From Chloroflexota bacterium (GTDB lineage Bacteria; Chloroflexota; UBA11872): DNA of 64,000 nucleotides. This document shows, in pieces, positions 1 to 64,000 of the stretch. Under the pieces are notes generated by a model. It did not search any database. It was given only the letters and a program-made list of their open reading frames with translations, and was not told where the DNA came from. The translations under genes were made by a program, and so were the position numbers. The stretch lies in contig JAPOYR010000009.1 of the NCBI GenBank assembly GCA_026706485.1, positions 124,001 to 188,000 of the forward strand, read 5' to 3'. Numbering within the stretch: the first letter of the stretch is position 1; each line of letters begins with the position of its first letter.

Positions 1-1656
<1,656 letters not shown>

Positions 1657-1690
1657 TCAGGAGGCGTCATGCTCAAGATATCCGCTCAGG

Positions 1691-1780
1691 GCAGGGCGAT
1701 TCGCGAATCGGCCCTACCAACGCGTCCCAGTCCGGCCCCTTCTCCCCTGGCGGGAGAAGGTTGGGATGAGGGGGATTCGC
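1691..1780. repeat. Two intergenic palindromic repeats
   Basis: The gap between enolase and the next gene holds two inverted repeats. The first, at about 1691-1718, is GCAGGGCGATTCGCGAATCG followed by its complement-like arm GCCCTACC. The second, at about 1737-1780, has CCTTCTCCC and GGGAGAAGG arms followed by TTGGGATGAGGG. Related copies lie near 19235 and 24080 (second type) and near 17491, 20735, 32328 and 61421 (first type). They may act as terminators or REP-like elements. Confidence 0.65.
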
Positions 1781-1789
1781 ATCAGTCGC

Positions 1790-2986
1790 CTAGACCACTT
1801 CAACGTCGATCACGATCCGCCGGATCGACTGCGTCGGCAGCTCGTTCGTGCCCAGCTCGCGCGTGAAGTCCGAGTGCGAGTACGCCACGTGCAGCTGGTT
1901 GCCCCGCTGAATCACCGAGGTGTACGAGCAACCGGGACCGGTGTGAAAGGCGAACGGGTACTCCCAATGCTCGCCGGTGCCGTCCAGGCTGAGCATCACG
2001 TGCGTGATCTGCGGATGCCCATAGGCCCCGCGCCCGGCCACGCAGGCCAGCACGCCGTTGTCCAGCTTTTGCAGGCGCGGCTTGACGCCCTGCCAGCCGG
2101 CCGATTCCGGCGCCGACCACGTCTCGCCGCCATCCGTCGAGCGAGACTGGAACATGGGCGAGTAGCCGCCCGTCCGCATCATGCAGAGGATGTCGCCGTT
2201 GTCGAGCTGGATGACGTCCGGCTCGTCGAACCCCTCGTCCACCGTCCGATCCGCCGGGCCGTAGACCGGCTTGTGGTCGTGGGGATGGAAGTGCTCGACG
2301 AACCGCCAGGTGCGCCCGCGGTCCGACGAGCGGATGACGGCGCTCGAGAAGCTGTATTGCACCATCTGACGCCCGCTGGGGCTTAGCCCTTCGAGCAGCT
2401 CGGGCGGGCCGACCTGCTGCTCGAACACGGTCATGTAGTCCCCGTTGTCCAGCTCGATCAGGCGGGAGTAGTTCTCGTACGACGCCGCCTCCCACGGAAA
2501 TCCCTCGACCTTGAACGGGTGAAGCTCCAGCAGCTCGCCCGCCTTCGACCACCGGCGCAGCTGAAACGTCGAGTCCGCCCGCTGCTGGACAAGGTGATAC
2601 GGCCCCTCGGCACTCAGGTATGGCTCCTGGTAGTTCTCGAGGGGGTAGGTGTCGATGCGGGTGATCGTGCCGTCGCTGGGGTAGCCGATGACTCCCGAAC
2701 CGAAATCCATGGTGTTGAGGCCGGTGTCCGGATGCCGGTCGATGAACGGCGAGTCGTCCGGCGCCGGCTGCCAGGTCGCGCCCAGGTCGCTGGAGACTAC
2801 CGCCGCCAGCGGCTCCACCCCGCCGTGCCGCCCGCGGTGATAGGACATGAAGAGGTTGTCGCCCTCGAGCTCCACAAGGCCCGGAAAGTTGACGACGCTG
2901 TCGGTGACCTCCAGCCACACGTCCGGCTCCGACGCGCTGATCACCACCTCGCGCGATCCGTTGCTGTATCTCGCCTGCTTGATCAT
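1790..2986 (-). CDS. BNR/Asp-box sialidase-like beta-propeller protein
   Basis: This 398-residue protein is a six-bladed-propeller type sialidase-fold protein. Three Asp-boxes (S-x-D-x-G-x-T-W) are visible: SSDLGATWQ near residue 65, SSDRGRTWR near 225 and STDGGETWS near 285. No signal peptide is seen, so it is probably cytoplasmic. The N-terminal RIP arginine motif of true exo-sialidases is not evident: the corresponding segment reads NFPGLVELEGDNLFMSYHRG. Sialic acid specificity is therefore doubtful, and it may act on another sugar or simply share the fold. It is flanked by repeats on one side and by about 180 bp on the other, with no obvious operon partner. Three further BNR proteins occur in the window. 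Confidence 0.8.
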   Translation of the reverse strand: MIKQARYSNGSREVVISASEPDVWLEVTDSVVNFPGLVELEGDNLFMSYHRGRHGGVEPLAAVVSSDLGATWQPAPDDSPFIDRHPDTGLNTMDFGSGVIGYPSDGTITRIDTYPLENYQEPYLSAEGPYHLVQQRADSTFQLRRWSKAGELLELHPFKVEGFPWEAASYENYSRLIELDNGDYMTVFEQQVGPPELLEGLSPSGRQMVQYSFSSAVIRSSDRGRTWRFVEHFHPHDHKPVYGPADRTVDEGFDEPDVIQLDNGDILCMMRTGGYSPMFQSRSTDGGETWSAPESAGWQGVKPRLQKLDNGVLACVAGRGAYGHPQITHVMLSLDGTGEHWEYPFAFHTGPGCSYTSVIQRGNQLHVAYSHSDFTRELGTNELPTQSIRRIVIDVEVV

Positions 2987-3165
2987 TGCTGCACCCTACC
3001 CCTCAGGCCGCGCCACACGCGGCCACCTGCATCGTAGAAGCCGGAGGCCCCCCGCGCACGAAAAATCGGGCGGTGCTAGTGGGCTAGGCGAATCGCGTGA
3101 GTCGCGCGACAGCGTCCATTATTCACGCGCCGCCGTTTTCATCGCCGCCGTCCGGCGTTCGCCAG

Positions 3166-3840
3166 CTATTCCTTCGAGGCAGTACGGGAGCCGCCGAGGC
3201 CGATCGTCGCCAGTCCCAGCGCCAGACCGATCGGCGCGAGCGACAGTGCGGCGGGGACCGGCGCATGGCCGACCGCGCCGATGATCACGTCGACGAAGCC
3301 CGGGCTGGGGGCGGACTCGTCTGCTTCCGCGGCGTCGTGGGCAGCGCTGTCCGAACTCTTGTCGTCGGCGTGGTGGTGGTCGTCCGCAGCGCCCTCTTCG
3401 TCATGGGCGTGATGGTCGTCGTCCGCTTTCCCATCGTCGTGGTGATGGCCGTCGCCTTCCGTCTCCGCATGGTGGTCGGAGTCCTGGGCGCTCGTCATGC
3501 CTTCGCGGCTGTCTTCGTGCTGGTGATCATGCGACTCTGGGTTGAGATTCGCGGCGACGTGCTGCCAGGTTCCGAGCAGAGCGCTCGCGATGACTATTGC
3601 GGCGACCACCCGCGCCAGCCTGACCGTCGCCGCCGTCTGGCGAGCGGCCAAGGCGATCGTGGTTGCCAGCATAATCCCGAGCGTGATCCACGGCACAAAC
3701 TGCCAGGGGCTGAGCCAGTGGCGCTCGTAGGCCAGCGCCAAGGCAGTGCCCGCCACGCCCACCGCCACCAGCAGGAGCAGGCCTGTCCGAAGTCGCGCCG
3801 CCGTGCCGTCACGCCCAACCATTTCAGTCATGGTACTCAC
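3166..3840 (-). CDS. Membrane protein with a His/Asp-rich loop, putative metal-binding
   Basis: I do not recognise a named family for this 224-residue protein. Hydrophobic segments lie at about residues 19-38, 48-66, 74-93 and 192-216. Between the third and fourth is a charged segment (about 104-170) with about 15 histidines in clusters such as GHHHDD, DDHHAHDEE and DDHHHADD, interleaved with Asp and Glu. Loops of this kind in ZIP and cation-diffusion transporters and in HupE/UreJ-like proteins bind Zn, Ni or Co, so a metal transport or buffering role is a reasonable inference. The fourth hydrophobic segment is Gly/Ala/Leu-rich with LGLATIGLGG. The start is ATG at 3840. An alternative reading as a CbtA/HupE-type protein cannot be settled by eye. 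Confidence 0.65.
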   Translation of the reverse strand: MSTMTEMVGRDGTAARLRTGLLLLVAVGVAGTALALAYERHWLSPWQFVPWITLGIMLATTIALAARQTAATVRLARVVAAIVIASALLGTWQHVAANLNPESHDHQHEDSREGMTSAQDSDHHAETEGDGHHHDDGKADDDHHAHDEEGAADDHHHADDKSSDSAAHDAAEADESAPSPGFVDVIIGAVGHAPVPAALSLAPIGLALGLATIGLGGSRTASKE

Positions 3841-3920
3841 GAGACCTTCAGGCGTGCAGCGCCTGCGGGCTCAGACGGTGACACTCGTCGGCCGGTCGCT
3901 ATTCAGTGTCGAGGAAATCC

Positions 3921-4106
3921 TCACCGCTGATTCATTTCATCCCGCGTGAACCTGCGGCCGCCGGTCGCAGAGTCGCCGCGCAGTGCGTGAATGGTCGCCA
4001 TGGCTGCGCCGGCCTGCCGCCAGCGCCCGGCGTATTTCTCAAGCCCGAGCCGAATCCGGGTGATCAGAGGCGTTTGCTCGGCTGCGGCGCGGCGTCGCTC
4101 AGACAC
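3921..4106 (-). CDS. Small hypothetical protein
   Basis: A 61-codon frame starting at GTG 4106 and ending at 3921, in the otherwise empty gap of about 340 bp between the His-rich membrane protein and the sugar isomerase. Its composition looks protein-like (KYAGRWRQAGAAMATIHALR near the middle, a mixed charged C-terminus), but I recognise no domain and the ribosome-binding site is weak (GAGG about 12 nt upstream). It could be a real small basic protein or chance. Outside this frame, nothing else is visible in 3841-4177. Confidence 0.3.
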   Translation of the reverse strand: MSERRRAAAEQTPLITRIRLGLEKYAGRWRQAGAAMATIHALRGDSATGGRRFTRDEMNQR

Positions 4107-4177
4107 GGATGGCGTCCGCCTCGCTGCTGCTCAGTGCCTGACCGTCCATGCGTTGCCCCAGGCTGCTTGCCGCCCCG

Positions 4178-5050
4178 CTAAATCGAGTGCATGAATGGCA
4201 CGTGCTCCGTGCCGTTGATGACCGCCAGCGCCAGGTCGCGAAAGCGGATGGTCTCCGCCGTGTTGTCGACCTGGTTGCAGTTCCAGATCGCCGTCCAGAC
4301 GAACTCAACGCCAAACCAGCCGCCGTAGCCGACGTCCTGCATCTTTTCGATGATGCGTCGGTAGTCGATGACGTTTTCGTCGAAGTCCACCTGCATTCGA
4401 TCCGGCGCGCAGCCGCGGCAGTGGAAGTGGCGCGCGTGGGGCAGCAGCGGGTCCACGCTGGTCTGCTCCATGCCCTGGTAGACGAAGTGGCAATAGTCGA
4501 GCGTGAGTTTGAGGCCCGGCACCAGGCCCAGCATCTCCAGCGCCAGATCCACGGTGTTGGCGTTGGTGCCGACCGCGGGCTCCACGGAGACCGCGATGCC
4601 GTACTTGTCACCCTGATCGACCCGCCATTTGAGCTCCTCGGCGGAGTTCTGCAGCGACTCGGTGGGAGACTCGCCCTCGAACGGCACGCCGCACGTCGAG
4701 GAGATGCCCTTGGCTTCGAGGCGGCGCGACAGCTCCACCACGTCGTTGAAGTACATGCGCCCGGCTTCCCGCTGGGCGGGATCGGGGTTGTTCGGCACCA
4801 TGCCGCCCGGCTCGGTGCTCGGGATCAGGAACACGTCCGCCGGCTCGAGGTTGTTCCGCTCCAGCCGTTCGCGCAGGATGCCGGCCCACATGGGCACGTC
4901 GCCGTGGATCATCTCGGGGCGAATGTGCGAGCGATTGCCGAAGATCCCAAGATCGACGCCCTCGAAGCCGAGGGTGGAGATCAGGGCCAGGGATTGCTCG
5001 TGGCGGAGCAGAGGCCAGGTGAAATCGGCGCAGGCGAGCCTTATGGACAT
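4178..5050 (-). CDS. Sugar phosphate isomerase/epimerase-like TIM-barrel protein
   Basis: A 290-residue protein of the xylose isomerase-like TIM-barrel (AP endonuclease 2) superfamily, which includes sugar and inositol isomerases and epimerases using a divalent metal. The N-terminal strand reads IRLACADF, followed by LISTLGFEGVDLGIFG. The presumed metal and substrate residues lie on later strands: SVEPAVGTNANT, LTLDYCHFVYQG, ARHFHCRGC and YGGWFGVEFVW. The usual pattern of Glu, Asp-x-x-His, His and a terminal Glu is present. Length and layout fit the family. The actual substrate is unknown. The gene stands alone and is divergent from the efflux adaptor on the plus strand, so the gap at about 5051-5200 should hold promoters for both. 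Confidence 0.8.
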   Translation of the reverse strand: MSIRLACADFTWPLLRHEQSLALISTLGFEGVDLGIFGNRSHIRPEMIHGDVPMWAGILRERLERNNLEPADVFLIPSTEPGGMVPNNPDPAQREAGRMYFNDVVELSRRLEAKGISSTCGVPFEGESPTESLQNSAEELKWRVDQGDKYGIAVSVEPAVGTNANTVDLALEMLGLVPGLKLTLDYCHFVYQGMEQTSVDPLLPHARHFHCRGCAPDRMQVDFDENVIDYRRIIEKMQDVGYGGWFGVEFVWTAIWNCNQVDNTAETIRFRDLALAVINGTEHVPFMHSI

Positions 5051-5244
5051 GGAATCACCTCCCGCGGGTGCGTGGGCCTATGTTCGCAAACTCGGCGCAA
5101 GCGCGCCCGGCTGCCCGCGGCGGCGCCGACGTAGAGGCGTGCGTCGACCCGCAGTGCCCCGAAGCGGCATACACTCCAGCAGACGATGATCGAGGGAGGC
5201 GTCAACCCCTGGTCCTGAATCGCAGAGCCTCGCTTCGAACGGCC

Positions 5245-6861
5245 GTGGGCGCCGCCCGGCGCCTCGGCCTTGCGCTGGCGGCCCTCGTCGTTTGCGGCGC
5301 CGTCGTCCTCGCGGTCGCCGCCTGCGATCCGGTCGAGCCCGCCGCCGACGCCACGCCCACGCTCGCGCCCGATCCCCGGGCCGAATCACAGGACCCACTG
5401 GTTCCGGTGGTGCGCGGACGGCTCGAGAACCGCCTGCGAATCCCGGGGCTAATCGAGGCCCGGGGGCAAGAGATCCTGACGTTCGAGGTGCCCGGCGTCG
5501 TGGGCGCGGTACGCGGACAGCGCGGGGTGATGGTGCAGGCGGGCAGCGTCCTGATTTCGCTCGACGCGGAGTCGCTGAACGCCGAGATCGGTGCCGCGCG
5601 CGAGGCCGAGGTGGCCATCCTGGAGGAGCTTGCGGCGGTCGAGGCTCGTCTGGCCGCCGAACGGATCGCCGCCGAACGCGCCGTGCTCGCGGCGGCGGCA
5701 GAGTTCGCCGAGCGCCAGCGGGTGTGGGACGCGCTCACCGCGCCGGCGCCCGACCATGAGGTGAACCTCCACCACGCGCGCATTGCGTTGCTCACACAGG
5801 TGCTTACCGACCGCCACACGGCGGTCGAGGCCGCCGAGAGTTCGGTCGACGCGCTGGTGGCAACCGCGCGCGCCGAGGTTGCGCTGCGCGAGGCCGACCT
5901 GGCTGAAGCCCAGGCGGAGCGCGACGCGCTGCCCGAGGATTCCACGGCGCGTGCCATTGCGGCAGCCGCCGCGAAGCTGGCCGCCGCCGAGCTCGCGGTC
6001 GCCGAGGCGCGCGCGCTGGAGGAGCAGGCGGCCGGCCCGGACGGGCCACCCCGGCTGCGCGCGGCGCGGCGGGCGCAAACCGCCGCCGAGTTGGACCTGC
6101 TGACGGCGGAGGCCGAGTTGGATCGGCTGACGGCCGGCCCGCCGGCCGCCGAGCTGGCCGCGGCGGAGGCGGCGCTCACCTCGGCGCGATACGAATATGA
6201 CCTGGTGGCGGAGGCGCGGGCCGCGCTGGATGCCGGCACCTCGCCGCTTGCCGTGGACGCCGAGCGTCTGAGGGCCGAGGCCGAGCGCATCGACGAGCGA
6301 ATCGCCCTGCTCGAGAGCCGCTCCACGCAGCTCGACATTGCGGCGCCCTACGACGCGATCATCTCGCGCGTGCTGACCGTGCGCGGGCGAGAGGTCGCCC
6401 CCGGCGACCCGGCCATCGAGCTGGCAAGAGCCACCGACCTGGTCTTCGAGGCCGTGGCCGGCCCGACGCAAGCCGCCAACCTGCGCATCGATCAAAAGGT
6501 CAACGTCACGTTGCGCGAGTTTGCCCAGACTCCCTTCGAGGGAACGGTCGTCACGCTGCCGCTGGACACGGGCGATGCGTCGGACAAGCCCTTCATCCAA
6601 CTGGCGGTCGATTGGGGCGACCAACCGGTGACCATCGGCCTGCAGGGCGTCATCAGCGTCTTGCTGGGCGCGTCCGACGGAGTGCTCAAGGTGCCCGCAA
6701 CCGCCGTGTGGACGGTTAACGGTCGCTCGTTCGTCGAGACCCTGATCGACGGCCGCCGCCGGACGCTGCCGGTGACCTTGGGCATGGAGACCGATGACGA
6801 GGTCGAGATCGTCCACGGCCTGTCCGAGGGCGACATGATCTTCGCCACCGTTCGCTCGTGA
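5245..6861 (+). CDS. HlyD/MacA-family efflux adaptor, lipoprotein-like
   Basis: Membrane-fusion (periplasmic adaptor) protein of an ABC exporter. The frame is open from a GTG at 5068. The preferred start is GTG 5245, because it places a signal sequence at the N-terminus (ARRLGLALAALVVCGAVVL then AVAAC, a possible lipobox Cys). A GGGAGG at 5194-5199 lies too far upstream to support it, so the start is uncertain. A barrel-sandwich segment follows (LIEARGQEILTFEVPGVV, then VQAGSVLISLD). A long Ala/Glu-rich coiled coil follows, with many EAE/AAAE heptads over about 250 residues. The second half-lipoyl and beta-barrel segments end in LSEGDMIFATV. Its stop overlaps the permease start (GTGA), so the two are translationally coupled. 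Confidence 0.85.
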   Translation: MGAARRLGLALAALVVCGAVVLAVAACDPVEPAADATPTLAPDPRAESQDPLVPVVRGRLENRLRIPGLIEARGQEILTFEVPGVVGAVRGQRGVMVQAGSVLISLDAESLNAEIGAAREAEVAILEELAAVEARLAAERIAAERAVLAAAAEFAERQRVWDALTAPAPDHEVNLHHARIALLTQVLTDRHTAVEAAESSVDALVATARAEVALREADLAEAQAERDALPEDSTARAIAAAAAKLAAAELAVAEARALEEQAAGPDGPPRLRAARRAQTAAELDLLTAEAELDRLTAGPPAAELAAAEAALTSARYEYDLVAEARAALDAGTSPLAVDAERLRAEAERIDERIALLESRSTQLDIAAPYDAIISRVLTVRGREVAPGDPAIELARATDLVFEAVAGPTQAANLRIDQKVNVTLREFAQTPFEGTVVTLPLDTGDASDKPFIQLAVDWGDQPVTIGLQGVISVLLGASDGVLKVPATAVWTVNGRSFVETLIDGRRRTLPVTLGMETDDEVEIVHGLSEGDMIFATVRS

Positions 6862-9754
6862 TCCTCTCGGGGGTCGGCGCCGCCGGGCGGACCGTGCTGG
6901 CCCTCGTGGGATTCGCCGCGCGGCGGCTGCGCAGCAATCCGATCCACGCCCTGACCACGCTGCTGGGACTCTCGCTCACCGTCGGCGTGGTCACCGCCGT
7001 GCCGCTCTATGCGGAGGGCATGAGCACCCGCCTGCTGCGCGAGCACTTGCGCGCCTCGCCGGGGCCGCTCGACCTGGGCGTGGTGATCGAGCACGGCGAA
7101 GCGCAGCTGCCGGACGATGCCACGACGTCGCTGGCGGCGTATCGCCGCGCCGACCGGTTCTTGGGCGAGGCCGCCGCCACCCACCTCGGTGTCCCGCCCG
7201 ATGCCATCGTGCGTTTGGTCCGGTCCGACAACCGGCACCTGCTGTTCACCTCCGACGATCCGGACGCACCCCTGCGCGAGGGCGTGCCCTGGGGCGGGCT
7301 GGCCGCGATCAGCGGGCTGGCGGAAAACGTCGAATTGTTGGAAGGCCGCGCACCCGTCGACGAGGTATACACGCTGCGCCTGCCGTCCGGTGTGCTGGCG
7401 CCGCTGGTGGAGGCGGTTGCCGCGACGGACATGCTCGACGCCGGGGGCCTGGTGGTCGGCGACCAGGTGCAGCTGCGCTTCGGCGACCCGCGGGCGCTCG
7501 ACACGCCCCAGGCGGTCGTCGCCGTCGACATCGTCGGTCGCTTCGCACTCATCGACGGGCGCCACGCCTATTGGCCCGAGGATGTCGAGGAGCTGACGAA
7601 GAACACGCTCTTCACTCCGCCGGGCGCGTTCATCGACGGTCTGCTGGCGCGCTATCCCGACGTGTCGCATCCGCGCCTGTTGGACCGCGCGGTGTGGTTC
7701 GCTCCACTGGACGCCGTCGCCCTGCAGGCGTCGTCCGCCGGTCGGACGCGCGAGGGCATCTTCGCCGTGCGCACGATCGCCGAGCGGGTCCTGCCATACA
7801 TGGGCGTGAAGACCCGCCTGGAGCGCGACCTCGAACGGTTTGAGAGCCGCCTGGTGGTGCTCACCGTGGCCCTGCTGGCCCTCAGCGTGCCCATTGTCCT
7901 GATGGTGCTGGGCTTCATGCGGCTCTCGGTGTCGCTGGCCATCGAACGCCAGCGCCAGGAGGTGGCGCTGCTGCGCAGCCGCGGCGTCGGCGTGGTCCAG
8001 CTGGTCGGCGTGTTTGTCGTCGAGGGGCTGCTGCTTGGAGCGCCGGCGCTGGCGATCGGCCTGGCGCTGGGCGCGGGCTTTGCCCAGGCCATCGGACAAG
8101 CGGCGAGCTTCCTGGCCTTCGATGCGCGCGCGCCGTTGGACGTTGCCCTGACCAGCAGCCAGGCGGCCGTCGGCGCGGGAGCGATCGGGGTCAGCCTGCT
8201 CGCCATGCTGGGGCCGGTCGTGGCGGCGGCCCGGCTGAGCATCGTGGGCGCCAAGCAGCAGGCCTCGCGCAGCCTGGACCGACCGCTCTATCAGCGGCGG
8301 CTGCTGGACGTGCTGCTGCTGGCGGCGGCGGTTGCGGGGTTCTATCTGCTGCGCAGCGTCGAAGCGCTGCCCGGCGAGACCGAGGACGACCTGCTGCTGG
8401 CCGACACGCTGCTGGTCCTGGCGCCGATTCTCTTCATCTTCGCGGTCTCGGTCTTCGCCCTCCGCGCCTTTCCCTATCTCGTGCGCGCGCTTGCGGCGCT
8501 GACGTCGCGCGTTTCCGGCGTCAGCGCCTTCGTGGCCCTGCGCCAGGTCGGCCGCAGCCCGACCCACTACACCAGCCTGGTCTTGCTGCTCTCGCTGACC
8601 TTTGCCCTGGGGGCCTTCAGCGCCTCGTTCGCGGCGACGATCGATCGCAACATCATCGATCGCGTCTATTTCGCCACCGGCGCCGACGCCCAGATCGTCG
8701 AGAGCGGGCACTTCGACGCGGACGCGAGGTCCTGGTACATCGCGCCGGTCGATCGCCACCTGGACGTGGTGGACGACCGCGGCCGGCATGTCGTCACGGA
8801 GGCAGCGCGACACCGGGTCAAGAACGCGCTGTTGCATGTCGACACGCCCTCGGTGAACGCCCTGCGCGAGGTTCGGCTGCACGCGGTCGATCCGATTCCA
8901 TTCGCCCGGACTATTGCCTGGCGCGACGACTACGCCGCGACATCGCTCAATGCACTTGCCAACGCGCTGGCGGCGGACGATCGCGGCGTGATCCTCGAGC
9001 GCGCACCATTTCACGAGACCATGGGTGTGCAGCTTGGCGATTCCGTGACCATGGAGATCGATCGGGTGGTGGTGCCCTTCGTGGTGGTGGGGTGGATGGA
9101 CGCGCTGCCGGGCCACAATCGAGGTCTAGGCTCCTTCGCGGTCGGCAATCTCACCTATGTCGACCGCGTGGTTGGGCGCTCGCCGTGGAACACCTATGCG
9201 CGACTGCTGCCCAACGCGCCGGCCCACGAGATCATCCAGCCGCTGAACGATCTCGATATTCGGGCGCTGCGCACCGTGGACGCGAGGGACGAAATCGTCC
9301 AAGCGCGCCGCGACCCCGTGCTGGTCGGCACGTTTGGCCTGCTGACGCTGGCGTTCATCGTTGCCGCGGGCCTCACGCTCAGCGGCTTTGGCATGCACGC
9401 GGTCCTGTCGTTTCGCCGGCGCGTGCAGGAGTTCGGCATCCTGCGCGCCATGGGGATTTCCACGCGCCAAATGGCCGCCATCGTGGCGTTGGAGCAGGGG
9501 TTCCTGGTGCTGCTCGGCACGGCCGTGGGGACGGCCATCGGCATGGTGACAGCCGCGCTGTTCGTGCCGTTCCTCGAGCTGAGCGCCGGGGAGCGCGATG
9601 CCTTTCCACCCTTTATCGTCGATACCGCCTGGGACGACATCGCCAAGATCTACGTGGTCTTCGGCGTGCTCATCGCCGCGGCGTTGCCGCTGTCGATTTG
9701 GCTCCTGCGGCGCGTGCGCACGCACGAGGCCATCAAGTTCGGCGAGGAAACCGG

Positions 9755-9758
<4 letters not shown>
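6858..9758 (+). CDS. ABC transporter permease, large FtsX/MacB type
   Basis: A 966-residue integral membrane permease with two FtsX domains, the single-chain arrangement seen in some macrolide and lipoprotein-type exporters. The first transmembrane helix is at about residues 30-50, followed by a large extracytoplasmic domain. The first FtsX module is near 330-460 (LMVLGFMRLSVSLAIERQRQ, then EVALLRSRGVG, the typical coupling-helix motif). A second extracytoplasmic domain follows. The second module is at about 840-955 (VQEFGILRAMGISTRQM, then a C-terminal helix pair). It starts at GTG 6858 inside the adaptor stop and ends at TGA overlapping the ATPase ATG, so three genes form one coupled operon. 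Substrate is unknown; such systems commonly move lipids, lipoproteins, peptides or hydrophobic drugs. Confidence 0.9.
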
Positions 9759-10660
<902 letters not shown>

Positions 10661-10663
10661 CGC

Positions 10664-10803
10664 CGGTGGCCCACGCTGCGTGCAGCGTGGGATCAGTCGC
10701 CGTTCGTGGTGAGCCTGTCGAACCATGGACGGCGCCCTTCGACTGGGCTCAGGGCGAACGGAGCCTGTTGTTTCCGGTGGCCTACGCTGTGTGCAGCGTG
10801 GGA
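10664..10803. repeat. Palindromic repeat cluster between the two ATPase genes
   Basis: Three short inverted repeats lie in tandem: about 10664-10692 (CCCACGCTGCGTGCAGCGTG), about 10701-10761 (CGTTCGTGGTGAGCCTGTCG with its reverse arm ending CTCAGGGCGAACGG) and about 10774-10803 (a second copy of the first type). Both types recur elsewhere in the window. They interrupt an otherwise overlapping operon. Confidence 0.75.
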
Positions 10804-10838
10804 GTGCATCTACGGTCCAACGTGATCGCGGAGCCATC

Positions 10839-11618
10839 GTGAGCACGTCCGCCCGGTCGCCGGTGGTCCAACTGCTCAACGTGTCGCGCCGCTACGGCGA
10901 GGGCCCCGCGGCGGTGACGGCCGTGGCCGGCGCGACCTGGGATATACCCCGCGGTGAACTCCATGCGCTTCGCGGACGGTCCGGCTCGGGCAAAACGACC
11001 CTGCTGAACCTGATCGGCGGCCTGGACGTCCCCACCGACGGTCAGGTGATGTTCGACGGCGCCGACCTCGGGGCGCTGGGCGAGGACGAGCTGGCCGCCG
11101 TGCGCCGCCGCAGCCTGGGTTTCGTATTCCAGACGTTTGCCCTGCTGCCGGTCCTCTCGGCGCGGGAGAACGTGGAGTTGGCCATGCGCGTGGCGGGCGC
11201 GCCGCCGGCGACGTGGAGCGAGCGCACGCGAGAGGTGTTGCGCCTCGTGGGGCTGGAATCGCGCGCGGATCACCGCCCGTTCGAGTTGAGCGGGGGGGAG
11301 CAGCAGCGGGTGGCCATTGCCCGCGCCATCGCCAATCGACCCGACGTGCTGCTGGCCGACGAGCCCACCGGTGAGCTGGACAGCAATACCGGACTCGAAA
11401 TCATGCTGCTCTTCCGCCACATCGTGGCCGCCGAGGGCGTGACCGCCGTGGTGGCGACCCACGATCCGGCACTGAGCCAGATCGCCGACCAGACGATGGT
11501 CATGCGCGACGGGCATCTCGCCGAAGCCGAGGGACCGCTGGACTTCGACCTGCCCGACCTGATCCAGCACGTGGAGATCGTGGATCGGGCGACGGCGCGC
11601 TCGGCGACCGATCCCTAG
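10839..11618 (+). CDS. ABC transporter ATPase (second NBD, LolD/MacB-like)
   Basis: A 259-residue nucleotide-binding protein with Walker A GRSGSGKT at 46-53, Q-loop FQTF near 97-100, signature LSGGEQQ at 150-156, Walker B VLLADEP at 170-176 and switch His in VATHDP near 208. It starts at GTG 10839 with GCGGAG 5 nt upstream; the frame is open further upstream, but that part lies in repeat DNA. It follows the first ATPase after 178 bp of repeats, on the same strand. There is only one large permease with two FtsX halves, so the two different ATPases may form a heterodimer. Alternatively, one may serve another permease elsewhere. Confidence 0.9.
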   Translation: MSTSARSPVVQLLNVSRRYGEGPAAVTAVAGATWDIPRGELHALRGRSGSGKTTLLNLIGGLDVPTDGQVMFDGADLGALGEDELAAVRRRSLGFVFQTFALLPVLSARENVELAMRVAGAPPATWSERTREVLRLVGLESRADHRPFELSGGEQQRVAIARAIANRPDVLLADEPTGELDSNTGLEIMLLFRHIVAAEGVTAVVATHDPALSQIADQTMVMRDGHLAEAEGPLDFDLPDLIQHVEIVDRATARSATDP

Positions 11619-11682
11619 ATCGCCGTCGAGCAATTGAAGAGGCCGCAGGGGAGTTGAGATACAGTGCACAAACCGATGCACT

Positions 11683-11749
11683 AGGGAGGTGCTGGAGTTA
11701 AATGCCGCCTGTCATTGGGTGCGCGAATAAACAAGGGCTCAGCGATTAG
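11683..11749 (+). CDS. Possible 15-codon leader ORF, coupled to the immunity gene
   Basis: A strong Shine-Dalgarno-like AGGGAGGTG (11683-11691) and a second GGAG (11694-11697) precede ATG 11702. This opens a 15-codon frame (MPPVIGCANKQGLSD) whose TAG at 11747-11749 overlaps by one base the GTG start of the next gene (TAGTG). That arrangement is typical of translational coupling. The coordinates include the ribosome-binding site. The downstream GTG has no good ribosome-binding site of its own, so this leader may deliver ribosomes to it. Chance cannot be excluded for so short a frame. Confidence 0.4.
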
Positions 11750-12096
11750 TGTTCGACAATACTGGATCTGAGTTTACAGCCATCGGAATACTGTTGGCAA
11801 CGGTGGTCATTATTTGTGGTTCTTTTCTCTATCTTTCCCCGTCCCTAGTCGCTCATCTCAAAGAGCATGAGCGTACGGCGTCTATTTTCCTTGTGAATCT
11901 AGTTATTGGATGGACTGTCATTGGCTGGATTGTCGTCTGGACCTGGGTACTTAAGACGCTGCCGAAGACTACCGAATCCGGGAGACGGAGTCTCCAGCCA
12001 TCGGTGCGGACGCTGCCCGGCTCATCACCTCCGATCAAGGGAGAAATTGCCCGCGGTGAGCACCGTGACGAAACCGACTCCGAGCGAAGAACGTGA
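11749..12096 (+). CDS. Superinfection immunity-like small membrane protein
   Basis: This 115-residue protein has a hydrophobic segment at about residues 10-31, a charged stretch, then FLVNLVIGWTVIGWIVVWTW at about 48-67. The N-x-x-x-GWT-x-IGW pattern is the hallmark of the superinfection immunity family related to phage T4 Imm, which sits in the inner membrane and blocks DNA entry of related phages in T4. The tail after residue 70 is hydrophilic and probably partly derived from flanking sequence. The gene and its upstream region are visibly more AT-rich than the neighbours (runs such as TTATTTGTGGTTCTTTTCTC), which suggests recent transfer, perhaps from a phage. No other phage gene is present. 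Many bacteria carry this family without prophages, so a defence role is inference. Confidence 0.6.
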   Translation: MFDNTGSEFTAIGILLATVVIICGSFLYLSPSLVAHLKEHERTASIFLVNLVIGWTVIGWIVVWTWVLKTLPKTTESGRRSLQPSVRTLPGSSPPIKGEIARGEHRDETDSERRT

Positions 12097-12139
12097 TCCC
12101 GTTCGACTCCGACTGGATGGCCAGCGCTGGTGCGCACGT

Positions 12140-12150
12140 GGGAGGAGGAA
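12140..12150 (+). promoter_or_regulatory. Strong Shine-Dalgarno site that decides the BNR gene start
   Basis: The purine run GGGAGGAGGAA ends about 4 nt before ATG 12155. The frame is open upstream to 11906, but only this ATG has a good site and is followed by protein-like sequence. Confidence 0.75.
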
Positions 12151-12154
12151 TTTC

Positions 12155-13798
12155 ATGAAACCAGTCCTGATCGACCTTCCGCCGGACGTCGAGCGGCCAA
12201 TGGTGGTGCGACGCCGCGACGGACGCCTCGACGGCTTCTTTCTCAAGGACGCGGACATCCCGACGCCGCGCGTCGCGCGCATCGTCTCGCACGACGACGG
12301 GCGCACCTGGGACGAAGCGCCCGACGTGCTGACGTTGCCCGAAACCGCGGGACTGTGGGGCGGTCTGGAGGTGCTCGCGGACGCCGACGACGAGGTCCAT
12401 TGCTTCTTCATGCACGACCGCGGCTCAGGGGTATTCGGCGCCCCGCTGGCCGGCGAAGGGGTGGCCCACGAGGGCCCATACCGCGGCAAGTTCCTGGACA
12501 TCTGGCACCTCAGGTCGCGCGACGACGGCGAGGCGTGGACCGAGCCGAAGCGGATCTGGGAGGGATTCACCGGCGCGCTGAACAGCGTGATTCAGCTTCG
12601 CGGCGGCCGCATCGTGCTGCCGTTTGCATCGGCCACGGGCCAGACCTGGGCGCACCGGGTCGATACGGGGCTGGACGCATTCAGCTTCGCCGGCGCGTTC
12701 TACTCGACGGTGGTCTACTCCGACGACGCGGGGGATACGTGGCGCCAGGGCACGCGCGACATCAAATCCTGGGCGCCGATTCCGGCCTACGGCGCCGACG
12801 AGCCGGTGATCATCCAGAAGCTCGACGGGCGCGTCTGGATGCTCCTGCGCACGCAGACCGGCCGGCTTTACGAGTCGTTCTCTGACGACGGCGCCGAGTG
12901 GTCCGTCGCTCGTCCCACCCCGCTCGTTTCGTCCGACTCGCCCGTGGGCCTGGTGCGCCTCAGCGACAACCGCCTGGTGCTGCTCTGGAACTGCTGCCAG
13001 CGGTTCCCCTACGCCTATGGCGGACGCCACGTGCTGCACGCGGCCATATCCGAGGATGACGGTCAGACCTGGCGCGGCGCCCGCGAGGTGCTGCGCGATC
13101 CGCGCCGCCACGATCCGCCGCCCATCAAGGGTGACTTCGGCACCGCCTATCCGTTCCCCGTGGTCACGACCGACGACGCGGTCATCATCGTGTCGGGGCA
13201 AGGCGAGGGCCGCGTGTTGATGATGCGGATGGATCCGGCCTGGCTCTACGAGACCCGGCAGAGCAGCGACTTCGCGGACGGGCATGAGGACTGGTCGATC
13301 TTCGGCACCGCCGGCGTCCAGCGGCAGCCCCATCCTGACCGCGCCGTCGCCTTCGCCCTCCGACTGACCAAGCAAGAGCCGGGCCGCACGTCGGCAGCCG
13401 TTTGGAACTTCCCCGCCGGACGGCGGGGACGCGTGCAAATCCGACTGCGCGTGGAACCAGGCGCCGGTCCGTTTCGGCTGAGCCTCACGGACCACTTCTC
13501 GACACCGTTCGATCCCCAGGACCAGTTCCACAACACCTTCAACGTCCCGGTCGCGCCGGAGGGTCGGATCGCGGATGAACCCGCGCTCGAGGCCGGGCGC
13601 TGGCACACGGTCGAGCTGGCCTGGGATACGCAAGAGGGCCGCACGTGCCGGGTTTCGGTCGACGGCCGCCAGGTCACGACAGCCCCGCAGCTGCACGAGA
13701 CGCGTGGGGTGAGCTACCTGCGCGTCGTGGCCCTAGCCGAGCCCCACGACCACTCCGGCCTGTGGATCGAGTCAACTGCCGCCGAGGTGGAATCTTGA
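12155..13798 (+). CDS. BNR sialidase-like protein with C-terminal lectin-like (LamG/ConA) domain
   Basis: A 547-residue two-domain protein. Residues about 1-370 are a beta-propeller of the sialidase superfamily with Asp-boxes SHDDGRTWD (about 50), SRDDGEAWT (about 122), SDDAGDTWR (about 190) and SEDDGQTWR (about 303). Residues about 375-547 form a beta-sandwich like those of LamG/concanavalin-type domains: DFADGHEDWSIFGTAG, a VRVEPG-type strand, then GRWHTVELAWDTQEGRTCRV. The combination suggests a glycan-processing or glycan-binding protein. No signal peptide is visible, and the sialidase RIP motif is not evident. The start is set by the Shine-Dalgarno at 12140. It stands alone, downstream of the AT-rich immunity gene. 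Confidence 0.8.
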   Translation: MKPVLIDLPPDVERPMVVRRRDGRLDGFFLKDADIPTPRVARIVSHDDGRTWDEAPDVLTLPETAGLWGGLEVLADADDEVHCFFMHDRGSGVFGAPLAGEGVAHEGPYRGKFLDIWHLRSRDDGEAWTEPKRIWEGFTGALNSVIQLRGGRIVLPFASATGQTWAHRVDTGLDAFSFAGAFYSTVVYSDDAGDTWRQGTRDIKSWAPIPAYGADEPVIIQKLDGRVWMLLRTQTGRLYESFSDDGAEWSVARPTPLVSSDSPVGLVRLSDNRLVLLWNCCQRFPYAYGGRHVLHAAISEDDGQTWRGAREVLRDPRRHDPPPIKGDFGTAYPFPVVTTDDAVIIVSGQGEGRVLMMRMDPAWLYETRQSSDFADGHEDWSIFGTAGVQRQPHPDRAVAFALRLTKQEPGRTSAAVWNFPAGRRGRVQIRLRVEPGAGPFRLSLTDHFSTPFDPQDQFHNTFNVPVAPEGRIADEPALEAGRWHTVELAWDTQEGRTCRVSVDGRQVTTAPQLHETRGVSYLRVVALAEPHDHSGLWIESTAAEVES

Positions 13799-13834
13799 TC
13801 TAGCGATTGGCGGTTAGATCTGGTGCGAGCCGCT

Positions 13835-13900
13835 TCAGACCGGAATGACGCAGAGGGCGAAAACCAAATCGAACTCCAGCAGGGCGCTACGGCCACTCAT
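13835..13900 (-). pseudogene. Remnant of a VapC (PIN) toxin gene
   Basis: Immediately after the VapB-like antitoxin, an ATG at 13900 overlaps its last codons and opens a 21-codon frame, MSGRSALLEFDLVFALCVIP plus one residue, then stop. PIN toxins of this class commonly begin with a similar hydrophobic strand containing a catalytic Asp and Asn (ALLDVNxLxAL). Here the strand is ALLEFDLVFAL, with the catalytic residues altered, and the rest of the about 130-residue domain is absent. I read it as a decayed toxin. The 36 bp between here and the BNR gene stop hold nothing recognisable. Confidence 0.4.
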
Positions 13901-14114
13901 CCAGTGATCGATAGACGTCCTCGCTGGTGACAGGTTCGGCGTCGATCGGAACGGCGAACACGGTTGGATCTCCGTCTCCGCCAGCTGTGGATGCGCCCTC
14001 GAATCCGCGCCGGGCCAACACCGACAAGGCGCTGCCGAGACTGCGTCCGCTTTGGTCGGCCAAGACCTGGGCAGCGGCAAGAACGTCGTCGTCGATGGTT
14101 ACGGTCACTCGCAT
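13887..14114 (-). CDS. VapB-like ribbon-helix-helix antitoxin (toxin lost)
   Basis: A 75-residue protein starting MRVTVTIDDDVLAAAQVLAD, the strand-helix start of MetJ/Arc-type (ribbon-helix-helix) antitoxins, followed by the helix SGRSLGSALSVLARRGFEG. The C-terminal tail (VPIDAEPVTSEDVYRSLDEW) is the kind that wraps the cognate PIN toxin. It would normally repress its own operon and neutralise a VapC RNase. The adjacent toxin frame is only a 21-codon remnant, so this is an orphan antitoxin that could still act as a repressor or as an anti-addiction factor. The identification is by family pattern. Confidence 0.75.
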   Translation of the reverse strand: MRVTVTIDDDVLAAAQVLADQSGRSLGSALSVLARRGFEGASTAGGDGDPTVFAVPIDAEPVTSEDVYRSLDEWP

Positions 14115-14129
14115 GAATGCATCATCGCA

Positions 14130-15317
14130 TCAGGCGGATGCGTCCGGCCCACGCCGACTCCACGGCAGGTCGCCCACCACCCGCCAGCCGATGATGCCTG
14201 CGACGCCGATCAGGACGGCCATGGCGACGCCCACGAGGTCGTAGCCGCGCACGTCGAGCAGGAAGCCCACCGCCGGTGCGACGCCGAGCTGGACCAGCGC
14301 GCCCATGGTCAGCAGCACGCCCAGGGATCGACCGACAAATTCCTTGGGCACCCGGTCGCCGATGAGCACCGACGGCAGCACCGCGCCCAGACCGGTGATC
14401 GACGCCAGCGCGCCCGCAGCGATGAACACGCCCAGCCCCAGCGGCAGCGTCAGCAGCACCGCGGCCCCGAACGCCCCCAGCACCAGTGCCAGGAGCGCGC
14501 TGCCGCGGCCGGCGCGGTCCATCAGGTTGCCGCTCACGAAGGTAAGCACGGCTCGCGCCGCGCTCATGGCGGAAATGGCGAGACCCACGACCGCGGGCGT
14601 GAACGCGAGGCCCTCGCCGGCGTAGAGCGGCAGCACCACGCGGCTTTGTCCGATGACCGGACCGGTGAGCAGCATGGACAACGCGATGAGCGGCCAGACC
14701 ACGCGGGGCAGGCGCAGGTCGTCGAGGCTGAACATGCGCGCTCTGCGCTCGGGACGGGACGGGGCCCCGCCGCGAATGACGGGAAGCGCGACTGCCGCGG
14801 CGCACAAGCTGAGCACCGCCGTCACGATCAGGGCCGCCCGCCAGTCGAACGCGGCGGCGATGACGCCCGCCAGCGCCGGACCGATGAACGCACCCACCTG
14901 GACTCCGGACATCACGCGCGAGGTCACGCGACCGCGCTGCTCGGAGTCCGCCTGCGACACGGTGTAGGCGATGCTGCTCGTCGTCATGAACGTGGCGCCC
15001 ACCGTGCCGATCAGCTTGCCCGCGAGCAGGACGACGTATCCGGGCGCCAACGCCATGAGCAGCGTGCCCGCTGCAAGCCCCAGCCCGCCGCCAGCGATCG
15101 GCACGCGGGCGGGCAGCCGGTCGGCGACCATACCGGCGGGAATGTTGGTGAGGACGCCCGCCAGCGCCTGAGCCGAGAAGATCAGTCCGAGCTGGGCGTA
15201 GGTAAGCCCGAACTCGTCGCGGATCACGACGAGCAGCGGCCCCGGAGCGGTGGCCACGACGGCCGTTACCGCCAGGACGGCGAAGACCGTGACGAAGTCG
15301 GCGCGTGGTCGTGCCAT
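14130..15317 (-). CDS. MFS transporter
   Basis: A 395-residue major facilitator superfamily carrier with the expected 12 hydrophobic segments in two six-helix halves. The first helix carries VFAVLAVTAVVATAPGPLL. The loop between helices 2 and 3 resembles motif A, GMVADRLPARVPIAGGG (about 82-98), and the second-half equivalent is GNLMDRAGRGSALL (about 260-275). The central cytoplasmic loop is short (GGAPSRPERRARMF). There is no signature to specify a substrate; drug, sugar or metabolite export are all possible. It ends 15 bp downstream of the antitoxin start on the same strand. The start is ATG at 15317. Confidence 0.9.
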   Translation of the reverse strand: MARPRADFVTVFAVLAVTAVVATAPGPLLVVIRDEFGLTYAQLGLIFSAQALAGVLTNIPAGMVADRLPARVPIAGGGLGLAAGTLLMALAPGYVVLLAGKLIGTVGATFMTTSSIAYTVSQADSEQRGRVTSRVMSGVQVGAFIGPALAGVIAAAFDWRAALIVTAVLSLCAAAVALPVIRGGAPSRPERRARMFSLDDLRLPRVVWPLIALSMLLTGPVIGQSRVVLPLYAGEGLAFTPAVVGLAISAMSAARAVLTFVSGNLMDRAGRGSALLALVLGAFGAAVLLTLPLGLGVFIAAGALASITGLGAVLPSVLIGDRVPKEFVGRSLGVLLTMGALVQLGVAPAVGFLLDVRGYDLVGVAMAVLIGVAGIIGWRVVGDLPWSRRGPDASA

Positions 15318-15402
15318 AGGCGCGGTTACAGGGGCGACGCCTCAGCGCCGCCCAGCAATGCTACGCCCGTGGCCGCCTGCAGAGGGCGCGGGGGGCCTGC
15401 CC

Positions 15403-17022
15403 CTACGCCAAGAGGTCTCGCAGCCGCTGCTCCAGGTCGGCCTTGGCTTCGGGCTGAGGCTCCATGAGCCGCGCGTCGCGCAGGCTGCCGGCAATCGGCT
15501 GGTGGTCGGTGACCAGGTGCGGATCGCCGCCTTCCTCGTTGATCAGCTCGATCAGAAGTCGCTCCACAAGCTCTGCCCGCACGCCGGCGTGCGCCGGATC
15601 GTCCCACAGGTTGTGCAGGTCCTCCGGGTCGTCCTTGACGTTGTAGAGCTCGCCGTACTCGGTCGTGCCGTAGTGCAGCAGCTTCCAGTCCTCGGTCACG
15701 AGCATCTTGACCCGCTGCGTGATGGGCGCTGGATGCGCCTTGCCAAGGCCGACGAGCTCGGGACGACCGCTGCCGAAGATGGCGATGCGCTCCACGATCA
15801 CCGCGTCGCGATGCGCTTCGGTCTCGCCGCGCAGGAGCGGGGCGAAGCTGCGGCCCTCCTGGCCGACCAAGGGATCCGCGCCCGCGAGGTCGAGCCACGT
15901 GGGCACGAGGTCGAGCTGCGTCATCACGCCGCCGTGCACGCGGCCCGCCTCGACGGTCAGCGGGTGGCGCCAGAGCAGCGGCACGCGGTTGACGCACTCG
16001 TAGGACATCATCGGCTTGGCGGCGATGCCGTGATCGTTGAGACCCTCGCCGTGGTCCGAGCTGAAGATCACGTGGGTGTTTTCGGCCAGGCCCAGCCGCT
16101 CCAGCTCGGCCAGCACGCGGGCGATTCCGTCGTCGATGAAGGTGGTCATGCCGTAGTAGTGGGCCACGATCTCGCCGTGGTGGTCGCCGTCCCAGCCGCT
16201 TGTAGTGTCGTAGCCCTGGTAGGGGAGTCCGTCGCGGGCGTATTGATACTGTGGCGGCTTGTTGCTCACGTCCTCCCGAGGGACGGCCGACGGCATGTCT
16301 GCGGGGTCGTACATGTCGCAGTAGGGACGCGGCGGCGTGAAGGGCTGGTGCGGGTCGTAGAACGACATCCAGAGAAAGAATGGCCGCTCACTGCCGTGGT
16401 CCCGCAGCCAGTCGACGGTGCGGTCGGCGGTGCGATGGGTGTAGTGCCACTCGGCGGGGACGGCGTTCTTCCAGCTATGAAACGCGCCGGTGCGCGGCTC
16501 CAGCGCGTTGACCGGCTTCCACAGCTCCAGGCCCTCGGGGTGATGCCGCTCCAGCCAGACGCGCCAGTGGCCCTTGGGATAGGTGTGGGCGCCCAGGATT
16601 TCGACATAGTCGAAGCCAAAATACGGTCCGTACCAGAGGCCGTCGTCGGGATCGACCGGCGCGCCGGGCGGCGGGTGTTCCGGGAGCACGTCCTCGTATT
16701 CGCCGCTCTTGAAGTGGGGCTTGCCGACCAGCGCCGTGGCGTAGCCGGCTTGGCGGAGCGAGTCGCCCACCACGGGGATGGCCTCGCTGAGATTGACGTT
16801 GTTGAAGACGTGATGCCCGCGCTGGCTGCGTCCCGTAATCATGCTGGCGCGGGCGGGGGCGCAGATGGCATTGGTGGGATAGGCGCGGTCGAAGCGCATA
16901 CCGTCGCGCGCCAGGCTGTCCATCGCCGGCGTGCGGATGCGCGGGTTGTGGATGCCCAGCGCGTCCCACCGCTGCTGGTCGGTGGTGATGAAGAGGAAAT
17001 TCGGCTGAGAGGTGGTGGGCAT
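15403..17022 (-). CDS. Type I sulfatase (arylsulfatase family)
   Basis: A 539-residue formylglycine-dependent sulfatase. The N-terminal metal-binding strand is NFLFITTDQQRWDALG, with the first ligand Asp at 15. The modification motif is CAPARASMITGR at 54-65, matching C-x-P-x-R, so Cys54 should be converted to formylglycine. Further ligands lie in SSDHGEGLNDHG near 310. The C-terminal subdomain has EYGELYNVKDDPEDLHNLWD, the typical end region. No signal peptide is seen, so desulfation would be cytoplasmic. It sits beside an MFS carrier and, after a repeat-rich gap, rhamnose mutarotase. This is consistent with use of sulfated deoxy-sugar glycans such as marine fucan/rhamnan or ulvan-type material, but the exact substrate is not readable. 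Confidence 0.93.
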   Translation of the reverse strand: MPTTSQPNFLFITTDQQRWDALGIHNPRIRTPAMDSLARDGMRFDRAYPTNAICAPARASMITGRSQRGHHVFNNVNLSEAIPVVGDSLRQAGYATALVGKPHFKSGEYEDVLPEHPPPGAPVDPDDGLWYGPYFGFDYVEILGAHTYPKGHWRVWLERHHPEGLELWKPVNALEPRTGAFHSWKNAVPAEWHYTHRTADRTVDWLRDHGSERPFFLWMSFYDPHQPFTPPRPYCDMYDPADMPSAVPREDVSNKPPQYQYARDGLPYQGYDTTSGWDGDHHGEIVAHYYGMTTFIDDGIARVLAELERLGLAENTHVIFSSDHGEGLNDHGIAAKPMMSYECVNRVPLLWRHPLTVEAGRVHGGVMTQLDLVPTWLDLAGADPLVGQEGRSFAPLLRGETEAHRDAVIVERIAIFGSGRPELVGLGKAHPAPITQRVKMLVTEDWKLLHYGTTEYGELYNVKDDPEDLHNLWDDPAHAGVRAELVERLLIELINEEGGDPHLVTDHQPIAGSLRDARLMEPQPEAKADLEQRLRDLLA

Positions 17023-17102
17023 TTGGATGGGTGGTTGTTGCGGAATTAGGCGTTCACCCTAACCGCCCCGCCTGGCCGCGGCCAAGAGTGGCTGGCCCTT
17101 GA

Positions 17103-17525
17103 CCTGTCATTTCGAGCCGCAGGCGAGGAATCTAAGGACGCTGTGCATTTTCCCTGCCCCTTGGACTCCTCGCTGCGCTCGGAGTGACAGAGTGGGCGCC
17201 CGGAGTGACGCGGTGGGCGCTCGGAGCGACAGGGAGGTGCTTCGGTGGCCCGCGCTGCGTGCAGCGTGGGACCGGCCGCTCACGAAGCTCCCAGGCTGCG
17301 CGCAGTCTGGACCACCAGATTGTCGGTCGTTGACATGTCATTCCGAGCCGCAGGCGAGGAATCTAAGTGGCGAGCCACTGGCAAGACGCCATTCGTCTCC
17401 TCACGGGTCACCGCCGGGTTCAGTCATCTGAGACTCCTCGCTGCGCTCGGAGTGACAGAGCGGGCGCTCGCAGTGACAGTTGATGAGACTCGCCGGAGGG
17501 CGCTTCGCGAACCGCCCCTACCTCC
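17103..17525. repeat. Repeat-filled intergenic region of about 550 bp
   Basis: Between the sulfatase start and the mutarotase stop no gene is visible. The gap contains two paired elements of one family: arms TGTCATTCCGAGC...GAGGAATCTAAG at about 17103-17136 and 17336-17368, with the facing arm ACTCCTCGCTGCGCTCGGAG at about 17163-17191 and 17431-17460. One copy of the GCTGCGTGCAGCGTGGGACC element lies at about 17243-17272 and a diverged one near 17290. A GCGCTTCGCGAACCGCCCCT element lies near 17491-17522. All recur elsewhere in the window. Confidence 0.75.
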
Positions 17526-17576
17526 GCGTGAGCGCGGCGTCGGAGGCCGCCGGAACGCCGCGGCCGCTCGGCGCCC

Positions 17577-17891
17577 TCAGTCCAGGTGCCAGACCTCGGG
17601 CGCGAAGAACATATGACCGTCCTCGTCGGTCAGCTCCTCGATCACGTCCTCGAACCACGCGCTCCAGCGGGTGTTGACGTCATAGGACCCGATTTTGCCA
17701 AAGGACGTGGCGACGTCCGGCTCGCACTCCGCGTAGGCGATGATCTGGAGTCCGCGCCGAAAGAGCGAATAGTTGGTGAAGCCCGACTCTTGGATGGCCT
17801 CCACCAGCTCCGGCCAGATTTCGTCGTGCCGGCGCTTGTACTCGTCCTCGGTGCCGGGCTTGATCTGAAAGGTGAAGCAGACCCGCTCCAT
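17577..17891 (-). CDS. rhaM: L-rhamnose mutarotase family protein
   Basis: A 104-residue ferredoxin-like dimeric alpha/beta-barrel protein that interconverts the alpha and beta anomers of L-rhamnose. The pattern is complete: FTFQIKPGTEDEYKRRHDEI, then IWPELVEAIQESGFTNYSLF, YAECEPD, a W-x-x-W-F stretch (RWSAWFEDVI) and the terminal FAPEVWHLD. The conserved His (RRHDEIWPE) and the Tyr and Trp residues that line the pocket are present. Length is the family norm. There is no rhamnose isomerase, kinase or aldolase gene in the window. Some members act on fucose or other sugars. The upstream 75 bp separates it from a BNR gene on the same strand. Confidence 0.92.
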   Translation of the reverse strand: MERVCFTFQIKPGTEDEYKRRHDEIWPELVEAIQESGFTNYSLFRRGLQIIAYAECEPDVATSFGKIGSYDVNTRWSAWFEDVIEELTDEDGHMFFAPEVWHLD

Positions 17892-17966
17892 GGGAACCTC
17901 CGTGCGCTTCGCATGCCTGACGTGCCGAGGCTACCGCGCCACCGATACCCCTGCCGGACGGGGCGC

Positions 17967-19112
17967 TCAGACCTCCTCGACGACGGTGGCCTCGATACCG
18001 CGATGCAGGTCGCGGTGGGTGTAGTAGTAGACCACCAGCACGCGGCCGTCCCGCAGCTCGACGGCCCAGGGATAGCCGCAATCGGAGGTCATGGAGTCGC
18101 TGCGCACGTCGAGGACGGGGCAGGTGTCGAGGTCGGCGCACTCGGGGTCCGTGACGCGCACGATGCAGCCGCGCTGCCCGTCCCAGCGCGTGCCGGTGGT
18201 GACGAAGACGCGCCCGTCGCTGAGCGGGAGCATGTGGCTCGGGCTGCCGTAGATCGAGGTCGGACGCCACGGCGACCAGCTTTGCCCGTTGTCATCCGAC
18301 TCGACCCGCGCAACGATGGTGCCGCCCTGCCGCCCCGACAGTTGGATTCGCGGCGAGCCCCTCGGATGGCAGCGATAGAGAACCACCAGGCGGCCGCTGT
18401 GCGTGCGGTGAATGGTCGGCTCGCTGAAGTGCACGATCGGGTCCTCGGCGATGCGGCCGCCGTAGGTCCAGGTCTCGCCAAAGTCGTCGGAGACGCGCAG
18501 CATGCCGAAGTAGGGCTGCTCGCCGCGGGGACGCTCGGTGGCCTTGCTGGGCTTGAGCAAGCGGCCGCCGGGCAGCTCGAGCAAGCCGCTGCGGCACACC
18601 CCCGAATGCTCCGCCGGATGGCCCCATTCGGCGTCCGGAAGGCGGGGAAACCGCATCGGATTGGTCCAGGTGCGCCCGCCGTCGCGGGAGCGCACCCAGA
18701 ACGGGATCCCCGGTCGGGAGATCCAGGTCGAATGCTGCGGCGACCCGACGTCGCGCGCGTGCGGCGGCTTGCGAAATGTGAAGTCGGCGAATCCCTGGGC
18801 GGGCACGAGCTCGTTGCTCGACGCGTGGAGAAAGATGCTGCCGTCGCTGAGCGTGTGCGTGCCGAAGTCGATCACGCCGCCGCGCGGGTCGTTGGTGACC
18901 AGCCACGGCTCGCTCCAGGTTTGGCCCTCGTCGCGCGACGCGACCGCGCGCACGTCGAACAGCGGATGGCTGTGGTGGGCGTGGCCGAGATGCGGCGCGC
19001 GATGAAACAGTACCAGCAACTCGCCCTCAGGCGTGCGGACGACGTTGGGCGCGGTGGCGTAGTGCCCGGTCTCGCGGTAGACGGTGACGTGCTCGACGAC
19101 GCGCCAGCTCAT
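17967..19112 (-). CDS. BNR/Asp-box sialidase-like protein
   Basis: A 381-residue sialidase-superfamily propeller with four Asp-boxes: SRDEGQTWS near 63, SRDGGRTWT near 148, SDDFGETWT near 211 and SDDNGQSWS near 270. The N-terminal segment NVVRTPEGELLVLFHRAPHLGHAHH is His-rich but lacks a clear RIP motif. C-terminal strands include VLDVRSDSMTSDCGYPWAVE, and the protein ends YTHRDLHRGIEATVVEEV. There is no signal peptide. It lies 75 bp upstream of rhamnose mutarotase on the same strand, so the two may be co-transcribed, which favours a deoxy-sugar substrate over sialic acid. The enzymatic activity is not established by sequence. Confidence 0.8.
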   Translation of the reverse strand: MSWRVVEHVTVYRETGHYATAPNVVRTPEGELLVLFHRAPHLGHAHHSHPLFDVRAVASRDEGQTWSEPWLVTNDPRGGVIDFGTHTLSDGSIFLHASSNELVPAQGFADFTFRKPPHARDVGSPQHSTWISRPGIPFWVRSRDGGRTWTNPMRFPRLPDAEWGHPAEHSGVCRSGLLELPGGRLLKPSKATERPRGEQPYFGMLRVSDDFGETWTYGGRIAEDPIVHFSEPTIHRTHSGRLVVLYRCHPRGSPRIQLSGRQGGTIVARVESDDNGQSWSPWRPTSIYGSPSHMLPLSDGRVFVTTGTRWDGQRGCIVRVTDPECADLDTCPVLDVRSDSMTSDCGYPWAVELRDGRVLVVYYYTHRDLHRGIEATVVEEV

Positions 19113-19234
19113 GGGATTGATGGAGACGTGTCGCGGCAGAGGGGCATACGCGTGCCTCCGGTTCGGCGGATGGTGGTTGGCAGTCTACGCGGCGTGGGTT
19201 GACGGCCTGAGCATCGGCCTCGGCCGGCGGTGCG

Positions 19235-19275
19235 TCCCCTCACCCCGACCCTCTCCCCATGGGAGAGGGAGCCGG
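19235..19275. repeat. Intergenic palindrome (CCCTCTCCCC/GGGAGAGGGA type)
   Basis: Short inverted repeat CCTCACCCCGACCCTCTCCC, then CATGGGAGAGGGAG, in the gap before the small hypothetical gene. It belongs to the same family as the elements near 1737 and 24080. Confidence 0.6.
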
Positions 19276-19383
19276 ACCTCGCCCGCGAAAAGGCCGGTTA
19301 ACCGGGCAGCAGGCTCGGGCCATCACCGTGATAGGCTGCCGCACCAGAATCGAGCCCCAGAGTCACGCGGAGGCGCACTGGTC

Positions 19384-19749
19384 ATGAGTTCGTCACGGCA
19401 GGCCACGATCGAGTCGTGCATCCGGCGTTTTCGCTCCGGCACGCTCACCGAGGCAGACCTGCGAGACACCCTGCAATCGCTGGCCGACGACGAGGGCAAG
19501 CGCCAGGAATTGCTGTACGTGCAGGCCGGCACCGCGTCGGTCAACTCGGCGGTGATCGGCATGTTCATCGCGCGGGACGGTGAGATCGACGAGGGTCCGC
19601 CGAACCCCGACGATATGCCCTACGACACCGTCATGGACGCCCTGAACGACGGCTGGCGCATCATCAAATTCCCCGAGCTGGCCGTGATGCTGGACGAAAC
19701 GAAGCTGCACGGACCGGGGGTCGAGTTCATCCTGGAGAAGGTGAGGTAA
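19384..19749 (+). CDS. Small hypothetical protein upstream of a PhyH-family gene
   Basis: A 121-residue protein I cannot assign. The start ATG 19384 has a GGAGG about 11 nt upstream. The first half is helical and charged (ATIESCIRRFRSGTLTEADL, then LADDEGKRQELLYVQAG). The second half is acidic and ends DETKLHGPGVEFILEKVR. No membrane segment, signal peptide or Cys cluster is seen. It ends 7 bp before the PhyH-family start on the same strand, so the two are very likely one operon, and it may be a partner or stability factor for that enzyme. The frame is open further upstream, but that part covers repeat DNA. Confidence 0.6.
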   Translation: MSSSRQATIESCIRRFRSGTLTEADLRDTLQSLADDEGKRQELLYVQAGTASVNSAVIGMFIARDGEIDEGPPNPDDMPYDTVMDALNDGWRIIKFPELAVMLDETKLHGPGVEFILEKVR

Positions 19750-19756
19750 GCCCACC

Positions 19757-20638
19757 ATGCGCACGCACGACTGCGAACCGACGCTCACCGATTCCCAGGT
19801 CCTCGACTTCTGCAAGTCGGGCTATCTGCCGCTGGAGGGCGTGGTTCCCGACGACGTCAACCAGCGCGTCGTCGATTTCATGAACGACCATGCGCCGCAC
19901 ATCGAGCCGGGTGATTTCGCCAACCACGAGCCCAACGAGATCCTCGACGAGGACTGGTTCGTGGACGGAGTTCTGTGCAACCCCGTGGCGGCCGGCGCGG
20001 TGCGCTGCTTGCTGGGATCAGACTTTGCGCTGCCCAGGATCATGTCGAGCCACCGCGTCCACATGCCGGCCCGCGCCTACGGCTGGCACCGTGACGGCGG
20101 CTCGCTGTCGAGCCACGAGCTCAACTACCTCCAGGTCTACTACTACCCGCAGGACACGACGGTCGAGATGGGCGCCACAGCCTTTCTGCCCGGCTCGCAC
20201 CTCTACTGGCCCTTCGGCCAGGGCAGCTCCGGGCTCTACGGCATGTTCCGCGGCACGGTGTCGAGCGCGGCGCCCGCCGGGTCGATCTTCATCTCGGCCT
20301 ACTCCGTGTGGCACCGGCGCACGAAGTCGACGGCTTCGGGCATTCGCAATCTGCTGAAGTACAACTACTGGCGCACCACGGTGCCGCGGCGCGACTGGAT
20401 TCGCGAGCCGGACTTCGACCCGGCGACGGCCGTCTACGGCCCCGGCCCCGATGCGGCGCCCGCGCCGCGCCAGTCTTACCTAGCGGTGGCCCGTATGTAT
20501 TTCTGGCTGTGCGGTCGCCTGGACGATTTCCAGGCGCTGGGCGGCCAGGGTTGGCCGAAGGTAGGGCCGGTGGACTACCGACCCTACGGCTACCCCGGCG
20601 ACCCCACCGATCCGCGCGTCCAGCAAAAGGCGAGCTGA
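19757..20638 (+). CDS. Phytanoyl-CoA dioxygenase (PhyH) family protein
   Basis: A 293-residue non-haem Fe(II)/2-oxoglutarate-dependent oxygenase of the double-stranded beta-helix fold. The facial triad is visible: His111 and Asp113 in GWHRDGG, and the distal His186 in SVWHRRT. The metal-to-oxoglutarate region GATAFLPGSHLYWPFG fits the fold. Family members hydroxylate acyl-CoAs, amino acids or small natural products, and the substrate cannot be told here. These proteins are abundant in SAR202 and other marine Chloroflexota. It follows the 121-residue gene by 7 bp. A second, differently built member lies at 27657. Confidence 0.88.
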   Translation: MRTHDCEPTLTDSQVLDFCKSGYLPLEGVVPDDVNQRVVDFMNDHAPHIEPGDFANHEPNEILDEDWFVDGVLCNPVAAGAVRCLLGSDFALPRIMSSHRVHMPARAYGWHRDGGSLSSHELNYLQVYYYPQDTTVEMGATAFLPGSHLYWPFGQGSSGLYGMFRGTVSSAAPAGSIFISAYSVWHRRTKSTASGIRNLLKYNYWRTTVPRRDWIREPDFDPATAVYGPGPDAAPAPRQSYLAVARMYFWLCGRLDDFQALGGQGWPKVGPVDYRPYGYPGDPTDPRVQQKAS

Positions 20639-20670
20639 ACCCGCGCGCAGAGACTCTTGCGCAATCCCTC

Positions 20671-20763
20671 CGTCATTCCGGCGGAAGCCGGAATCCAGTC
20701 CGGTCGAATACCGAGGCGCGCCGGTTGCTTTGCGTCGGGCGGGTCCGAGACCCGCCCCTACCG
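20671..20763. repeat. Two intergenic palindromes
   Basis: About 20671-20702 is GTCATTCCGGCGGAAGCCGG followed by AATCCAG, a palindrome shared with 25384 and 32219. About 20735-20763 is GGGCGGGTCCGAGACCCGCC followed by CCTACC, shared with 32328 and 61421. They separate the PhyH gene from the DUF72 gene and may serve as a terminator. Confidence 0.7.
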
Positions 20764-20802
20764 GACACTGCAAACGTCTCCACCGGCGGTCGCGCCGTGA
20801 CC

Positions 20803-21588
20803 ATGCGGGGCCGCGTGATCGTGGGCACCGCCAATTGGAACGACCTGCGCGGGTTCTATCCGCGCGGGACGAAGCCGGGTGACAAGCTGGCGGCCTACGC
20901 CACGCGGCTGTCGGGCGTGGAAGTGAATGCCACCTTTTTCCGCATGATCGCCCCGACGGCCGTCGCCGCCTGGGCGGACCAGACGCCGAACGGGTTCATG
21001 TTGAGCCTGAAGGCGCATCGCTTCGTCTCAAGCTGGTTGCGGAATCCGGACAAGGCCGACGCGATGGGCTTTGCGCGGCACCTGGCGATGGCGCGGCCGC
21101 TGGTCGACGCGGGAAAGTTCGCCGGATACCTGCTGCAATTCCCCGGCAAGCCGAGCGCGACGATTGACTTGGAGCGTTCGCTGAGTGTGCTGCGCGAGGG
21201 CTTCGGCGAGTTGCCCTTGGCGGTGGAGCTGTCCGACCCGCCCGACGACGAGCTCGGCGCGCGGATCCCGGAGGCGCTGCGAACCCACAACATGGTGCGC
21301 GTGCGTCACGACCCGTCGGCGTCGGATGCGGCGGCCTTGCCGACGGATGCCGGTGACCTGGCGTACTTCCGGTTCCGCGGTCCGGCGGCTGCTTTGAATG
21401 GCGGTGGCGATGGACGCTTGCGGTACAGCGACGCCCAGATTCAAGAACGTGCCACTATCGTCCAGCGGGCGAGCGAGGCGGGGCAACGGACCATGGTCGT
21501 GTGCTACGGCAAGAAGGACGTGGATACCGCCGACGCCGCGCTGCGGCTGACCGCCGAGCTCGAGCGACTCGGAGTTGCCGTTGGCTGA
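20803..21588 (+). CDS. DUF72 (YecE-like) family protein
   Basis: A 261-residue TIM-barrel-like protein of the DUF72 family, whose biochemical function is not established. The opening VIVGTANWNDLRGFYPRGTK and the segment VEVNATFFRMIAP...WADQTPNGFMLSLKAHRF are the family hallmarks, and the central VELSDPP and later YFRFRGP strands follow. The start at ATG 20803 is chosen from family alignment; a GTG two codons upstream is possible. It overlaps the following acetyltransferase gene by a few bases (its TGA at 21586-21588 lies inside that gene), so they are co-transcribed. Confidence 0.9.
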   Translation: MRGRVIVGTANWNDLRGFYPRGTKPGDKLAAYATRLSGVEVNATFFRMIAPTAVAAWADQTPNGFMLSLKAHRFVSSWLRNPDKADAMGFARHLAMARPLVDAGKFAGYLLQFPGKPSATIDLERSLSVLREGFGELPLAVELSDPPDDELGARIPEALRTHNMVRVRHDPSASDAAALPTDAGDLAYFRFRGPAAALNGGGDGRLRYSDAQIQERATIVQRASEAGQRTMVVCYGKKDVDTADAALRLTAELERLGVAVG

Positions 21589-22732
21589 TCACTCGCCGCG
21601 ATCTCCGAACGCGCCGCCCGTACCCGCTGGCTACGACGGACCGCGGGCGTGCGACCCGCATGAGTTCGGGGCCATGCTCGACCTGCAGAACCTGGCGTTG
21701 CGGACCCTCAACTCACGCGCCGGGGAGCCGACGCGCATGCCGTCCATGGGCTTGGACTGGCCGCACGTCTACTACCCCGCAAACCTCGACAACATCCGCG
21801 TGATCACGCACGACGGGCTGGTCGTGAGCGCGGTGGCCATCGCCCCAACCACGGTGCGCACGCCGCGCGGCCGGCTTGAGCTTGGCGGCATCAATGGCTT
21901 CGTCACGCACCCGGACCACCGCCGGCTCGGGCTCGGGACCGCCGTGTTGCACGACGCGCACCGGGTCATGCGGGAGAGCGGACATCACGTCGCCATGCTG
22001 GGCACGGTGAGCCAGAACTACTATCGCCGCTTCGGCTGGGAAATGGGCACGCGGCAGCGCAGCCACACCCTGGATCGGGCGAACATCACCCTGCTGCCGC
22101 CGAGTCCCGACGTTGAGATCACCGAGGACTGGCGCTCGCACGTGGCGGCGCTGACGGCCATGTATGCGCGCGAACCCATGGGCGCCGACCGCGACGCGCA
22201 CTACTTCACCTTGGTGGCGCAGTCGCGGGCCGACCGGCTGCTCGTGGCGCTGAGCGGAGGCGAGCCGGTTGCGTACATTGCCCAGTGGCAGCGGGAGGTG
22301 CTCGAATACGGTGGCGACGTGGCGGCAACCGTGACGCTGCTGCGGCGCGTGCTGCGCGATATCGACGATCCCCGCGCCAGCACCACCGACCGTCCGCCCG
22401 GCGAGAGCACGGTGGTGACGCTCGACGTGATCGTGCCCGAATCGAACGACGGCCTCGCCGGCCTGCTGCTGGAGACCGGCATCCCGTTCGGCCAGACCCA
22501 TCACTACATGATCAAGGTGATTGACCTGGAGTCGCTGCTGGGTGCACTCGATCTGAACGACATCGAGGCGACGCCGACCGCCGACGGGTGGCGGCTACAG
22601 CGCGGCGACCGCACGCTCGACGTGAGCGAGTGCGAGCTGGTGAAGCTCTTGTTCGGCCCGGAGCGGTTTCCCGACTTCGCGCCGGATCTATTTCCGCTGG
22701 ACTTCTTCCAGTGGAAGCTCGACCGGATGTAA
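21581..22732 (+). CDS. Eis-like GNAT N-acetyltransferase
   Basis: A 383-residue protein with the Eis architecture: an N-terminal GNAT domain (acetyl-CoA loop HPDHRRLGLGTAVL at about 111-124, followed by SGHHVAMLGT), a second GNAT-like domain (from about 175, DWRSHVAALTAMYAREP) and a C-terminal sterol-carrier-like domain ending LFPLDFFQWKLD. Eis enzymes acetylate amines of aminoglycosides or protein lysines; the target here is unknown. TTG 21581 has GGAG about 7 nt upstream and is preferred over TTG 21575. The coding start lies inside the DUF72 gene, so the two are coupled. Confidence 0.85.
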   Translation: MADHSPRSPNAPPVPAGYDGPRACDPHEFGAMLDLQNLALRTLNSRAGEPTRMPSMGLDWPHVYYPANLDNIRVITHDGLVVSAVAIAPTTVRTPRGRLELGGINGFVTHPDHRRLGLGTAVLHDAHRVMRESGHHVAMLGTVSQNYYRRFGWEMGTRQRSHTLDRANITLLPPSPDVEITEDWRSHVAALTAMYAREPMGADRDAHYFTLVAQSRADRLLVALSGGEPVAYIAQWQREVLEYGGDVAATVTLLRRVLRDIDDPRASTTDRPPGESTVVTLDVIVPESNDGLAGLLLETGIPFGQTHHYMIKVIDLESLLGALDLNDIEATPTADGWRLQRGDRTLDVSECELVKLLFGPERFPDFAPDLFPLDFFQWKLDRM

Positions 22733-22774
22733 ATCCGATTCGCTAGGTCCTGCTTCAGCAACCTGCAAAAAGGG

Positions 22775-22830
22775 CCGTTCGTGGTGAGCCTGTCGAACCA
22801 TGAACGGCCCTTCGACTGGCTCACTGCGAG
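22775..22830. repeat. CGTTCGTGGTGAGCC-type palindrome
   Basis: Inverted repeat between convergent genes: the left arm is CCGTTCGTGGTGAGCCTGTC and the right arm begins GAACGGCCCTTCGACTGGCT. It may terminate transcription from both sides. Related copies lie at 10701, 26762, 30395, 58849 and 61573. Confidence 0.75.
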
Positions 22831-22843
22831 CAGGCGAGTGGCC

Positions 22844-24067
22844 TTATGAGGCAAGCATCCCCGGATTCCACCTGATCGCCGTCACCTGGGTGTGCCCGAT
22901 GGCGGCGTCCCACACGGTGCGCGCGGGCTCGTGGTCGCAGCTTCCGACGATCGAGAGCACGTCGCCGTCGTCCAGCGTCACGCTGGCGCTGAAGCCGCTG
23001 ACGCCGCCGCCGTAGTAGAGGTAGACGGCCTCGTCGGCCCAGGTTTCGCCGGAGTCGCGGCTCAACATGACGCGGCCGCTCGGCGGGCCGGGGCCGTAGC
23101 GCGTGTCGTGAACGACGGCGATGGTCCCGTCGCCGGCGACCGCGGGCGCGCCGAAGCATTGGCCGAAGACGGTGGTGAGCTGGCGCAGGTTGCCCCAGGT
23201 GCGGCCCTCGTCGGGCGAATCGGCCAGGAACACGTGCTTCCAGGCCAGATTGCCGCGCGCGCCCTGAGGCTCCAAATCCTCGGGTCCATCGTCCGGCATG
23301 AGGGGTCGCTGGTAGCGCACGACTGCCAGCAGCCGGCCGCCGCCGAGCTCCGCGACCGCGCCTTCGGTGCCCCAGTCGCACACGAGCGAAGGCTCCGACC
23401 AGGTGTGGCCGCCGTCGCTCGATCTGAATGCCAGCAGGTGCATGACGCCGCTGGCGGGAGGCTCCCACACCAGTCGGTCGCGGCAGCAAAAGAGCAGGAG
23501 CAGCGTGCCGCCGTCGATGACCCGCATGGAGTGGTAGTAGCGCTCGTCGTAGCGGGTCGGCAGGGACAGGCTGGAATGCAGGCTCCAACTGCGGCCCTGG
23601 TCGGTGGAGCCCATGATCTCGATGGGATCGGTGCGAATGCCGTCATTCGAGCCGACGTGCACCAAGGTTCCGTCGTCGAGAACGGCAATTGGACCCCGGT
23701 ACGGATACATGTCGAGGCCCAAAGTGGCCGACGGCTCTCGGCCAGCCGCGTCGCCGCGCGAATAGGCCGTCCACGTGCGGCCCTCGTCGTCGCTGCGGCA
23801 CATCAGCGAGCCCTGGTTGACGAATATGGCGCCGTCCGGAGCGCGCGCCGCATGGATCATCTGCGGGTGACCCGCGGGATCGTGTGGCAGCGTCGACTTG
23901 GCAACCGGCACGCGGTGCAGCCGTCCGCCGGTGGCGTGCAGGATGTAGTCGGACGCCTGCATGTCGGCCAGGTCGTCGCCCGACGGCCAGGGCGCGCCGC
24001 CGAGGTTGCCGGTGTCACCCGGCGCGGCGAGTTTCATAGGGTCCGGCTCCGGTATCGGCATTGGCAT
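22844..24067 (-). CDS. BNR/Asp-box sialidase-like protein
   Basis: A 407-residue sialidase-superfamily propeller. Asp-boxes are clear: RSDDEGRTWT near 91, STDQGRSWS near 154, SSDGGHTWS near 214, SPDEGRTWG near 283 and SRDSGETWA near 336. The N-terminal segment HPQMIHAARAPDGAIFVNQG has no RIP motif. A second start, ATG 24037, has GGAG about 10 nt upstream and may be the real one. A DapA/NanA-superfamily gene and a one-helix protein lie upstream on the same strand. Sialidase next to a NanA-like lyase could suggest sialic acid use, but neither protein keeps all the motifs expected for that (see the DapA-family entry). Confidence 0.8.
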   Translation of the reverse strand: MPMPIPEPDPMKLAAPGDTGNLGGAPWPSGDDLADMQASDYILHATGGRLHRVPVAKSTLPHDPAGHPQMIHAARAPDGAIFVNQGSLMCRSDDEGRTWTAYSRGDAAGREPSATLGLDMYPYRGPIAVLDDGTLVHVGSNDGIRTDPIEIMGSTDQGRSWSLHSSLSLPTRYDERYYHSMRVIDGGTLLLLFCCRDRLVWEPPASGVMHLLAFRSSDGGHTWSEPSLVCDWGTEGAVAELGGGRLLAVVRYQRPLMPDDGPEDLEPQGARGNLAWKHVFLADSPDEGRTWGNLRQLTTVFGQCFGAPAVAGDGTIAVVHDTRYGPGPPSGRVMLSRDSGETWADEAVYLYYGGGVSGFSASVTLDDGDVLSIVGSCDHEPARTVWDAAIGHTQVTAIRWNPGMLAS

Positions 24068-24079
24068 CCCCTCTTTTCC

Positions 24080-24136
24080 ACCCTCACCTTAACCTTCTCC
24101 CCGGTCTGAGTAGAAGGGGGAAGGTTGGGATTGGAG
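24080..24136. repeat. Intergenic palindrome (CCTTCTCCCC/GGGGGAAGGTT type)
   Basis: Inverted repeat CCCTCACCTTAACCTTCTCC...GAAGGGGGAAGGTTGGGATT just upstream of the BNR gene. Third copy of the family seen near 1737 and 19235. Confidence 0.65.
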
Positions 24137-24169
24137 TCCACGGGCGGCGTTCCCTAAGGTTCGCGCCCG

Positions 24170-24325
24170 CTAGGCGTCGTCGACCGGCAGTTCCGGAGCA
24201 ACGGCCGTCGGCGCCTCGCGCACGTTGCGCCGCGTCACGACGCGCCACAGCCGGTATCCCAAATCGAGCCCGACCCCGAGCACGATCGTCCCCACGATCA
24301 CAAAGAACACGATCGTCTCGATCAT
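24170..24325 (-). CDS. Single-helix small membrane protein
   Basis: A 51-codon frame from ATG 24325 to TAG 24170. It has one transmembrane helix at residues about 2-22 (TIVFFVIVGTIVLGVGLDLG), then a basic stretch (YRLWRVVTRRNVRE) and an acidic tail (VAPELPVDDA). The positive-inside rule puts the C-terminus in the cytoplasm. No family is recognised. It sits 26 bp downstream of the DapA-family stop on the same strand, so it may be the last gene of that unit. Confidence 0.55.
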   Translation of the reverse strand: MIETIVFFVIVGTIVLGVGLDLGYRLWRVVTRRNVREAPTAVAPELPVDDA

Positions 24326-24351
24326 GGGCGCATCATGCCGGGTGCGGGCGC

Positions 24352-25215
24352 TCAGCCGATGCCAAGCGTCTCACAGAGCCGATCCAGCTTGCACAGCGCG
24401 TCGGTGTCCAAGTGGCTCTCAGCCGGCGCGCGGAAATGGCTGTGGGCGATCACGCCCTCGCGCCGCAGCATCTCTTTGTAGACCGCCCCGCCGATGGCAT
24501 TGAGGGGTGCGATCTCGCGCTGCCAGGTCTCGCGGGCGGCCTCGCGTTTGCCCGCGTGCCACAGATCCCAGATGCGCGCGAACGAGCCGACCAGGGCGGC
24601 GTGGGGCATGGTGCCTTGCGATCCGACTTCCAGCTCCTCGATCAGCGCGCTGCCGCTGGCGCCGCCGATGATCGTGACCCGATCGCCGGCGCTGGCGATG
24701 GCCTCGGCGACGGATTCCGCCGGCGGCGCGCTTTCGACCTTGGCGTATTGGATTTGCGGCACCGCCCGAGCCAGCGCCGCCAGCTCGTCGCCCGAGAGGT
24801 GCGCGCCGGTCATCACCTGCAGGACGATTGGGATGTCGACGGCCGCGGCGACTGTCCGGAAGTAACCGTGAAGCTCCGCTTCCGAAAGGCCATTGGCCGG
24901 CGGAATCAGCATCACCGCCGACGCGCCGAGCGCCTCGGCCTCCTGGCTGGCGCGCACGGCGAGCACGGTGGCGGGATACCCGGTTGACATAACGACCGGT
25001 ATGCGCCCGCGGGCCTGCTCGATGACGACCCTCGCCACCAGCGTGCGCTCGACCTCGCTCAGCTTGGGGATTTCGCTGCCGAAAGCGATTCCCAGGCCGT
25101 GCGCGCCGGCGTCGACGCAGTGGTCCACCTCGCGGCGCAGGCTCTCTTCGTCCACCCGGTCGTCGAGATCGAACGGAGTCTTGAGAATGGGAATGACGCC
25201 GCGAATATCGCCCAT
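24352..25215 (-). CDS. DapA/NanA-superfamily lyase or synthase-like protein
   Basis: A 287-residue class I aldolase of the dihydrodipicolinate synthase/N-acetylneuraminate lyase superfamily. The family start GVIPILKTPFDLDDRVDEES is present, and the Schiff-base Lys is probably Lys159 in IQYAKVES. The GSEIPKLSEVERT loop replaces the canonical GTTGE segment. The Tyr of the usual Y-x-x-P segment is missing (VLQVMTGAHL), so it is unlikely to be true DapA and may act on another 2-oxo acid. ATG 25215 is chosen because family homology starts there; the frame is open upstream to 25314. It is followed by a single-helix protein and, further on, a BNR gene on the same strand. Confidence 0.8.
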   Translation of the reverse strand: MGDIRGVIPILKTPFDLDDRVDEESLRREVDHCVDAGAHGLGIAFGSEIPKLSEVERTLVARVVIEQARGRIPVVMSTGYPATVLAVRASQEAEALGASAVMLIPPANGLSEAELHGYFRTVAAAVDIPIVLQVMTGAHLSGDELAALARAVPQIQYAKVESAPPAESVAEAIASAGDRVTIIGGASGSALIEELEVGSQGTMPHAALVGSFARIWDLWHAGKREAARETWQREIAPLNAIGGAVYKEMLRREGVIAHSHFRAPAESHLDTDALCKLDRLCETLGIG

Positions 25216-25383
25216 GGCCCCTGGCTCCGGTAGCCTGCTGCGCTGCATTGATAGCAGACCACACCGTGGCCTTACGTCGCCAGGGGCCCCTGGTGGCGTC
25301 CGGCGGTCTATCACTTAGCGGAACGCCGCTGCCGTGGCTGAGCCGGTGGCGTGCCGCCGGGCATACTGACGCCCGTGGCTCTG

Positions 25384-25432
25384 CCGTCATTCCCGCCTCC
25401 CTTCCGTCATTCCCGCGGAGGCGGGAATCCAC
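25384..25432. repeat. GTCATTCCCGC palindrome, two copies in tandem
   Basis: CGTCATTCCCGCCTCCCTTC is followed by a complete GTCATTCCCGCGGAGGCGGG palindrome with tail AATCCACC. Same family as 20671 and 32219. It lies between divergent genes. Confidence 0.7.
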
Positions 25433-25512
25433 CGCCACGATGCCTGGAGCGGTCCGGGCGCCTCGCACGTACCCTGCACCTGCCGGGCTGATGCAACGGA
25501 GTCCCTAAGCCA

Positions 25513-26682
25513 ATGACCGCTGCCGCCAGCGACATCCGCGTGGTGACCTTCGACGGTCCCGGCACGCCCCCGGTGCTGCGGCGCGTTCCCCGACCCTCGA
25601 TACCGCCGCGAGGCGCGCTGATCCGCATCGAGGCTTGCGGGGTATGCGGCACCGATTTGCACATCCTGCAGGGGCACTGGCCGGGTGCGCTGCCATGGCC
25701 GATCACGCTGGGTCACGAGCTGGCGGGCGTGGTGGAGGAGATTGGACCGGACCTGCGGGCAGACGCCGCCGGCGTGGCGCTCCGCGAGGGCGACCACGTG
25801 ATGCTGCCGCCGCTCAACGCCTGCGGCGTGTGCGAGGTCTGCGTGGACTCGCCCGAGCGCGCCAACAAGTGCCTAAATCCGACCTACTACGGGCGCAAGA
25901 TCCCCTTCGAGCGCCCGCCGCATCTCTGGGGCGGTTGGGCCGACATGCTGTTCGTGGACCTGGACGCCTTCCCCGCCACCAAGCTCTTTCGGCTGCCGGA
26001 TGACATGCCGCTGATGGTGGGCACGCTGGTCGAGCCCTACAGCTCCGTGACGCGGGCCTTCAACCGGGTGGACGCGCTGGGAATTGGGGCGGGTACCGCG
26101 GGCGCGTCGGTGGTGATCCAGGGCGCCGGACCCATCGGCCTGCTGGCCACCGTCGCCGCGCGCCAGCGCGGGGCCGCGACGGTGGTGACGGTCGGCGATC
26201 CGGAGACGCCGCGACTGGCCCTGGCGCGTGCCTTTGGCGCCGATGCCACCGTGTCGCTCGCGGCGACACCGGACGCCGCGGATCGAATAGCGGCGGTGCA
26301 CGAGGCCGTCGGAGGCGCGGGCGCCGACATCGTGATCGGGTGCTCGGGTAATCCGGCCGCCGGACCCGAGGGCGTGGAGATGCTGCGCGACGGCGGGACG
26401 TTCGTGGAGATGGGGCAGTTCACCGACGCCGGGAGCTTCGACACCAGCTGGCATCGCATCTGCACCAAGGAGATCCAGCTGCTCGGCAGCTGGGCCTTCA
26501 CGCCCCACGAGGTCGCCCAGGCCATGCGCGACCTGCACGCCATCCAGTCCGACCATGACTGGCCGCGCCTGCACACCAACTTCGCCCTGAGCGAGCAGGG
26601 CGTGACGGCCGCGATCGCGGCGGCCACGAATATGACCGCCCTCAAAGCGACAGTGGTGCCGGGGATGGTGGACAGCAGCTGA
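25513..26682 (+). CDS. Zinc-dependent alcohol dehydrogenase (MDR family)
   Basis: A 389-residue medium-chain dehydrogenase/reductase. The catalytic zinc ligands are Cys45 in ACGVCGTDLH and His68/Glu69 in LGHELAG. A structural zinc lobe with four cysteines is present but slightly rearranged: Cys104, Cys107, Cys110 and Cys120 in NACGVCEVC...RANKC. The nucleotide fold follows near 195-220 (VVIQGAGPIGLLATVAA), ahead of TVGDPETPRLALARAFGAD. It oxidises a polyol or alcohol with NAD(P); sorbitol or threonine dehydrogenase-type substrates are likely, but the exact one is not readable. It is divergent from the DapA-family gene across a palindrome-containing gap, and stands alone. Confidence 0.92.
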   Translation: MTAAASDIRVVTFDGPGTPPVLRRVPRPSIPPRGALIRIEACGVCGTDLHILQGHWPGALPWPITLGHELAGVVEEIGPDLRADAAGVALREGDHVMLPPLNACGVCEVCVDSPERANKCLNPTYYGRKIPFERPPHLWGGWADMLFVDLDAFPATKLFRLPDDMPLMVGTLVEPYSSVTRAFNRVDALGIGAGTAGASVVIQGAGPIGLLATVAARQRGAATVVTVGDPETPRLALARAFGADATVSLAATPDAADRIAAVHEAVGGAGADIVIGCSGNPAAGPEGVEMLRDGGTFVEMGQFTDAGSFDTSWHRICTKEIQLLGSWAFTPHEVAQAMRDLHAIQSDHDWPRLHTNFALSEQGVTAAIAAATNMTALKATVVPGMVDSS

Positions 26683-26693
26683 CCAAGCGAACA

Positions 26694-27010
26694 GAAAGGT
26701 CATTCCGAACGGAGTGAGGAATCTAAGAATGCTCTGAAAAAGCCCATGGATTTGACCCCGATCCGTTCGCCCTGAGCGAAGTCGAAGGGCCGTTCATGGT
26801 TCGACAAGCTCACCACGAACGGATTGGGGTGCGGTTCAGGGATTTGTTCAGAGATTCCCTAAGGGCGTTGTGCGTTCTCCCCGCCCCTTAGGTTCCTCGC
26901 CTGCGCCTCGGAACGACAGAAACGAGAAGCCTCCGGTGGCCCGCGCTGCGTGCAGCGTGGGACTGGACACGGGTGAATCTCCAATGCTGCGCGCAGCATG
27001 GGCTACCGGA
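26694..27010. repeat. Repeat-filled gap between the dehydrogenase and acetyltransferase genes
   Basis: No gene is seen in 26683-27045. The gap holds elements of three families: CATTCCGAACGGAGTGAGGA plus ATCTAAG at about 26698-26729 with its facing arm near 26886-26920, CCGTTCGCCCTGAGCGAAGT with its inverted arm at 26762-26823, and two GCTGCGTGCAGCGTGGGAC/GCTGCGCGCAGCATGGG elements at 26933-26962 and 26981-27010. Confidence 0.75.
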
Positions 27011-27045
27011 CCAGAGCACGACCGAATGCCGTACGCTAGCCCCCA

Positions 27046-27603
27046 ATGGACCGCCTTCCGCGCACGATCCGCACGCCGCGACTGACCCTGCGGCCGTTCG
27101 AGCTGCGTGACATCGAGCCCCGCCAGGTCTATTGCAACGACGCCGAATGGGCCCGCTATTTCCCACTTCCGTTCCCCTATACGCGCCGTGACGCGGAGGA
27201 ATTCGTCATCGGACGGATGCTGGACGACTGGGGCAACGACCCGTCGTGGTGGGCAGCCGATCTGGACGGGGAACTGATCGGACACATCGGGCTGTGGCCC
27301 GACCCGCAGAACCGTCACGCGGAGGTCGGCTATGCCATCGCCAGGCCGCGCTGGGGCCTGGGCTTCGCCACCGAGGTCGTGAGCGCCGTGGTCAACGCGG
27401 TATTCACCACCACCGACCTGGAGCGGGTGTACGCCCGCGCCGACGTGCGCAATGGCGCCTCGCGGCGGGTGCTGGAGAAGGTGGGCATGGTCCAGGTCGG
27501 CGAGGTTCGCGACAACCGCGTCGCGCATGGCCAGCGCGTCGACGACGCCTTCTACGCGGTGCTCAAATCCGACTGGCCCCCCGCAGGAGACGCGAGCGAC
27601 TGA
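27046..27603 (+). CDS. GNAT acetyltransferase (RimJ/RimL type)
   Basis: A 185-residue GCN5-related N-acetyltransferase. The N-terminus TIRTPRLTLRPFELRDIE is the RimJ/RimL start. The strand LDGELIGHIGLWP and the acetyl-CoA loop in EVGYAIARPRWGLGFATEVV follow (about 88-107), and RVYARADVRNGASRRVLEKV near 126-145 is the conserved last motif. Members acetylate ribosomal protein N-termini, amino-acid derivatives or antibiotics; the target is not known. It starts at ATG 27046 after a repeat-rich gap and is followed after 53 bp by a PhyH-family gene on the same strand. Confidence 0.9.
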   Translation: MDRLPRTIRTPRLTLRPFELRDIEPRQVYCNDAEWARYFPLPFPYTRRDAEEFVIGRMLDDWGNDPSWWAADLDGELIGHIGLWPDPQNRHAEVGYAIARPRWGLGFATEVVSAVVNAVFTTTDLERVYARADVRNGASRRVLEKVGMVQVGEVRDNRVAHGQRVDDAFYAVLKSDWPPAGDASD

Positions 27604-27656
27604 GCCCGCGCGGCGCTATCATCGCTGCCGTCACCGTCTGCCCACCCCGTAGTTCC

Positions 27657-28685
27657 ATGAACGAGTTTCGCGACTCGACCGACCTCGTCGGCGATGCGGA
27701 CCGCCTGCGCGCCCGCGCCGAAGCGGACGGCTATCTCTTCATACGCGACCTGTTGCCGGTCTCGAACCTGGAGCGCGTGCGGCTGGAGTTTCTCGAGGTC
27801 CTGCGGGACGAGGGCTATACCGACGCCGAGGGCTACCGGGACCAGCTGGTGAACCCCGCCGGGATCCCGGAGGGCCGCGGGAGCATCCCCAACGACACCT
27901 ACGCGCGGCTCTACCTGCTCGAATCGTTCCACGCGCTGCAGCTGGAGCCGGCGTTGCTCGGGGTCATGGAGGCTTTGCTCGAACCCCCGGTGCTCGCCCA
28001 TCCCAGCATCATCTCCCGCGTGATGTTCCCGCAGCGGGAGATGTTCACCACGCCCGCGCATCAGGACTTCCCGCACGTGCAGGGCTCGGCCGATGTCTAC
28101 ACGGCGTGGTTTCCGCTGCACGACTTGCCGGCCTCGATGGGTGGGCTGGCGGTCGCGGCCGGCTCGCACCGCCGGGGCGTCTACGACTATCGACCGGCCC
28201 TCGGCGCGGGTGGCATCGCCGTGATTGATCCGCTGAAAGGCGCCTGGGCGACCAACGAGTTTCGCCAGGGTGACGTCCTCATTTTCCACAGCCTGACGGT
28301 GCACCGTGGCTTGCCGATCAGGGGCGACCGGTTCCGCATGTCCGTCGATGGCCGTTACCAATGCGCTCGCGAGCCCGTGCTCCAACGGAGCCTGCTGCCG
28401 CATATGGGCGTGACGACCTGGGACGAGGTCTACGCCGGCTGGGAGTCGGACGACTTGAAGTACTACTGGTCCGACCTCGAGACCACGATCGCCGAAGTCA
28501 ACGATGTCCATCTCGAGCAGGTGGACGCTCTGACGCTCGAGGAGTTCGAAGACGGGACGCTGCCGCCCGAACTGGTGAACAAATCGCTCGGCGCGTTGGA
28601 GCGAATCATCGAGCGCGACGATCCGACGCTGCGCGAGCGGGCGGAAGCCGTGCTGGCCGCGCATGACGCCGCCGGCGAGTCGTAA
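27657..28685 (+). CDS. Phytanoyl-CoA dioxygenase (PhyH) family protein
   Basis: A 342-residue 2-oxoglutarate/Fe(II) oxygenase. The start ATG 27657 begins MNEFRDSTDLVGDADRLRAR. The N-terminal helix region ends YLFIRDLLP, as in other PhyH proteins. His135 and Asp137 (PAHQDFPHV) and His216 (LTVHRG) form the iron triad, and the Arg-containing segment DRFRMSVDGRYQ should bind 2-oxoglutarate. GGLAVAAGSHRRGVYDYR is the typical mid-domain motif. It shares little beyond the fold with the PhyH protein at 19757. It lies 21 bp upstream of a six-hairpin-glycosidase-like gene, a likely operon partner. Confidence 0.88.
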   Translation: MNEFRDSTDLVGDADRLRARAEADGYLFIRDLLPVSNLERVRLEFLEVLRDEGYTDAEGYRDQLVNPAGIPEGRGSIPNDTYARLYLLESFHALQLEPALLGVMEALLEPPVLAHPSIISRVMFPQREMFTTPAHQDFPHVQGSADVYTAWFPLHDLPASMGGLAVAAGSHRRGVYDYRPALGAGGIAVIDPLKGAWATNEFRQGDVLIFHSLTVHRGLPIRGDRFRMSVDGRYQCAREPVLQRSLLPHMGVTTWDEVYAGWESDDLKYYWSDLETTIAEVNDVHLEQVDALTLEEFEDGTLPPELVNKSLGALERIIERDDPTLRERAEAVLAAHDAAGES

Positions 28686-28706
28686 GCGCTGCGGTCAGGT
28701 GAGGGA

Positions 28707-30347
28707 ATGACGGTCCGGTCGGCCTCCGACGACGCCCAGCCGCACGACGCCCCGGCGGTCGCGACCGGTGGGCGCGGCCCGCGTCGCGTCTCGAACGTCA
28801 ACACCACCGACATCCGCAGCGCCATCGAGCTGGGCGCGCGCGCCATGGCCCGCTGCTTCAACGCCGACGACGACGATCTCCCCTTCATGTACTCCCGCTT
28901 GTGGCCCGACGGCTGGTTCGGGTTCAGCCCGTGGCACTGCGCCGTGCAGGTGTCGGGCCGTCACCTGGAAGCGATGCTGCGGGCCGCGGAGGTCACCGGC
29001 GCGCCGGTGGACGAGGAAGCCATCGCCAAGCACACGCGGGGGTCGTTGTTCTCCTTCACCGGGCGGGTGCCGCTGCCGTGCAACCGGCGCGAGATGGGCG
29101 GGCCGCTGGTCGAGGTGGACGAGCACAGCATTCGCGAGGGATTCCATGGGCTCAGCGCGCTGGTGCGCCACCGCGGTAACGACCAGGCGGCGGAGCTGGC
29201 CGAGCGCTGCATCGCGGCGATCCAGGAGTTCTGGTCGCCGGAGAGCGGTTGGGACCTGGCGTCGCTCAATCGCCGGTCCGGCCTGGACTTTCAGGCGCGC
29301 CCGACCTTCGTCGAGGGTGTGGGTCGAGCCATCGGGCCGCTGGTCAAATATGTGCGCACGACCGGATCGGTCGCGGCGCTGGAGCTGGCGCAGACCCTGA
29401 AGGATCACGCGCTCGACAAGTTCTTCCTGCCGGACGGCTCCTACGAAACCGAGCGCTTCGGGGCGCACGGGCACTCGACGACCTGCGTCATGTCCTCGCT
29501 GGCGCAGCTGGCCGACCTGACCGACGACGCCGCGTTGCTCGAACGGGTCCGCACGTTTTACGACCGGGGCTTGTGGACCATCCGCGACGAGATCGGCTGG
29601 GTGATGGAGCGCAGCGACGCTGGCCGCAACCCCGACCAGGGCGAGTTGAACAACACCGGCGACATGCTGGAGACGGCGCTGATCCTGGCGCGGCGGGGCT
29701 ACCCGAGCTACTACGACGACGCCGAGCAGATGCTGCGCGCGCACATCCTGCCGTCGCAGTTTCGGGACACGTCGTTCACGGGGCCGGCGCCGGAACCCGA
29801 CGACAGCGACGCGCGCCGCGACGTGGCCGATCGCGCGCTGGGGATGTTCGGCTTCTGCGCCCCCTACGCGCACCGACCGATCGGAATTCCAGAAGTCGCG
29901 CCCAGCTGGGACATCGTCGCCGGCACCACGGGCTCGCTCTGCGAGGCGTTCGCGGACGCCGTGCGCCGCGACGGCGACGTCACCCGCGTAAACCTGTGGT
30001 TCGACCGCCACACCGCCGACGCGCTGGTGGAGTCAAAGTATGCGGAGGGCATACTCCAGGTCACGCCGCTCCGCGGCGGGCCGGTCGCGATTCGCATTCC
30101 GGATTGGCTCAATTTGGACGATATCGAGGTCGAGCCGGCCGGGCTCGAGCGTCGCTTCGCCGGCGGCTACCTGGAGTTCCCGAGCCCAACGCCCAATCAG
30201 ACCATCACCCTGCACGCGTCGCTGCCCACGCGGGAGCTGGTGCTCAAACACCGGACCCGTGACATCCGCGTGCGGTTGCGCGGCGCCGCGGTCGAGGCCA
30301 TGGACAGCTTCGGCACGGACTTCACCTACTTCGATCCCCTCGACTGA
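28707..30347 (+). CDS. Six-hairpin glycosidase-like protein
   Basis: A 546-residue protein without a named family that I can assign with certainty. It reads like an (alpha/alpha)6-barrel glycosidase-like domain: repeating pairs of helices with aromatic and acidic loops such as WPDGWFGFSPWHCAVQVSGR, FHGLSALVRHRGND, SYETERFGAHGHST and ELNNTGDMLETALILARRGY. These continue to about residue 430, followed by a beta-rich C-terminal part (VAIRIPDWLNLDDIEVEPAG and following strands). GH127/GH105-like families have this layout. GGTGAGG just upstream of ATG 28707 supports the start. Its position 21 bp after the PhyH gene suggests both act in one carbohydrate or natural-product pathway. Confidence 0.6.
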   Translation: MTVRSASDDAQPHDAPAVATGGRGPRRVSNVNTTDIRSAIELGARAMARCFNADDDDLPFMYSRLWPDGWFGFSPWHCAVQVSGRHLEAMLRAAEVTGAPVDEEAIAKHTRGSLFSFTGRVPLPCNRREMGGPLVEVDEHSIREGFHGLSALVRHRGNDQAAELAERCIAAIQEFWSPESGWDLASLNRRSGLDFQARPTFVEGVGRAIGPLVKYVRTTGSVAALELAQTLKDHALDKFFLPDGSYETERFGAHGHSTTCVMSSLAQLADLTDDAALLERVRTFYDRGLWTIRDEIGWVMERSDAGRNPDQGELNNTGDMLETALILARRGYPSYYDDAEQMLRAHILPSQFRDTSFTGPAPEPDDSDARRDVADRALGMFGFCAPYAHRPIGIPEVAPSWDIVAGTTGSLCEAFADAVRRDGDVTRVNLWFDRHTADALVESKYAEGILQVTPLRGGPVAIRIPDWLNLDDIEVEPAGLERRFAGGYLEFPSPTPNQTITLHASLPTRELVLKHRTRDIRVRLRGAAVEAMDSFGTDFTYFDPLD

Positions 30348-30394
30348 CGGTGCATGGGCGGCTGCCAGCAGCCAAGTGCTCAACGCCGCGCGAG

Positions 30395-30453
30395 CCGTTC
30401 GTGGTGAGCCGGTCGAACCATGAACGGCCCTTCGACAGGCTCAGGGCGAACGA
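30395..30453. repeat. CGTTCGTGGTGAGCC-type palindrome
   Basis: Inverted repeat: left arm CCGTTCGTGGTGAGCCGGTC, right arm CTTCGACAGGCTCAGGGCGA with ACG. It sits between the glycosidase-like gene and the VOC gene. Confidence 0.75.
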
Positions 30454-30576
30454 ATCTTCGTCAAAGGCAGATCGGACGGCCTTATCGCTTGGCCGCCCAT
30501 GGCCTGCTGGGACGCCGACTGTCGGTCCGGTGTAGCATCGGTCCGACATGAGTCGCGCGCGGGATACGAGCACGGC

Positions 30577-30924
30577 ATGAAGGTTCGAGCGGTCGACTTC
30601 GTTCAGATCCAGGTGCGCGACATGGACCGGGCCCTGGGCTTTTATCGCGACGCCCTGGGGATGCCGGTCGGCCAGGCGTGGGGCGACGAGTGGGTGGAGC
30701 TGGCGGCCGGCGACACCACGATCGCGCTGGCGGCGGAGGTCGAGGGCGTGGCCGTCGCGTTGTCCGTCGATAGCGTGAGCGACGCGATCCAAGAGCTCAA
30801 GGCGAAGGGTGTGGAGGTGGTGGCCGGACCCCAGGGCAACGAATGGTGCGCCAGCGCCGCAATCCGGGACCCGGAGGGCAACCTGCTTGTGCTGCACCAG
30901 CGACACGACGGCACGGTGGGATAG
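30577..30924 (+). CDS. VOC (glyoxalase/bleomycin-resistance) family protein
   Basis: A 115-residue single VOC module: VDFVQIQVRDMDRALGFYRD at the start, a metal-ligand region in DEWVELAAG, and the second beta-alpha-beta unit SVSDAIQELKAKGVEVVAGP, ending ASAAIRDPEGNLLVLHQRHD. The usual first ligand His is replaced in QIQVRDM, so only part of the canonical metal site is present. Possible roles include glyoxalase-like, dioxygenase-like or antibiotic-binding activity, and none can be chosen. ATG 30577 is the preferred start. Confidence 0.85.
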   Translation: MKVRAVDFVQIQVRDMDRALGFYRDALGMPVGQAWGDEWVELAAGDTTIALAAEVEGVAVALSVDSVSDAIQELKAKGVEVVAGPQGNEWCASAAIRDPEGNLLVLHQRHDGTVG

Positions 30925-31564
30925 CGAGACTCTTGCGTACGTCTTCGTCTTTCCGGCGCCGGCCGGACTCCAGGCTGGTCGATTCTCCAGGTGCCCTCGT
31001 GGCATGTGCTGGGGGCGGTTTGCGAACGAACCCTGCCGGGTATCTGCGGAGTCTTGCCGATCGTCTCGGCGATTGGGTCGCACGAAAAAGGCGCGAGCGG
31101 GCGAACGCATGGGGCCATCTGCCGAACGCCGACTTTTCAGGGCCGAATCGGTTCTACGTGTCGAGGGCCAATGGCCATTCCGACTTTCGCAAGGCCGCAG
31201 GTGCGCGCCGCTACGCGCCCGGTGTGATCCGCCGCTACCAGCCGGTCGTCAGGTCACCGGAAGCATTGCCGCGGCGTCCGGCTGCTCCGCTTCGCTGGGC
31301 GCGTCTGGCGGTGACGGGCTTTCGAGTGGTCCCCCGCAGGGCGTTGGGCGTGTTGAGAGGCATCCTGCGCCTGCTGCTGGACGAGTCGTCCACCTCATCT
31401 CGCACCCAGCGCGTGATTACCGACGCGTCGATTCGACACAACATGCCCATCCACACCCTGTCGGGCTACGGGGCGTCGGATCTGAACTAGCGGAGGCTCA
31501 GGGGCGTCGCGACATTGCGCGACTGGGCATCGACGCTGCAATCGGCCGACCGCAAGGCGCATCG
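30925..31564. other. Intergenic region of 640 bp with no recognisable gene
   Basis: The stretch contains a diverged palindrome near 30945-30975 (CTTTCCGGCGCCGGCCGG) and another near 31005-31035 (GGGGCGGTTTGCGAACGAAC). It also has a plus-strand frame whose last 70 or so codons read RRALGVLRGILRLLLDESST and then ASIRHNMPIHTLSGYGASDL before a stop at 31490. I recognise no domain in it. It could be a gene relic or chance. Confidence 0.5.
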
Positions 31565-31801
31565 GTGCCAGTCCAAATCAACATCCGCAACGTTCCCGAA
31601 GAGGTGCGCAACGAGTTGGCGTCGCGCGCGGCCCGTCGCGGCCAGTCCATGCAGGAGTTCCTGCGCGGCGAGCTGGAGCGCATCGCGTCGCGGCCCTCCA
31701 ACGACGTCTTGCTGGAGGAAGTACGCCGGCGCAAGGAAGCGTTCGGCACGCGCGTGACGGCGTCAGAAATCCTCGAGGCCCGCGACGCCGACCGGCGGTG
31801 A
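31565..31801 (+). CDS. FitA/VapB-like ribbon-helix-helix antitoxin
   Basis: A 78-residue antitoxin. The ribbon-helix-helix DNA-binding part is VQINIRNVPEEVRNELASRA followed by ARRGQSMQEFLRGELERIA. The C-terminal tail (VLLEEVRRRKEAFGTRVTAS then EILEARDADRR) is the toxin-binding extension. GTG 31565 starts this homology. The stop overlaps the toxin start (GTGA at 31798), typical of a coupled toxin-antitoxin operon that autorepresses. It is one of two complete type II modules in the window. Confidence 0.88.
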   Translation: MPVQINIRNVPEEVRNELASRAARRGQSMQEFLRGELERIASRPSNDVLLEEVRRRKEAFGTRVTASEILEARDADRR

Positions 31802-32196
31802 GGGCCGTCGTCGACGCATCCGTCCTCGTCGCGGCTCTAGTCGAGACGGGACCCGTAGGATCCTGGGCCGAAGCGGCTGTTGTCGAAGGCCCCCTGGCCG
31901 CACCGGAGTTCGTCTTGGCCGAGACGAGCAACATCCTGCGCCGGATGGAGCGATCCGGCCGGATTTCAACGCTTGAAGCCACCGCCAGCCACCGAGACAT
32001 GCTGCGGTTGGATATTGCGTTGTTTTCGTTCGCCCCGTATGCCGAGCGCGTGTGGGCGCTGCGCGCAAACGTCACCAGCTACGACGCGTGGTACGTCGCG
32101 CTGGCCGAGGCCCTCGACTATCCGATCGTGACGCTCGATCGGAGGCTTAGCCGCGCCACCGGACCGAGGTGCGACTTCATCACGCCCCCGCACTAA
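31798..32196 (+). CDS. vapC: PIN-domain VapC-like ribonuclease toxin
   Basis: A 132-residue PIN-domain RNase. The expected acidic residues are Asp6 (VVDASVLV), Glu42 (LAETSNIL), Asp96 (YDAWYVALAEAL) and Asp114 (TLDRRLSRA). These form the Mg-binding catalytic site that cleaves tRNA or rRNA. It starts at GTG 31798 inside the antitoxin stop and ends THE-free at FITPPH. Length and spacing are typical of VapC. The module probably lost nothing, unlike the vapB gene near 13887. Confidence 0.9.
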   Translation: MRAVVDASVLVAALVETGPVGSWAEAAVVEGPLAAPEFVLAETSNILRRMERSGRISTLEATASHRDMLRLDIALFSFAPYAERVWALRANVTSYDAWYVALAEALDYPIVTLDRRLSRATGPRCDFITPPH

Positions 32197-32218
32197 TAGC
32201 CGGCCGCGGCACCGTTCA

Positions 32219-32356
32219 AGTCATTCCCGCGCAGGCGGGAATCCACCCGTCATGCCGGCAAAGAGCCTGCCGTAGGTGAAGTGGGCCGAGATCCAGTTCC
32301 GTCGACACCGGTGGCCCGTGATGGTTGGGTAGGGGCGGGTCTCAGACCCGCCCGTT
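32219..32356. repeat. Two intergenic palindromes
   Basis: Palindrome GTCATTCCCGCGCAGGCGGG with AATCCACC at about 32219-32250, and GGTAGGGGCGGGTCTCAGAC followed by CCGCCC at about 32328-32356. Both belong to families found elsewhere in the window. They separate the VapC gene from a convergent thioesterase gene. Confidence 0.75.
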
Positions 32357-32408
32357 CAGTTGCGCACAAGCACACGGCGCCCACAAACCGTGAACTGCGG
32401 TCGCCCCC

Positions 32409-32843
32409 TCAAAGCTCCCGCAGCTTGAGCCACGCCGGGTGATCGGCAGGTAGCCGCCTGGGTCGGCCGTCCCCGTCCACGAAGGCATTCTGCGTCGCGG
32501 CCGTGGCCAGCAGCGTGTCGTCCCGCCGAATTTCGTAGCGCAGCCGCACCCGCAGGCGTGAGATCTCGCCCACCCACACGTCCACGGTCACCACGTCCTC
32601 ACCCATGGCCGGGGAGATGTAGCGGCAGCTGCATTCGACCAACGATAGAAACAGGCCGCCGGCGGTGAGGTCCGCGTAGCCCAGGTCGATCGCGCGCAGC
32701 CACCCGAGCCGGGCCTCTTCGAGCCAGAGGATGTAGCTGGAATGGTGCGCGATGCCCTGCGCGTCGGTATCGGAATAGCGCACGCGCAGGGTCTCGCGGT
32801 GAGCGGGCGGCGCATCGGGGGCGTCCAGGCGTTCGCGAGTCAT
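32409..32843 (-). CDS. Hotdog-fold acyl-CoA thioesterase (4HBT/YbgC type)
   Basis: A 144-residue single hotdog domain. The active-site stretch VRYSDTDAQGIAHHSSYILW followed by LEEARLGWLR is the YbgC/4-hydroxybenzoyl-CoA thioesterase signature, with Asp25/Asp27 the candidate catalytic residues. The central strand LRVRLRYEIRRDD and terminal RLPADHPAWLKLREL agree with the fold. It hydrolyses acyl-CoA; the natural substrate is unknown. ATG 32843 fits the family start; longer readings upstream on the same strand run through unrelated sequence. It ends about 50 bp from a palindrome and is followed on the same strand by nothing nearer than the toxin module's convergent end. Confidence 0.9.
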   Translation of the reverse strand: MTRERLDAPDAPPAHRETLRVRYSDTDAQGIAHHSSYILWLEEARLGWLRAIDLGYADLTAGGLFLSLVECSCRYISPAMGEDVVTVDVWVGEISRLRVRLRYEIRRDDTLLATAATQNAFVDGDGRPRRLPADHPAWLKLREL

Positions 32844-32860
32844 TGGCCGCCTGCCGTGGA

Positions 32861-33940
32861 CTACGCCCCGACGAGCGCGACGAAGGCGTGGATGGCGTTC
32901 GCCCCGTCGAGCACCTCGATGCGCACGTCGAACGACGCCGTCTCGCCGGGCTCGAGGGAGTGCAGGGTGCCGTCGGCGCGGTTGCGCGCCCGACCGAGCA
33001 CGGTCGCGTTGCCGGGCTCGATGCCGGTCACGTAGTCGCCGGGCGTGGTGTTTCGCCAGTGGTTCAGATAGGGCAGCTGATTCTTGTTCCAGGTAAACCC
33101 CAGCCCAAGCCCGTCGCCCAGCCCGCGATTGACCAGCGCCGCGTGGACCGTGCCGTCGGCCTCCGCGTCCACGTCGTGAATTAGCACCTGCACCTGCCAG
33201 TCGACGGACGGGCCTTCGTAGACCTCCCACCCCTCCGGGCTTGCTCCGGTATAGATGTCGTGGAACCGGCGCGACCGGCTGCGCACGTGGAATCGGGTCC
33301 CCTCGTCGAGCAGGGGATGGCCGGGGTTCATGTGATACAGGATCATCATGTGCTGGGTGCGGTGGCCGTGATTGGTCACCGTGTCGTGGATTTCGATGGC
33401 GCTTGAGCCCAGCGAAGTTTCAATGCGGCGGACGAGCTCCAGGTTTTCCCCGTAGAGAATCGCCTGGCGCACGCGCCCCTGGACCCACATGCGGTACTCG
33501 TCGCCGTCCCACGCGCCGTCCGCCCAGACATTGGTCGCGCCCAGGTTGGACAGCCGTCCGTGCAGGCCCTCCTCGCCCCCCGCGTCGTCGTCGTCCACCG
33601 GGTCGCCCACGTTGGTCAGGCCGCCGGTCACCAGCAGGCCGAGCACCGTGGTGCGAATCCAGCCCTGCCCGCCGGGTTCATAGCGCGCGCCCTGCACGTC
33701 GCCCGTCGGCGTGCGGAACGCCAGGGGGATGCCGCGATATGAAGCGCTCGAAATGTCCAGGGCGCGCCCCGGGAGCACGGTGAAGCGCAGACCCGACCCC
33801 GTGTCGCAATCGACCGCCTCCACGCCATCACCCGAGCCGCCGTCCAGGCGGTATTCGCGGACGCCGCCGACCTGGGAGAGATCGCCAACGCGCGCCATCA
33901 ACTCCGCGCGGGTGTAGTCACGTCCCCAGAGCGTCGGCAT
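32861..33940 (-). CDS. DUF4432 aldose epimerase-like protein
   Basis: A 359-residue protein of the DUF4432 family, related in fold to galactose mutarotases (aldose 1-epimerases). The family start MPTLWGRDYTRAELMARVGD is at ATG 33940, with a GGGGGAC Shine-Dalgarno about 7 nt upstream; the earlier in-frame Met codons lie partly in a repeat. Characteristic segments are GLRFTVLPGRALDISSASYR (about 50-69), LLVTGGLTNVGDP, and HMNPGHPLLDEGTRF. Catalytic roles of the His and Glu residues are not established in this family. A role in carbohydrate metabolism is likely. The thioesterase gene follows 17 bp downstream, so they may be co-transcribed. Confidence 0.85.
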   Translation of the reverse strand: MPTLWGRDYTRAELMARVGDLSQVGGVREYRLDGGSGDGVEAVDCDTGSGLRFTVLPGRALDISSASYRGIPLAFRTPTGDVQGARYEPGGQGWIRTTVLGLLVTGGLTNVGDPVDDDDAGGEEGLHGRLSNLGATNVWADGAWDGDEYRMWVQGRVRQAILYGENLELVRRIETSLGSSAIEIHDTVTNHGHRTQHMMILYHMNPGHPLLDEGTRFHVRSRSRRFHDIYTGASPEGWEVYEGPSVDWQVQVLIHDVDAEADGTVHAALVNRGLGDGLGLGFTWNKNQLPYLNHWRNTTPGDYVTGIEPGNATVLGRARNRADGTLHSLEPGETASFDVRIEVLDGANAIHAFVALVGA

Positions 33941-33989
33941 CAGGCCGTCCCCCATCCATAGCGAGAGCCGCATTGTAGGCAGGCTGTCT

Positions 33990-34022
33990 TGTCGTTCCGA
34001 GCGTAGCGAGGAACCTAAGACG
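33990..34022. repeat. TCGTTCCGAGCGTAGCGAGGAACCTAAG element
   Basis: One copy of the repeat also present in the 17.1-17.5 kb gap and near 26698. It overlaps the upstream in-frame region of the DUF4432 frame, which supports placing that gene's start further downstream, at 33940. Confidence 0.7.
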
Positions 34023-34075
34023 TACGTTTTCGGCACCTGAGTGAACTAGCGGCCGCCACCGGGCAGCACGCGACG

Positions 34076-34681
34076 CTAGTCGATGACGTCCCAGTTGCTC
34101 GGCAGCGGGGGAACTGACCATGCCGGGTCTGGATGCCACGTCTCCCAGCCGTCGGCGAACGGCGAGCGGTTCGCCTCCAGCCGGGCGATCGCGCGCTTGC
34201 CTTCCGCATAGAAGGCATCGGCTTGAGTCTGGGTGACGAATCCGAGCGCAACCGCTCGTGACAGCTCGTCGTCGTCCTTCCAGTGCCAGCCGGACAGATC
34301 GGGACGGACGACGATATCCAAGACGTGGTCGGTGAAGTCGAAGCCAATGGGCGTGCGCTGGTAGGCGCTTTCGAGGTTGATATACCACCGATGGAACCGG
34401 TCGCCCTTCCACATAGCGTAGAAGGCGTGCGCGTCGTCCGCGTACTTGATGCGGATCAGATCATCCCGCCATACGTCGTCGACCATCTCCCAGTCGCCAA
34501 GCGGCAAGTGGTCCGACCGATAGGTGCTCTTGTTCTTGATTGGCGTGCCGGCGGCGAGGTAAAGGGCCGTGATTCGCTCGGTGTCGGCGATCACCGTCAT
34601 GGGCATGGCGATTTGGAGTCGCTCGCCCCACACGCTGCGCATGACGACCTGATCGCCGGGACGCCAAGGCTGAACGGTCAC
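34076..34681 (-). CDS. DUF402-domain protein
   Basis: A 201-residue protein with the DUF402 core of nucleotide phosphatase-like proteins (Ntdp/YgaC group). The N-terminal half starts MTVQPWRPGDQVVMRSVWGE. The core is WKGDRFHRWYINLESAYQRT followed by GFDFTDHVLDIVVRPDLSGW and HWKDDDELSRAVALG. These Trp, Asp and Tyr residues are family-conserved, and a C-terminal helix follows. Members have been reported to hydrolyse nucleoside di- or triphosphates; that activity here is inference. It is separated by 64 bp from the downstream end of the VOC gene on the same strand. Confidence 0.85.
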   Translation of the reverse strand: MTVQPWRPGDQVVMRSVWGERLQIAMPMTVIADTERITALYLAAGTPIKNKSTYRSDHLPLGDWEMVDDVWRDDLIRIKYADDAHAFYAMWKGDRFHRWYINLESAYQRTPIGFDFTDHVLDIVVRPDLSGWHWKDDDELSRAVALGFVTQTQADAFYAEGKRAIARLEANRSPFADGWETWHPDPAWSVPPLPSNWDVID

Positions 34682-34745
34682 CGCAGGCTCGGCGTGGTCC
34701 CGAGGCTATTCACCCGCTCGTCCCGGTCGCAGCAGCCGCCGGTCG

Positions 34746-35132
34746 CTATCCGATGGGCTGATGGAAATACCAGCAGAGCCCGTCCGGCGCGACGACGAAG
34801 AACACCTGGAACCTCTGCCCGTCGCGCTCGTCCACGCGCCAGTTCGCGGTGGCGACGCCGTTGGCCTCCAGCTCCTGCCGGGCGCGGTGGATGTCGCTGA
34901 CCAGGATGGCCGCACCGTCCATGCTGGCATCGCCGCCGTTCACGGCGAAGCCGAACCGCACGCCGTCACGCTCCATGAACACGGTGGGAACCGGGCGGTC
35001 GCGGCGCTCCGCTTCGGCGAGGCCGAAGGACCGGCCATACCACTCCGACGCCTGATCGAGGTCCGCGACGGGCAGCGCGAGCACATCGTCCTGAAACGGG
35101 TAGGCCGCTTCGAATAGAGGCTCGTCATTCAT
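34746..35132 (-). CDS. VOC family protein
   Basis: A 128-residue vicinal-oxygen-chelate module starting MNDEPLFEAAYPFQDDVLAL, then PVADLDQASEWYGRSFGLAE, TVFMERDGVRFGFAV and the second motif DIHRARQELEANGVAT. It ends QVFFVVAPDGLCWYFHQPIG. It starts at ATG 35132, overlapping the stop of the upstream membrane protein gene by 8 bp. That overlap implies co-transcription. The metal-binding residues are only partly conserved, so an enzymatic or binding role is uncertain. A second VOC gene occurs at 30577. Confidence 0.85.
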   Translation of the reverse strand: MNDEPLFEAAYPFQDDVLALPVADLDQASEWYGRSFGLAEAERRDRPVPTVFMERDGVRFGFAVNGGDASMDGAAILVSDIHRARQELEANGVATANWRVDERDGQRFQVFFVVAPDGLCWYFHQPIG

Positions 35133-35700
35133 GGGTGGACTCCGGGGGTTGAGCGTCCACCTGCAATGCCGCAATCGCCCACAGCAGGAAGACGAGGGCC
35201 CGCAGCGGGTTCAGCGCCTCCCAGAGGACGTCGTGGTTGACGAAGTAGGCGTTGATGAACAGCACGGTTCCGAGAGCGGCGAAGATCGAGGCGCCGATGC
35301 CGTCCCAGAAGCCGCCGCGACGCCAAAGGGTAGCCACGGCAATGGTGCTACAGCCGAGAAATATCGGATTGAGCGTCTTCCAGACGTTCCCGAAATGCTC
35401 TGCGGAGAGGGCGTCGGTATACGCGTTGAGAAATCCGATCAGCGCCAGGACGGTCAAAGTCACGCTGCGGGTCCAAGCCACGCGGGAGGTCCCGCGCCAG
35501 ATCCACCAGGCACCGGAGATACCCATGAGCAACGCGCCGATCTGCCAGAGCCGCCAGGTCCAGTTGTCGGTCGAAGCGAGACCAGGCCGGCTGAACATGT
35601 GGGTCTGATCGCCCCAGGCGAACAGCGCGACGCCGAGAACCGCCGCGCAGAGCAGCGCCTGGGCAGCTCCCAGATCACGACGGCGGAATAGGCTGGTCAT
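35125..35700 (-). CDS. Multi-pass membrane protein of unknown function
   Basis: A 191-residue integral membrane protein with about six hydrophobic segments, including AAQALLCAAVLGVALFAWG near 12-30, LWQIGALLMGISGAWWIW near 51-68, TLTVLALIGFLNAYTDAL near 81-98, and LVFLLWAIAALQV at the C-terminus. The start ATG 35700 has GGAGGG about 7 nt upstream; an ATG seven codons further upstream has no such site. No family is recognised. Its tail overlaps the VOC gene by 8 bp, indicating an operon. Upstream (35701-35883) lies one diverged GCTGCACGCCGCACGG palindrome near 35739-35766. Confidence 0.7.
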   Translation of the reverse strand: MTSLFRRRDLGAAQALLCAAVLGVALFAWGDQTHMFSRPGLASTDNWTWRLWQIGALLMGISGAWWIWRGTSRVAWTRSVTLTVLALIGFLNAYTDALSAEHFGNVWKTLNPIFLGCSTIAVATLWRRGGFWDGIGASIFAALGTVLFINAYFVNHDVLWEALNPLRALVFLLWAIAALQVDAQPPESTHE

Positions 35701-35883
35701 CACGCGCCCTCCAATCGACATCCGGAATGGCTATGGTCCCACGCTGCACGCCGCACGGGCCACCGGGCCCGAGCGGTCGTGGAGAATTCGTGACTGCGCG
35801 GTGGCCGATAGACGGTCGCGGCCTGATGTCCAAGACTAAGGGCGGGCCGCCGTGCGGTCCGCCGAGCGACTAGGAAAAACCCC

Positions 35884-37233
35884 ATGATGCGTCCAATGCT
35901 CGAGCGACTCGAGTCGCGCGCGTCGGCCGGCCGACCCGTGACGGTGGCGCTGGCGGGCGCCGGGCGGTTTGGGACCAGCATCGCGGCGCAGATCGCGCAG
36001 ATGGACGGTCTGCGTCTGGCGGCGGTGGCCGATCCCAATGTGTCCAATGGCGCGGAGGCCCTTCGCGCCGCCGGCTGGGCGGACGACCAGGTGCAGCGCT
36101 GCGAGAGCCCGGTCGCCGCGCAGGCGGCTGTTGAAGCCGGCAATGCCGCGCTTGCGCCCGACGCCGACGCGTTGGTCTCCGCGCCCATCGAGGTGTTCGT
36201 GGACGCGACCGGTATCCCGGACGTGGCCGCCCACAACGCCTGGCAGGCCCTGCGCCGGGGTCGCCATGTCGTGATGGTCACGGTCGAAGCCGACGTGAGC
36301 TGCGGCTGGGCCTTGGCGCGCGAGGCGCGGCGGCAGGACGTGGTTTACACGCTCGCCGCCGGCGACCAGCCGATCGCGATCATGGAGCTGTTCGACTGGG
36401 CCGTCGCGTTGGGCCTGGAACCCGTGGCCGTGGGACGCGGCACGCGGCTCTACCCGCACGACCGTCACGGAGACGCCGATCAAGCCCTGGCGCGGCTCGG
36501 CTACGACGCGGAGACGGCGGGCCGTCTCCGCCTGAACGCGCAGATGTACAACTCGTTTCGCGACGGCACCAAGTCCCAAATCGAGATGTGCGCCGTGTCC
36601 AACATGACGGGCCTGCCGCCGGACCGTCGCGGCATGCACGAGCCGTCGGCCGGCTTGAACGAGCTGGCCGACCTGTTCGCGCCGCGCGAGGCCGGTGGTC
36701 TGTTGCACCGGACGGGCGTGGTCGATCTGGCGAACGCCGTGGCGCCCGACGGCGCGTCGGAGATGCCGGAGCACATCGCCACCGGCGTGTGGGCCGTGGT
36801 CACTTGCGACGACGAGCGCGTGCGCGAGGACCTGCGCATCCACGGCACGCGCGTCTCACGCGACGGCGATCGCACGCTGCTGTTTCGCGAGTACCACCTG
36901 TGCGGCGTAGAGACGCCGCTGAGCATTGCGCAGGCGGCGCTGCTGGGCGCGACATCGGGCGCGCCGCGCGAGACGCCGACCTCCGAGGTGCTGGCATATG
37001 CCAAGCGCGACCTCCAGCCGGGCGACACGCTGGACGGCTCCGGCGGGCAGTTGGTCTACGGCCTGATCGACCGGGCGGAAGCGGGACGTGCCGACGGCGT
37101 GCTGCCGCTGGGGCTTGCCTACGGAGCCCTTGTGCGCGAGCCCGTGGCCGCCGATCAGCCGATTCCTGTGGATGCGGTGTGCGCGGTCCAGGACTCATTC
37201 GTGGCACGGCTGCGTCAGGAGGCCGGCGCATAG
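35884..37233 (+). CDS. Homoserine dehydrogenase-like oxidoreductase with C-terminal SAF domain
   Basis: A 449-residue protein. The N-terminal Rossmann domain has VALAGAGRFGTSIAAQIAQM (about 21-40), and the central domain resembles the homoserine-dehydrogenase catalytic domain (IEMCAVSNMTGLPPDRRGMH). The C-terminal about 90 residues (VLAYAKRDLQPGDTLDGSGG to VAADQPIPVDAVCAV) form a SAF (antifreeze-like/flagellar FlgA) domain. Proteins of this architecture are NAD(P)-dependent and act on sugar acids or related compounds. The substrate is not determined. It converges with, and overlaps by 19 bp, the last gene of the seven-gene membrane array on the opposite strand. Confidence 0.8.
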   Translation: MMRPMLERLESRASAGRPVTVALAGAGRFGTSIAAQIAQMDGLRLAAVADPNVSNGAEALRAAGWADDQVQRCESPVAAQAAVEAGNAALAPDADALVSAPIEVFVDATGIPDVAAHNAWQALRRGRHVVMVTVEADVSCGWALAREARRQDVVYTLAAGDQPIAIMELFDWAVALGLEPVAVGRGTRLYPHDRHGDADQALARLGYDAETAGRLRLNAQMYNSFRDGTKSQIEMCAVSNMTGLPPDRRGMHEPSAGLNELADLFAPREAGGLLHRTGVVDLANAVAPDGASEMPEHIATGVWAVVTCDDERVREDLRIHGTRVSRDGDRTLLFREYHLCGVETPLSIAQAALLGATSGAPRETPTSEVLAYAKRDLQPGDTLDGSGGQLVYGLIDRAEAGRADGVLPLGLAYGALVREPVAADQPIPVDAVCAVQDSFVARLRQEAGA

Positions 37234-39509
37234 ACCGCGATCTCGTCGTTGCGCCAGAGTTGAATCCACGTCTGGGTAGTCGCCAGCGACGGCTCGACCG
37301 ACGCCGGCAGGACCACCAGATCGGGCGCCTGCTCGCCCAACGGCTCAACCGTCCACGGCGTGGGCGCCTGGAGGTGCAGGGGCTGCGTGTCCACGGCGCC
37401 GGTCAGGCGCGTGTGGGACAGCACCGAGGCGACGCGCAGTCCGTCTAACCAGCCGAGCTCCGGGGCGAGATGCACGACCGCCGCCGACGGCGCCGCGCGG
37501 AGCGCTTCGAATGACTCGGGATGCGGCTCGACGTCGAGCCTTAGGAACGCCTGCCTGATGCGGTAAAGCGCTTCGGCGCCGTCGCGCGCCAGGAGTTCGA
37601 ACAGGCTCGGATCGGCCAACCAGCCCCGCGCCCGCGGTGGCAGCGCGGCCGCCCAGGCGTCCGTGGCATGGACGTACTCGACGCCCAGCCTGCGGATGGC
37701 GTTGGGCTCCAGGTAGCTGACGGCGTCCAGGTACTCCGGCCCAGTGAAGAAGATCAGGTGGGACAGATTTGGGAACCCTGCGCTACCGGGCCGGCCGGTT
37801 GCCAGGGACACGGCCCAATACGGCCACGCGGGTGTGAGCATGCGGGCGTCCAACGGGATGTGGTCGCGGATGCGGCTCGCCAGCCGGTCCGACATCGCCG
37901 GCATTTCAAACCGCCGCGGAGACGCGGCCGGGCTCTGGCTGCGCTGGTCCCGCGCCGCCCATCCGGTATTGGCCAGCTGCACGCCGCTCCCAACTGCCGC
38001 CGCGAGACTGTGCACAGGGCCCGCAATCGTCGGCCAGACCACGAGGACGACGAGCAGCAGGCCATTGCCGAATCGCCATCGGGCCGACTCCAGGCTCGAA
38101 AGCCGGGCGGCCAGCGCGAGCAGCAGCGCCACGAGCGCCAGATTGCGCGCGTGCCCTGCCAGGCGACTGAGCACCCACGGCGCCGGCGGATAGCTGAGAA
38201 TCAGCCAGGCCATCACCAGCAGTGCGGCCCCCGCAGCCAGTGCCACGACAAGACGATCGCGGCGCGCCAGGACAACGGCGACACCCGCCAAGACCGCGGG
38301 ACCAACGCCCAGCACGCCGATACTCCCCGAACGCGCGTCGAACGCCCCGAGCGCCTGCCAGTGCGTTCCACTGAGGTCCCACGACAGGCCGAGGCCGTTG
38401 GCAGGTCCACCGTCAAGGAGCCCGGTGAAGGCGCCCCCGCCAAACAGCATCAGGAGCACCGCCAGCCCGAGCCCAGCGCCCAGTCGCAGCACTTCGCCGC
38501 CCCCGGGCCGCTCTCGCACGATGTGGACTGCCGCCAGAGCGGCCCACAGGACAACCACGACGGGTGCGAGCGAAGTCACCAAAATGCCGAGGAAGCCGAC
38601 AATTGCCCCGAGCGTCAGCACGCCGGCCCACGTCGCGCGCTCAGGTCCGGCGGCGTGCCCCAGCACCACGAACGTGAGGGCGTATCCGAGAGTGAAGGCT
38701 GGCGTCCAGATGTCGTGCAGCGCCGCCGGTTCCGACGGCCACGACGGACCGAGCGATGGCCAGGTGACCTCGGCAAGGGCGCCCCCGACGTCGCCTGCCG
38801 GGAGTCCGGCGGGCCAGGGAACTTTCAGCACGCCACCGCCCAAGTCGGTCCAGGTCCAGGCGCCGGCCGTGAGCAGCAGCGGAGCAACGACCAGCGCCAC
38901 TCGCCACGCCCCGTGCCGCAACAGCCCCGTCGCCACCACCAAGGCGAAGGATGTCCAGGCGTAGGCGCCCAGCAACTCTTGCACGAACGCCAGGTCGGGC
39001 CCGATCGGCGGCGTGAGCAGGCCGACCAGCAAATCGACGGCGTGGTGGTAGCGCACCGGGCTGCCTGGATTCCAGGGCGTCTCCGGCGGAAATCCGCCCG
39101 CGCGGATCCATGCCGACAACCCCAGATGCAGCGTGGGGTCCGGGCTTTCGAGCAACTGCCGCCCGGCGAGCGTCAGCCACAGCAGGGCCAGGACGGCAAC
39201 GGCGAAGGCCGCCGCCATGCGTGGGTGAGGCCGGATCGGGTGGGGCGCGCGCCACGCAAGGACCGCGCCCAGGACCAGCGTGACGCTCCATCCAATGGCC
39301 GCTCCCGCAAGCCCCGGAACAACGTAGAGCACGACGTTCGTGATCAATCCCCACAGCGCGGGGCCGACAACCAGCCCCTGCGCCAACGTCGCCCGTGCAT
39401 CGGTCTGCCGCAGGGCCACGCGGACGACGACATAGCCGACCGCGGCCAGCGCCGCGAGCTCCGCCGCCAGGAGCAGCAGCCCCGGGACAACTGCCGGATC
39501 AACGATCAT
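37215..39509 (-). CDS. Array member 1: polytopic GT-C-like membrane protein, truncated
   Basis: The last and shortest member of a seven-gene tandem array (764 residues; the others are 935-957). The N-terminal half has about 12 hydrophobic segments. The first long loop, near residues 120-165, contains DPTLHLGL, RAGGFPPETPW and RYHHAVDLL, the layout of GT-C glycosyltransferase loops. The GHARN motif occurs near 445, then extracytoplasmic motifs TGRPGSAGF, YLEPNAIRRLGVEYVHATDAW and LADPSLFELL. It stops at WRNDEIAVYAP plus two residues, exactly where the other six continue into a beta-rich C-terminal domain. The truncation lies inside the overlap with the SAF gene, so the end was probably lost by recombination. 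Function is not known; glycosyl or other transfer at the membrane is inference. Confidence 0.75.
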   Translation of the reverse strand: MIVDPAVVPGLLLLAAELAALAAVGYVVVRVALRQTDARATLAQGLVVGPALWGLITNVVLYVVPGLAGAAIGWSVTLVLGAVLAWRAPHPIRPHPRMAAAFAVAVLALLWLTLAGRQLLESPDPTLHLGLSAWIRAGGFPPETPWNPGSPVRYHHAVDLLVGLLTPPIGPDLAFVQELLGAYAWTSFALVVATGLLRHGAWRVALVVAPLLLTAGAWTWTDLGGGVLKVPWPAGLPAGDVGGALAEVTWPSLGPSWPSEPAALHDIWTPAFTLGYALTFVVLGHAAGPERATWAGVLTLGAIVGFLGILVTSLAPVVVVLWAALAAVHIVRERPGGGEVLRLGAGLGLAVLLMLFGGGAFTGLLDGGPANGLGLSWDLSGTHWQALGAFDARSGSIGVLGVGPAVLAGVAVVLARRDRLVVALAAGAALLVMAWLILSYPPAPWVLSRLAGHARNLALVALLLALAARLSSLESARWRFGNGLLLVVLVVWPTIAGPVHSLAAAVGSGVQLANTGWAARDQRSQSPAASPRRFEMPAMSDRLASRIRDHIPLDARMLTPAWPYWAVSLATGRPGSAGFPNLSHLIFFTGPEYLDAVSYLEPNAIRRLGVEYVHATDAWAAALPPRARGWLADPSLFELLARDGAEALYRIRQAFLRLDVEPHPESFEALRAAPSAAVVHLAPELGWLDGLRVASVLSHTRLTGAVDTQPLHLQAPTPWTVEPLGEQAPDLVVLPASVEPSLATTQTWIQLWRNDEIAVYAPAS

Positions 39510-39643
39510 TCGCCCACTCTTACCGGATGCGTCGGCGCTCGCGATGCGTCACATGGTGCTACGCGATTCTGCTGGCGGCAGGCGGGTCCGCCGCGTGAGC
39601 GCCGCGCGCCGCCGATTCGGCGCAAACACGGCCTGGCGGAACG

Positions 39644-42496
39644 CTACGGCAGCGATTCGCCGCGGACGTTCTCGTGCACCGAGGAGGTGACCCGTCCGTC
39701 CTCGGCGACGTCAATCCGCATCACCGGAATGAAGGCCGCCTCCCGCCAGCGGTTTGGCTGCCATTCGTGCTGCAGGCGGAGCGCCAAGACCCAAGTCCCC
39801 GCGCCCAAGCCGCCCTCCGAGGCGTCGAGCGGCGTCAAGGCCCCGCGGTCGTTCCGCACGGCCAGGGTGGCCGCCGCCACATCGAATTCGTACGAGTGCG
39901 TGCTGCTGGCTGAATTCGACGAGATCAGCCCGGCAAACCACTTGGCGATCTCCGGACCAAGGCGGTGGTCGGGAAAGATGGCGGGCAGCTCCCACGGCCA
40001 GGTGTCCACCGGCACCACCACCCAATCCTGCCCGGTCCAACGCTCCGGCGCCTGGTTGTCGAACGTGGCGGTAAAGGCAATGCGACCGTCTTCGAGGACG
40101 GCATCGGTAATCTGGACGGCCACCGGCGGCGCTTCGAGTGTCACCCGCGGCGGCGTGATTGACGCGACGGTCCCGTTGGGGGCGTAGACCGCGACGACCT
40201 CGTTCCGCCAGATGGGCTGCCGGGCGCCGGGGGGAAAGCCCCACGTCCACGGTTCGACGGACGCCGGGAGGACGATCAGGTCCGGAATGTCCTCGCCGGG
40301 CGGCTCCACCGTCCAGGGCGGGGGCGTACGCGCGGCCAGCCGCAGCGTGTTGATGGCGCCCACGAGTTGGGCGTGAGGCAGGACCGACGCGACTCGAAGC
40401 CGGTCCAGCCAGTTGCTCTGTGGGGCGAGGTAGACCGACGTCGATGGCGGTACCGACCGCAGCGCTTCAAACGACTCGGGGTCCGGCGCCACGTCGAGTT
40501 CGAGGAATGCCGGCTGAATGCGATAAAACGCCTCGTCGCCGTCGCGGTAGAGAAGCTCGAACAGGCTCGGATCCGCCAGCCACTCGCGGGCCCGAGCCGG
40601 CAGCAAATCTACCCAGGAATCGGTGGCGTGAACGTATTCGAGGCCCAAGCGCCGGATGGCGGCCGGCTCCAAATAGTGGCGGGCGTCCCAATACTCCGGG
40701 CCCGGGTGGTAGATCAGGTAGATCACATCGGCAAAGCCCGCGTTGTTTGGCCGGCCGGTGCCGAGGAACACGTTCCAATAGGGCCACTCGGTGGCGAGCA
40801 CGCGTGCATTCACAGCCGTGTGGTCCCGCATGTAGTCGGCCACGGGTCCCGTCAAGGCCCGAAGTTGAAACCGGCGCATGGGCACGTCCACGCCCCGGTC
40901 GCGCAGCTCCGTCTGCACCCACCGGGCGTTGGCCAGCTGCACGCCATTGCCGATCGCCAAACCCAGACTGCGGGCGGGCGCCACGACGGTGGGCCAGGTG
41001 ATCAGGGCGACCAGAACCGCGCCGGCGGCGTAGCGCCAGCGTCCGGGTGGGAAGGTGGAAAGGCGCGAACTCATCGCGAGCACCAGCGCCAAGAGCGCGA
41101 GGTTGCGGGCATGTCCCGCGATGCGGTTGGTGTCCCAAGGCGCTGGCGGATAGGTGAGCGCCAGCCAAAGCAGCACCAGCAATCCGGCGCACGCCGCCAG
41201 CGTCACCACCAGCCGGTCGCGCCGCGCCAACACCACCGCCGCGCCACCAAGCGCCACCGGCCCCAAGCCCAGCAGGCCCAGGCCGCCGGGACGCGCGTCG
41301 AACGAGCCCAGCGCTTGCCATTGCACCGAATCAAGGCTCTCTGCCAGCGTCAGGCCAGCCTGCGGCGATCCATCCAGCAATCCTGTGAAGGCGCCGCCGC
41401 CGCCGAGAAGCAGCAGTCCACCCAGGACCGGACCGGCGCCCAGGCGGAGTGCCGTCGGCACCGGCGGCTCGGTCTGGCGAGCGCGCAGGAAGTGCATCAC
41501 GGCCAGTCCGGCCCAAGCGATCAGGACCACCGGAACGAGCGTGGTCGAAAGGACGCCCAGGAAGCCGACCAATCCCGCGAGCGTCAGCGTCGCTCCCCAG
41601 GACCAGCGTTCATGACGCGCCGCGAAGTTCAGCACCACGAAAGCCAGGGCGTATCCCAGCGGGAATCCGGGTTTCCAAATGTCCGGCAGCACTTGTAAGA
41701 AGTTCGCGCTCGCCGACAACTCGACGTGCGGCCAATAGATGTCGGTGAACGAGGCCCGAATGCCGGCCTCGGGGAGTCCGGCCGGTAGGGGCAGCTGCAG
41801 AACCCCTGCGCCGACGTTGCTGAAGGTCCAGAGTCCGCTGCTCAGCATGAGCGGGGCGGTGACGATCACGCCGACGAGCGATGCCCGCTGCAGCAGCGCG
41901 GTGGTCACGATCAGGACCAGGGTCGTCCAGGCGTAGGCGCCGAGCAGTTCGGAGACGAACGCGAGGTCCGGTCCGAACGGCGGCGTCAGCAGACCCACGA
42001 GGAGATCGGTGCCGTGGTGATAGCGGATGAGCGTGCCCGAGTGCCACGGCAACTCCGGCGGGAATCCGCCCGCACGGATCGTGGCGGCCAGCCCGAGATG
42101 GATGGGTGGGTCGGGAATCAGCATCAGCTGGCGGCTGGCGAGCGCCGCCCACATGAGCGCCAGGACCGCCACGGCGAAGCCCGCGGCCACCCGCGGCCGC
42201 GGACGTATGGCGCGCGGCGCCCGCCACGCCAGGGCCGCACCCAGGGCGAGCGTGATGCTCCAGCCGACGGCCGCCCCCGCGAGCCCCGGAACGACGTAGA
42301 GCACGAAATTGGTGAACAAGCCCCAGAGGGCGAGCCCAACGGCCAGACCCTGGGCCAACGCCACCCGATCGTCGGTCTGTCGCAGCACCACCCGCGCCAC
42401 CACGAATCCGACGGCCGCCAGCGCGGTCAGCTCGGCCGCCAGCAGCAGCAGACCCGGAATGGCCGCCGGATCGACGGTCAAGCGCGCCGCCCCCAC
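39644..42496 (-). CDS. Array member 2: polytopic GT-C-like membrane protein
   Basis: A 950-residue paralogue (945 if the TTG at 42481, which aligns with the other starts, is used). The loop motifs are DPPIHLGL, RAGGFPPELPW and RYHHGTDLL, then DIYWPHVELS and DIWKPGFPLGYAL, and PPAPWDTNRIAGHARN near 450. The second half includes RPNNAGF, HYLEPAAIRRLGLEYVHATD and LADPSLFELLYRDGDEAFYR. The C-terminal domain (about residues 760-945) has RWTGQDWVVVPVDTWPW and HEWQPNRWREAAFIP. Residues about 500-620 are almost identical to array member 3, which suggests recent duplication or gene conversion. The spacer to member 1 is 134 bp. Confidence 0.75.
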   Translation of the reverse strand: MGAARLTVDPAAIPGLLLLAAELTALAAVGFVVARVVLRQTDDRVALAQGLAVGLALWGLFTNFVLYVVPGLAGAAVGWSITLALGAALAWRAPRAIRPRPRVAAGFAVAVLALMWAALASRQLMLIPDPPIHLGLAATIRAGGFPPELPWHSGTLIRYHHGTDLLVGLLTPPFGPDLAFVSELLGAYAWTTLVLIVTTALLQRASLVGVIVTAPLMLSSGLWTFSNVGAGVLQLPLPAGLPEAGIRASFTDIYWPHVELSASANFLQVLPDIWKPGFPLGYALAFVVLNFAARHERWSWGATLTLAGLVGFLGVLSTTLVPVVLIAWAGLAVMHFLRARQTEPPVPTALRLGAGPVLGGLLLLGGGGAFTGLLDGSPQAGLTLAESLDSVQWQALGSFDARPGGLGLLGLGPVALGGAAVVLARRDRLVVTLAACAGLLVLLWLALTYPPAPWDTNRIAGHARNLALLALVLAMSSRLSTFPPGRWRYAAGAVLVALITWPTVVAPARSLGLAIGNGVQLANARWVQTELRDRGVDVPMRRFQLRALTGPVADYMRDHTAVNARVLATEWPYWNVFLGTGRPNNAGFADVIYLIYHPGPEYWDARHYLEPAAIRRLGLEYVHATDSWVDLLPARAREWLADPSLFELLYRDGDEAFYRIQPAFLELDVAPDPESFEALRSVPPSTSVYLAPQSNWLDRLRVASVLPHAQLVGAINTLRLAARTPPPWTVEPPGEDIPDLIVLPASVEPWTWGFPPGARQPIWRNEVVAVYAPNGTVASITPPRVTLEAPPVAVQITDAVLEDGRIAFTATFDNQAPERWTGQDWVVVPVDTWPWELPAIFPDHRLGPEIAKWFAGLISSNSASSTHSYEFDVAAATLAVRNDRGALTPLDASEGGLGAGTWVLALRLQHEWQPNRWREAAFIPVMRIDVAEDGRVTSSVHENVRGESLP

Positions 42497-42626
42497 GTCA
42501 AAGCCATCGCAGACTCGTGAGCCGCAGCCTCACCAGGGCAGAGGTTGAGGGAAGCCTCCGGCGACGGCGCGCCGCCGGAGTCATGTTCGTCCAGACAAGG
42601 CATCGCGCCCATCTTGCCCGACCTGG

Positions 42627-45485
42627 CTACGGGGTCGCCTGAGTCCCGGGCGGCAACGTCGCCACGCCCACGTCGTCGAAAACCGCGAACGTGACCTGAC
42701 CGGCATCGGAGATCGTGATCTCCAGCGCCGGAATGAAGGCGACCTCCCGCCAAACGTTTGGCTGCCACTCGTGCCGCAGGCGGATCGCCAGCACCCAAGT
42801 TCCCGCGCCCAGGTCGCCCTCGGCTGCGTCCAGCGGCACAAAGGCCCCGGCGTCGTTGCGTACCGCCAAGCGTGCCGTCGGCACGTCGAATTCGTAGGTA
42901 TGTGGGCCGGTCGCCGAACCCGACGAGATCAGGCCGTCAAACCATTTCGCCACTGCAGGTCCGCGGCCGTCGCCCAGAAACCTGGCGGGAAGCGGCCACG
43001 GCCCATCGTCCAGCTCGACGATGACCCAATCTTGTCCCGTCCAGCGCTCCGGCGCCCGGTCATCGAAGGTGGCGGAAAAGACGATGCGTCCATCGTCAAT
43101 GCGGGCATCGGCGACCTCGACGGCCACCGGCGGTGCTTCGAGCACCGCCCGGGACGGCGTGATTGGTGCGACGGCTCCGTTTGGCGCGTAGACGGCTACC
43201 GCGTCGTTCTGCCAAATGGGTTGCCGGCTGCCGGGCGGAAACATCCACGTCCACGGTTCGACGGACGCCGGGAGGACGATCAGGTCGGGTGCGTCCTCAC
43301 CCAGCGGCTCAACCGTCCACGGCTCAGTCGTGCGCACGTGCAGCGGCAGTGAGTGGATGGCGCCGACCAGCCGGGTGTGCCGCAGCGTCGACGCGACGCG
43401 GAGTCGGTCCACCCAAATGGTTTGCGGAGTCAGGTAGACCGTGGTGGCCGGCGGCACCGAGCGCAGCGCCTCAAACGACTCGGGATGCGGCGCGACATCG
43501 AGCTCGCGGAATGCCGGCCGAATGCGATAGAGCGCCTCGTCGCCCACGCGGATCAACAGCTCGAACAGGCTCGGATCCGCCAGCCATTGCCGGGCCCGAT
43601 CCGGCAGCGACGCTGCCCACAGGTCGGTGGCGTGAACGTATTCGAGGTCCAGGCGCCGGATGGCGGCTGGCTCCAGGTAGTGGCGGGCGTCCCAATACTC
43701 CGGGCCTCGGTGGTAGTTCAGGTGGATCACGCTGGCAAAGCCCGCGTTGTTCGGCCGGCCGGTGCCGAGGAACACGTTCCAATAGGGCCACTCGGTGGCG
43801 AGCACGCGTGCATCCACGGCTGTGTGGTCCCGGATGTAGTCCGCCACGGGTCCGGTCAATGCCCGTAGCTGAAACCGGCGCAAGGGCACGTCCACGCCCC
43901 GGTCTCGCAGTTCCGTCTGCACCCACCGGGCATTGGCCAGCTGCACGCCGTGGCCGACCGCGAGGCCGAGGTTGCGCGCGGGTGTCATCGCCGTTGGCCA
44001 GATGATGAGACCCACCACCAGCGCGCCAACACCGACGCGCCAACGTCCGGGCGGAAGGTCGGAGAGGCGGGAGCCGAGCGCCAACAACAGCGCCACGAGT
44101 GACAGGTTGCGGGCGTGCCCCGCCAGGCGGTTGAGATCCCACGGCGCCGGCGGATAGGTCACCGCGAACCAGACCAGCACCAGCACGCCGGCGCACGCTG
44201 CCAGCGTCACCACCAGTCGGTCGCGCCGCGCGAGGGCCACCGCCACGCCCGCAAGCGCGACCGGCCCCAAGCCCAGCAGGCCCAGGCCGCCAGGACGCGC
44301 CTCGAACGACCCTAGCGCCCGCCAGTGCTCCGACTCGAGGCCCTGCGCCAGGATCAAGGTTGACGGCCGCGATCCGTCCAAGACTCCGGTAAACGCGCCG
44401 CCGCCGCCGAGCAGCAACAGCCCGGCAAGCACGGGGCCCGCGCCCAATTGCAGCGCCGCCCGCGCCGCCGGCTCGGTCCTTCGATCACGGAAAAAGCGCA
44501 CCAGCGCCAAACCGGCCCACACGACCAGCACCGCCGGCGTGAGCGTGATGGACAGCAGGCCCAGGAAGCCGACCAGGCCGGCCAGCGTCAGCGCATCTCG
44601 CCACGACCAACGCTTGCCGCCCGCCGCGTGTTGCAGCACCACGAAGGCCACGGCGTATCCCAGCGGGTATGAAGGCTTCCAGATGTCGGCCAATGCATTG
44701 GACCGATCCGTGACCGGGGGCAGTTCGACGTGCGGCCAATAGACATCGCCGAGCGACGCGCGCAGGCCCGCCTCGGGCAGCCCGGTCGGAATGGGCAGCT
44801 GCAACACGCCGGGTCCAACATTGGTGAGGGTCCAGAGACCGCTGCTGAGCATGAGCGGGACCGTGACCAGCAGGCCGACGAGTGATGCCCGCTGCAGCAC
44901 CGCCGTCGCCACGATCAGGACCAGGCTTGTCCAGGCGAAGGCTCCCAGCAATTCGGAGACGAACGCGAGGTCCGGACCGAACGGCGGCGTCAGCAGGCCG
45001 ACGAGAAGGTCCCTCCCGTGGTGATAGCGAATGAGGACGCCCGCGTTCCAGGGCGACTCCGGGGGAAAGCCACCGGCTCTGATGGTGGCGGCCAGTCCGA
45101 GATGGGTTTGCGGGTCGGCAATCACCATCAACTGGCGGCTGGCAAGCGCGACCCACAGCAGCGCCAGCATTGCGACGCTGAACCCGGCGACCGTGCGGGC
45201 CTGGGGCCGCACGCGACGGCTTGTCCGCCAGGCCAGGCCGGCGCCGATGGCCAGCAGGACGGCCCAGCCGACGGCCGCCCCCGCGAGACCCGGGACGATG
45301 TAGAGCGCGAAATTGGTGAGCACGCCCCAGAGGGCGAGACCGACCACCAGCCCCTGGGCCAAGGCTGCACGCTCATCGCTCTGCCGCAGCACGACCCGCA
45401 CGACGATGTAGCCAACCGCGGCCAGGGTGATGAATTCCGCCGCCAGCAGCAGCAGGCCCGGAACGACCGCCGGATCGAGGATCAA
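42627..45485 (-). CDS. Array member 3: polytopic GT-C-like membrane protein
   Basis: A 952-residue paralogue starting at TTG 45485. Hydrophobic segments lie at about 9-32, 44-64, 67-87 and 100-118, with more up to about 500. The first loop has DPQTHLGL (124-131), RAGGFPPE (136-143) and RYHHG (153-157). Further conserved blocks are YWPHVEL (249-255), DIWKPSYPLGYA (267-278), PPAPWDLNRLAGHARNL (445-461), RDHTAVDARVL (552-562), TGRPNNAGF (575-583) and YLEPAAIRRLDLEYVHATD (603-621). The C-terminal domain (about 765-945) includes RWTGQDWVIVELDDGPW and HEWQPNVWREVAFIP. It is nearest to member 2. The 130 bp spacer to member 2 holds no visible gene. The first Asp/His pair (D124, H128) is intact. Confidence 0.75.
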   Translation of the reverse strand: MILDPAVVPGLLLLAAEFITLAAVGYIVVRVVLRQSDERAALAQGLVVGLALWGVLTNFALYIVPGLAGAAVGWAVLLAIGAGLAWRTSRRVRPQARTVAGFSVAMLALLWVALASRQLMVIADPQTHLGLAATIRAGGFPPESPWNAGVLIRYHHGRDLLVGLLTPPFGPDLAFVSELLGAFAWTSLVLIVATAVLQRASLVGLLVTVPLMLSSGLWTLTNVGPGVLQLPIPTGLPEAGLRASLGDVYWPHVELPPVTDRSNALADIWKPSYPLGYAVAFVVLQHAAGGKRWSWRDALTLAGLVGFLGLLSITLTPAVLVVWAGLALVRFFRDRRTEPAARAALQLGAGPVLAGLLLLGGGGAFTGVLDGSRPSTLILAQGLESEHWRALGSFEARPGGLGLLGLGPVALAGVAVALARRDRLVVTLAACAGVLVLVWFAVTYPPAPWDLNRLAGHARNLSLVALLLALGSRLSDLPPGRWRVGVGALVVGLIIWPTAMTPARNLGLAVGHGVQLANARWVQTELRDRGVDVPLRRFQLRALTGPVADYIRDHTAVDARVLATEWPYWNVFLGTGRPNNAGFASVIHLNYHRGPEYWDARHYLEPAAIRRLDLEYVHATDLWAASLPDRARQWLADPSLFELLIRVGDEALYRIRPAFRELDVAPHPESFEALRSVPPATTVYLTPQTIWVDRLRVASTLRHTRLVGAIHSLPLHVRTTEPWTVEPLGEDAPDLIVLPASVEPWTWMFPPGSRQPIWQNDAVAVYAPNGAVAPITPSRAVLEAPPVAVEVADARIDDGRIVFSATFDDRAPERWTGQDWVIVELDDGPWPLPARFLGDGRGPAVAKWFDGLISSGSATGPHTYEFDVPTARLAVRNDAGAFVPLDAAEGDLGAGTWVLAIRLRHEWQPNVWREVAFIPALEITISDAGQVTFAVFDDVGVATLPPGTQATP

Positions 45486-45663
45486 GCCCCCGACCTCCGC
45501 GGCACATCCAGCGGTTGACGTCGGACCTCGACGACCAGATCGCGGTGCTCGAGGCGCGGCGACGGCTTACGACGGCCGCGGCTGCTCGGTTGATCGGGAG
45601 CTCGCAGGCCGCGAGTATTTCTGTCGTCGATCCTGGGCATTTCGTCCATCTTGCCCGACGGAG

Positions 45664-48537
45664 TTATGGCGTTGCTGGACTCTCGGACTGCGACGTCCCG
45701 TCGCGCACGTCGTCGAAGACCGCGACCGCGACCTCACCGGATTCGGCGATTGTGATCCGGAGCACTGGAATGAAGGCCGCTTCCCGCCAAGTTGCAGGCC
45801 GCCACTCGTGCCGCAGCCGCAGCGCCAAGACCCAGGCTCCAGCGCCAAGCACACCCTCCGACGACGGCAGCGGAGTCAAGGCGCCGCGGTCATCGCGGAC
45901 CGACAGGCTGGGAACCTGGACATCGAGTGCGTAGGTGTGGGCGCTCGTCGCCGATCCCGCCGAGAGCAAGCCGTTGAACCACTTGGCCACTTCAGGTCCG
46001 AGGCCGCCGCCCCGGAATCTGGCGGGCATCGGCCACGGCCCATCGTCCAGCTCGACGATGACCCAATCCTGGCCCGTCCAGTGCTCTGGCGTGCGCTCGC
46101 TAAACGCCGCATCGAACGTGACCTGGCCTCGCTCGGCGCTCAGCCCCGACACCCGAACAGCGACGGGCGGCGCGGCGCGGTCCGGCGGCGTCACGATCGG
46201 GGCGACGGACCCGTGCGGCGCGTAGATCACGAGTTCGTCGTTCCGCCAGATCGGTCGCCGCCCGTCGGCGGGTAGAAACATCCAGGTCCAGGGCTCGATC
46301 GACGTGGGAAGGACCACAAGGTCCGGCGTCTGCTCCCCGAGCGGCATCACCTCCCACGGAACGGATGAGCGGGCGAATAGGAGCTCGGTGCGAGCCTCCC
46401 CAAGCAACCGCGCGTGTGACAGCGCTGCAGCGACTCGAAGCTTGGTAAACGGTGGGACATGTGGGGTCAGATGCACCGTGGTGGATGCGGGGATGTCTCG
46501 CAGCGCTTCGAACGATCCGGGGGACGGCTCCGCGGTCAACCCCGTGAATTCCGGCCGCACGCGGTAGAGCGCCTCTGCGCCGTCGCGCACCAAGAGCTCG
46601 AACAGGCCAGGATCGGCCAGCCATCGTTGCGCCCGTGCGGGCAAGCCGGCCACCCAGTCATCCGTCGCATAGATGTAGTCGATCTCCAGCCGCCGGATCG
46701 CGGCCGGCTCGAGATGCTTGAGGGCATCGAGATACTCCGGTCCCTGGTGAAAGATCTGGTGAATGACACCGGCGAATCCCGCGGCGTTGGCGCGCCCGGT
46801 GGCGAGGAACACGCGCCAATAGGGGTGCGGCTCACCGGCGAGCACTCGCGCCTCGGTGGCCGTGTGGTCCCGGATGTAGGTGGCAATGCGGTCGGACAGG
46901 GCCGGCATCGGCGTGCGCCCCGCAGGCCCCGCGGGTTCGGCTTCGCGCCGATCCGGCTCAACCGCCGCGGCGTTGGCCAGCTGGATGCCGTTGCCGACCG
47001 CGAGGCCGGCATGCCGCACGGGTTCCACCACCCTCGGCCAGGCGACAAGCCCCACGAGCAGCACGGCCACCGCATAGCGCCAGCGCCCGGACCACAGTTG
47101 AGGCAGGCGGGTAGCGAGCGCCAACAGCAGACCCACAAGCGCAAAGTTCCGGGCGTGCCCGGCCAGGCGGTTCACGTCCCAGGGCGCGGGCGGATAGCTC
47201 ACCACCAGCCACGCCAGCGCCAGCAGGCCCACGCCTGCTGCCAGTGTCAGCACCAGCCGGCTGCGCCGCTCGAGCAGCAGGGTGATGCCCGCCAACGCCA
47301 CCGGACCGACCCCCACCAGGGCCACGCCGCCGGGCAACGGATCGAACACGCCCAGCAGCAGCCATCCGTCCGGATGGCCATGCCACCCAAGCAAGAGCTC
47401 GGAGGGCGCCGAAGCGTCCAAAAAGCTGGTGAAAAGCCCGCCGCCGGCCAGCAGCAGCAGCGCGGCCAACGCCAGCCCCGCGGCCGACCGCATGGCCGCG
47501 CCCAACGCCGCGCGATCCCGCCGCGACCGCATGAGCCGCAACGCCGCGGAGCCTGCCCACACGGCCGCCACTACCGGAACGAGCGTCGTCACCAGCAGGC
47601 CCAGGAATCCAACCAGCCCGCCGAGTGTGAGAACGGCAGGCCACGACCGGTCTTCCGCGCGTGCCACGCGCTCAAACACCACGAGCGCCAGCGCATAGCC
47701 CAGGGTGAATTCTGGTTTCCAGATGTCGGGCAAGATCGGTGCGGGAAACGTCTCGCCCAGCCCGACCGACGGCCAGTAGATGTCGGTCAGCGACGCGCGC
47801 AGTCCCGCCGCCGGCAGCCCTGCCGGAATGGGAATCTGCAGGATTCCGCCACCCATGCCCTCCCATTCCCACTCGCCAGTCGTCCAGACGCCGATCGTGA
47901 TCAGGAGGGGGGCGAGAATCAGGGCGACCACCCACGAAACGCGCTGGGCGACGAGCGACACGGCCGCCAGCACGTAGCTGATCCAGGCGTAGACGCCCAG
48001 CAATTCCGACACGAACGCCAAGTCCGGCCCAAACGGCGGCGTCAGCAGCCCGACCATCAGCGAGGGGCCGTGGTGATAGCGCAGCGGCGCCCCTGGGCTC
48101 CAGGGCAGCTCCGGCGGAAAAACGCCGGCTCGGATCGTGGTCGCCAAGCCCAGGTGAATCGGCATGTCGGGAATCGGCAGGAGCTGCCGGCTGGCGATCC
48201 CAGCCACGAAGAGCGCCAAAACGACGCCGACGAATGCCGCAACCGTGCGAGGCGGCAGGAGGATTTGGGCGCGCGCGCGCCAGGACAAGACCGCGCCTAG
48301 CGTGAGGAGCGCCCCCCAGCCCACGGCCGCGCCCGCGAGCCCGGGCACGACGTATTGCACGAAGTTGACCACCAGCCCCCACAGCAAAAGGCCGACCGCG
48401 AGACCCTGGGCCAGCGCCAGCCGGTCGTCGGCTTGTCGCAGCGCCACCCGCACCACGACATAGCCCACGGCGGCCAGCACGGCGAGTTCGGCCAGGAGCA
48501 GCAGCAGGCCTGGAAGGACCGTCGGATCAACGGTCAT
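45664..48537 (-). CDS. Array member 4: polytopic GT-C-like membrane protein
   Basis: The longest paralogue, 957 residues, with an ATG start at 48537. The loop motifs are DMPIHLGL, RAGVFPPELPW and RYHHGPSLM. TDIYWPSVGLG and DIWKPEFTLGYAL follow, then PPAPWDVNRLAGHARNF near 450. The second half has TGRANAAGF, HLEPAAIRRLEIDYIYATDD and LADPGLFELLVRDGAEALYR. The C-terminal domain is complete (HWTGQDWVIVELDDGPWPM and HEWRPATWREAAFIP). The Asp and His of the first loop are kept. The spacer to member 3 is 178 bp, the longest in the array, and contains no recognisable sequence. The 117 bp upstream spacer also shows no copy of the oxidoreductase tail. Confidence 0.75.
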   Translation of the reverse strand: MTVDPTVLPGLLLLLAELAVLAAVGYVVVRVALRQADDRLALAQGLAVGLLLWGLVVNFVQYVVPGLAGAAVGWGALLTLGAVLSWRARAQILLPPRTVAAFVGVVLALFVAGIASRQLLPIPDMPIHLGLATTIRAGVFPPELPWSPGAPLRYHHGPSLMVGLLTPPFGPDLAFVSELLGVYAWISYVLAAVSLVAQRVSWVVALILAPLLITIGVWTTGEWEWEGMGGGILQIPIPAGLPAAGLRASLTDIYWPSVGLGETFPAPILPDIWKPEFTLGYALALVVFERVARAEDRSWPAVLTLGGLVGFLGLLVTTLVPVVAAVWAGSAALRLMRSRRDRAALGAAMRSAAGLALAALLLLAGGGLFTSFLDASAPSELLLGWHGHPDGWLLLGVFDPLPGGVALVGVGPVALAGITLLLERRSRLVLTLAAGVGLLALAWLVVSYPPAPWDVNRLAGHARNFALVGLLLALATRLPQLWSGRWRYAVAVLLVGLVAWPRVVEPVRHAGLAVGNGIQLANAAAVEPDRREAEPAGPAGRTPMPALSDRIATYIRDHTATEARVLAGEPHPYWRVFLATGRANAAGFAGVIHQIFHQGPEYLDALKHLEPAAIRRLEIDYIYATDDWVAGLPARAQRWLADPGLFELLVRDGAEALYRVRPEFTGLTAEPSPGSFEALRDIPASTTVHLTPHVPPFTKLRVAAALSHARLLGEARTELLFARSSVPWEVMPLGEQTPDLVVLPTSIEPWTWMFLPADGRRPIWRNDELVIYAPHGSVAPIVTPPDRAAPPVAVRVSGLSAERGQVTFDAAFSERTPEHWTGQDWVIVELDDGPWPMPARFRGGGLGPEVAKWFNGLLSAGSATSAHTYALDVQVPSLSVRDDRGALTPLPSSEGVLGAGAWVLALRLRHEWRPATWREAAFIPVLRITIAESGEVAVAVFDDVRDGTSQSESPATP

Positions 48538-48654
48538 GCGCCCAACCTCGGCGAGGGCTGCCGGCCGCTACGCGCCTGACCTTCCGCGCGGCGCCGGCAT
48601 CGTGCGTCGGCCGCGCGCCAGGATTGCAGCGGGCCGACCGGGCAGTTGGAAGAC

Positions 48655-51462
48655 CTACGGGTGTACGCCCCCGAGCACATCGTCGAAGACCGCATATGAG
48701 ACCTCGCCAGCCACGGAGACCTGAAGCCGCATCACCGGAATGAACGCCGCTTCGCGCCAGTAGTTTGGCTGCCATTCGTGCTGCAGACGGACTGCCAGCG
48801 TCCACGTTCCCGCTCCCAGCACCCGTTCCGATTCGGCGACGGTGGAGAAAGCGCCGCTGGCATCCTGTACCGACAGATTGGCCGCCAGAATATCGAACAC
48901 GTAGGTGTGGCTGGTGGTCCCCCGACCGGGCGCCACTTGGCCTGGGAACCACACGGTCGCCACCGTGCGTCCGTCTGGCTCGAAGCGCTGAGGAATGCCC
49001 CACGGCGAAGCGTCCCCGGCCGCGACAATCCACTCCTGGCCCGTCCACAGCTCCGGCGCATCGTCGTCAAAAGTCGCCGTGAAGGTGACTCGGCCATTCG
49101 CCGCGCGCACTTCAGACAGGTAAACGCTTACCGGTGGTGGCTCGGACTCCGGCGGCGGCGGCATGATGGGCGCGACGGCGCCGTCGGGCGCGTAAACGGC
49201 AATCTCATCGTTCCACCAGATGGGCTGACGTCCGGCAGGTGGGAACATCCAGGGCTTGACCCGGGACGACATGATCACAAGGTCGGGCGCCTCTCCGCCA
49301 AGGGGCTGGCCCGGCCAGGGCGTCAGCAGATGCAGCGCCGCCGGGTTGATGGAGCTGAACAGCTGGGTATGCGACAGTGCCCACGCCACGCGGAGTCCGG
49401 GTCGTTCGTCGAACTCCGGCGAAATGTAGACGGCGGTGGACGCGGGAACCGCCTGTCGCAGCGCCTCGAACGATTGAGGATCGGGTGCCGCGTTCAGTTC
49501 CAGAAACGCCGGACGCACGCGGTAGAGCGCCTCGTCGCCGTCGCGCACGAGAAGCTCGAACAGGCGAGAGTCGTCGAGCCACCGCGCCACCTGAGCCGGT
49601 AGGCCGGCCACCCATTCGTCAGGCGCGTGCACGTAGCCGAAGCCAAGCCGCCGCACGGCGGCGGGTTCGAGGTACCGCAGCACGTCCAAGTACGAAGGGC
49701 CTTCCACCGGGAAGAGGTGCAGCAACCCGGCAAACCCCGTGGCATTGGGGCGACCGGTGGCCCAGGTCACGCGGTGTGGACGGGGCGAAAACACCCGCGC
49801 GTCCACTGCCGTGTTGTCGCGGATGTAGACCGAAATACCCTCTGCCGGGAGGAGATCGAGTGGGTATCGCCCCGCAAACCACTTCTGCGGTTCCGGAGCT
49901 CGCCGGGCGTTGGCGAACTCAACGCCCTGCCCGATCGCCAGACCGAGGTTGCGGACCGGAGCGACGAGCGTCGGCCACGCGATCAGCGCAACGAAGAGCG
50001 CTCCGGCGGCATAGCGCCAGCGGACCGACGGCAGGCCCGATAGCCGAGTACTGAGGGCGAGCACGAAGGCCAGCAGGGCGAGATTGCGCGCATGGCCTTC
50101 GATGCGGCTGAGGTCGATCTGAAATGGCTCATAGCTCAAGGGGGCCGACATCACCACCAGGGCGCCCGCGCCAATGACGAGCGCCAGCACCAAGCGATCG
50201 CGGTGGGCCAGCAGCGCGGCAGCGCCGGCCACGGTCACGGCCCCCAAGCCCAGCACCCCCACGCCGCCTGGCAGCGGGTCCAGCGTGCCAAGCAGCCGCC
50301 AGCCCCCAAAGTTCTCGTACCACCCCAGCGATAGCCCCGACGGAGCCGAGCCCTCGAGGATGCCCACCAGCCGGCCGCCGGCGAACAGCACGAGCGCCGC
50401 CAGCGCCAACCCCGCGGCCGACCGGATCACCGCCGCCTTGGCCAGCGAGCCGGCACGCTTGGATTTCGCCAGGGCCACGGCCTCCAACCCCGCCCAAAGG
50501 ACGAGCACCATCGGGGCGAGCGTCGATGCGAGCAGGCCCATGAACCCCACAAGCGCCGCAAGCGTGAGAACGGCGGGCCATGACCGGCGGCCGGTACCCG
50601 CCGCGTGCTCCAGCACCACGAACGTCAGCGCATATGCCGGGAGAAACGACGGATCCAAAACGTCCGACAGCCCGGCAAAGGGTGAATTCCAGTCCAGATC
50701 CACCGCCGGCCAGTAGATGTCCATCAGCGAGGCGCGAAGCCCGGCGGCGGGAAGGCCTGTGGGGAAGGGCGCGTCGAGGATGCTGTCGGGCACGCCAATC
50801 ACGAGCGTCCAGGTCCCGGTCGTGAGCAAGAGTGGAGCCGTGATCAGCACCGCGAATCGCGAGGCGCGGCGCAGGAGCGCCGTGACGACGACAAGCAGCA
50901 GGCCGACCTTGTAGTACGCGCTGAGCAGCTCTTCCATGAAGGCGAGGTCGGGACCGATCGGCGGCATCAGGAGCGCGCGCAGCAGGTCTTCGCCGTAGTG
51001 ATAGGGCGCGCGCAGGTCCGGGCTCCAGGGCAGCACCGGCGGATAGCCGCCGGCCCGGATCGACGTGGAAAGGCCCAGGTGGATATGCGGGTCCGGAAAC
51101 GTCAGCAGCTGCCGGCTGGCGAGCACTACCCAGAGGAGCGCGAGCACCGCAACCGTGAATCCCGCGGCCACGCGCGGCCGCGGAGCGATCGATCCGCGCG
51201 CCCTCCACGCCAGGCCCGCCCCTGCCGCAAGCACAACGATCCAGCCCACCAGGGCGCCGGCAAGCCCCGGCACCGCGTACAGCACGAAATTGACGACCAG
51301 GCCCCAGAGTGCGAGACCTACCACCAGACCCTGGGCCAAGGCCGCTCGCTCATCGGCTTGCCGCAGCACGACCCGCACCACGACGTAGCCGACGGCGGCC
51401 AGCGCGAAGAGCTCCCCGGCCAGCAGGAGCAGGCCCGGAACGACCGTAGGGTCAACGGTCAC
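48655..51462 (-). CDS. Array member 5: polytopic GT-C-like membrane protein
   Basis: A 935-residue paralogue starting at GTG 51462. It is more diverged in the membrane half: the first loop is DPHIHLGL, RAGGYPPVLPW and PYHYGEDLL, the DIWKPGF block is replaced by VLDPSFLPAYAL, and PPAPWD by EPFQIDLSRIEGHARNL. The second half keeps RPNATGF, YLEPAAVRRLGFGYVHAPDE and FELLVRDGDEALYR. The C-terminal domain is complete, with LWTGQEWIVAAGDASPW and HEWQPNYWREAAFIP. The Asp and His of the first loop remain. This pattern suggests an early duplicate. The upstream spacer to member 6 carries a degraded copy of the oxidoreductase 3' end. Confidence 0.75.
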   Translation of the reverse strand: MTVDPTVVPGLLLLAGELFALAAVGYVVVRVVLRQADERAALAQGLVVGLALWGLVVNFVLYAVPGLAGALVGWIVVLAAGAGLAWRARGSIAPRPRVAAGFTVAVLALLWVVLASRQLLTFPDPHIHLGLSTSIRAGGYPPVLPWSPDLRAPYHYGEDLLRALLMPPIGPDLAFMEELLSAYYKVGLLLVVVTALLRRASRFAVLITAPLLLTTGTWTLVIGVPDSILDAPFPTGLPAAGLRASLMDIYWPAVDLDWNSPFAGLSDVLDPSFLPAYALTFVVLEHAAGTGRRSWPAVLTLAALVGFMGLLASTLAPMVLVLWAGLEAVALAKSKRAGSLAKAAVIRSAAGLALAALVLFAGGRLVGILEGSAPSGLSLGWYENFGGWRLLGTLDPLPGGVGVLGLGAVTVAGAAALLAHRDRLVLALVIGAGALVVMSAPLSYEPFQIDLSRIEGHARNLALLAFVLALSTRLSGLPSVRWRYAAGALFVALIAWPTLVAPVRNLGLAIGQGVEFANARRAPEPQKWFAGRYPLDLLPAEGISVYIRDNTAVDARVFSPRPHRVTWATGRPNATGFAGLLHLFPVEGPSYLDVLRYLEPAAVRRLGFGYVHAPDEWVAGLPAQVARWLDDSRLFELLVRDGDEALYRVRPAFLELNAAPDPQSFEALRQAVPASTAVYISPEFDERPGLRVAWALSHTQLFSSINPAALHLLTPWPGQPLGGEAPDLVIMSSRVKPWMFPPAGRQPIWWNDEIAVYAPDGAVAPIMPPPPESEPPPVSVYLSEVRAANGRVTFTATFDDDAPELWTGQEWIVAAGDASPWGIPQRFEPDGRTVATVWFPGQVAPGRGTTSHTYVFDILAANLSVQDASGAFSTVAESERVLGAGTWTLAVRLQHEWQPNYWREAAFIPVMRLQVSVAGEVSYAVFDDVLGGVHP

Positions 51463-51492
51463 GTCCGCGGCCTCCAGGTGTCCGCCCTGGGT

Positions 51493-51537
51493 CTAATCGA
51501 TGGGTTCGCGCTGTTGATCCGTCACGTCCTCGCCGGC
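51493..51537 (-). repeat. Degraded copy of the Gfo/Idh gene 3' end
   Basis: The 45 bp read on the minus strand as AGEDVTDQQREPID then TAG. They align with the last codons of the oxidoreductase at 57501 (AYQDVTDRKLGLID then TGA), sharing the D-V-T-D core and the final I-D. At DNA level ATCCGTCACGTCCT is identical. The copy is older than the one at 54497. It supports repeated tandem duplication with the neighbouring gene. Confidence 0.6.
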
Positions 51538-51618
51538 GCCGCCAGCGCCGAGCTGCATGCCGCCGCTGGTTGGCATCGCGCCCGTAGCGCGCGAAATCGG
51601 TTACGGCGCCGGCTGAGT

Positions 51619-54453
51619 CTACGGGGTCGGCTTCGCGTCGAGCACTTCTCCAGAGAATTCGTACGAGACCTCGCCGGTCGCCGAGATCCAAAACGTCAGC
51701 ACAGGGATGACGGCTGCATCCCGCCAGTGATTCGGCTGCCACTCGTGCCGCAGCCGAAGCGCCAGCACCCAGGTGTTCGTGCCGAGTTCGCCTTCCGACG
51801 CGGGCAGCTGGACGAAGGCCCCCTGATCGTTTCGCACCGCTAGTCTGGACGCGGGGATGTCGAGCATGTACGTGTGGACGCGGGTCGCCGATCCCGGTGT
51901 CAGCAGGCCGCCAAACCACTGGACTGTCGCCGGTCCCTGATCGCCGTTGCGAAAGCCGGCGGGAAGCTTCAGCGGCCCTGGGTCCAGCTTCACCGCAATC
52001 CAGTCCTGGCTTGTCCAGCGGTCCGGCGCGTGCTCGTCGAAGGCGACGGTGAAGGCGATGCGCCCGTCGTCGACCCTTAGTTCCGACACCCGCACCGTGA
52101 TGGGTGGTGCGTCGGGCGGCGGCCCCGGAGCGATTATCGGCGCGAGAACTCCGGTTGGCGCATAGGCTGCCATGTCGTCATTGCGCCACACCGGACGCCG
52201 ACCGTCCGGCGGAAACATCCATGTCCAGGGCTCGACAGCCGCCGGCAGCACCACGAGGTCAGGCACGCGATCGTCCAGCGGCTCCACCGTCCATGGAGTG
52301 GGCGTAAGGAAATGGAGGAAGGACGTATGGTCTTCCCCGGCAAGCTGCGCGTGCGACAGCACCGACGCAACCTGGAGCTGCGTTCCCTTCCAGAGCTGCG
52401 GGGCCAGGTGCACGACCGTCGACGGCGGGACTGCCCGCCGGAGCGCCTCGAATGACTCGGGCGCAGGTGGCGCGTCCAGCGCCAGAAACGCCGGCCGCAC
52501 CCGGTAGAGCGCCTCGCCGCCGTCGCGGGTGAGGAGCTCGAATAGGCTCGGGTCGGCCAGCCAGCGCTGCGCCCGCTCCGGCAACTCGGACCTCCAGGCG
52601 GCTGTGGCGTGGACGTAGTCAATGCCGATTCGCTCGATGGCGGTCGGCTCCAGCAATTTGACGGCGTCCAGGTAGTCCGGGCCCAGGACATACAGCAGAT
52701 GGGAGAGCCCGAGAAATCCCGCGCCGTTCGGGCGGCCGGTGGCGACGGCCATGTCGAGTGGGCTGGGCGACAGAATGCGCGCATTAACCGCAGTGTGGTC
52801 ACGGACATGCGCGACCACGCGCTCGGAAATAGCGTCCGCGATCACATAGCGGCCCATGGCCGTCGATCTGCTGAACGCGCGTTGCCCCGGCTGCCCATTT
52901 GTGAACAGCGGTCCGTGGCCGATGGCCTGGCCCAGGCTGCGCGCCGGCGACACGACGGTCGGCCAGACGACCAAAACCAACAGCAGCCCGCTCGCGGTAT
53001 AGCGCCAGCGCGGCCGCAACTCGGCCAGGCGGACGCTCAGTGCCAGCAGCAGCGCCACCAGCGCGAAATTGCGCGCGTGTCCGGCCAGGCGGTGCACGTC
53101 CAAGGGATAGGGCGGATAGTGCAGCGCGAGGTAGGCCAGCGCCAGCACGCCGGCGCCCGCCGCGAGTGCCAGCACCAGGCGGTCACGCCGCGCCAGCAAC
53201 GCGGCGACGCCCGCCACCACCACCGGCCCCACCCCCGCCAGAGCCACTCCGCCGGACTGAGAGTCGATTTCGCCCAGCACCCGCCAGCCTTCCCGGTGCT
53301 CGTTCCACGCGAGCGTCAGGCCTGACGACGCCGAACCTCCGAGCAGCCCGGTGAACCGTCCGCCGGCGGCGAGCAGCAGCAGCACAGCCAGCGCAAGCGC
53401 CAGGCCCGGCCGAAGCACCGCGCGGCGGTCGAAGGGCCTTGAGCGCCCGAGATGCACGGTCTCCAGGACCGCCCACAGCACCAGCGCCACAGGCGCCACC
53501 GACGCGGCCAGGAGGCCGACGAACCCAATCAGCCCCGCCAGCGTGAGCAGCGCCGACCATGCTCGACCGCTCGCCTGCGCGGAGCGCTCGAGCACCACGA
53601 CCACGAGCGCGTAGGCCAGCGGGAATCCAGGCTTCCAGATGTCGGGGAGGGCCGCTTCGCGATATTTCCAACCTTGGACCTCCCACGTTTGCTCCAGTGG
53701 CGGCCAGTAGATGTCCATCACCGAAGCCCGGACGCCCGCCGACGGCGGGCCCGCGAACATGGGAAGCTCCAGCAGCCCCTCGCCCACCCAGGTAAACGTC
53801 CAGGCGCCGGCGGAAAGCAGAAGCGGCGCCGTGACCGCCACCGCCAATATCGAGGCCCGGTGCGCGAGCAGCGTCACGATCACCAGCGCGAAGCTCATCC
53901 ACGCGTAGGCGCCCAGGAACTCCATCACGAACGCCAGATCGGGTCCGACCGGCGGCATCAAGAGCCCGACCAGCAAGGGCACACCGTGGTGGTAGGGCGC
54001 CGGGATTTCTGGATTCCAAAACAGCTCCGGCGGGAATCCGCCCGCGCGGATCGAGGCCGCCAAACCCAGTTGCGTGTGCGGATCAGGAATCGACATGGCC
54101 TGACGACTGGCCAGCGCTACCCACAGGAGCGCCAAAACTAGAACCACGAAACCCGCGGCCACACGCGGACGCGGGCGAATGCGGTCGGCAGATCGCCATG
54201 CGAGGCCGGCGCCGATCGCGAGCACTCCGGCCCAGCCGACGGCGGCCCCCGCAAGGCCGGGAACGGCGTTCATCACGAAGTTCGTGATGAGGCCCCAAAG
54301 CGCCAGGCCGACCACCAGCCCCTGCGCCAGGGCCATGCGCTCGTCGTCCTGCCGCAGGGCCACCCGCACGACGACGTAGCCCACGGCGGCCAACGCGGCA
54401 AACTCCGCCAGCAGCAACAGCAGGCCGGGAATCACCGCCGGATCAACGGTCAC
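51619..54453 (-). CDS. Array member 6: polytopic GT-C-like membrane protein, His lost in first loop
   Basis: A 944-residue paralogue starting at GTG 54453. The first-loop His of the D-x3-H pattern is Gln here (DPHTQLGL), while RAGGFPPELFW and PYHHGVPLL are kept. Later blocks: YWPPLEQTWEV, DIWKPGFPLAYAL, PPYPLDVHRLAGHARNF near 450, TGRPNGAGF, LLEPTAIERIGIDYVHATA and FELLTRDGGEALYR. The C-terminal domain is present (RWTSQDWIAVKLDPGPL and HEWQPNHWRDAAVIP). The upstream DNA continues into an almost perfect copy of the region upstream of member 7, so members 6 and 7 represent a tandem duplication that carried the oxidoreductase tail along. Confidence 0.75.
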   Translation of the reverse strand: MTVDPAVIPGLLLLLAEFAALAAVGYVVVRVALRQDDERMALAQGLVVGLALWGLITNFVMNAVPGLAGAAVGWAGVLAIGAGLAWRSADRIRPRPRVAAGFVVLVLALLWVALASRQAMSIPDPHTQLGLAASIRAGGFPPELFWNPEIPAPYHHGVPLLVGLLMPPVGPDLAFVMEFLGAYAWMSFALVIVTLLAHRASILAVAVTAPLLLSAGAWTFTWVGEGLLELPMFAGPPSAGVRASVMDIYWPPLEQTWEVQGWKYREAALPDIWKPGFPLAYALVVVVLERSAQASGRAWSALLTLAGLIGFVGLLAASVAPVALVLWAVLETVHLGRSRPFDRRAVLRPGLALALAVLLLLAAGGRFTGLLGGSASSGLTLAWNEHREGWRVLGEIDSQSGGVALAGVGPVVVAGVAALLARRDRLVLALAAGAGVLALAYLALHYPPYPLDVHRLAGHARNFALVALLLALSVRLAELRPRWRYTASGLLLVLVVWPTVVSPARSLGQAIGHGPLFTNGQPGQRAFSRSTAMGRYVIADAISERVVAHVRDHTAVNARILSPSPLDMAVATGRPNGAGFLGLSHLLYVLGPDYLDAVKLLEPTAIERIGIDYVHATAAWRSELPERAQRWLADPSLFELLTRDGGEALYRVRPAFLALDAPPAPESFEALRRAVPPSTVVHLAPQLWKGTQLQVASVLSHAQLAGEDHTSFLHFLTPTPWTVEPLDDRVPDLVVLPAAVEPWTWMFPPDGRRPVWRNDDMAAYAPTGVLAPIIAPGPPPDAPPITVRVSELRVDDGRIAFTVAFDEHAPDRWTSQDWIAVKLDPGPLKLPAGFRNGDQGPATVQWFGGLLTPGSATRVHTYMLDIPASRLAVRNDQGAFVQLPASEGELGTNTWVLALRLRHEWQPNHWRDAAVIPVLTFWISATGEVSYEFSGEVLDAKPTP

Positions 54454-54541
54454 TCAGGCACCCTCCGCCGGAAAGTCAGCGATCAGCGCCACCGGCTCAA
54501 TCGATGAGGCCGAGCATTCGGTCCGTCACGTCCTGGCAGGC
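54454..54541 (-). repeat. Duplicated 3' end of the Gfo/Idh gene plus its spacer
   Basis: From 54451 to 54541 the sequence aligns without gaps to 57455-57545 at an offset of exactly 3004 bp, with about 8 differences by eye. The 54497-54541 part still translates as ACQDVTDRMLGLID then TGA, matching the oxidoreductase C-terminus. The rest of that gene is absent here. This is a duplication footprint rather than a gene. Confidence 0.85.
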
Positions 54542-54616
54542 AATTGTGCCGCCGATGCGATGGTTGCCATCGGCATCGCGACCGCCGGGACAACGGACTC
54601 GCAGCGATGTCGAATC

Positions 54617-57457
54617 TCACGGGAGCCGCATTCCGTCGAGCACGTCTTCGAGAATCTCATACGACACGTCCCCAGTCTCCGAGACCCTTGTCCGCAGCAC
54701 CGGGACAACGGCGGCGTCGCGCCAATGGTTCGGCTGGTGCTCATGCCGCAGGCGAAGCGCCAGCGTATAGCCGCCCGGCCCGAGTTTCGCTGCCGAGGAT
54801 GCCAACGGCACGAAGTCTCCCTGGTCGTTGCGCACCGACAACTCGGACATCTGTGCGTCAAATTGATAGACGTGGGCCGTGGTTGCGCTGCCTGCCGACA
54901 GGAGTCCTGCAAACCACGCGGCAATCGTCGGCTCGCGGCCCTGGCGAAAGACCTCCGTCGGAATCGCCCACGGCGATCGGTCACCCTCCAGCACGACCCA
55001 GTCCTGGCTGGTCCACCCCTGCGAGGCGCGCTCGTCGAAGGACGCTCTGAACTCGATGCGGCCGTCCGCCACCGTCACGTCGGTCAGTTCCACCAGCACC
55101 GGAGGCTCGACCGACGGCGGACCAGTGGGAACCGGAGTGTTCATGAGCTGCGGCACCGCGCCGGCGGGCGCGTAAACCGCGACATCGTCGTGCCACCAAA
55201 TCGGCGCCCGCGCGGAGGGGCCAAACATCCAAGCGCCGGCGTCGGTGGGTATCACGACGAGGTCGGGGGCTTCATCCGTCAGCCGATCGACCTGCCATCT
55301 CGCGGGAGGAATGACGTGGAGGAACAGCGGGTCCAGCTCGCCCACCAGCCGGGCATGCGACAGCGCGGCGCCGACGAGCAACGTGTCGTGGTCCCTGGGC
55401 GGCGTCACCAGATAGACCGTGGCCGATGGCGGCACGGCCTGCCGCAGCGCCTCGAAGGTCGCCGGATCGGGGGCAACGTCGAGGCTCGAGAACGCCCGTC
55501 GTACGCGATAGAGCGCCTGATGTTCGTCTCGGACCACCGGCTCGAACAGCCGAGGATCTTCGAGCCAGGCCTGCGCCCGCTGCGGCAACGTGGCCACCCA
55601 CGAGTCGGTCGCATGCACATACTCGATGCCGAGCCGCCGGACGGCGGACGGCTCGAGATAGCCAAGCACATCGAGTTGCTCGGGACCGGGATGGTAGGTG
55701 TGGTAGGCCTGCCCGACGAAACCCGAGGCGTTCGGTCGGCCGGTGTGCACGCTCAAGGCCCAGGCATTCTTGAGGGAGGTGAAGATGCGCGCGTCGATTG
55801 GCGTGTGATCCCGGACGTAGTCCGCCACCGCTGGCGAGAGGTTTGGCATCGCGTATCGCAGCCTCTCGCGCTCCGGTGACGGTTGGGTAGCCTCGACAGG
55901 CGCGCGCGGGGCATTGGCCACTTCGACCCCGTTTGCCAGGGACATGCCGAGGATGCGAGCGGGTCTTGCGATCGTCGGCCAGACGAGCAGCAGTGCAAGA
56001 AGCCCGCCCGCGGCGTACCGCCAGCGGGGACGCAGGTGGACGAGCCCGCCGCCAAGGGCCAAAACCAGTGCCGCGAGCGCGAAGTAGCGGCCGTGCCCGG
56101 CGACTCGGTTCATATTCCAGGGCGCCGGCGGGTAGTCCAGCAGAATCCATGCCAGCGTGAACATGCCCGCCCCGAGCGCCAGCACCAGAATCAAGCGGTC
56201 TCGCCTTCCCACGACGGCCGCAACGCCCGCAACCATCAGCGGCCCGATCTCGGCGAGCAGACCCGAGCGGTGTGACAGCCGGCCAAGGGTGATGCCCAAT
56301 TCGTCCGGCGCACGCGGCGCGAAGGCCACGCTCCCGGACGACTGACCGTCAAGGAGGCCGGAAAGCCCGCCACCGCCTCCGAGCAACAGGACTGCGGCAA
56401 GCGCCAGCGCCGCAGCTGATCGGAGCGCCGCGCTTCCGAGCGCGGCGCGGGATCGCCTCAGCCGGATAAGGTGGGCGGCCTCGATGCCGACCCATAACAC
56501 GAGCACCACCGGCACGACGCCCGTCTGCGCCAGTCCCAAGAACCCAACTAGCGCCGCCGTCGTCAGTCGAGGGATCCACGCGTCACGGCAAGCGCCAATG
56601 GCCCGCTCGAGCACGACCAGTGACAGGGCATAGGCCAACGTGAACGTGGGCAGCCAAATGTCGGGCAGGGCGCCGGACGGCAATCGCAGACTCGGCGGCG
56701 GGGGCGGCCAGTAGGCTTCCCCAAGCGACGCGGCGGCCGCCGGCGACACGTCCGTGGGTATCGGAACGAGCACGGACAGCACACTGCGCATCCCCACCCA
56801 CGACCAGGCGCCGGCGGTGATGAGCAGCGGTGCGACGACTACCACCGACGTCCACCCGCCGCGCCGCCAGAGCATCGTCACCACGATCAAGGCGAGGCTG
56901 ATCCAGAAATACGCCCCAAGGATTTCGGACACGAAGGCGAAGTCGGGCCCCGTGGGCGGCGCCAGCAGCCCGGTCATCATGTCCACGCCGTAGTGATAGC
57001 GGAGCGGGACTCCCGGATTCCACGAAAGCTCGGGTGGAAATGCGCCGGCCCTGATGGAGGCGCCGACTCCGAGTGATTGATACGCATCGACGACGGACAT
57101 CGTCTGGCGGCTGGCCATCGCCACCCAGAAAATGGCCACGGCCGCGACAGCAAACCCCGCCGCCACCCGGAGCCGCGGGCGAATGGGGCGGGGCGTACGC
57201 CAGACCACGTACGCGCCCAAGCCGAGCACGACCCCCCAGCCGACGAGAGCCCCGGCGAGTCCCGGGACAACGTGCAGGACGAGGCTGACGACGACGCCCC
57301 ACAGCGCCGGGCCAACCACCAAACCCTGGGCCAGCGCCATCACATCGTCCGTCTGCCGCAGCGCCACCCGCGCCACTACATAACCCACGGCGGCCAGCAC
57401 GACGAGTTCGGTGAGGAGCAGGAGCAAGCCCGGCAGGACCGCCGGATCAACGATCAC
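54617..57457 (-). CDS. Array member 7: polytopic GT-C-like membrane protein, first loop altered
   Basis: A 946-residue paralogue and the first of the array in transcription order, starting at GTG 57457, 43 bp downstream of the oxidoreductase stop. The first-loop pattern is DAYQSLGV, so the Asp is kept but the His is lost; RAGAFPPELSW and RYHYGVDMM follow. Other blocks are YWPPPPPSLRL, DIWLPTFTLAYAL, PPAPWNMNRVAGHGRYF (altered from GHARNL), TGRPNASGF, YLEPSAVRRLGIEYVHATDS and FEPVVRDEHQALYR. The C-terminal domain has GWTSQDWVVLEGDRSPW and HEHQPNHWRDAAVVP. The gap suggests the array may be read through from the oxidoreductase. Confidence 0.75.
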   Translation of the reverse strand: MIVDPAVLPGLLLLLTELVVLAAVGYVVARVALRQTDDVMALAQGLVVGPALWGVVVSLVLHVVPGLAGALVGWGVVLGLGAYVVWRTPRPIRPRLRVAAGFAVAAVAIFWVAMASRQTMSVVDAYQSLGVGASIRAGAFPPELSWNPGVPLRYHYGVDMMTGLLAPPTGPDFAFVSEILGAYFWISLALIVVTMLWRRGGWTSVVVVAPLLITAGAWSWVGMRSVLSVLVPIPTDVSPAAAASLGEAYWPPPPPSLRLPSGALPDIWLPTFTLAYALSLVVLERAIGACRDAWIPRLTTAALVGFLGLAQTGVVPVVLVLWVGIEAAHLIRLRRSRAALGSAALRSAAALALAAVLLLGGGGGLSGLLDGQSSGSVAFAPRAPDELGITLGRLSHRSGLLAEIGPLMVAGVAAVVGRRDRLILVLALGAGMFTLAWILLDYPPAPWNMNRVAGHGRYFALAALVLALGGGLVHLRPRWRYAAGGLLALLLVWPTIARPARILGMSLANGVEVANAPRAPVEATQPSPERERLRYAMPNLSPAVADYVRDHTPIDARIFTSLKNAWALSVHTGRPNASGFVGQAYHTYHPGPEQLDVLGYLEPSAVRRLGIEYVHATDSWVATLPQRAQAWLEDPRLFEPVVRDEHQALYRVRRAFSSLDVAPDPATFEALRQAVPPSATVYLVTPPRDHDTLLVGAALSHARLVGELDPLFLHVIPPARWQVDRLTDEAPDLVVIPTDAGAWMFGPSARAPIWWHDDVAVYAPAGAVPQLMNTPVPTGPPSVEPPVLVELTDVTVADGRIEFRASFDERASQGWTSQDWVVLEGDRSPWAIPTEVFRQGREPTIAAWFAGLLSAGSATTAHVYQFDAQMSELSVRNDQGDFVPLASSAAKLGPGGYTLALRLRHEHQPNHWRDAAVVPVLRTRVSETGDVSYEILEDVLDGMRLP

Positions 57458-57500
57458 TCAGGCACCCTCCGCCAGACTGTCAGCGACCGGCGCCACCGGC

Positions 57501-58757
57501 TCAATCGATGAGGCCGAGCTTTCGATCCGTCACGTCCTGGTAGGCGCTGACGCGGCCGCTGCGCACGTCATCGAGCGTGACCATCGCGCCGATTTGGCTC
57601 GATTCGTGCACCGCCAGCACCAGCGCCACGGCGTCCTCGCCGGCCTCGAGGTCGACCTCCACGGGGTTGCCGGAATCGGTGGCTTCGGCCAGCTCGCCAA
57701 TCTCCAGGGCAATCAGCTTGCGGTCGGCTTGGGGAAACTGAAAGTCATAGCGCGCCATCCGGTCGCCGCCAAAGAGATCCGTCGTCAGCGGGTCCAGCGC
57801 AAAGTCGGGCGCGAGGGCGAGCACTTCGGCATCGTCCAGTGGCTCCGCGCCGCCCCGCCAGACTTTCAGCGGACGGCCGCTGCGCACGCCGAACGTTTCG
57901 AGCCGGCCCTCCGACCCCAGCACCGCGCTCAGGCTCTCGCCGCCATCCGGGGCCGAGAGCTCGAGTCCCCAGGTGCCCGCGGCGCCCGAGGCGAACCCCA
58001 GCATGGCCTGCAGCGAGTCGGGCGCGGTGGCCTCGAACGTGTCCGGCAATTCCGCACGGAATCGCGCGTACATGCCGCTGGGGGCTTCGTGGATGCGGCC
58101 GGTGGTGCGCACCGGCTCCAGCAGCCGCGTGATGCCGGCCACCCGGTCCACGGGGCCCATGAGGTACTGAATCATGTCGGCGTAGTGCACGCCCACATCC
58201 ATCAGCGGGCCGCCGTCCTCCCGGAAATGCCGCCAGGGCGTGATGAGCATGGCGTCGCTGCCGCCGGCCCGCAGCTCGACAATGGAGCGCGGCTCGCCGA
58301 TGGCGCCTGCGTCCAGCAGCGCGCGCGCGAGCCGGAGGATCGGGTCGCGCCGATAGTTCTCCGCGACCGAGACCAGGCGCCCGGAGCGCGACGCCGCCGC
58401 GCGAATTCGGGCGCAGCCTCGCATCGTGACCGCCAGCGGCTTTTCGACGAGCACGTGCAGTCCGGCGTCCAGCGCGTCGGCGGCCGCGACGTGATGGGCG
58501 CCGGCGGTCGTCACAATGTCCGCCGCCACGAGCTCGGGCCGCTGGGCTTTGGCCTCCGCAATGCTGGTGCAGGCGGCGGCGCGGTTGCCCAGGAGGTCGG
58601 CCACCTCTCCGGCCACGAACTCCGCCCGCTCGCGGTCCACGTCCACCACCGCGGCAAGCTCCACCAGGCCCGGACGCACGCGCGCCAGCTCCACGAAGCC
58701 CCGCAAGTGCCGCCGGCCCATCCCACCGCATCCGACCAATGCGAATTGGTGCCCCAT
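57501..58757 (-). CDS. Gfo/Idh/MocA-family oxidoreductase
   Basis: A 418-residue NAD(P)-dependent dehydrogenase. The N-terminal Rossmann glycine motif is FALVGCGGMGRRHLRG (Gly9 to Gly14). The family EKP triplet is at 105-107 in HVLVEKPLAVT, with the catalytic Lys in it, and the C-terminal alpha/beta domain contains VDVGVHYADMIQYLMG with the conserved D-x-x-x-H. Such enzymes oxidise or epimerise sugars, inositols or amino sugars; the substrate is not readable. The last 14 codons have been copied into two spacers of the adjacent membrane array. The start is ATG 58757. Confidence 0.9.
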   Translation of the reverse strand: MGHQFALVGCGGMGRRHLRGFVELARVRPGLVELAAVVDVDRERAEFVAGEVADLLGNRAAACTSIAEAKAQRPELVAADIVTTAGAHHVAAADALDAGLHVLVEKPLAVTMRGCARIRAAASRSGRLVSVAENYRRDPILRLARALLDAGAIGEPRSIVELRAGGSDAMLITPWRHFREDGGPLMDVGVHYADMIQYLMGPVDRVAGITRLLEPVRTTGRIHEAPSGMYARFRAELPDTFEATAPDSLQAMLGFASGAAGTWGLELSAPDGGESLSAVLGSEGRLETFGVRSGRPLKVWRGGAEPLDDAEVLALAPDFALDPLTTDLFGGDRMARYDFQFPQADRKLIALEIGELAEATDSGNPVEVDLEAGEDAVALVLAVHESSQIGAMVTLDDVRSGRVSAYQDVTDRKLGLID

Positions 58758-58848
58758 GTCAACCCCTCGTGCTGGCCCTCGGACGATGATACGTGGGGCT
58801 TGGGGAACCTCTGAAATAGCAAGTGCCGCCGTCTTGGGTGGACCCTAA

Positions 58849-58888
58849 TCCGTTCGCCCTGAGCTTGTCGAAGGGGTGGCCGAACGGA
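58849..58888. repeat. Half palindrome CCGTTCGCCCTGAGCTTGTC
   Basis: A shortened member of the CGTTCGTGG/CGCCCTGAGC family, with arm CCGTTCGCCCTGAGCTTGTC and a short facing CGAACGG. It sits in the gap between the oxidoreductase start and the dehydrogenase stop. Confidence 0.65.
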
Positions 58889-58923
58889 CTGGGCTTCAGC
58901 CGACCGGCCGTCTCACAGAGTCC

Positions 58924-60495
58924 TCAGGTGACGGTGCGAAGGCGCAGCAGGCGGCCGGCGTCGTCGGTGATGTAGAGCTCTCCCGCCTCGTCCTCGCCAA
59001 ACGACGTGATGCGGGCGTCGATCTCGCCCTGCAACGTCATCTGCCAAGCGCCGGCCGCATCGCGCCGCAGCGTCCACACGTTGCCGCTGCAGTAGTCGCC
59101 AAAGACGTACGCACCCACGAGCGCCGGGTGGGCCGTGCCGCGGTAGACGTAGCCACCGGTGACGGAGCAGCCCGCGTCCCGGCCATAGACGGCGATTGGC
59201 TCCGTAAAGCGCAGCGAGTTGCACTGGGGACTGCCCTCGACAAAGCAGCTGAAGCCCTCCATCAGCTTCCAGCCATAGTTCTCCCCACCGGATGACGAGG
59301 CCGGGGCGAAGTCAATCTCTTCGTAGAGGTTTTGGCCCACGTCGGCGATGTAGAGGTCGCCGGTGGCTCGATCGAAGGAGAAGCGCCAGGGATTGCGCAG
59401 GCCGTAGGCCCAGATCTCCCCGCGCGCCTCGGACACGCCCACGAACGGATTGTCGGACGGCACCCGATATACGCCCGGCTCGCTCACGTCGAGCCGCAGC
59501 AATGCGCCCAGCCAGGTATCGAGACGTTGCCCGTGATTCTGCGGATCGCCCGCCGCGCCGCCGTCGCCGAGCGCCATGTAGAGCATCCCGTCCGGCCCGA
59601 ACGCCAGCATCCCGCCGTTGTGATTGGCAAACGGCTGCGGCTGCGTGAGCAGCACCTGCGCGGATGAGGGATCGGCCCGGTTGGGATCGGCCGAGACCCG
59701 GTACTCGGCCACCACCGTGGCGCCGCGCAATTGCGTGTAGTTGACGAAGAAGCGGCCGTTGGAGGCGTAGTCCGGGTGGAACGCCAGGCCCAGCAGCCCA
59801 CGCTCGTTGGCCCGGGAGCTGACGATGCCGGTGATGTCTAGAAACGGGTCCGGCGCGAGTTGCCCGTCGGCCACGATGCGAATGCGGCCTTCCTTCTCGA
59901 TGACGAACAGGCGGCCCGAGCCGTCGCCGGCGTGGCCGGCATAGACGGGTCGGACGAGGCCGCCCACGACGACATCGGCCGTGAGGCCGCGGAGCGGAGG
60001 CGGCGTTGGGGTCGGCGTCGGCGAAGGCGTGGGTGTGGGTGCCGGCGTGGGCGTGGGGATCGGCGTAGGCGCGGGGGATGGGGTCGGTGTCGGCTCGGGT
60101 TCCGGCGTTGGCGTTGGAGTTGCCGCCGGTGCTGTTGCCGGAGCTGGCGTGGCGGCTGAAGTTGCCGTCGGGGAAGGTGTGGGCGCGGCGGTCGCCAGAG
60201 GCGTCGGCGTCGCCGCGGGTGATGCCGTTGGCGAGGGCGAGGGAGCGGCAGCGACGACGCGAGTCGGGACTGGAGTGGCTCTGGGCGTGGCGGTCGGCAC
60301 AGGCGTTGGCGACGGCTCGGGCCGCGCTGTCGGGCGTGGAACCACCGCCGCCGCGGTCTCCGCGGCTATCGGGGCAACCACCGGAACCGGCGTGGGGGAC
60401 TCCGGACCGGCCACCGGCTCGACGCCGGCGTCGCAGGTGGCGCCGGCCATCAGGGCGAGCAGGATTGCGCCCAGCGCCAACCGGGCGAGATTCAT
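58924..60495 (-). CDS. Secreted PQQ-dependent glucose/sorbosone dehydrogenase-like protein
   Basis: A 523-residue protein with three parts. The N-terminus MNLARLALGAILLALMAGAT then Cys21 is a signal peptide or lipoprotein signal. Residues about 25-205 are a Pro/Thr/Ala/Ser-rich low-complexity linker (repeating TPTP, TPSP and ATPT). The remainder is the GSDH beta-propeller, with GLTADVVVGGLVRPVYAGHA, GDGSGRLFVIEKEGRIRIV and later LAFHPDYASNG, GPDGMLYMALGDGG, YGLRNPWRFSFDR and DVGQNLYEEID. These are PQQ-dependent soluble or membrane-tethered aldose oxidases. ATG 60495 is preceded by GGGAGG 9 nt upstream; a longer frame to 60603 would prefix unrelated sequence before the signal peptide. Confidence 0.9.
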   Translation of the reverse strand: MNLARLALGAILLALMAGATCDAGVEPVAGPESPTPVPVVAPIAAETAAAVVPRPTARPEPSPTPVPTATPRATPVPTRVVAAAPSPSPTASPAATPTPLATAAPTPSPTATSAATPAPATAPAATPTPTPEPEPTPTPSPAPTPIPTPTPAPTPTPSPTPTPTPPPLRGLTADVVVGGLVRPVYAGHAGDGSGRLFVIEKEGRIRIVADGQLAPDPFLDITGIVSSRANERGLLGLAFHPDYASNGRFFVNYTQLRGATVVAEYRVSADPNRADPSSAQVLLTQPQPFANHNGGMLAFGPDGMLYMALGDGGAAGDPQNHGQRLDTWLGALLRLDVSEPGVYRVPSDNPFVGVSEARGEIWAYGLRNPWRFSFDRATGDLYIADVGQNLYEEIDFAPASSSGGENYGWKLMEGFSCFVEGSPQCNSLRFTEPIAVYGRDAGCSVTGGYVYRGTAHPALVGAYVFGDYCSGNVWTLRRDAAGAWQMTLQGEIDARITSFGEDEAGELYITDDAGRLLRLRTVT

Positions 60496-60601
60496 GCGGC
60501 GGCGCCTCCCAATGCCTGAACGAAGCGCGTGGTCACGAGTGAGAGAATATCCGCCGTGAGCCGGAGCCACGACGGCCGGCGACCCAATCTGGCGGAAGCA
60601 C

Positions 60602-61369
60602 ATGGGAAGACTTCAAGGCAAGGCCGCGCTGATCACGGGAGGCGGCACCGGGATCGGGCGCGCCATCGCCCTGCGCTTCGCGGCGGAGGGCGCGCGCGTC
60701 GTCATCGCCCAACGCAACGCCGAAGCGCTCAACGCGACGGTCGCCGACATCGAGGCGGACGGCGGTTGGGCCCGAGCGGTGCCCACCGACATCACGCAAA
60801 CCGACCAGGTGCTCGCGCTGGTCGATGATGCGATCGAAGCGACCGGCCGGCTGGACATCCTGGTCAACAACGCCGGACGCACCGGTCGCGCCGGAGCGTT
60901 TCTCGATGTCGAGCTCGATGTCTGGCGCGACTTCATCGAAACCAATCTCACCGGCCCGTTCGTCATCGCGCAGGCGGTGGCGCGCCACATGGTGGCCGCC
61001 CAAATCCCGGGCCGGATCATTAACACCGGCTCGGTGGACTCGTTCGCCTCGGAGATGCAGGCCGCGCCCTACGCCGCCAGCAAGGGCGGGCTGCTCATGC
61101 TCACCCGCAGCATGGCCATCGAGCTCGGCGGTCACGGCATCGCGGTCAATCTGCTGGCCCCGGGCCCGATCCTGGTGGACAAGAACGCCCCGCGCTATCA
61201 GGACCCGGCCCTGGTGGCCAAGCGCACCGAGGCGATCCCCCTAGGCCCCTTCGGACGGGTCGAAGACGTGGCCGCCGCGGCGCTCTTCCTGGCCAGCGAC
61301 GAGTGTCAATACGTGACCGGCAGCGCCATCACCATCGACGGCGGCACCCTCGCCAAGGCGCACTTCTAG
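60602..61369 (+). CDS. Short-chain dehydrogenase/reductase
   Basis: A 255-residue classical SDR. The cofactor motif TGGGTGIG is at 12-19, NNAG at 89-92, the catalytic Ser144 in NTGSVDSF and Tyr157/Lys161 in YAASK. The C-terminus ends GSAITIDGGTLAKAHF, typical of the group. NAD(P)-dependent oxidation of a sugar or alcohol is the expected reaction, with no substrate assignable. It is divergent from the secreted GSDH gene; the two starts are about 106 bp apart, so the promoters face away from each other in that gap. ATG 60602. Confidence 0.92.
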   Translation: MGRLQGKAALITGGGTGIGRAIALRFAAEGARVVIAQRNAEALNATVADIEADGGWARAVPTDITQTDQVLALVDDAIEATGRLDILVNNAGRTGRAGAFLDVELDVWRDFIETNLTGPFVIAQAVARHMVAAQIPGRIINTGSVDSFASEMQAAPYAASKGGLLMLTRSMAIELGGHGIAVNLLAPGPILVDKNAPRYQDPALVAKRTEAIPLGPFGRVEDVAAAALFLASDECQYVTGSAITIDGGTLAKAHF

Positions 61370-61420
61370 CAGATATCTGTCAACCCCTTCGCCTTGCAAG
61401 TGGTCTTTACATAATCCGGT

Positions 61421-61612
61421 AGGGGCGGGTCTCAGATCCGCCCGACGCCAAGCATTCGGCGCGCTTCCAGATTCGACCGGACTCGATTCCGGCCCCGAAT
61501 CGAGCACGGGGCAGGCTCTTCGCCGGAATGACGGAGTGGTTGGGCAACAGTCCCTGGCATACCTGAACCCCGATCCGTTCGCCCTGAGCTTGTCGAAGGG
61601 CCATCGAACGGA
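61421..61612. repeat. Intergenic palindromes between SDR and M81 genes
   Basis: GGTAGGGGCGGGTCTCAGAT plus CCGCCC at about 61421-61447, then an ATTCCGG/CCGGAATGACGGA element near 61485-61535, and CCGTTCGCCCTGAGCTTGTC at about 61573-61612. All three belong to families found elsewhere. No gene is visible in 61370-61646. Confidence 0.7.
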
Positions 61613-61646
61613 TTGGGACAAAGCCAACGGCCTTATACAGACCCGC

Positions 61647-63122
61647 CTAGAGCTCGACCTCATCCAGTGGCCAGATCGGCCGGCGCAGGCGGGTGTAGCG
61701 ATGCTCCCGCGGATCGAACCGATGCTGCGCCGGGAACGCGACGCGATGCACGCTGCCGGCGATGGGCTCGTAGGCGCCGCGGAAGTGGTTGGCGGACTTG
61801 ACGCCGATCCACGACAGGCGCTCGGGCTCGAATCCGAGCATGCGCGGTCCCTCCAGATCGAACACCTGCATTCGAAGCGTCGTCACCGCCACGTGGACAC
61901 CGCCAATGCGCAGCAGCACCGACGGACCGAAGTCCTGCACCATGCCCGTATACATCGGACCCGTGATCGAGAAGCGCAGGTCGAGCAACCGCTCCACCAC
62001 GGCCGTGGCGCGCACGGGCGGTCCCTGGTCCGGGGCCGACTTGCCGCCAATGTCCACGGTGATCTCCGCGCCCTCGCCGGCCTGTTGCGCGATGCCCACC
62101 ACCTCCGCGTCGCACAGCGTGACGATGAGGGCGTTGGAAAGACCGGCATCCAGGAACGCCCGCAGCATGCCCACCGAGTCGCCCGGCGCGCCGCCGCCCG
62201 GGTTGTCCTGCGGGTCGCCGAACACGGCCGGCCAGCGGTTCATGGCGCGCGCCGACTGCAGCGCGTCGTCCCAGGAGTCGAGGTCGGGCAGGAACTTCTC
62301 GCGTTGGGCGTAGATCCAGCCGCCCAGCGCATCGGCCTCCCGCCGCGCCAGCTCCGCGTCTCGGTCGGCGACGACGATCACGGACGCCCCGGCGTCGTGG
62401 ATGTCGGCCCACGGGAATCCAGGCGCCACCGACGCGGTGAGGATGCCGGGTTGCGCCTCCAGCGCGTGGGCGCGGGCGACGATCGTGTCGAACGGCTCGC
62501 GCCCGGTGAACTGGCCGCCGGTCCACAGCATCGGCAGCTGCCGCCACGCCATCACGGGGGACAGCTCGCCGCGCAGCGTCCCCACGATCATCTCCGAGGC
62601 TTCGAGCCCCCGCTCCAGGAAGTCGGTGTGCGGGTAGTTGTCGCAGGGAATCAGCGCGGTGGCGGCGTCGCACATGCGCTGGGTGATGTTGCCGTGCAAG
62701 TCCAGCGTGGAGATCACCGGCGGGTCGTCGCCGATCACCCCGCGGATGCCGCTGAGCAGATCGCCCTCGCCGTCCTCCACGTCCTCGATCACCATCGCGC
62801 CGTGCAGGTCCAGCAGCACGCCGTCCACCGGCCCCAGGTTGGCCAGACGCTCCAGGAACTCACCCCTCAGTCGCTGCCAGGCGTCCGACTCGACCGGCGC
62901 CGACGGCTCGGCGAAGGTCCACAGCACCGGCGCCAGCTCGAAGTCGAACTCCTCGGCGCCCGCGATGAATCCCCCCGCGCCCGAGTTGACGCCGCGATGC
63001 ACGTCGATGATCTCGTCACCGCGCAGCAGTCCGCGTCCGGTCTCCGAAAACGCCGAATAGGGCGTCGCGACGGGCGTGAACGAGCTGGACTCGTGCGCGA
63101 TGGCGCCAATGGCAATCCGCAT
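61647..63122 (-). CDS. M81-family metallopeptidase (MlrC-like)
   Basis: A 491-residue protein of the M81/microcystinase C family, zinc-dependent hydrolases of which MlrC opens linear microcystin peptides. The family start RIAIGAIAHESSSFTP is present, followed by DGVLLDLHGAMVIEDVEDGE and the HGN segment STLDLHGNITQRM with candidate zinc ligands, then CDNYPHTDFLERG. The C-terminal domain has GFEPERLSWIGVKSANHFRG. Length is the family norm. ATG 63122 matches the family start; further upstream sequence in frame is not conserved. Broader M81 proteins are common in marine Chloroflexota and probably act on other peptides or amides. Confidence 0.9.
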   Translation of the reverse strand: MRIAIGAIAHESSSFTPVATPYSAFSETGRGLLRGDEIIDVHRGVNSGAGGFIAGAEEFDFELAPVLWTFAEPSAPVESDAWQRLRGEFLERLANLGPVDGVLLDLHGAMVIEDVEDGEGDLLSGIRGVIGDDPPVISTLDLHGNITQRMCDAATALIPCDNYPHTDFLERGLEASEMIVGTLRGELSPVMAWRQLPMLWTGGQFTGREPFDTIVARAHALEAQPGILTASVAPGFPWADIHDAGASVIVVADRDAELARREADALGGWIYAQREKFLPDLDSWDDALQSARAMNRWPAVFGDPQDNPGGGAPGDSVGMLRAFLDAGLSNALIVTLCDAEVVGIAQQAGEGAEITVDIGGKSAPDQGPPVRATAVVERLLDLRFSITGPMYTGMVQDFGPSVLLRIGGVHVAVTTLRMQVFDLEGPRMLGFEPERLSWIGVKSANHFRGAYEPIAGSVHRVAFPAQHRFDPREHRYTRLRRPIWPLDEVEL

Positions 63123-63295
63123 GGGCAAGGCCTTAGGCGGGCATCCAAGCGTCCCGCCGAACCGTGGCACGCCCCCACGCCCACCGTCAACGCGCCGGGA
63201 CGCGCTCCTGTCGCCCCCTCACGCCGCTGCCGCGCAGCGCAGGCCCGCGAGCCACGCTTGGGGCAATCTGCTGGATCTCACATTGCCGACGGTAG

Positions 63296-63715
63296 TCACG
63301 AGTACTCCCACGGGTTGACGACGTCGATGTCCATTCCCTCGAAGTCCCGAACATTGCGGGTGGCGATGGCCAAGCCGTGTGCCTTAGCTGTTCCCGCGAT
63401 AAGCATGTCGGCGAGATTTGACGGCCGGCCTTTACGAGCCGCATCCGCCCGAAGCCGGGCCGCCCATTCCGCGCTGGCACGATCGAAGTCAAGAATCCGC
63501 TCCGCGTAGATTCCGAGAAACCGCGACAGGTCTGCCTGCAACCGGTCCCGGCGTCGTCCCTGCGGCGTGAGTTGAAGCCCGAACTCCAGCTCGTGCACGA
63601 CGAGGGCTGCGAGCCAGAAATCAGCCTGTCGCGCGAGAAAGGCGACGACCCGGGGACTGGGGCGGTGCTTCATCATCTCCGACACGACGTTCGTGTCGAG
63701 GAGGAATCCGCTCAA
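63296..63715 (-). CDS. PIN-domain toxin (FitB/VapC type)
   Basis: A 139-residue PIN RNase toxin. Acidic residues are Asp7 (LLDTNVVSEM), Glu42/Glu44 (HELEFGLQL), Asp103 (NLADMLIAGTA) and the final Asn121/Asp124 in ATRNVRDFEG. The C-terminal end reads IDVVNPWEYS, as in FitB-like toxins. It starts at TTG 63715 overlapping the upstream antitoxin stop, the expected arrangement. It should cleave RNA when unneutralised. The gene ends about 170 bp upstream of the M81 gene, on the same strand. Confidence 0.9.
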   Translation of the reverse strand: MSGFLLDTNVVSEMMKHRPSPRVVAFLARQADFWLAALVVHELEFGLQLTPQGRRRDRLQADLSRFLGIYAERILDFDRASAEWAARLRADAARKGRPSNLADMLIAGTAKAHGLAIATRNVRDFEGMDIDVVNPWEYS

Positions 63716-64000
63716 TCATCGCCCCAGTCGGCGTCATCCCAGTCGGCGAACGGAATCTCACGCTGGGATTCCTCACCGCGGTCCGGAACCTCGAGATTGG
63801 CGCCCCGCGGCATGTTCTCGACCAGCCACCGGCCCATGTGCATCTCGGGAGGCGACTTCTCCCGCCACATGCGCTCGGGCACGACGACGAAGGGCCGCCG
63901 CAGGCCGATGCGCTGCGGTCCTTCCTCCTCCGCCAGCCGCAGGACTTCCGACAGCTTGGCCTTGGCCTCGGCGACGGTCCAGGTGCGGTCTGATGCGTCG
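63712..64000 (-). CDS. Phd/YefM-like antitoxin (partial, start outside window)
   Basis: The minus-strand frame reaching 64000 reads DASDRTWTVAEAKAKLSEVL then RLAEEEGPQRIGLRRPFVVV and PERMWREK, the N-terminal Phd/YefM antitoxin fold. A C-terminal acidic tail ends FADWDDADWGDD. It overlaps the toxin start by its stop codon (TGA at 63712-63714). The start lies beyond the window, probably within a few codons. Together with the PIN toxin it forms the third toxin-antitoxin module in the window, and one of two that keep both partners. Confidence 0.8.
   Translation of the reverse strand, partial: DASDRTWTVAEAKAKLSEVLRLAEEEGPQRIGLRRPFVVVPERMWREKSPPEMHMGRWLVENMPRGANLEVPDRGEESQREIPFADWDDADWGDD

Follow-up and report, generated by a model that had tools for sequence, protein, structure and literature searches.

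A tandem array of predicted GT-C-fold membrane proteins from a previously undescribed family in an uncultured order of Chloroflexota

Results

A seven-gene array with conserved flanks

The window, the 64,000-nucleotide stretch of a Chloroflexota contig that we analysed, carries seven large genes in tandem. The first-pass annotation placed them on one strand at 37215-57457 with spacers of 117-178 bp; all seven open reading frames are present there, on the minus strand, with spacers of that length. The array, its flanking genes and the parts of copy 3 discussed below are as follows:

35884-37233, plus strand: DRL/SAF-domain oxidoreductase, conserved flank at the array end opposite the GFO/IDH/MocA gene
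37215-39509, minus strand: copy 1, 764 aa; GT-C core and alpha/beta tail, without the beta-sandwich
39644-42496, minus strand: copy 2, 950 aa
42627-45485, minus strand: copy 3, 952 aa, start codon TTG; used for the AlphaFold2 model
42672-43145, minus strand: residues 781-938 of copy 3, an Ig-like beta-sandwich carrying a WTGQDW motif
43506-43940, minus strand: alpha/beta region of copy 3 (residues 516-660) resembling the STT3 soluble core
45114-45116, minus strand: Asp124 codon of copy 3, tip of the first juxtamembrane helix; putative catalytic residue
45664-48537, minus strand: copy 4, 957 aa
48655-51462, minus strand: copy 5, 935 aa
51619-54453, minus strand: copy 6, 944 aa
54617-57457, minus strand: copy 7, 946 aa
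57501-58757, minus strand: GFO/IDH/MocA oxidoreductase, conserved flank

All seven ORFs are intact, and each has its own start. In copy 2 the true start probably lies five codons after the listed GTG, because that GTG adds five residues absent from the other copies. Codon bias favours the seven minus-strand ORFs over the long ORFs opposite them (for example 37668-40187, plus strand), which we rejected as shadow ORFs of high-GC DNA. The GFO/IDH/MocA oxidoreductase gene also forms the border in each of the four relatives whose sequence was read that far (G002, G003, G004 and G005), and at the other end the copy 1 orthologue stands tail-to-tail with the DRL/SAF oxidoreductase gene wherever that flank was read. 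Within the window, the array is not surrounded by a glycan-biosynthesis operon.

The seven proteins (764-957 aa) can be aligned from end to end with 51-73% identity and a mean column identity of 66%, far above chance. They had been described as sharing a single architecture and a single set of motifs. The architecture is common to six of the seven; copy 1 lacks the C-terminal ~180 aa. The Asp of the D-x3-H motif is present in all seven, but the complete motif in only five: the fourth residue after the Asp (position 128) is Q in copy 6 and S in copy 7. Other listed motifs vary as well, with GHGRY in place of GHARN in copy 7 and TGRPGSAGF in place of TGRPNxAGF in copy 1.

A predicted GT-C fold with a putative catalytic aspartate

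The membrane half had been likened to GT-C glycosyltransferases, and the AlphaFold2 model of copy 3 (pLDDT 89.5, pTM 0.87) bears this out: it shows a GT-C_A fold, preceded by three extra helices, and structure searches with it return GT-C proteins. All 35 of the 35 top rows of the VIA comparison are GT-C proteins (Z 13.4 to 7.7); Z values of 10-13 are only at the edge of what unrelated helical bundles can reach, yet every top row belongs to this fold. The leading matches are STT3 (Z 13.4, 438 residues aligned at 8.3 Å), ArnT (5f15; Z 13.1, 425 at 7.8 Å) and Pmt1 (Z 13.0, 343 at 4.8 Å), with AftA (12.6), AftD (12.1), AftB (11.7) and EmbB (10.3) among the others. The first four Foldseek matches are CeDPY19, an OST chain, AftD and EmbC. 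By sequence, even a profile search matched no PDB chain at E values up to 10, and hence no solved GT-C enzyme.

In GT-C_A enzymes the TM1-TM2 loop contains two juxtamembrane helices, and the first of these has at its tip an Asp that is essential in all such enzymes (PMC12041299). In the copy 3 model the GT-C module has TM1 at residues 96-117, followed by two such helices, JM1 (125-136) and JM2 (157-165), and TM2 (173-199). Asp124 directly precedes the helix at 125-136 and therefore sits at the tip of JM1, at the position of the GT-C_A Asp, which makes it the putative catalytic residue. Basic residues gather in short loops across the membrane from loop 1, a distribution that fits a topology with loop 1 on the outside. 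All seven window copies have Asp124, as do 104 of 108 array proteins; one further array protein has Glu instead. E178, R453, R537, R577 and D599 are invariant in all 108. In a wider set of 90 sequences, 79 have Asp124 and 11 do not (three with Glu, eight with N, H, R or G), and different species have some of the losses in common. Judging by sequence, this minority may be inactive or may work differently.

The outer half and C-terminal tail

The long outer half and the tail, previously left unexplained, can now be read from the model and the VIA comparison as a core similar to the STT3 soluble domain, followed by another alpha/beta piece and an Ig-like beta-sandwich. Compared with the STT3 soluble core (2zag), residues 544-655 give a VIA Z of 7.1 (95 residues aligned at 3.0 Å), and the ArnT and AftA alignments cover the same residues. 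The piece at 661-780, considered within the whole-protein model, gave no match. The beta-sandwich is predicted with a pLDDT of about 90, and its WTGQDW motif is near-invariant; the first gene of an array always lacks this domain. Its best match is the OgpA C-terminal domain (Z 6.8, 108 residues aligned at 3.4 Å), a score not above background for such folds. When the C-terminal part was folded alone, neither Foldseek (E < 0.001) nor VIA (Z >= 8) returned a match, and because of this we name the domain only as an Ig-like sandwich.

Kinship to known families

No family name had been recognised for these proteins. This stands in that scans of Pfam and NCBIfam gave only sub-threshold matches and no curated family reached its cut-off, but one sub-threshold relative with shared motifs did emerge, DUF2298 (PF10060)/TIGR03662 Chlor_Arch_YYY. 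The best DUF2298 scores were 22 bits by hmmscan and 24 bits by genome search, below the curated cut-off of 27.8 bits, and the weak profile matches cover residues 63-215. Profile-profile alignment to genuine DUF2298 proteins with hhalign (E 0.0011, probability 20%) spans residues 14-184 and includes a shared FPP..PW..G..NYYY-type motif. Both families have the same motif order after the helix that becomes GT-C TM1: a short segment with an acidic residue, followed by FPP-x-x-PW-x2-G-x3-x-Y-[YH]-[YH]. The remainder of the core does not align. We regard the N-terminal third as a candidate, sub-threshold relative of DUF2298/TIGR03662 at the level of motifs.

Several characterised systems resemble the array proteins in structure or layout. 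Like ArnT and the PMT-type GT-C_A enzymes (GT83, GT39), the array proteins have a GT-C_A module with two loop-1 juxtamembrane helices and an Asp at the tip of the first; unlike them, they have three extra N-terminal helices and a much longer outer domain, and no sequence similarity was found. The mycobacterial arabinosyltransferases EmbA/B/C, AftA, AftB and AftD likewise follow the GT-C module with a large extracytoplasmic C-terminal part, which in EmbC ends in a lectin-like carbohydrate-binding module (PMC3044687). The layout of the array tail resembles that of Emb and AftD with their carbohydrate-binding modules, but no sequence relation to the Emb/Aft enzymes was found, and the array sandwich is no more than weakly similar to any solved domain. 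The three-component GT136 systems that add pentofuranosyl side chains pair a GT-C enzyme with an extra carbohydrate-binding module and use lipid-linked donors outside the membrane (PMC11127046); there, however, the donor synthase and flippase are encoded alongside, whereas none flank the array here.

Copy number, orthology and gene conversion

The array is part of a larger set. The genome holds 11 full copies and fragments: four full copies lie beyond the array, two each on contigs C3 and C13, with a C-terminal remnant on C11 and an N-terminal one on C13. Variable copy number among relatives had been named as a point of support, and our genome survey found it strongly variable. The family is nearly confined to one small order, at 3-18 matches per genome (fragments included), and in five genomes of the genus one site holds 7, 7, 8, 9 and 12 copies. 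True DUF2298 proteins stay at about two per genome in the same genomes, without expansion. This previously undescribed family has expanded to at least a dozen copies per genome in a single uncultured order. Close relatives of the source bacterium are probably sponge symbionts.

Supported orthologous groups span species, and five of the seven window copies group by gene and not by genome. Five further genomes of the genus keep the shortened orthologue of copy 1, and in each it occupies the same array end. Copy 2 has orthologues in G002, G003 and G005, and copy 4 in G003 and G005. In G003 and G005 the orthologue of copy 7 is the fifth gene of the array, so gains or losses have altered the order of the genes. 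Copies 5 and 6 have no clear orthologue in the genus genomes examined, and one six-copy clade is private to G004. Omega between orthologues is mostly 0.1-0.5, indicating purifying selection, and loop 1 is among the most constrained regions (omega 0-0.23). Simple diversifying selection was rejected: none of the regions or orthologue pairs tested reached an omega of 1.

Gene-conversion tracts occur between copies. In G005, codons 301-480 of two copies are identical and their flanks differ at roughly 20-80% of silent sites. Copies 2 and 3 of the window show lower silent divergence at codons 513-602, a result reached by one of 1000 shuffles.

Discussion

We think it likely that the array encodes GT-C_A glycosyltransferases of the cell surface that depend on polyprenyl-phosphate sugars, and that the tandem duplicates are kept for different acceptor or linkage specificities. 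Each protein would be an inner-membrane enzyme that takes a single sugar from a polyprenyl-phosphate carrier on the membrane's outer face and passes it to an envelope acceptor (a surface glycan, a glycolipid or an exported protein) held by the large outer domain. Asp124, in the first extracytoplasmic loop, would be the acidic residue of the catalytic site, and the terminal beta-sandwich would probably help to bind carbohydrate. The copies would have been born by tandem duplication and retained as distinct, simultaneously useful enzymes, with gene conversion shuffling stretches among them and lineage-specific gain and loss altering the repertoire. For the donor pathway, the genome contains 15 GT2 domains; of seven GT2 proteins checked, three had a polyprenyl/dolichyl-phosphate sugar synthase model or a related one as their best match, each scoring under the cut-off. 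These candidate donor synthases are only family-level matches and are not linked to the array.

Could the proteins instead act as oligosaccharyltransferases or ligases in the manner of STT3, PglB and AglB, moving whole lipid-linked glycans onto proteins in place of single sugars? These enzymes share the GT-C_A module, and their soluble core is a candidate counterpart of the one predicted here; STT3 chains head the VIA ranking, and the STT3 soluble core by itself aligns with residues 544-655. However, ArnT, AftA and AftB score about equally over the same residues, and the fold therefore does not discriminate. Unlike STT3, AglB and PglB, the array proteins have extra N-terminal helices and the Ig-like tail, with no sequence match to these enzymes, and the WWDYG motif is found in none of 108 family proteins. 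We give this reading only a small chance.

That many copies are non-catalytic membrane proteins with a GT-C fold, serving as scaffolds, glycan-binding proteins or flippase-like factors, seems to us quite improbable. About one in eight of the diverse set lacks Asp124, with some losses shared between species, and our literature search found no paper on the function of the nearest family, DUF2298/TIGR03662/PF10060. Against this, nearly all array copies keep Asp124 together with the invariant E178, R453, R577 and D599, and loop 1 is strongly constrained.

The first-pass annotation had also raised dosage and the switching of surface structures as reasons for keeping seven copies. Tandem paralogues with gene-conversion tracts do resemble the raw material of antigenic variation, in which one copy is expressed at a time. 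But all copies are intact ORFs with their own starts, and orthologous copies persist across species under purifying selection. We found no invertible elements in the array (only the imperfect inverted repeats expected in high-GC DNA), no slippery tracts (array tandem repeats reach at most 3.3 copies) and no conserved or shared sequence element in the array spacers; switching is therefore unsupported, and we hold it to be very improbable. Least probable of all is that the copies are redundant and kept purely for dosage: they do lie side by side on one strand with short spacers, but their proteins differ by 27-49%, several have their own orthologues in other species under purifying selection, and further copies are scattered on C3 and C13.

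Returning to the glycosyltransferase reading, a broader and distinctly tentative idea, to which we assign a modest chance at best, is that the arrays form a modular repertoire for envelope glycosylation, distinctive of a single Chloroflexota order that is probably sponge-associated. Each copy would decorate a different surface acceptor for life with a host, conversion would recombine catalytic cores with different outer domains, and the conserved copies lacking Asp124 would be non-catalytic or differently catalysing partners.

To our knowledge, it is uncommon for a GT-C enzyme of ~950 residues to occur in tandem sets as large and diverged as these. If the glycosyltransferase reading is right, the array represents an unnamed GT-C family of unusual layout (three extra N-terminal helices, an STT3-like core and an Ig-like tail), which in a small uncultured order has reached at least a dozen copies, in contrast to the near-constant DUF2298 pair. 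The sub-threshold link would in turn suggest a function for DUF2298. The copies would provide natural variants for asking how GT-C enzymes choose their acceptors, and such sets would imply that these bacteria bear a complex, unstudied cell-surface glycan.

A tandem array of divergent paralogues

The first-pass annotation had described seven same-strand paralogues, numbered here as copies 1–7 from the 37215 end, and had put their spacers at 117–178 bp. Both statements hold:

37215-57457, minus strand: array of seven genes, with products of 764, 950, 952, 957, 935, 944 and 946 aa

The paralogues are real: their products align from end to end at 51–73% pairwise identity, and codon bias backs all seven reading frames as genes. 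The single architecture and motif set also claimed for them needs qualification: despite the shared alignment, copy 1 lacks the last ~180 residues and the D-x3-H motif is intact in only five of the seven copies, although its Asp is present in all seven. Two long frames on the opposite strand (37668-40187 and 46459-48300, plus strand) are typical high-GC shadow ORFs, which codon bias indicates are not genes. Elsewhere in the window, 28707-30347 encodes a 546-aa protein with a sub-threshold match to GH127 (beta-L-arabinofuranosidase), adjoined by a phytanoyl-CoA dioxygenase-like gene.

The same genome (G000) carries four further full copies, two each on contigs C3 and C13, a distant relative (29% identical) on contig C4, and two partial matches:

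G000:C11:554196-554921 (locus L012, 1519-2295): free-standing 258-aa ORF, candidate C-terminal remnant, corresponding to the latter half of the alpha/beta tail together with the beta-sandwich
G000:C13:33763-34002 (locus L013): N-terminal remnant, matching the family over its first ~80 residues only

The first lies directly after a carbamoyltransferase gene and is either a remnant truncated at its 5' end or a sandwich protein in its own right; the second is a relic of a lost copy.

Relationship to known families

No curated family model passes its cut-off for the array proteins. The closest, DUF2298/TIGR03662, scores 22–24 bits against a cut-off of 27.8. Comparison with a profile of 27 true DUF2298 sequences, taken from the window's class, gave an E-value of 0.0011 but a probability of 20%, with an alignment running through TM4 and then the motif FPP-x-x-PW-x2-G-x3-x-Y-[YH]-[YH] of loop 1. 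From these sequence comparisons, the array family is probably a distant relative of DUF2298 rather than a member. Thus, while no family name applies, as first noted, a probable relative can be named.

A predicted GT-C core with a conserved aspartate

An AlphaFold2 model of copy 3 (42627-45485; residue numbers refer to it), computed from a 90-sequence alignment, reached a pLDDT of 89.5 and a pTM of 0.87. The first 35 VIA rows were GT-C proteins without exception, bearing out the suggestion of a GT-C-like membrane core; AftD, AftB, DPY19 and Emb were also among the top rows. Foldseek ranked CeDPY19 first (E 1.2e-5).

VIA matches of the copy 3 model
STT3: Z 13.4, 438 aligned, 8.3 Å
ArnT: Z 13.1, 425 aligned, 7.8 Å
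Pmt1: Z 13.0, 343 aligned, 4.8 Å
AftA: Z 12.6, 482 aligned, 6.3 Å

Because the matched core starts at about residue 90, helices 5-32, 38-63 and 66-87 are additions to it. Loop 1 of the GT-C module is predicted to form two short helices (125-136 and 157-165), with Asp124 at the tip of the first; at precisely this point, according to a structural study of AftB, all GT-C_A enzymes carry an aspartate that is conserved and essential (PMC12041299). Asp124 is present in 104 of 108 array proteins, among which E178, R453, R537, R577 and D599 are invariant. In the wider 90-protein set it is retained in 79, and some losses are common to several species. Full-length members with H, N or R at this position, a replacement often shared between species, include:

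L068:9026-11878
L071:8802-11765
L072:6001-8844
L105:5896-8778
L088:998-3838

Judged by sequence, these five may be conserved pseudoenzymes.

The outer domain

The tail had been called unexplained, and two parts of it can now be given a tentative reading. Residues 544-655 match the soluble core of STT3 (2zag: Z 7.1, 95 aligned, 3.0 Å), although, in contrast to STT3, no family member contains the WWDYG motif. Residues ~785-935 form a confidently predicted beta-sandwich, whether modelled within the full protein or folded alone; this sandwich includes a near-invariant W-x-GQ-D-W motif and is missing from copy 1 and its orthologues. Its best solved match is the OgpA C-terminal domain (Z 6.8, 108 aligned, 3.4 Å), and LacZ-type Ig-like domains match too; these matches are too weak to assign it to any named family. 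Since carbohydrate-binding modules have established precedents in the GT-C enzymes EmbC (PMC3044687) and GT136 (PMC11127046), such a role for the sandwich is plausible by analogy.

Distribution and history of the array

Of 41 genomes from the class, 21 gave strong matches to the family profile: 18 of 19 from the window's own family, two from another family in its order, and one case that was weak. Copy number varies among these relatives, with 3–18 matches per strong genome, a range that counts fragments and is hence no strict gene number. Other class members carry distant relatives at about 25–30% identity, and in a phylum-wide sample 24 of 400 genomes matched, nearly all from the same order. 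True DUF2298 proteins stay at one to three per genome, usually two, across all 31 genomes tested, so the expansion is specific to the array family and its order. Relatives bear the isolate names RHO and COS. A study sampling the sponges Rhopaloeides and Coscinoderma reported Chloroflexota class UBA2235 (PMC8163846), and coral and sponge samples were the sole source of the related lineage UBA11872 in a taxonomic survey (PMC10608941). The window therefore likely derives from a sponge symbiont of this class.

In four other genomes of the genus that were read through, the same two flanks, a GFO/IDH/MocA oxidoreductase and a DRL/SAF oxidoreductase, enclose 7, 8, 9 and 12 copies, compared with 7 in the window. 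The 12-copy array, in G004, is interrupted by a 513-aa membrane protein with no Pfam match (L142:15690-17231, minus strand). In the sister genus (L115-L130, e.g. L117/L118), two opposite-strand arrays lie face to face on either side of a conserved core of NAD-epimerase, cytochrome c, acetyl-CoA synthetase-like (AcsA-like) and DUF3604 genes; outside the arrays is a NUDIX or asparagine-synthase gene.

A tree of 108 proteins places copies 1, 2, 3, 4 and 7 with orthologues of other species at high support; copies 5 and 6 show no such grouping, and six G004 copies form a private clade. Shortened copy 1 and its counterparts, from six genomes in all, make up a single orthologous group. Omega between orthologues is mostly 0.1–0.5, with its minimum in the first extracytoplasmic loop and higher values in the outer domains. 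Copies 2 and 9 of another genus array (G005:C2, L140/L141) are identical over codons 301-480, with roughly 20–80% of silent sites differing elsewhere; between window copies 2 and 3, codons 513-602 show about half the usual silent divergence, and 1 of 1000 codon shuffles gave so deep a dip. These conversion-like tracts are gene conversion or, for G005, possibly assembly collapse.

Proposed function

Dosage, diversification and switching had all been offered as reasons for keeping seven copies. The evidence speaks against a switching system for surface structures: we looked for inverted repeats, slippery repeats and sequence shared between the spacers, and found none. Maintenance purely for dosage is made unlikely by the divergence of the copies and the retention of their orthologues. 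The reading with the most support is that the proteins move a sugar from a polyprenyl-phosphate donor onto an envelope acceptor, with one specificity per copy. This reading builds on the predicted fold, the placement of the aspartate, the conservation and the copy-number history; from there, we infer that the proteins would be active, with this donor and acceptor, and that each copy would be specialized. The genome encodes GT2 proteins that correspond in size and family to polyprenyl-phosphate sugar synthases, at scores below the cut-offs of the named models. The array proteins constitute a new and undescribed family variant within a fold class that is already known, and a single order shows their striking amplification.
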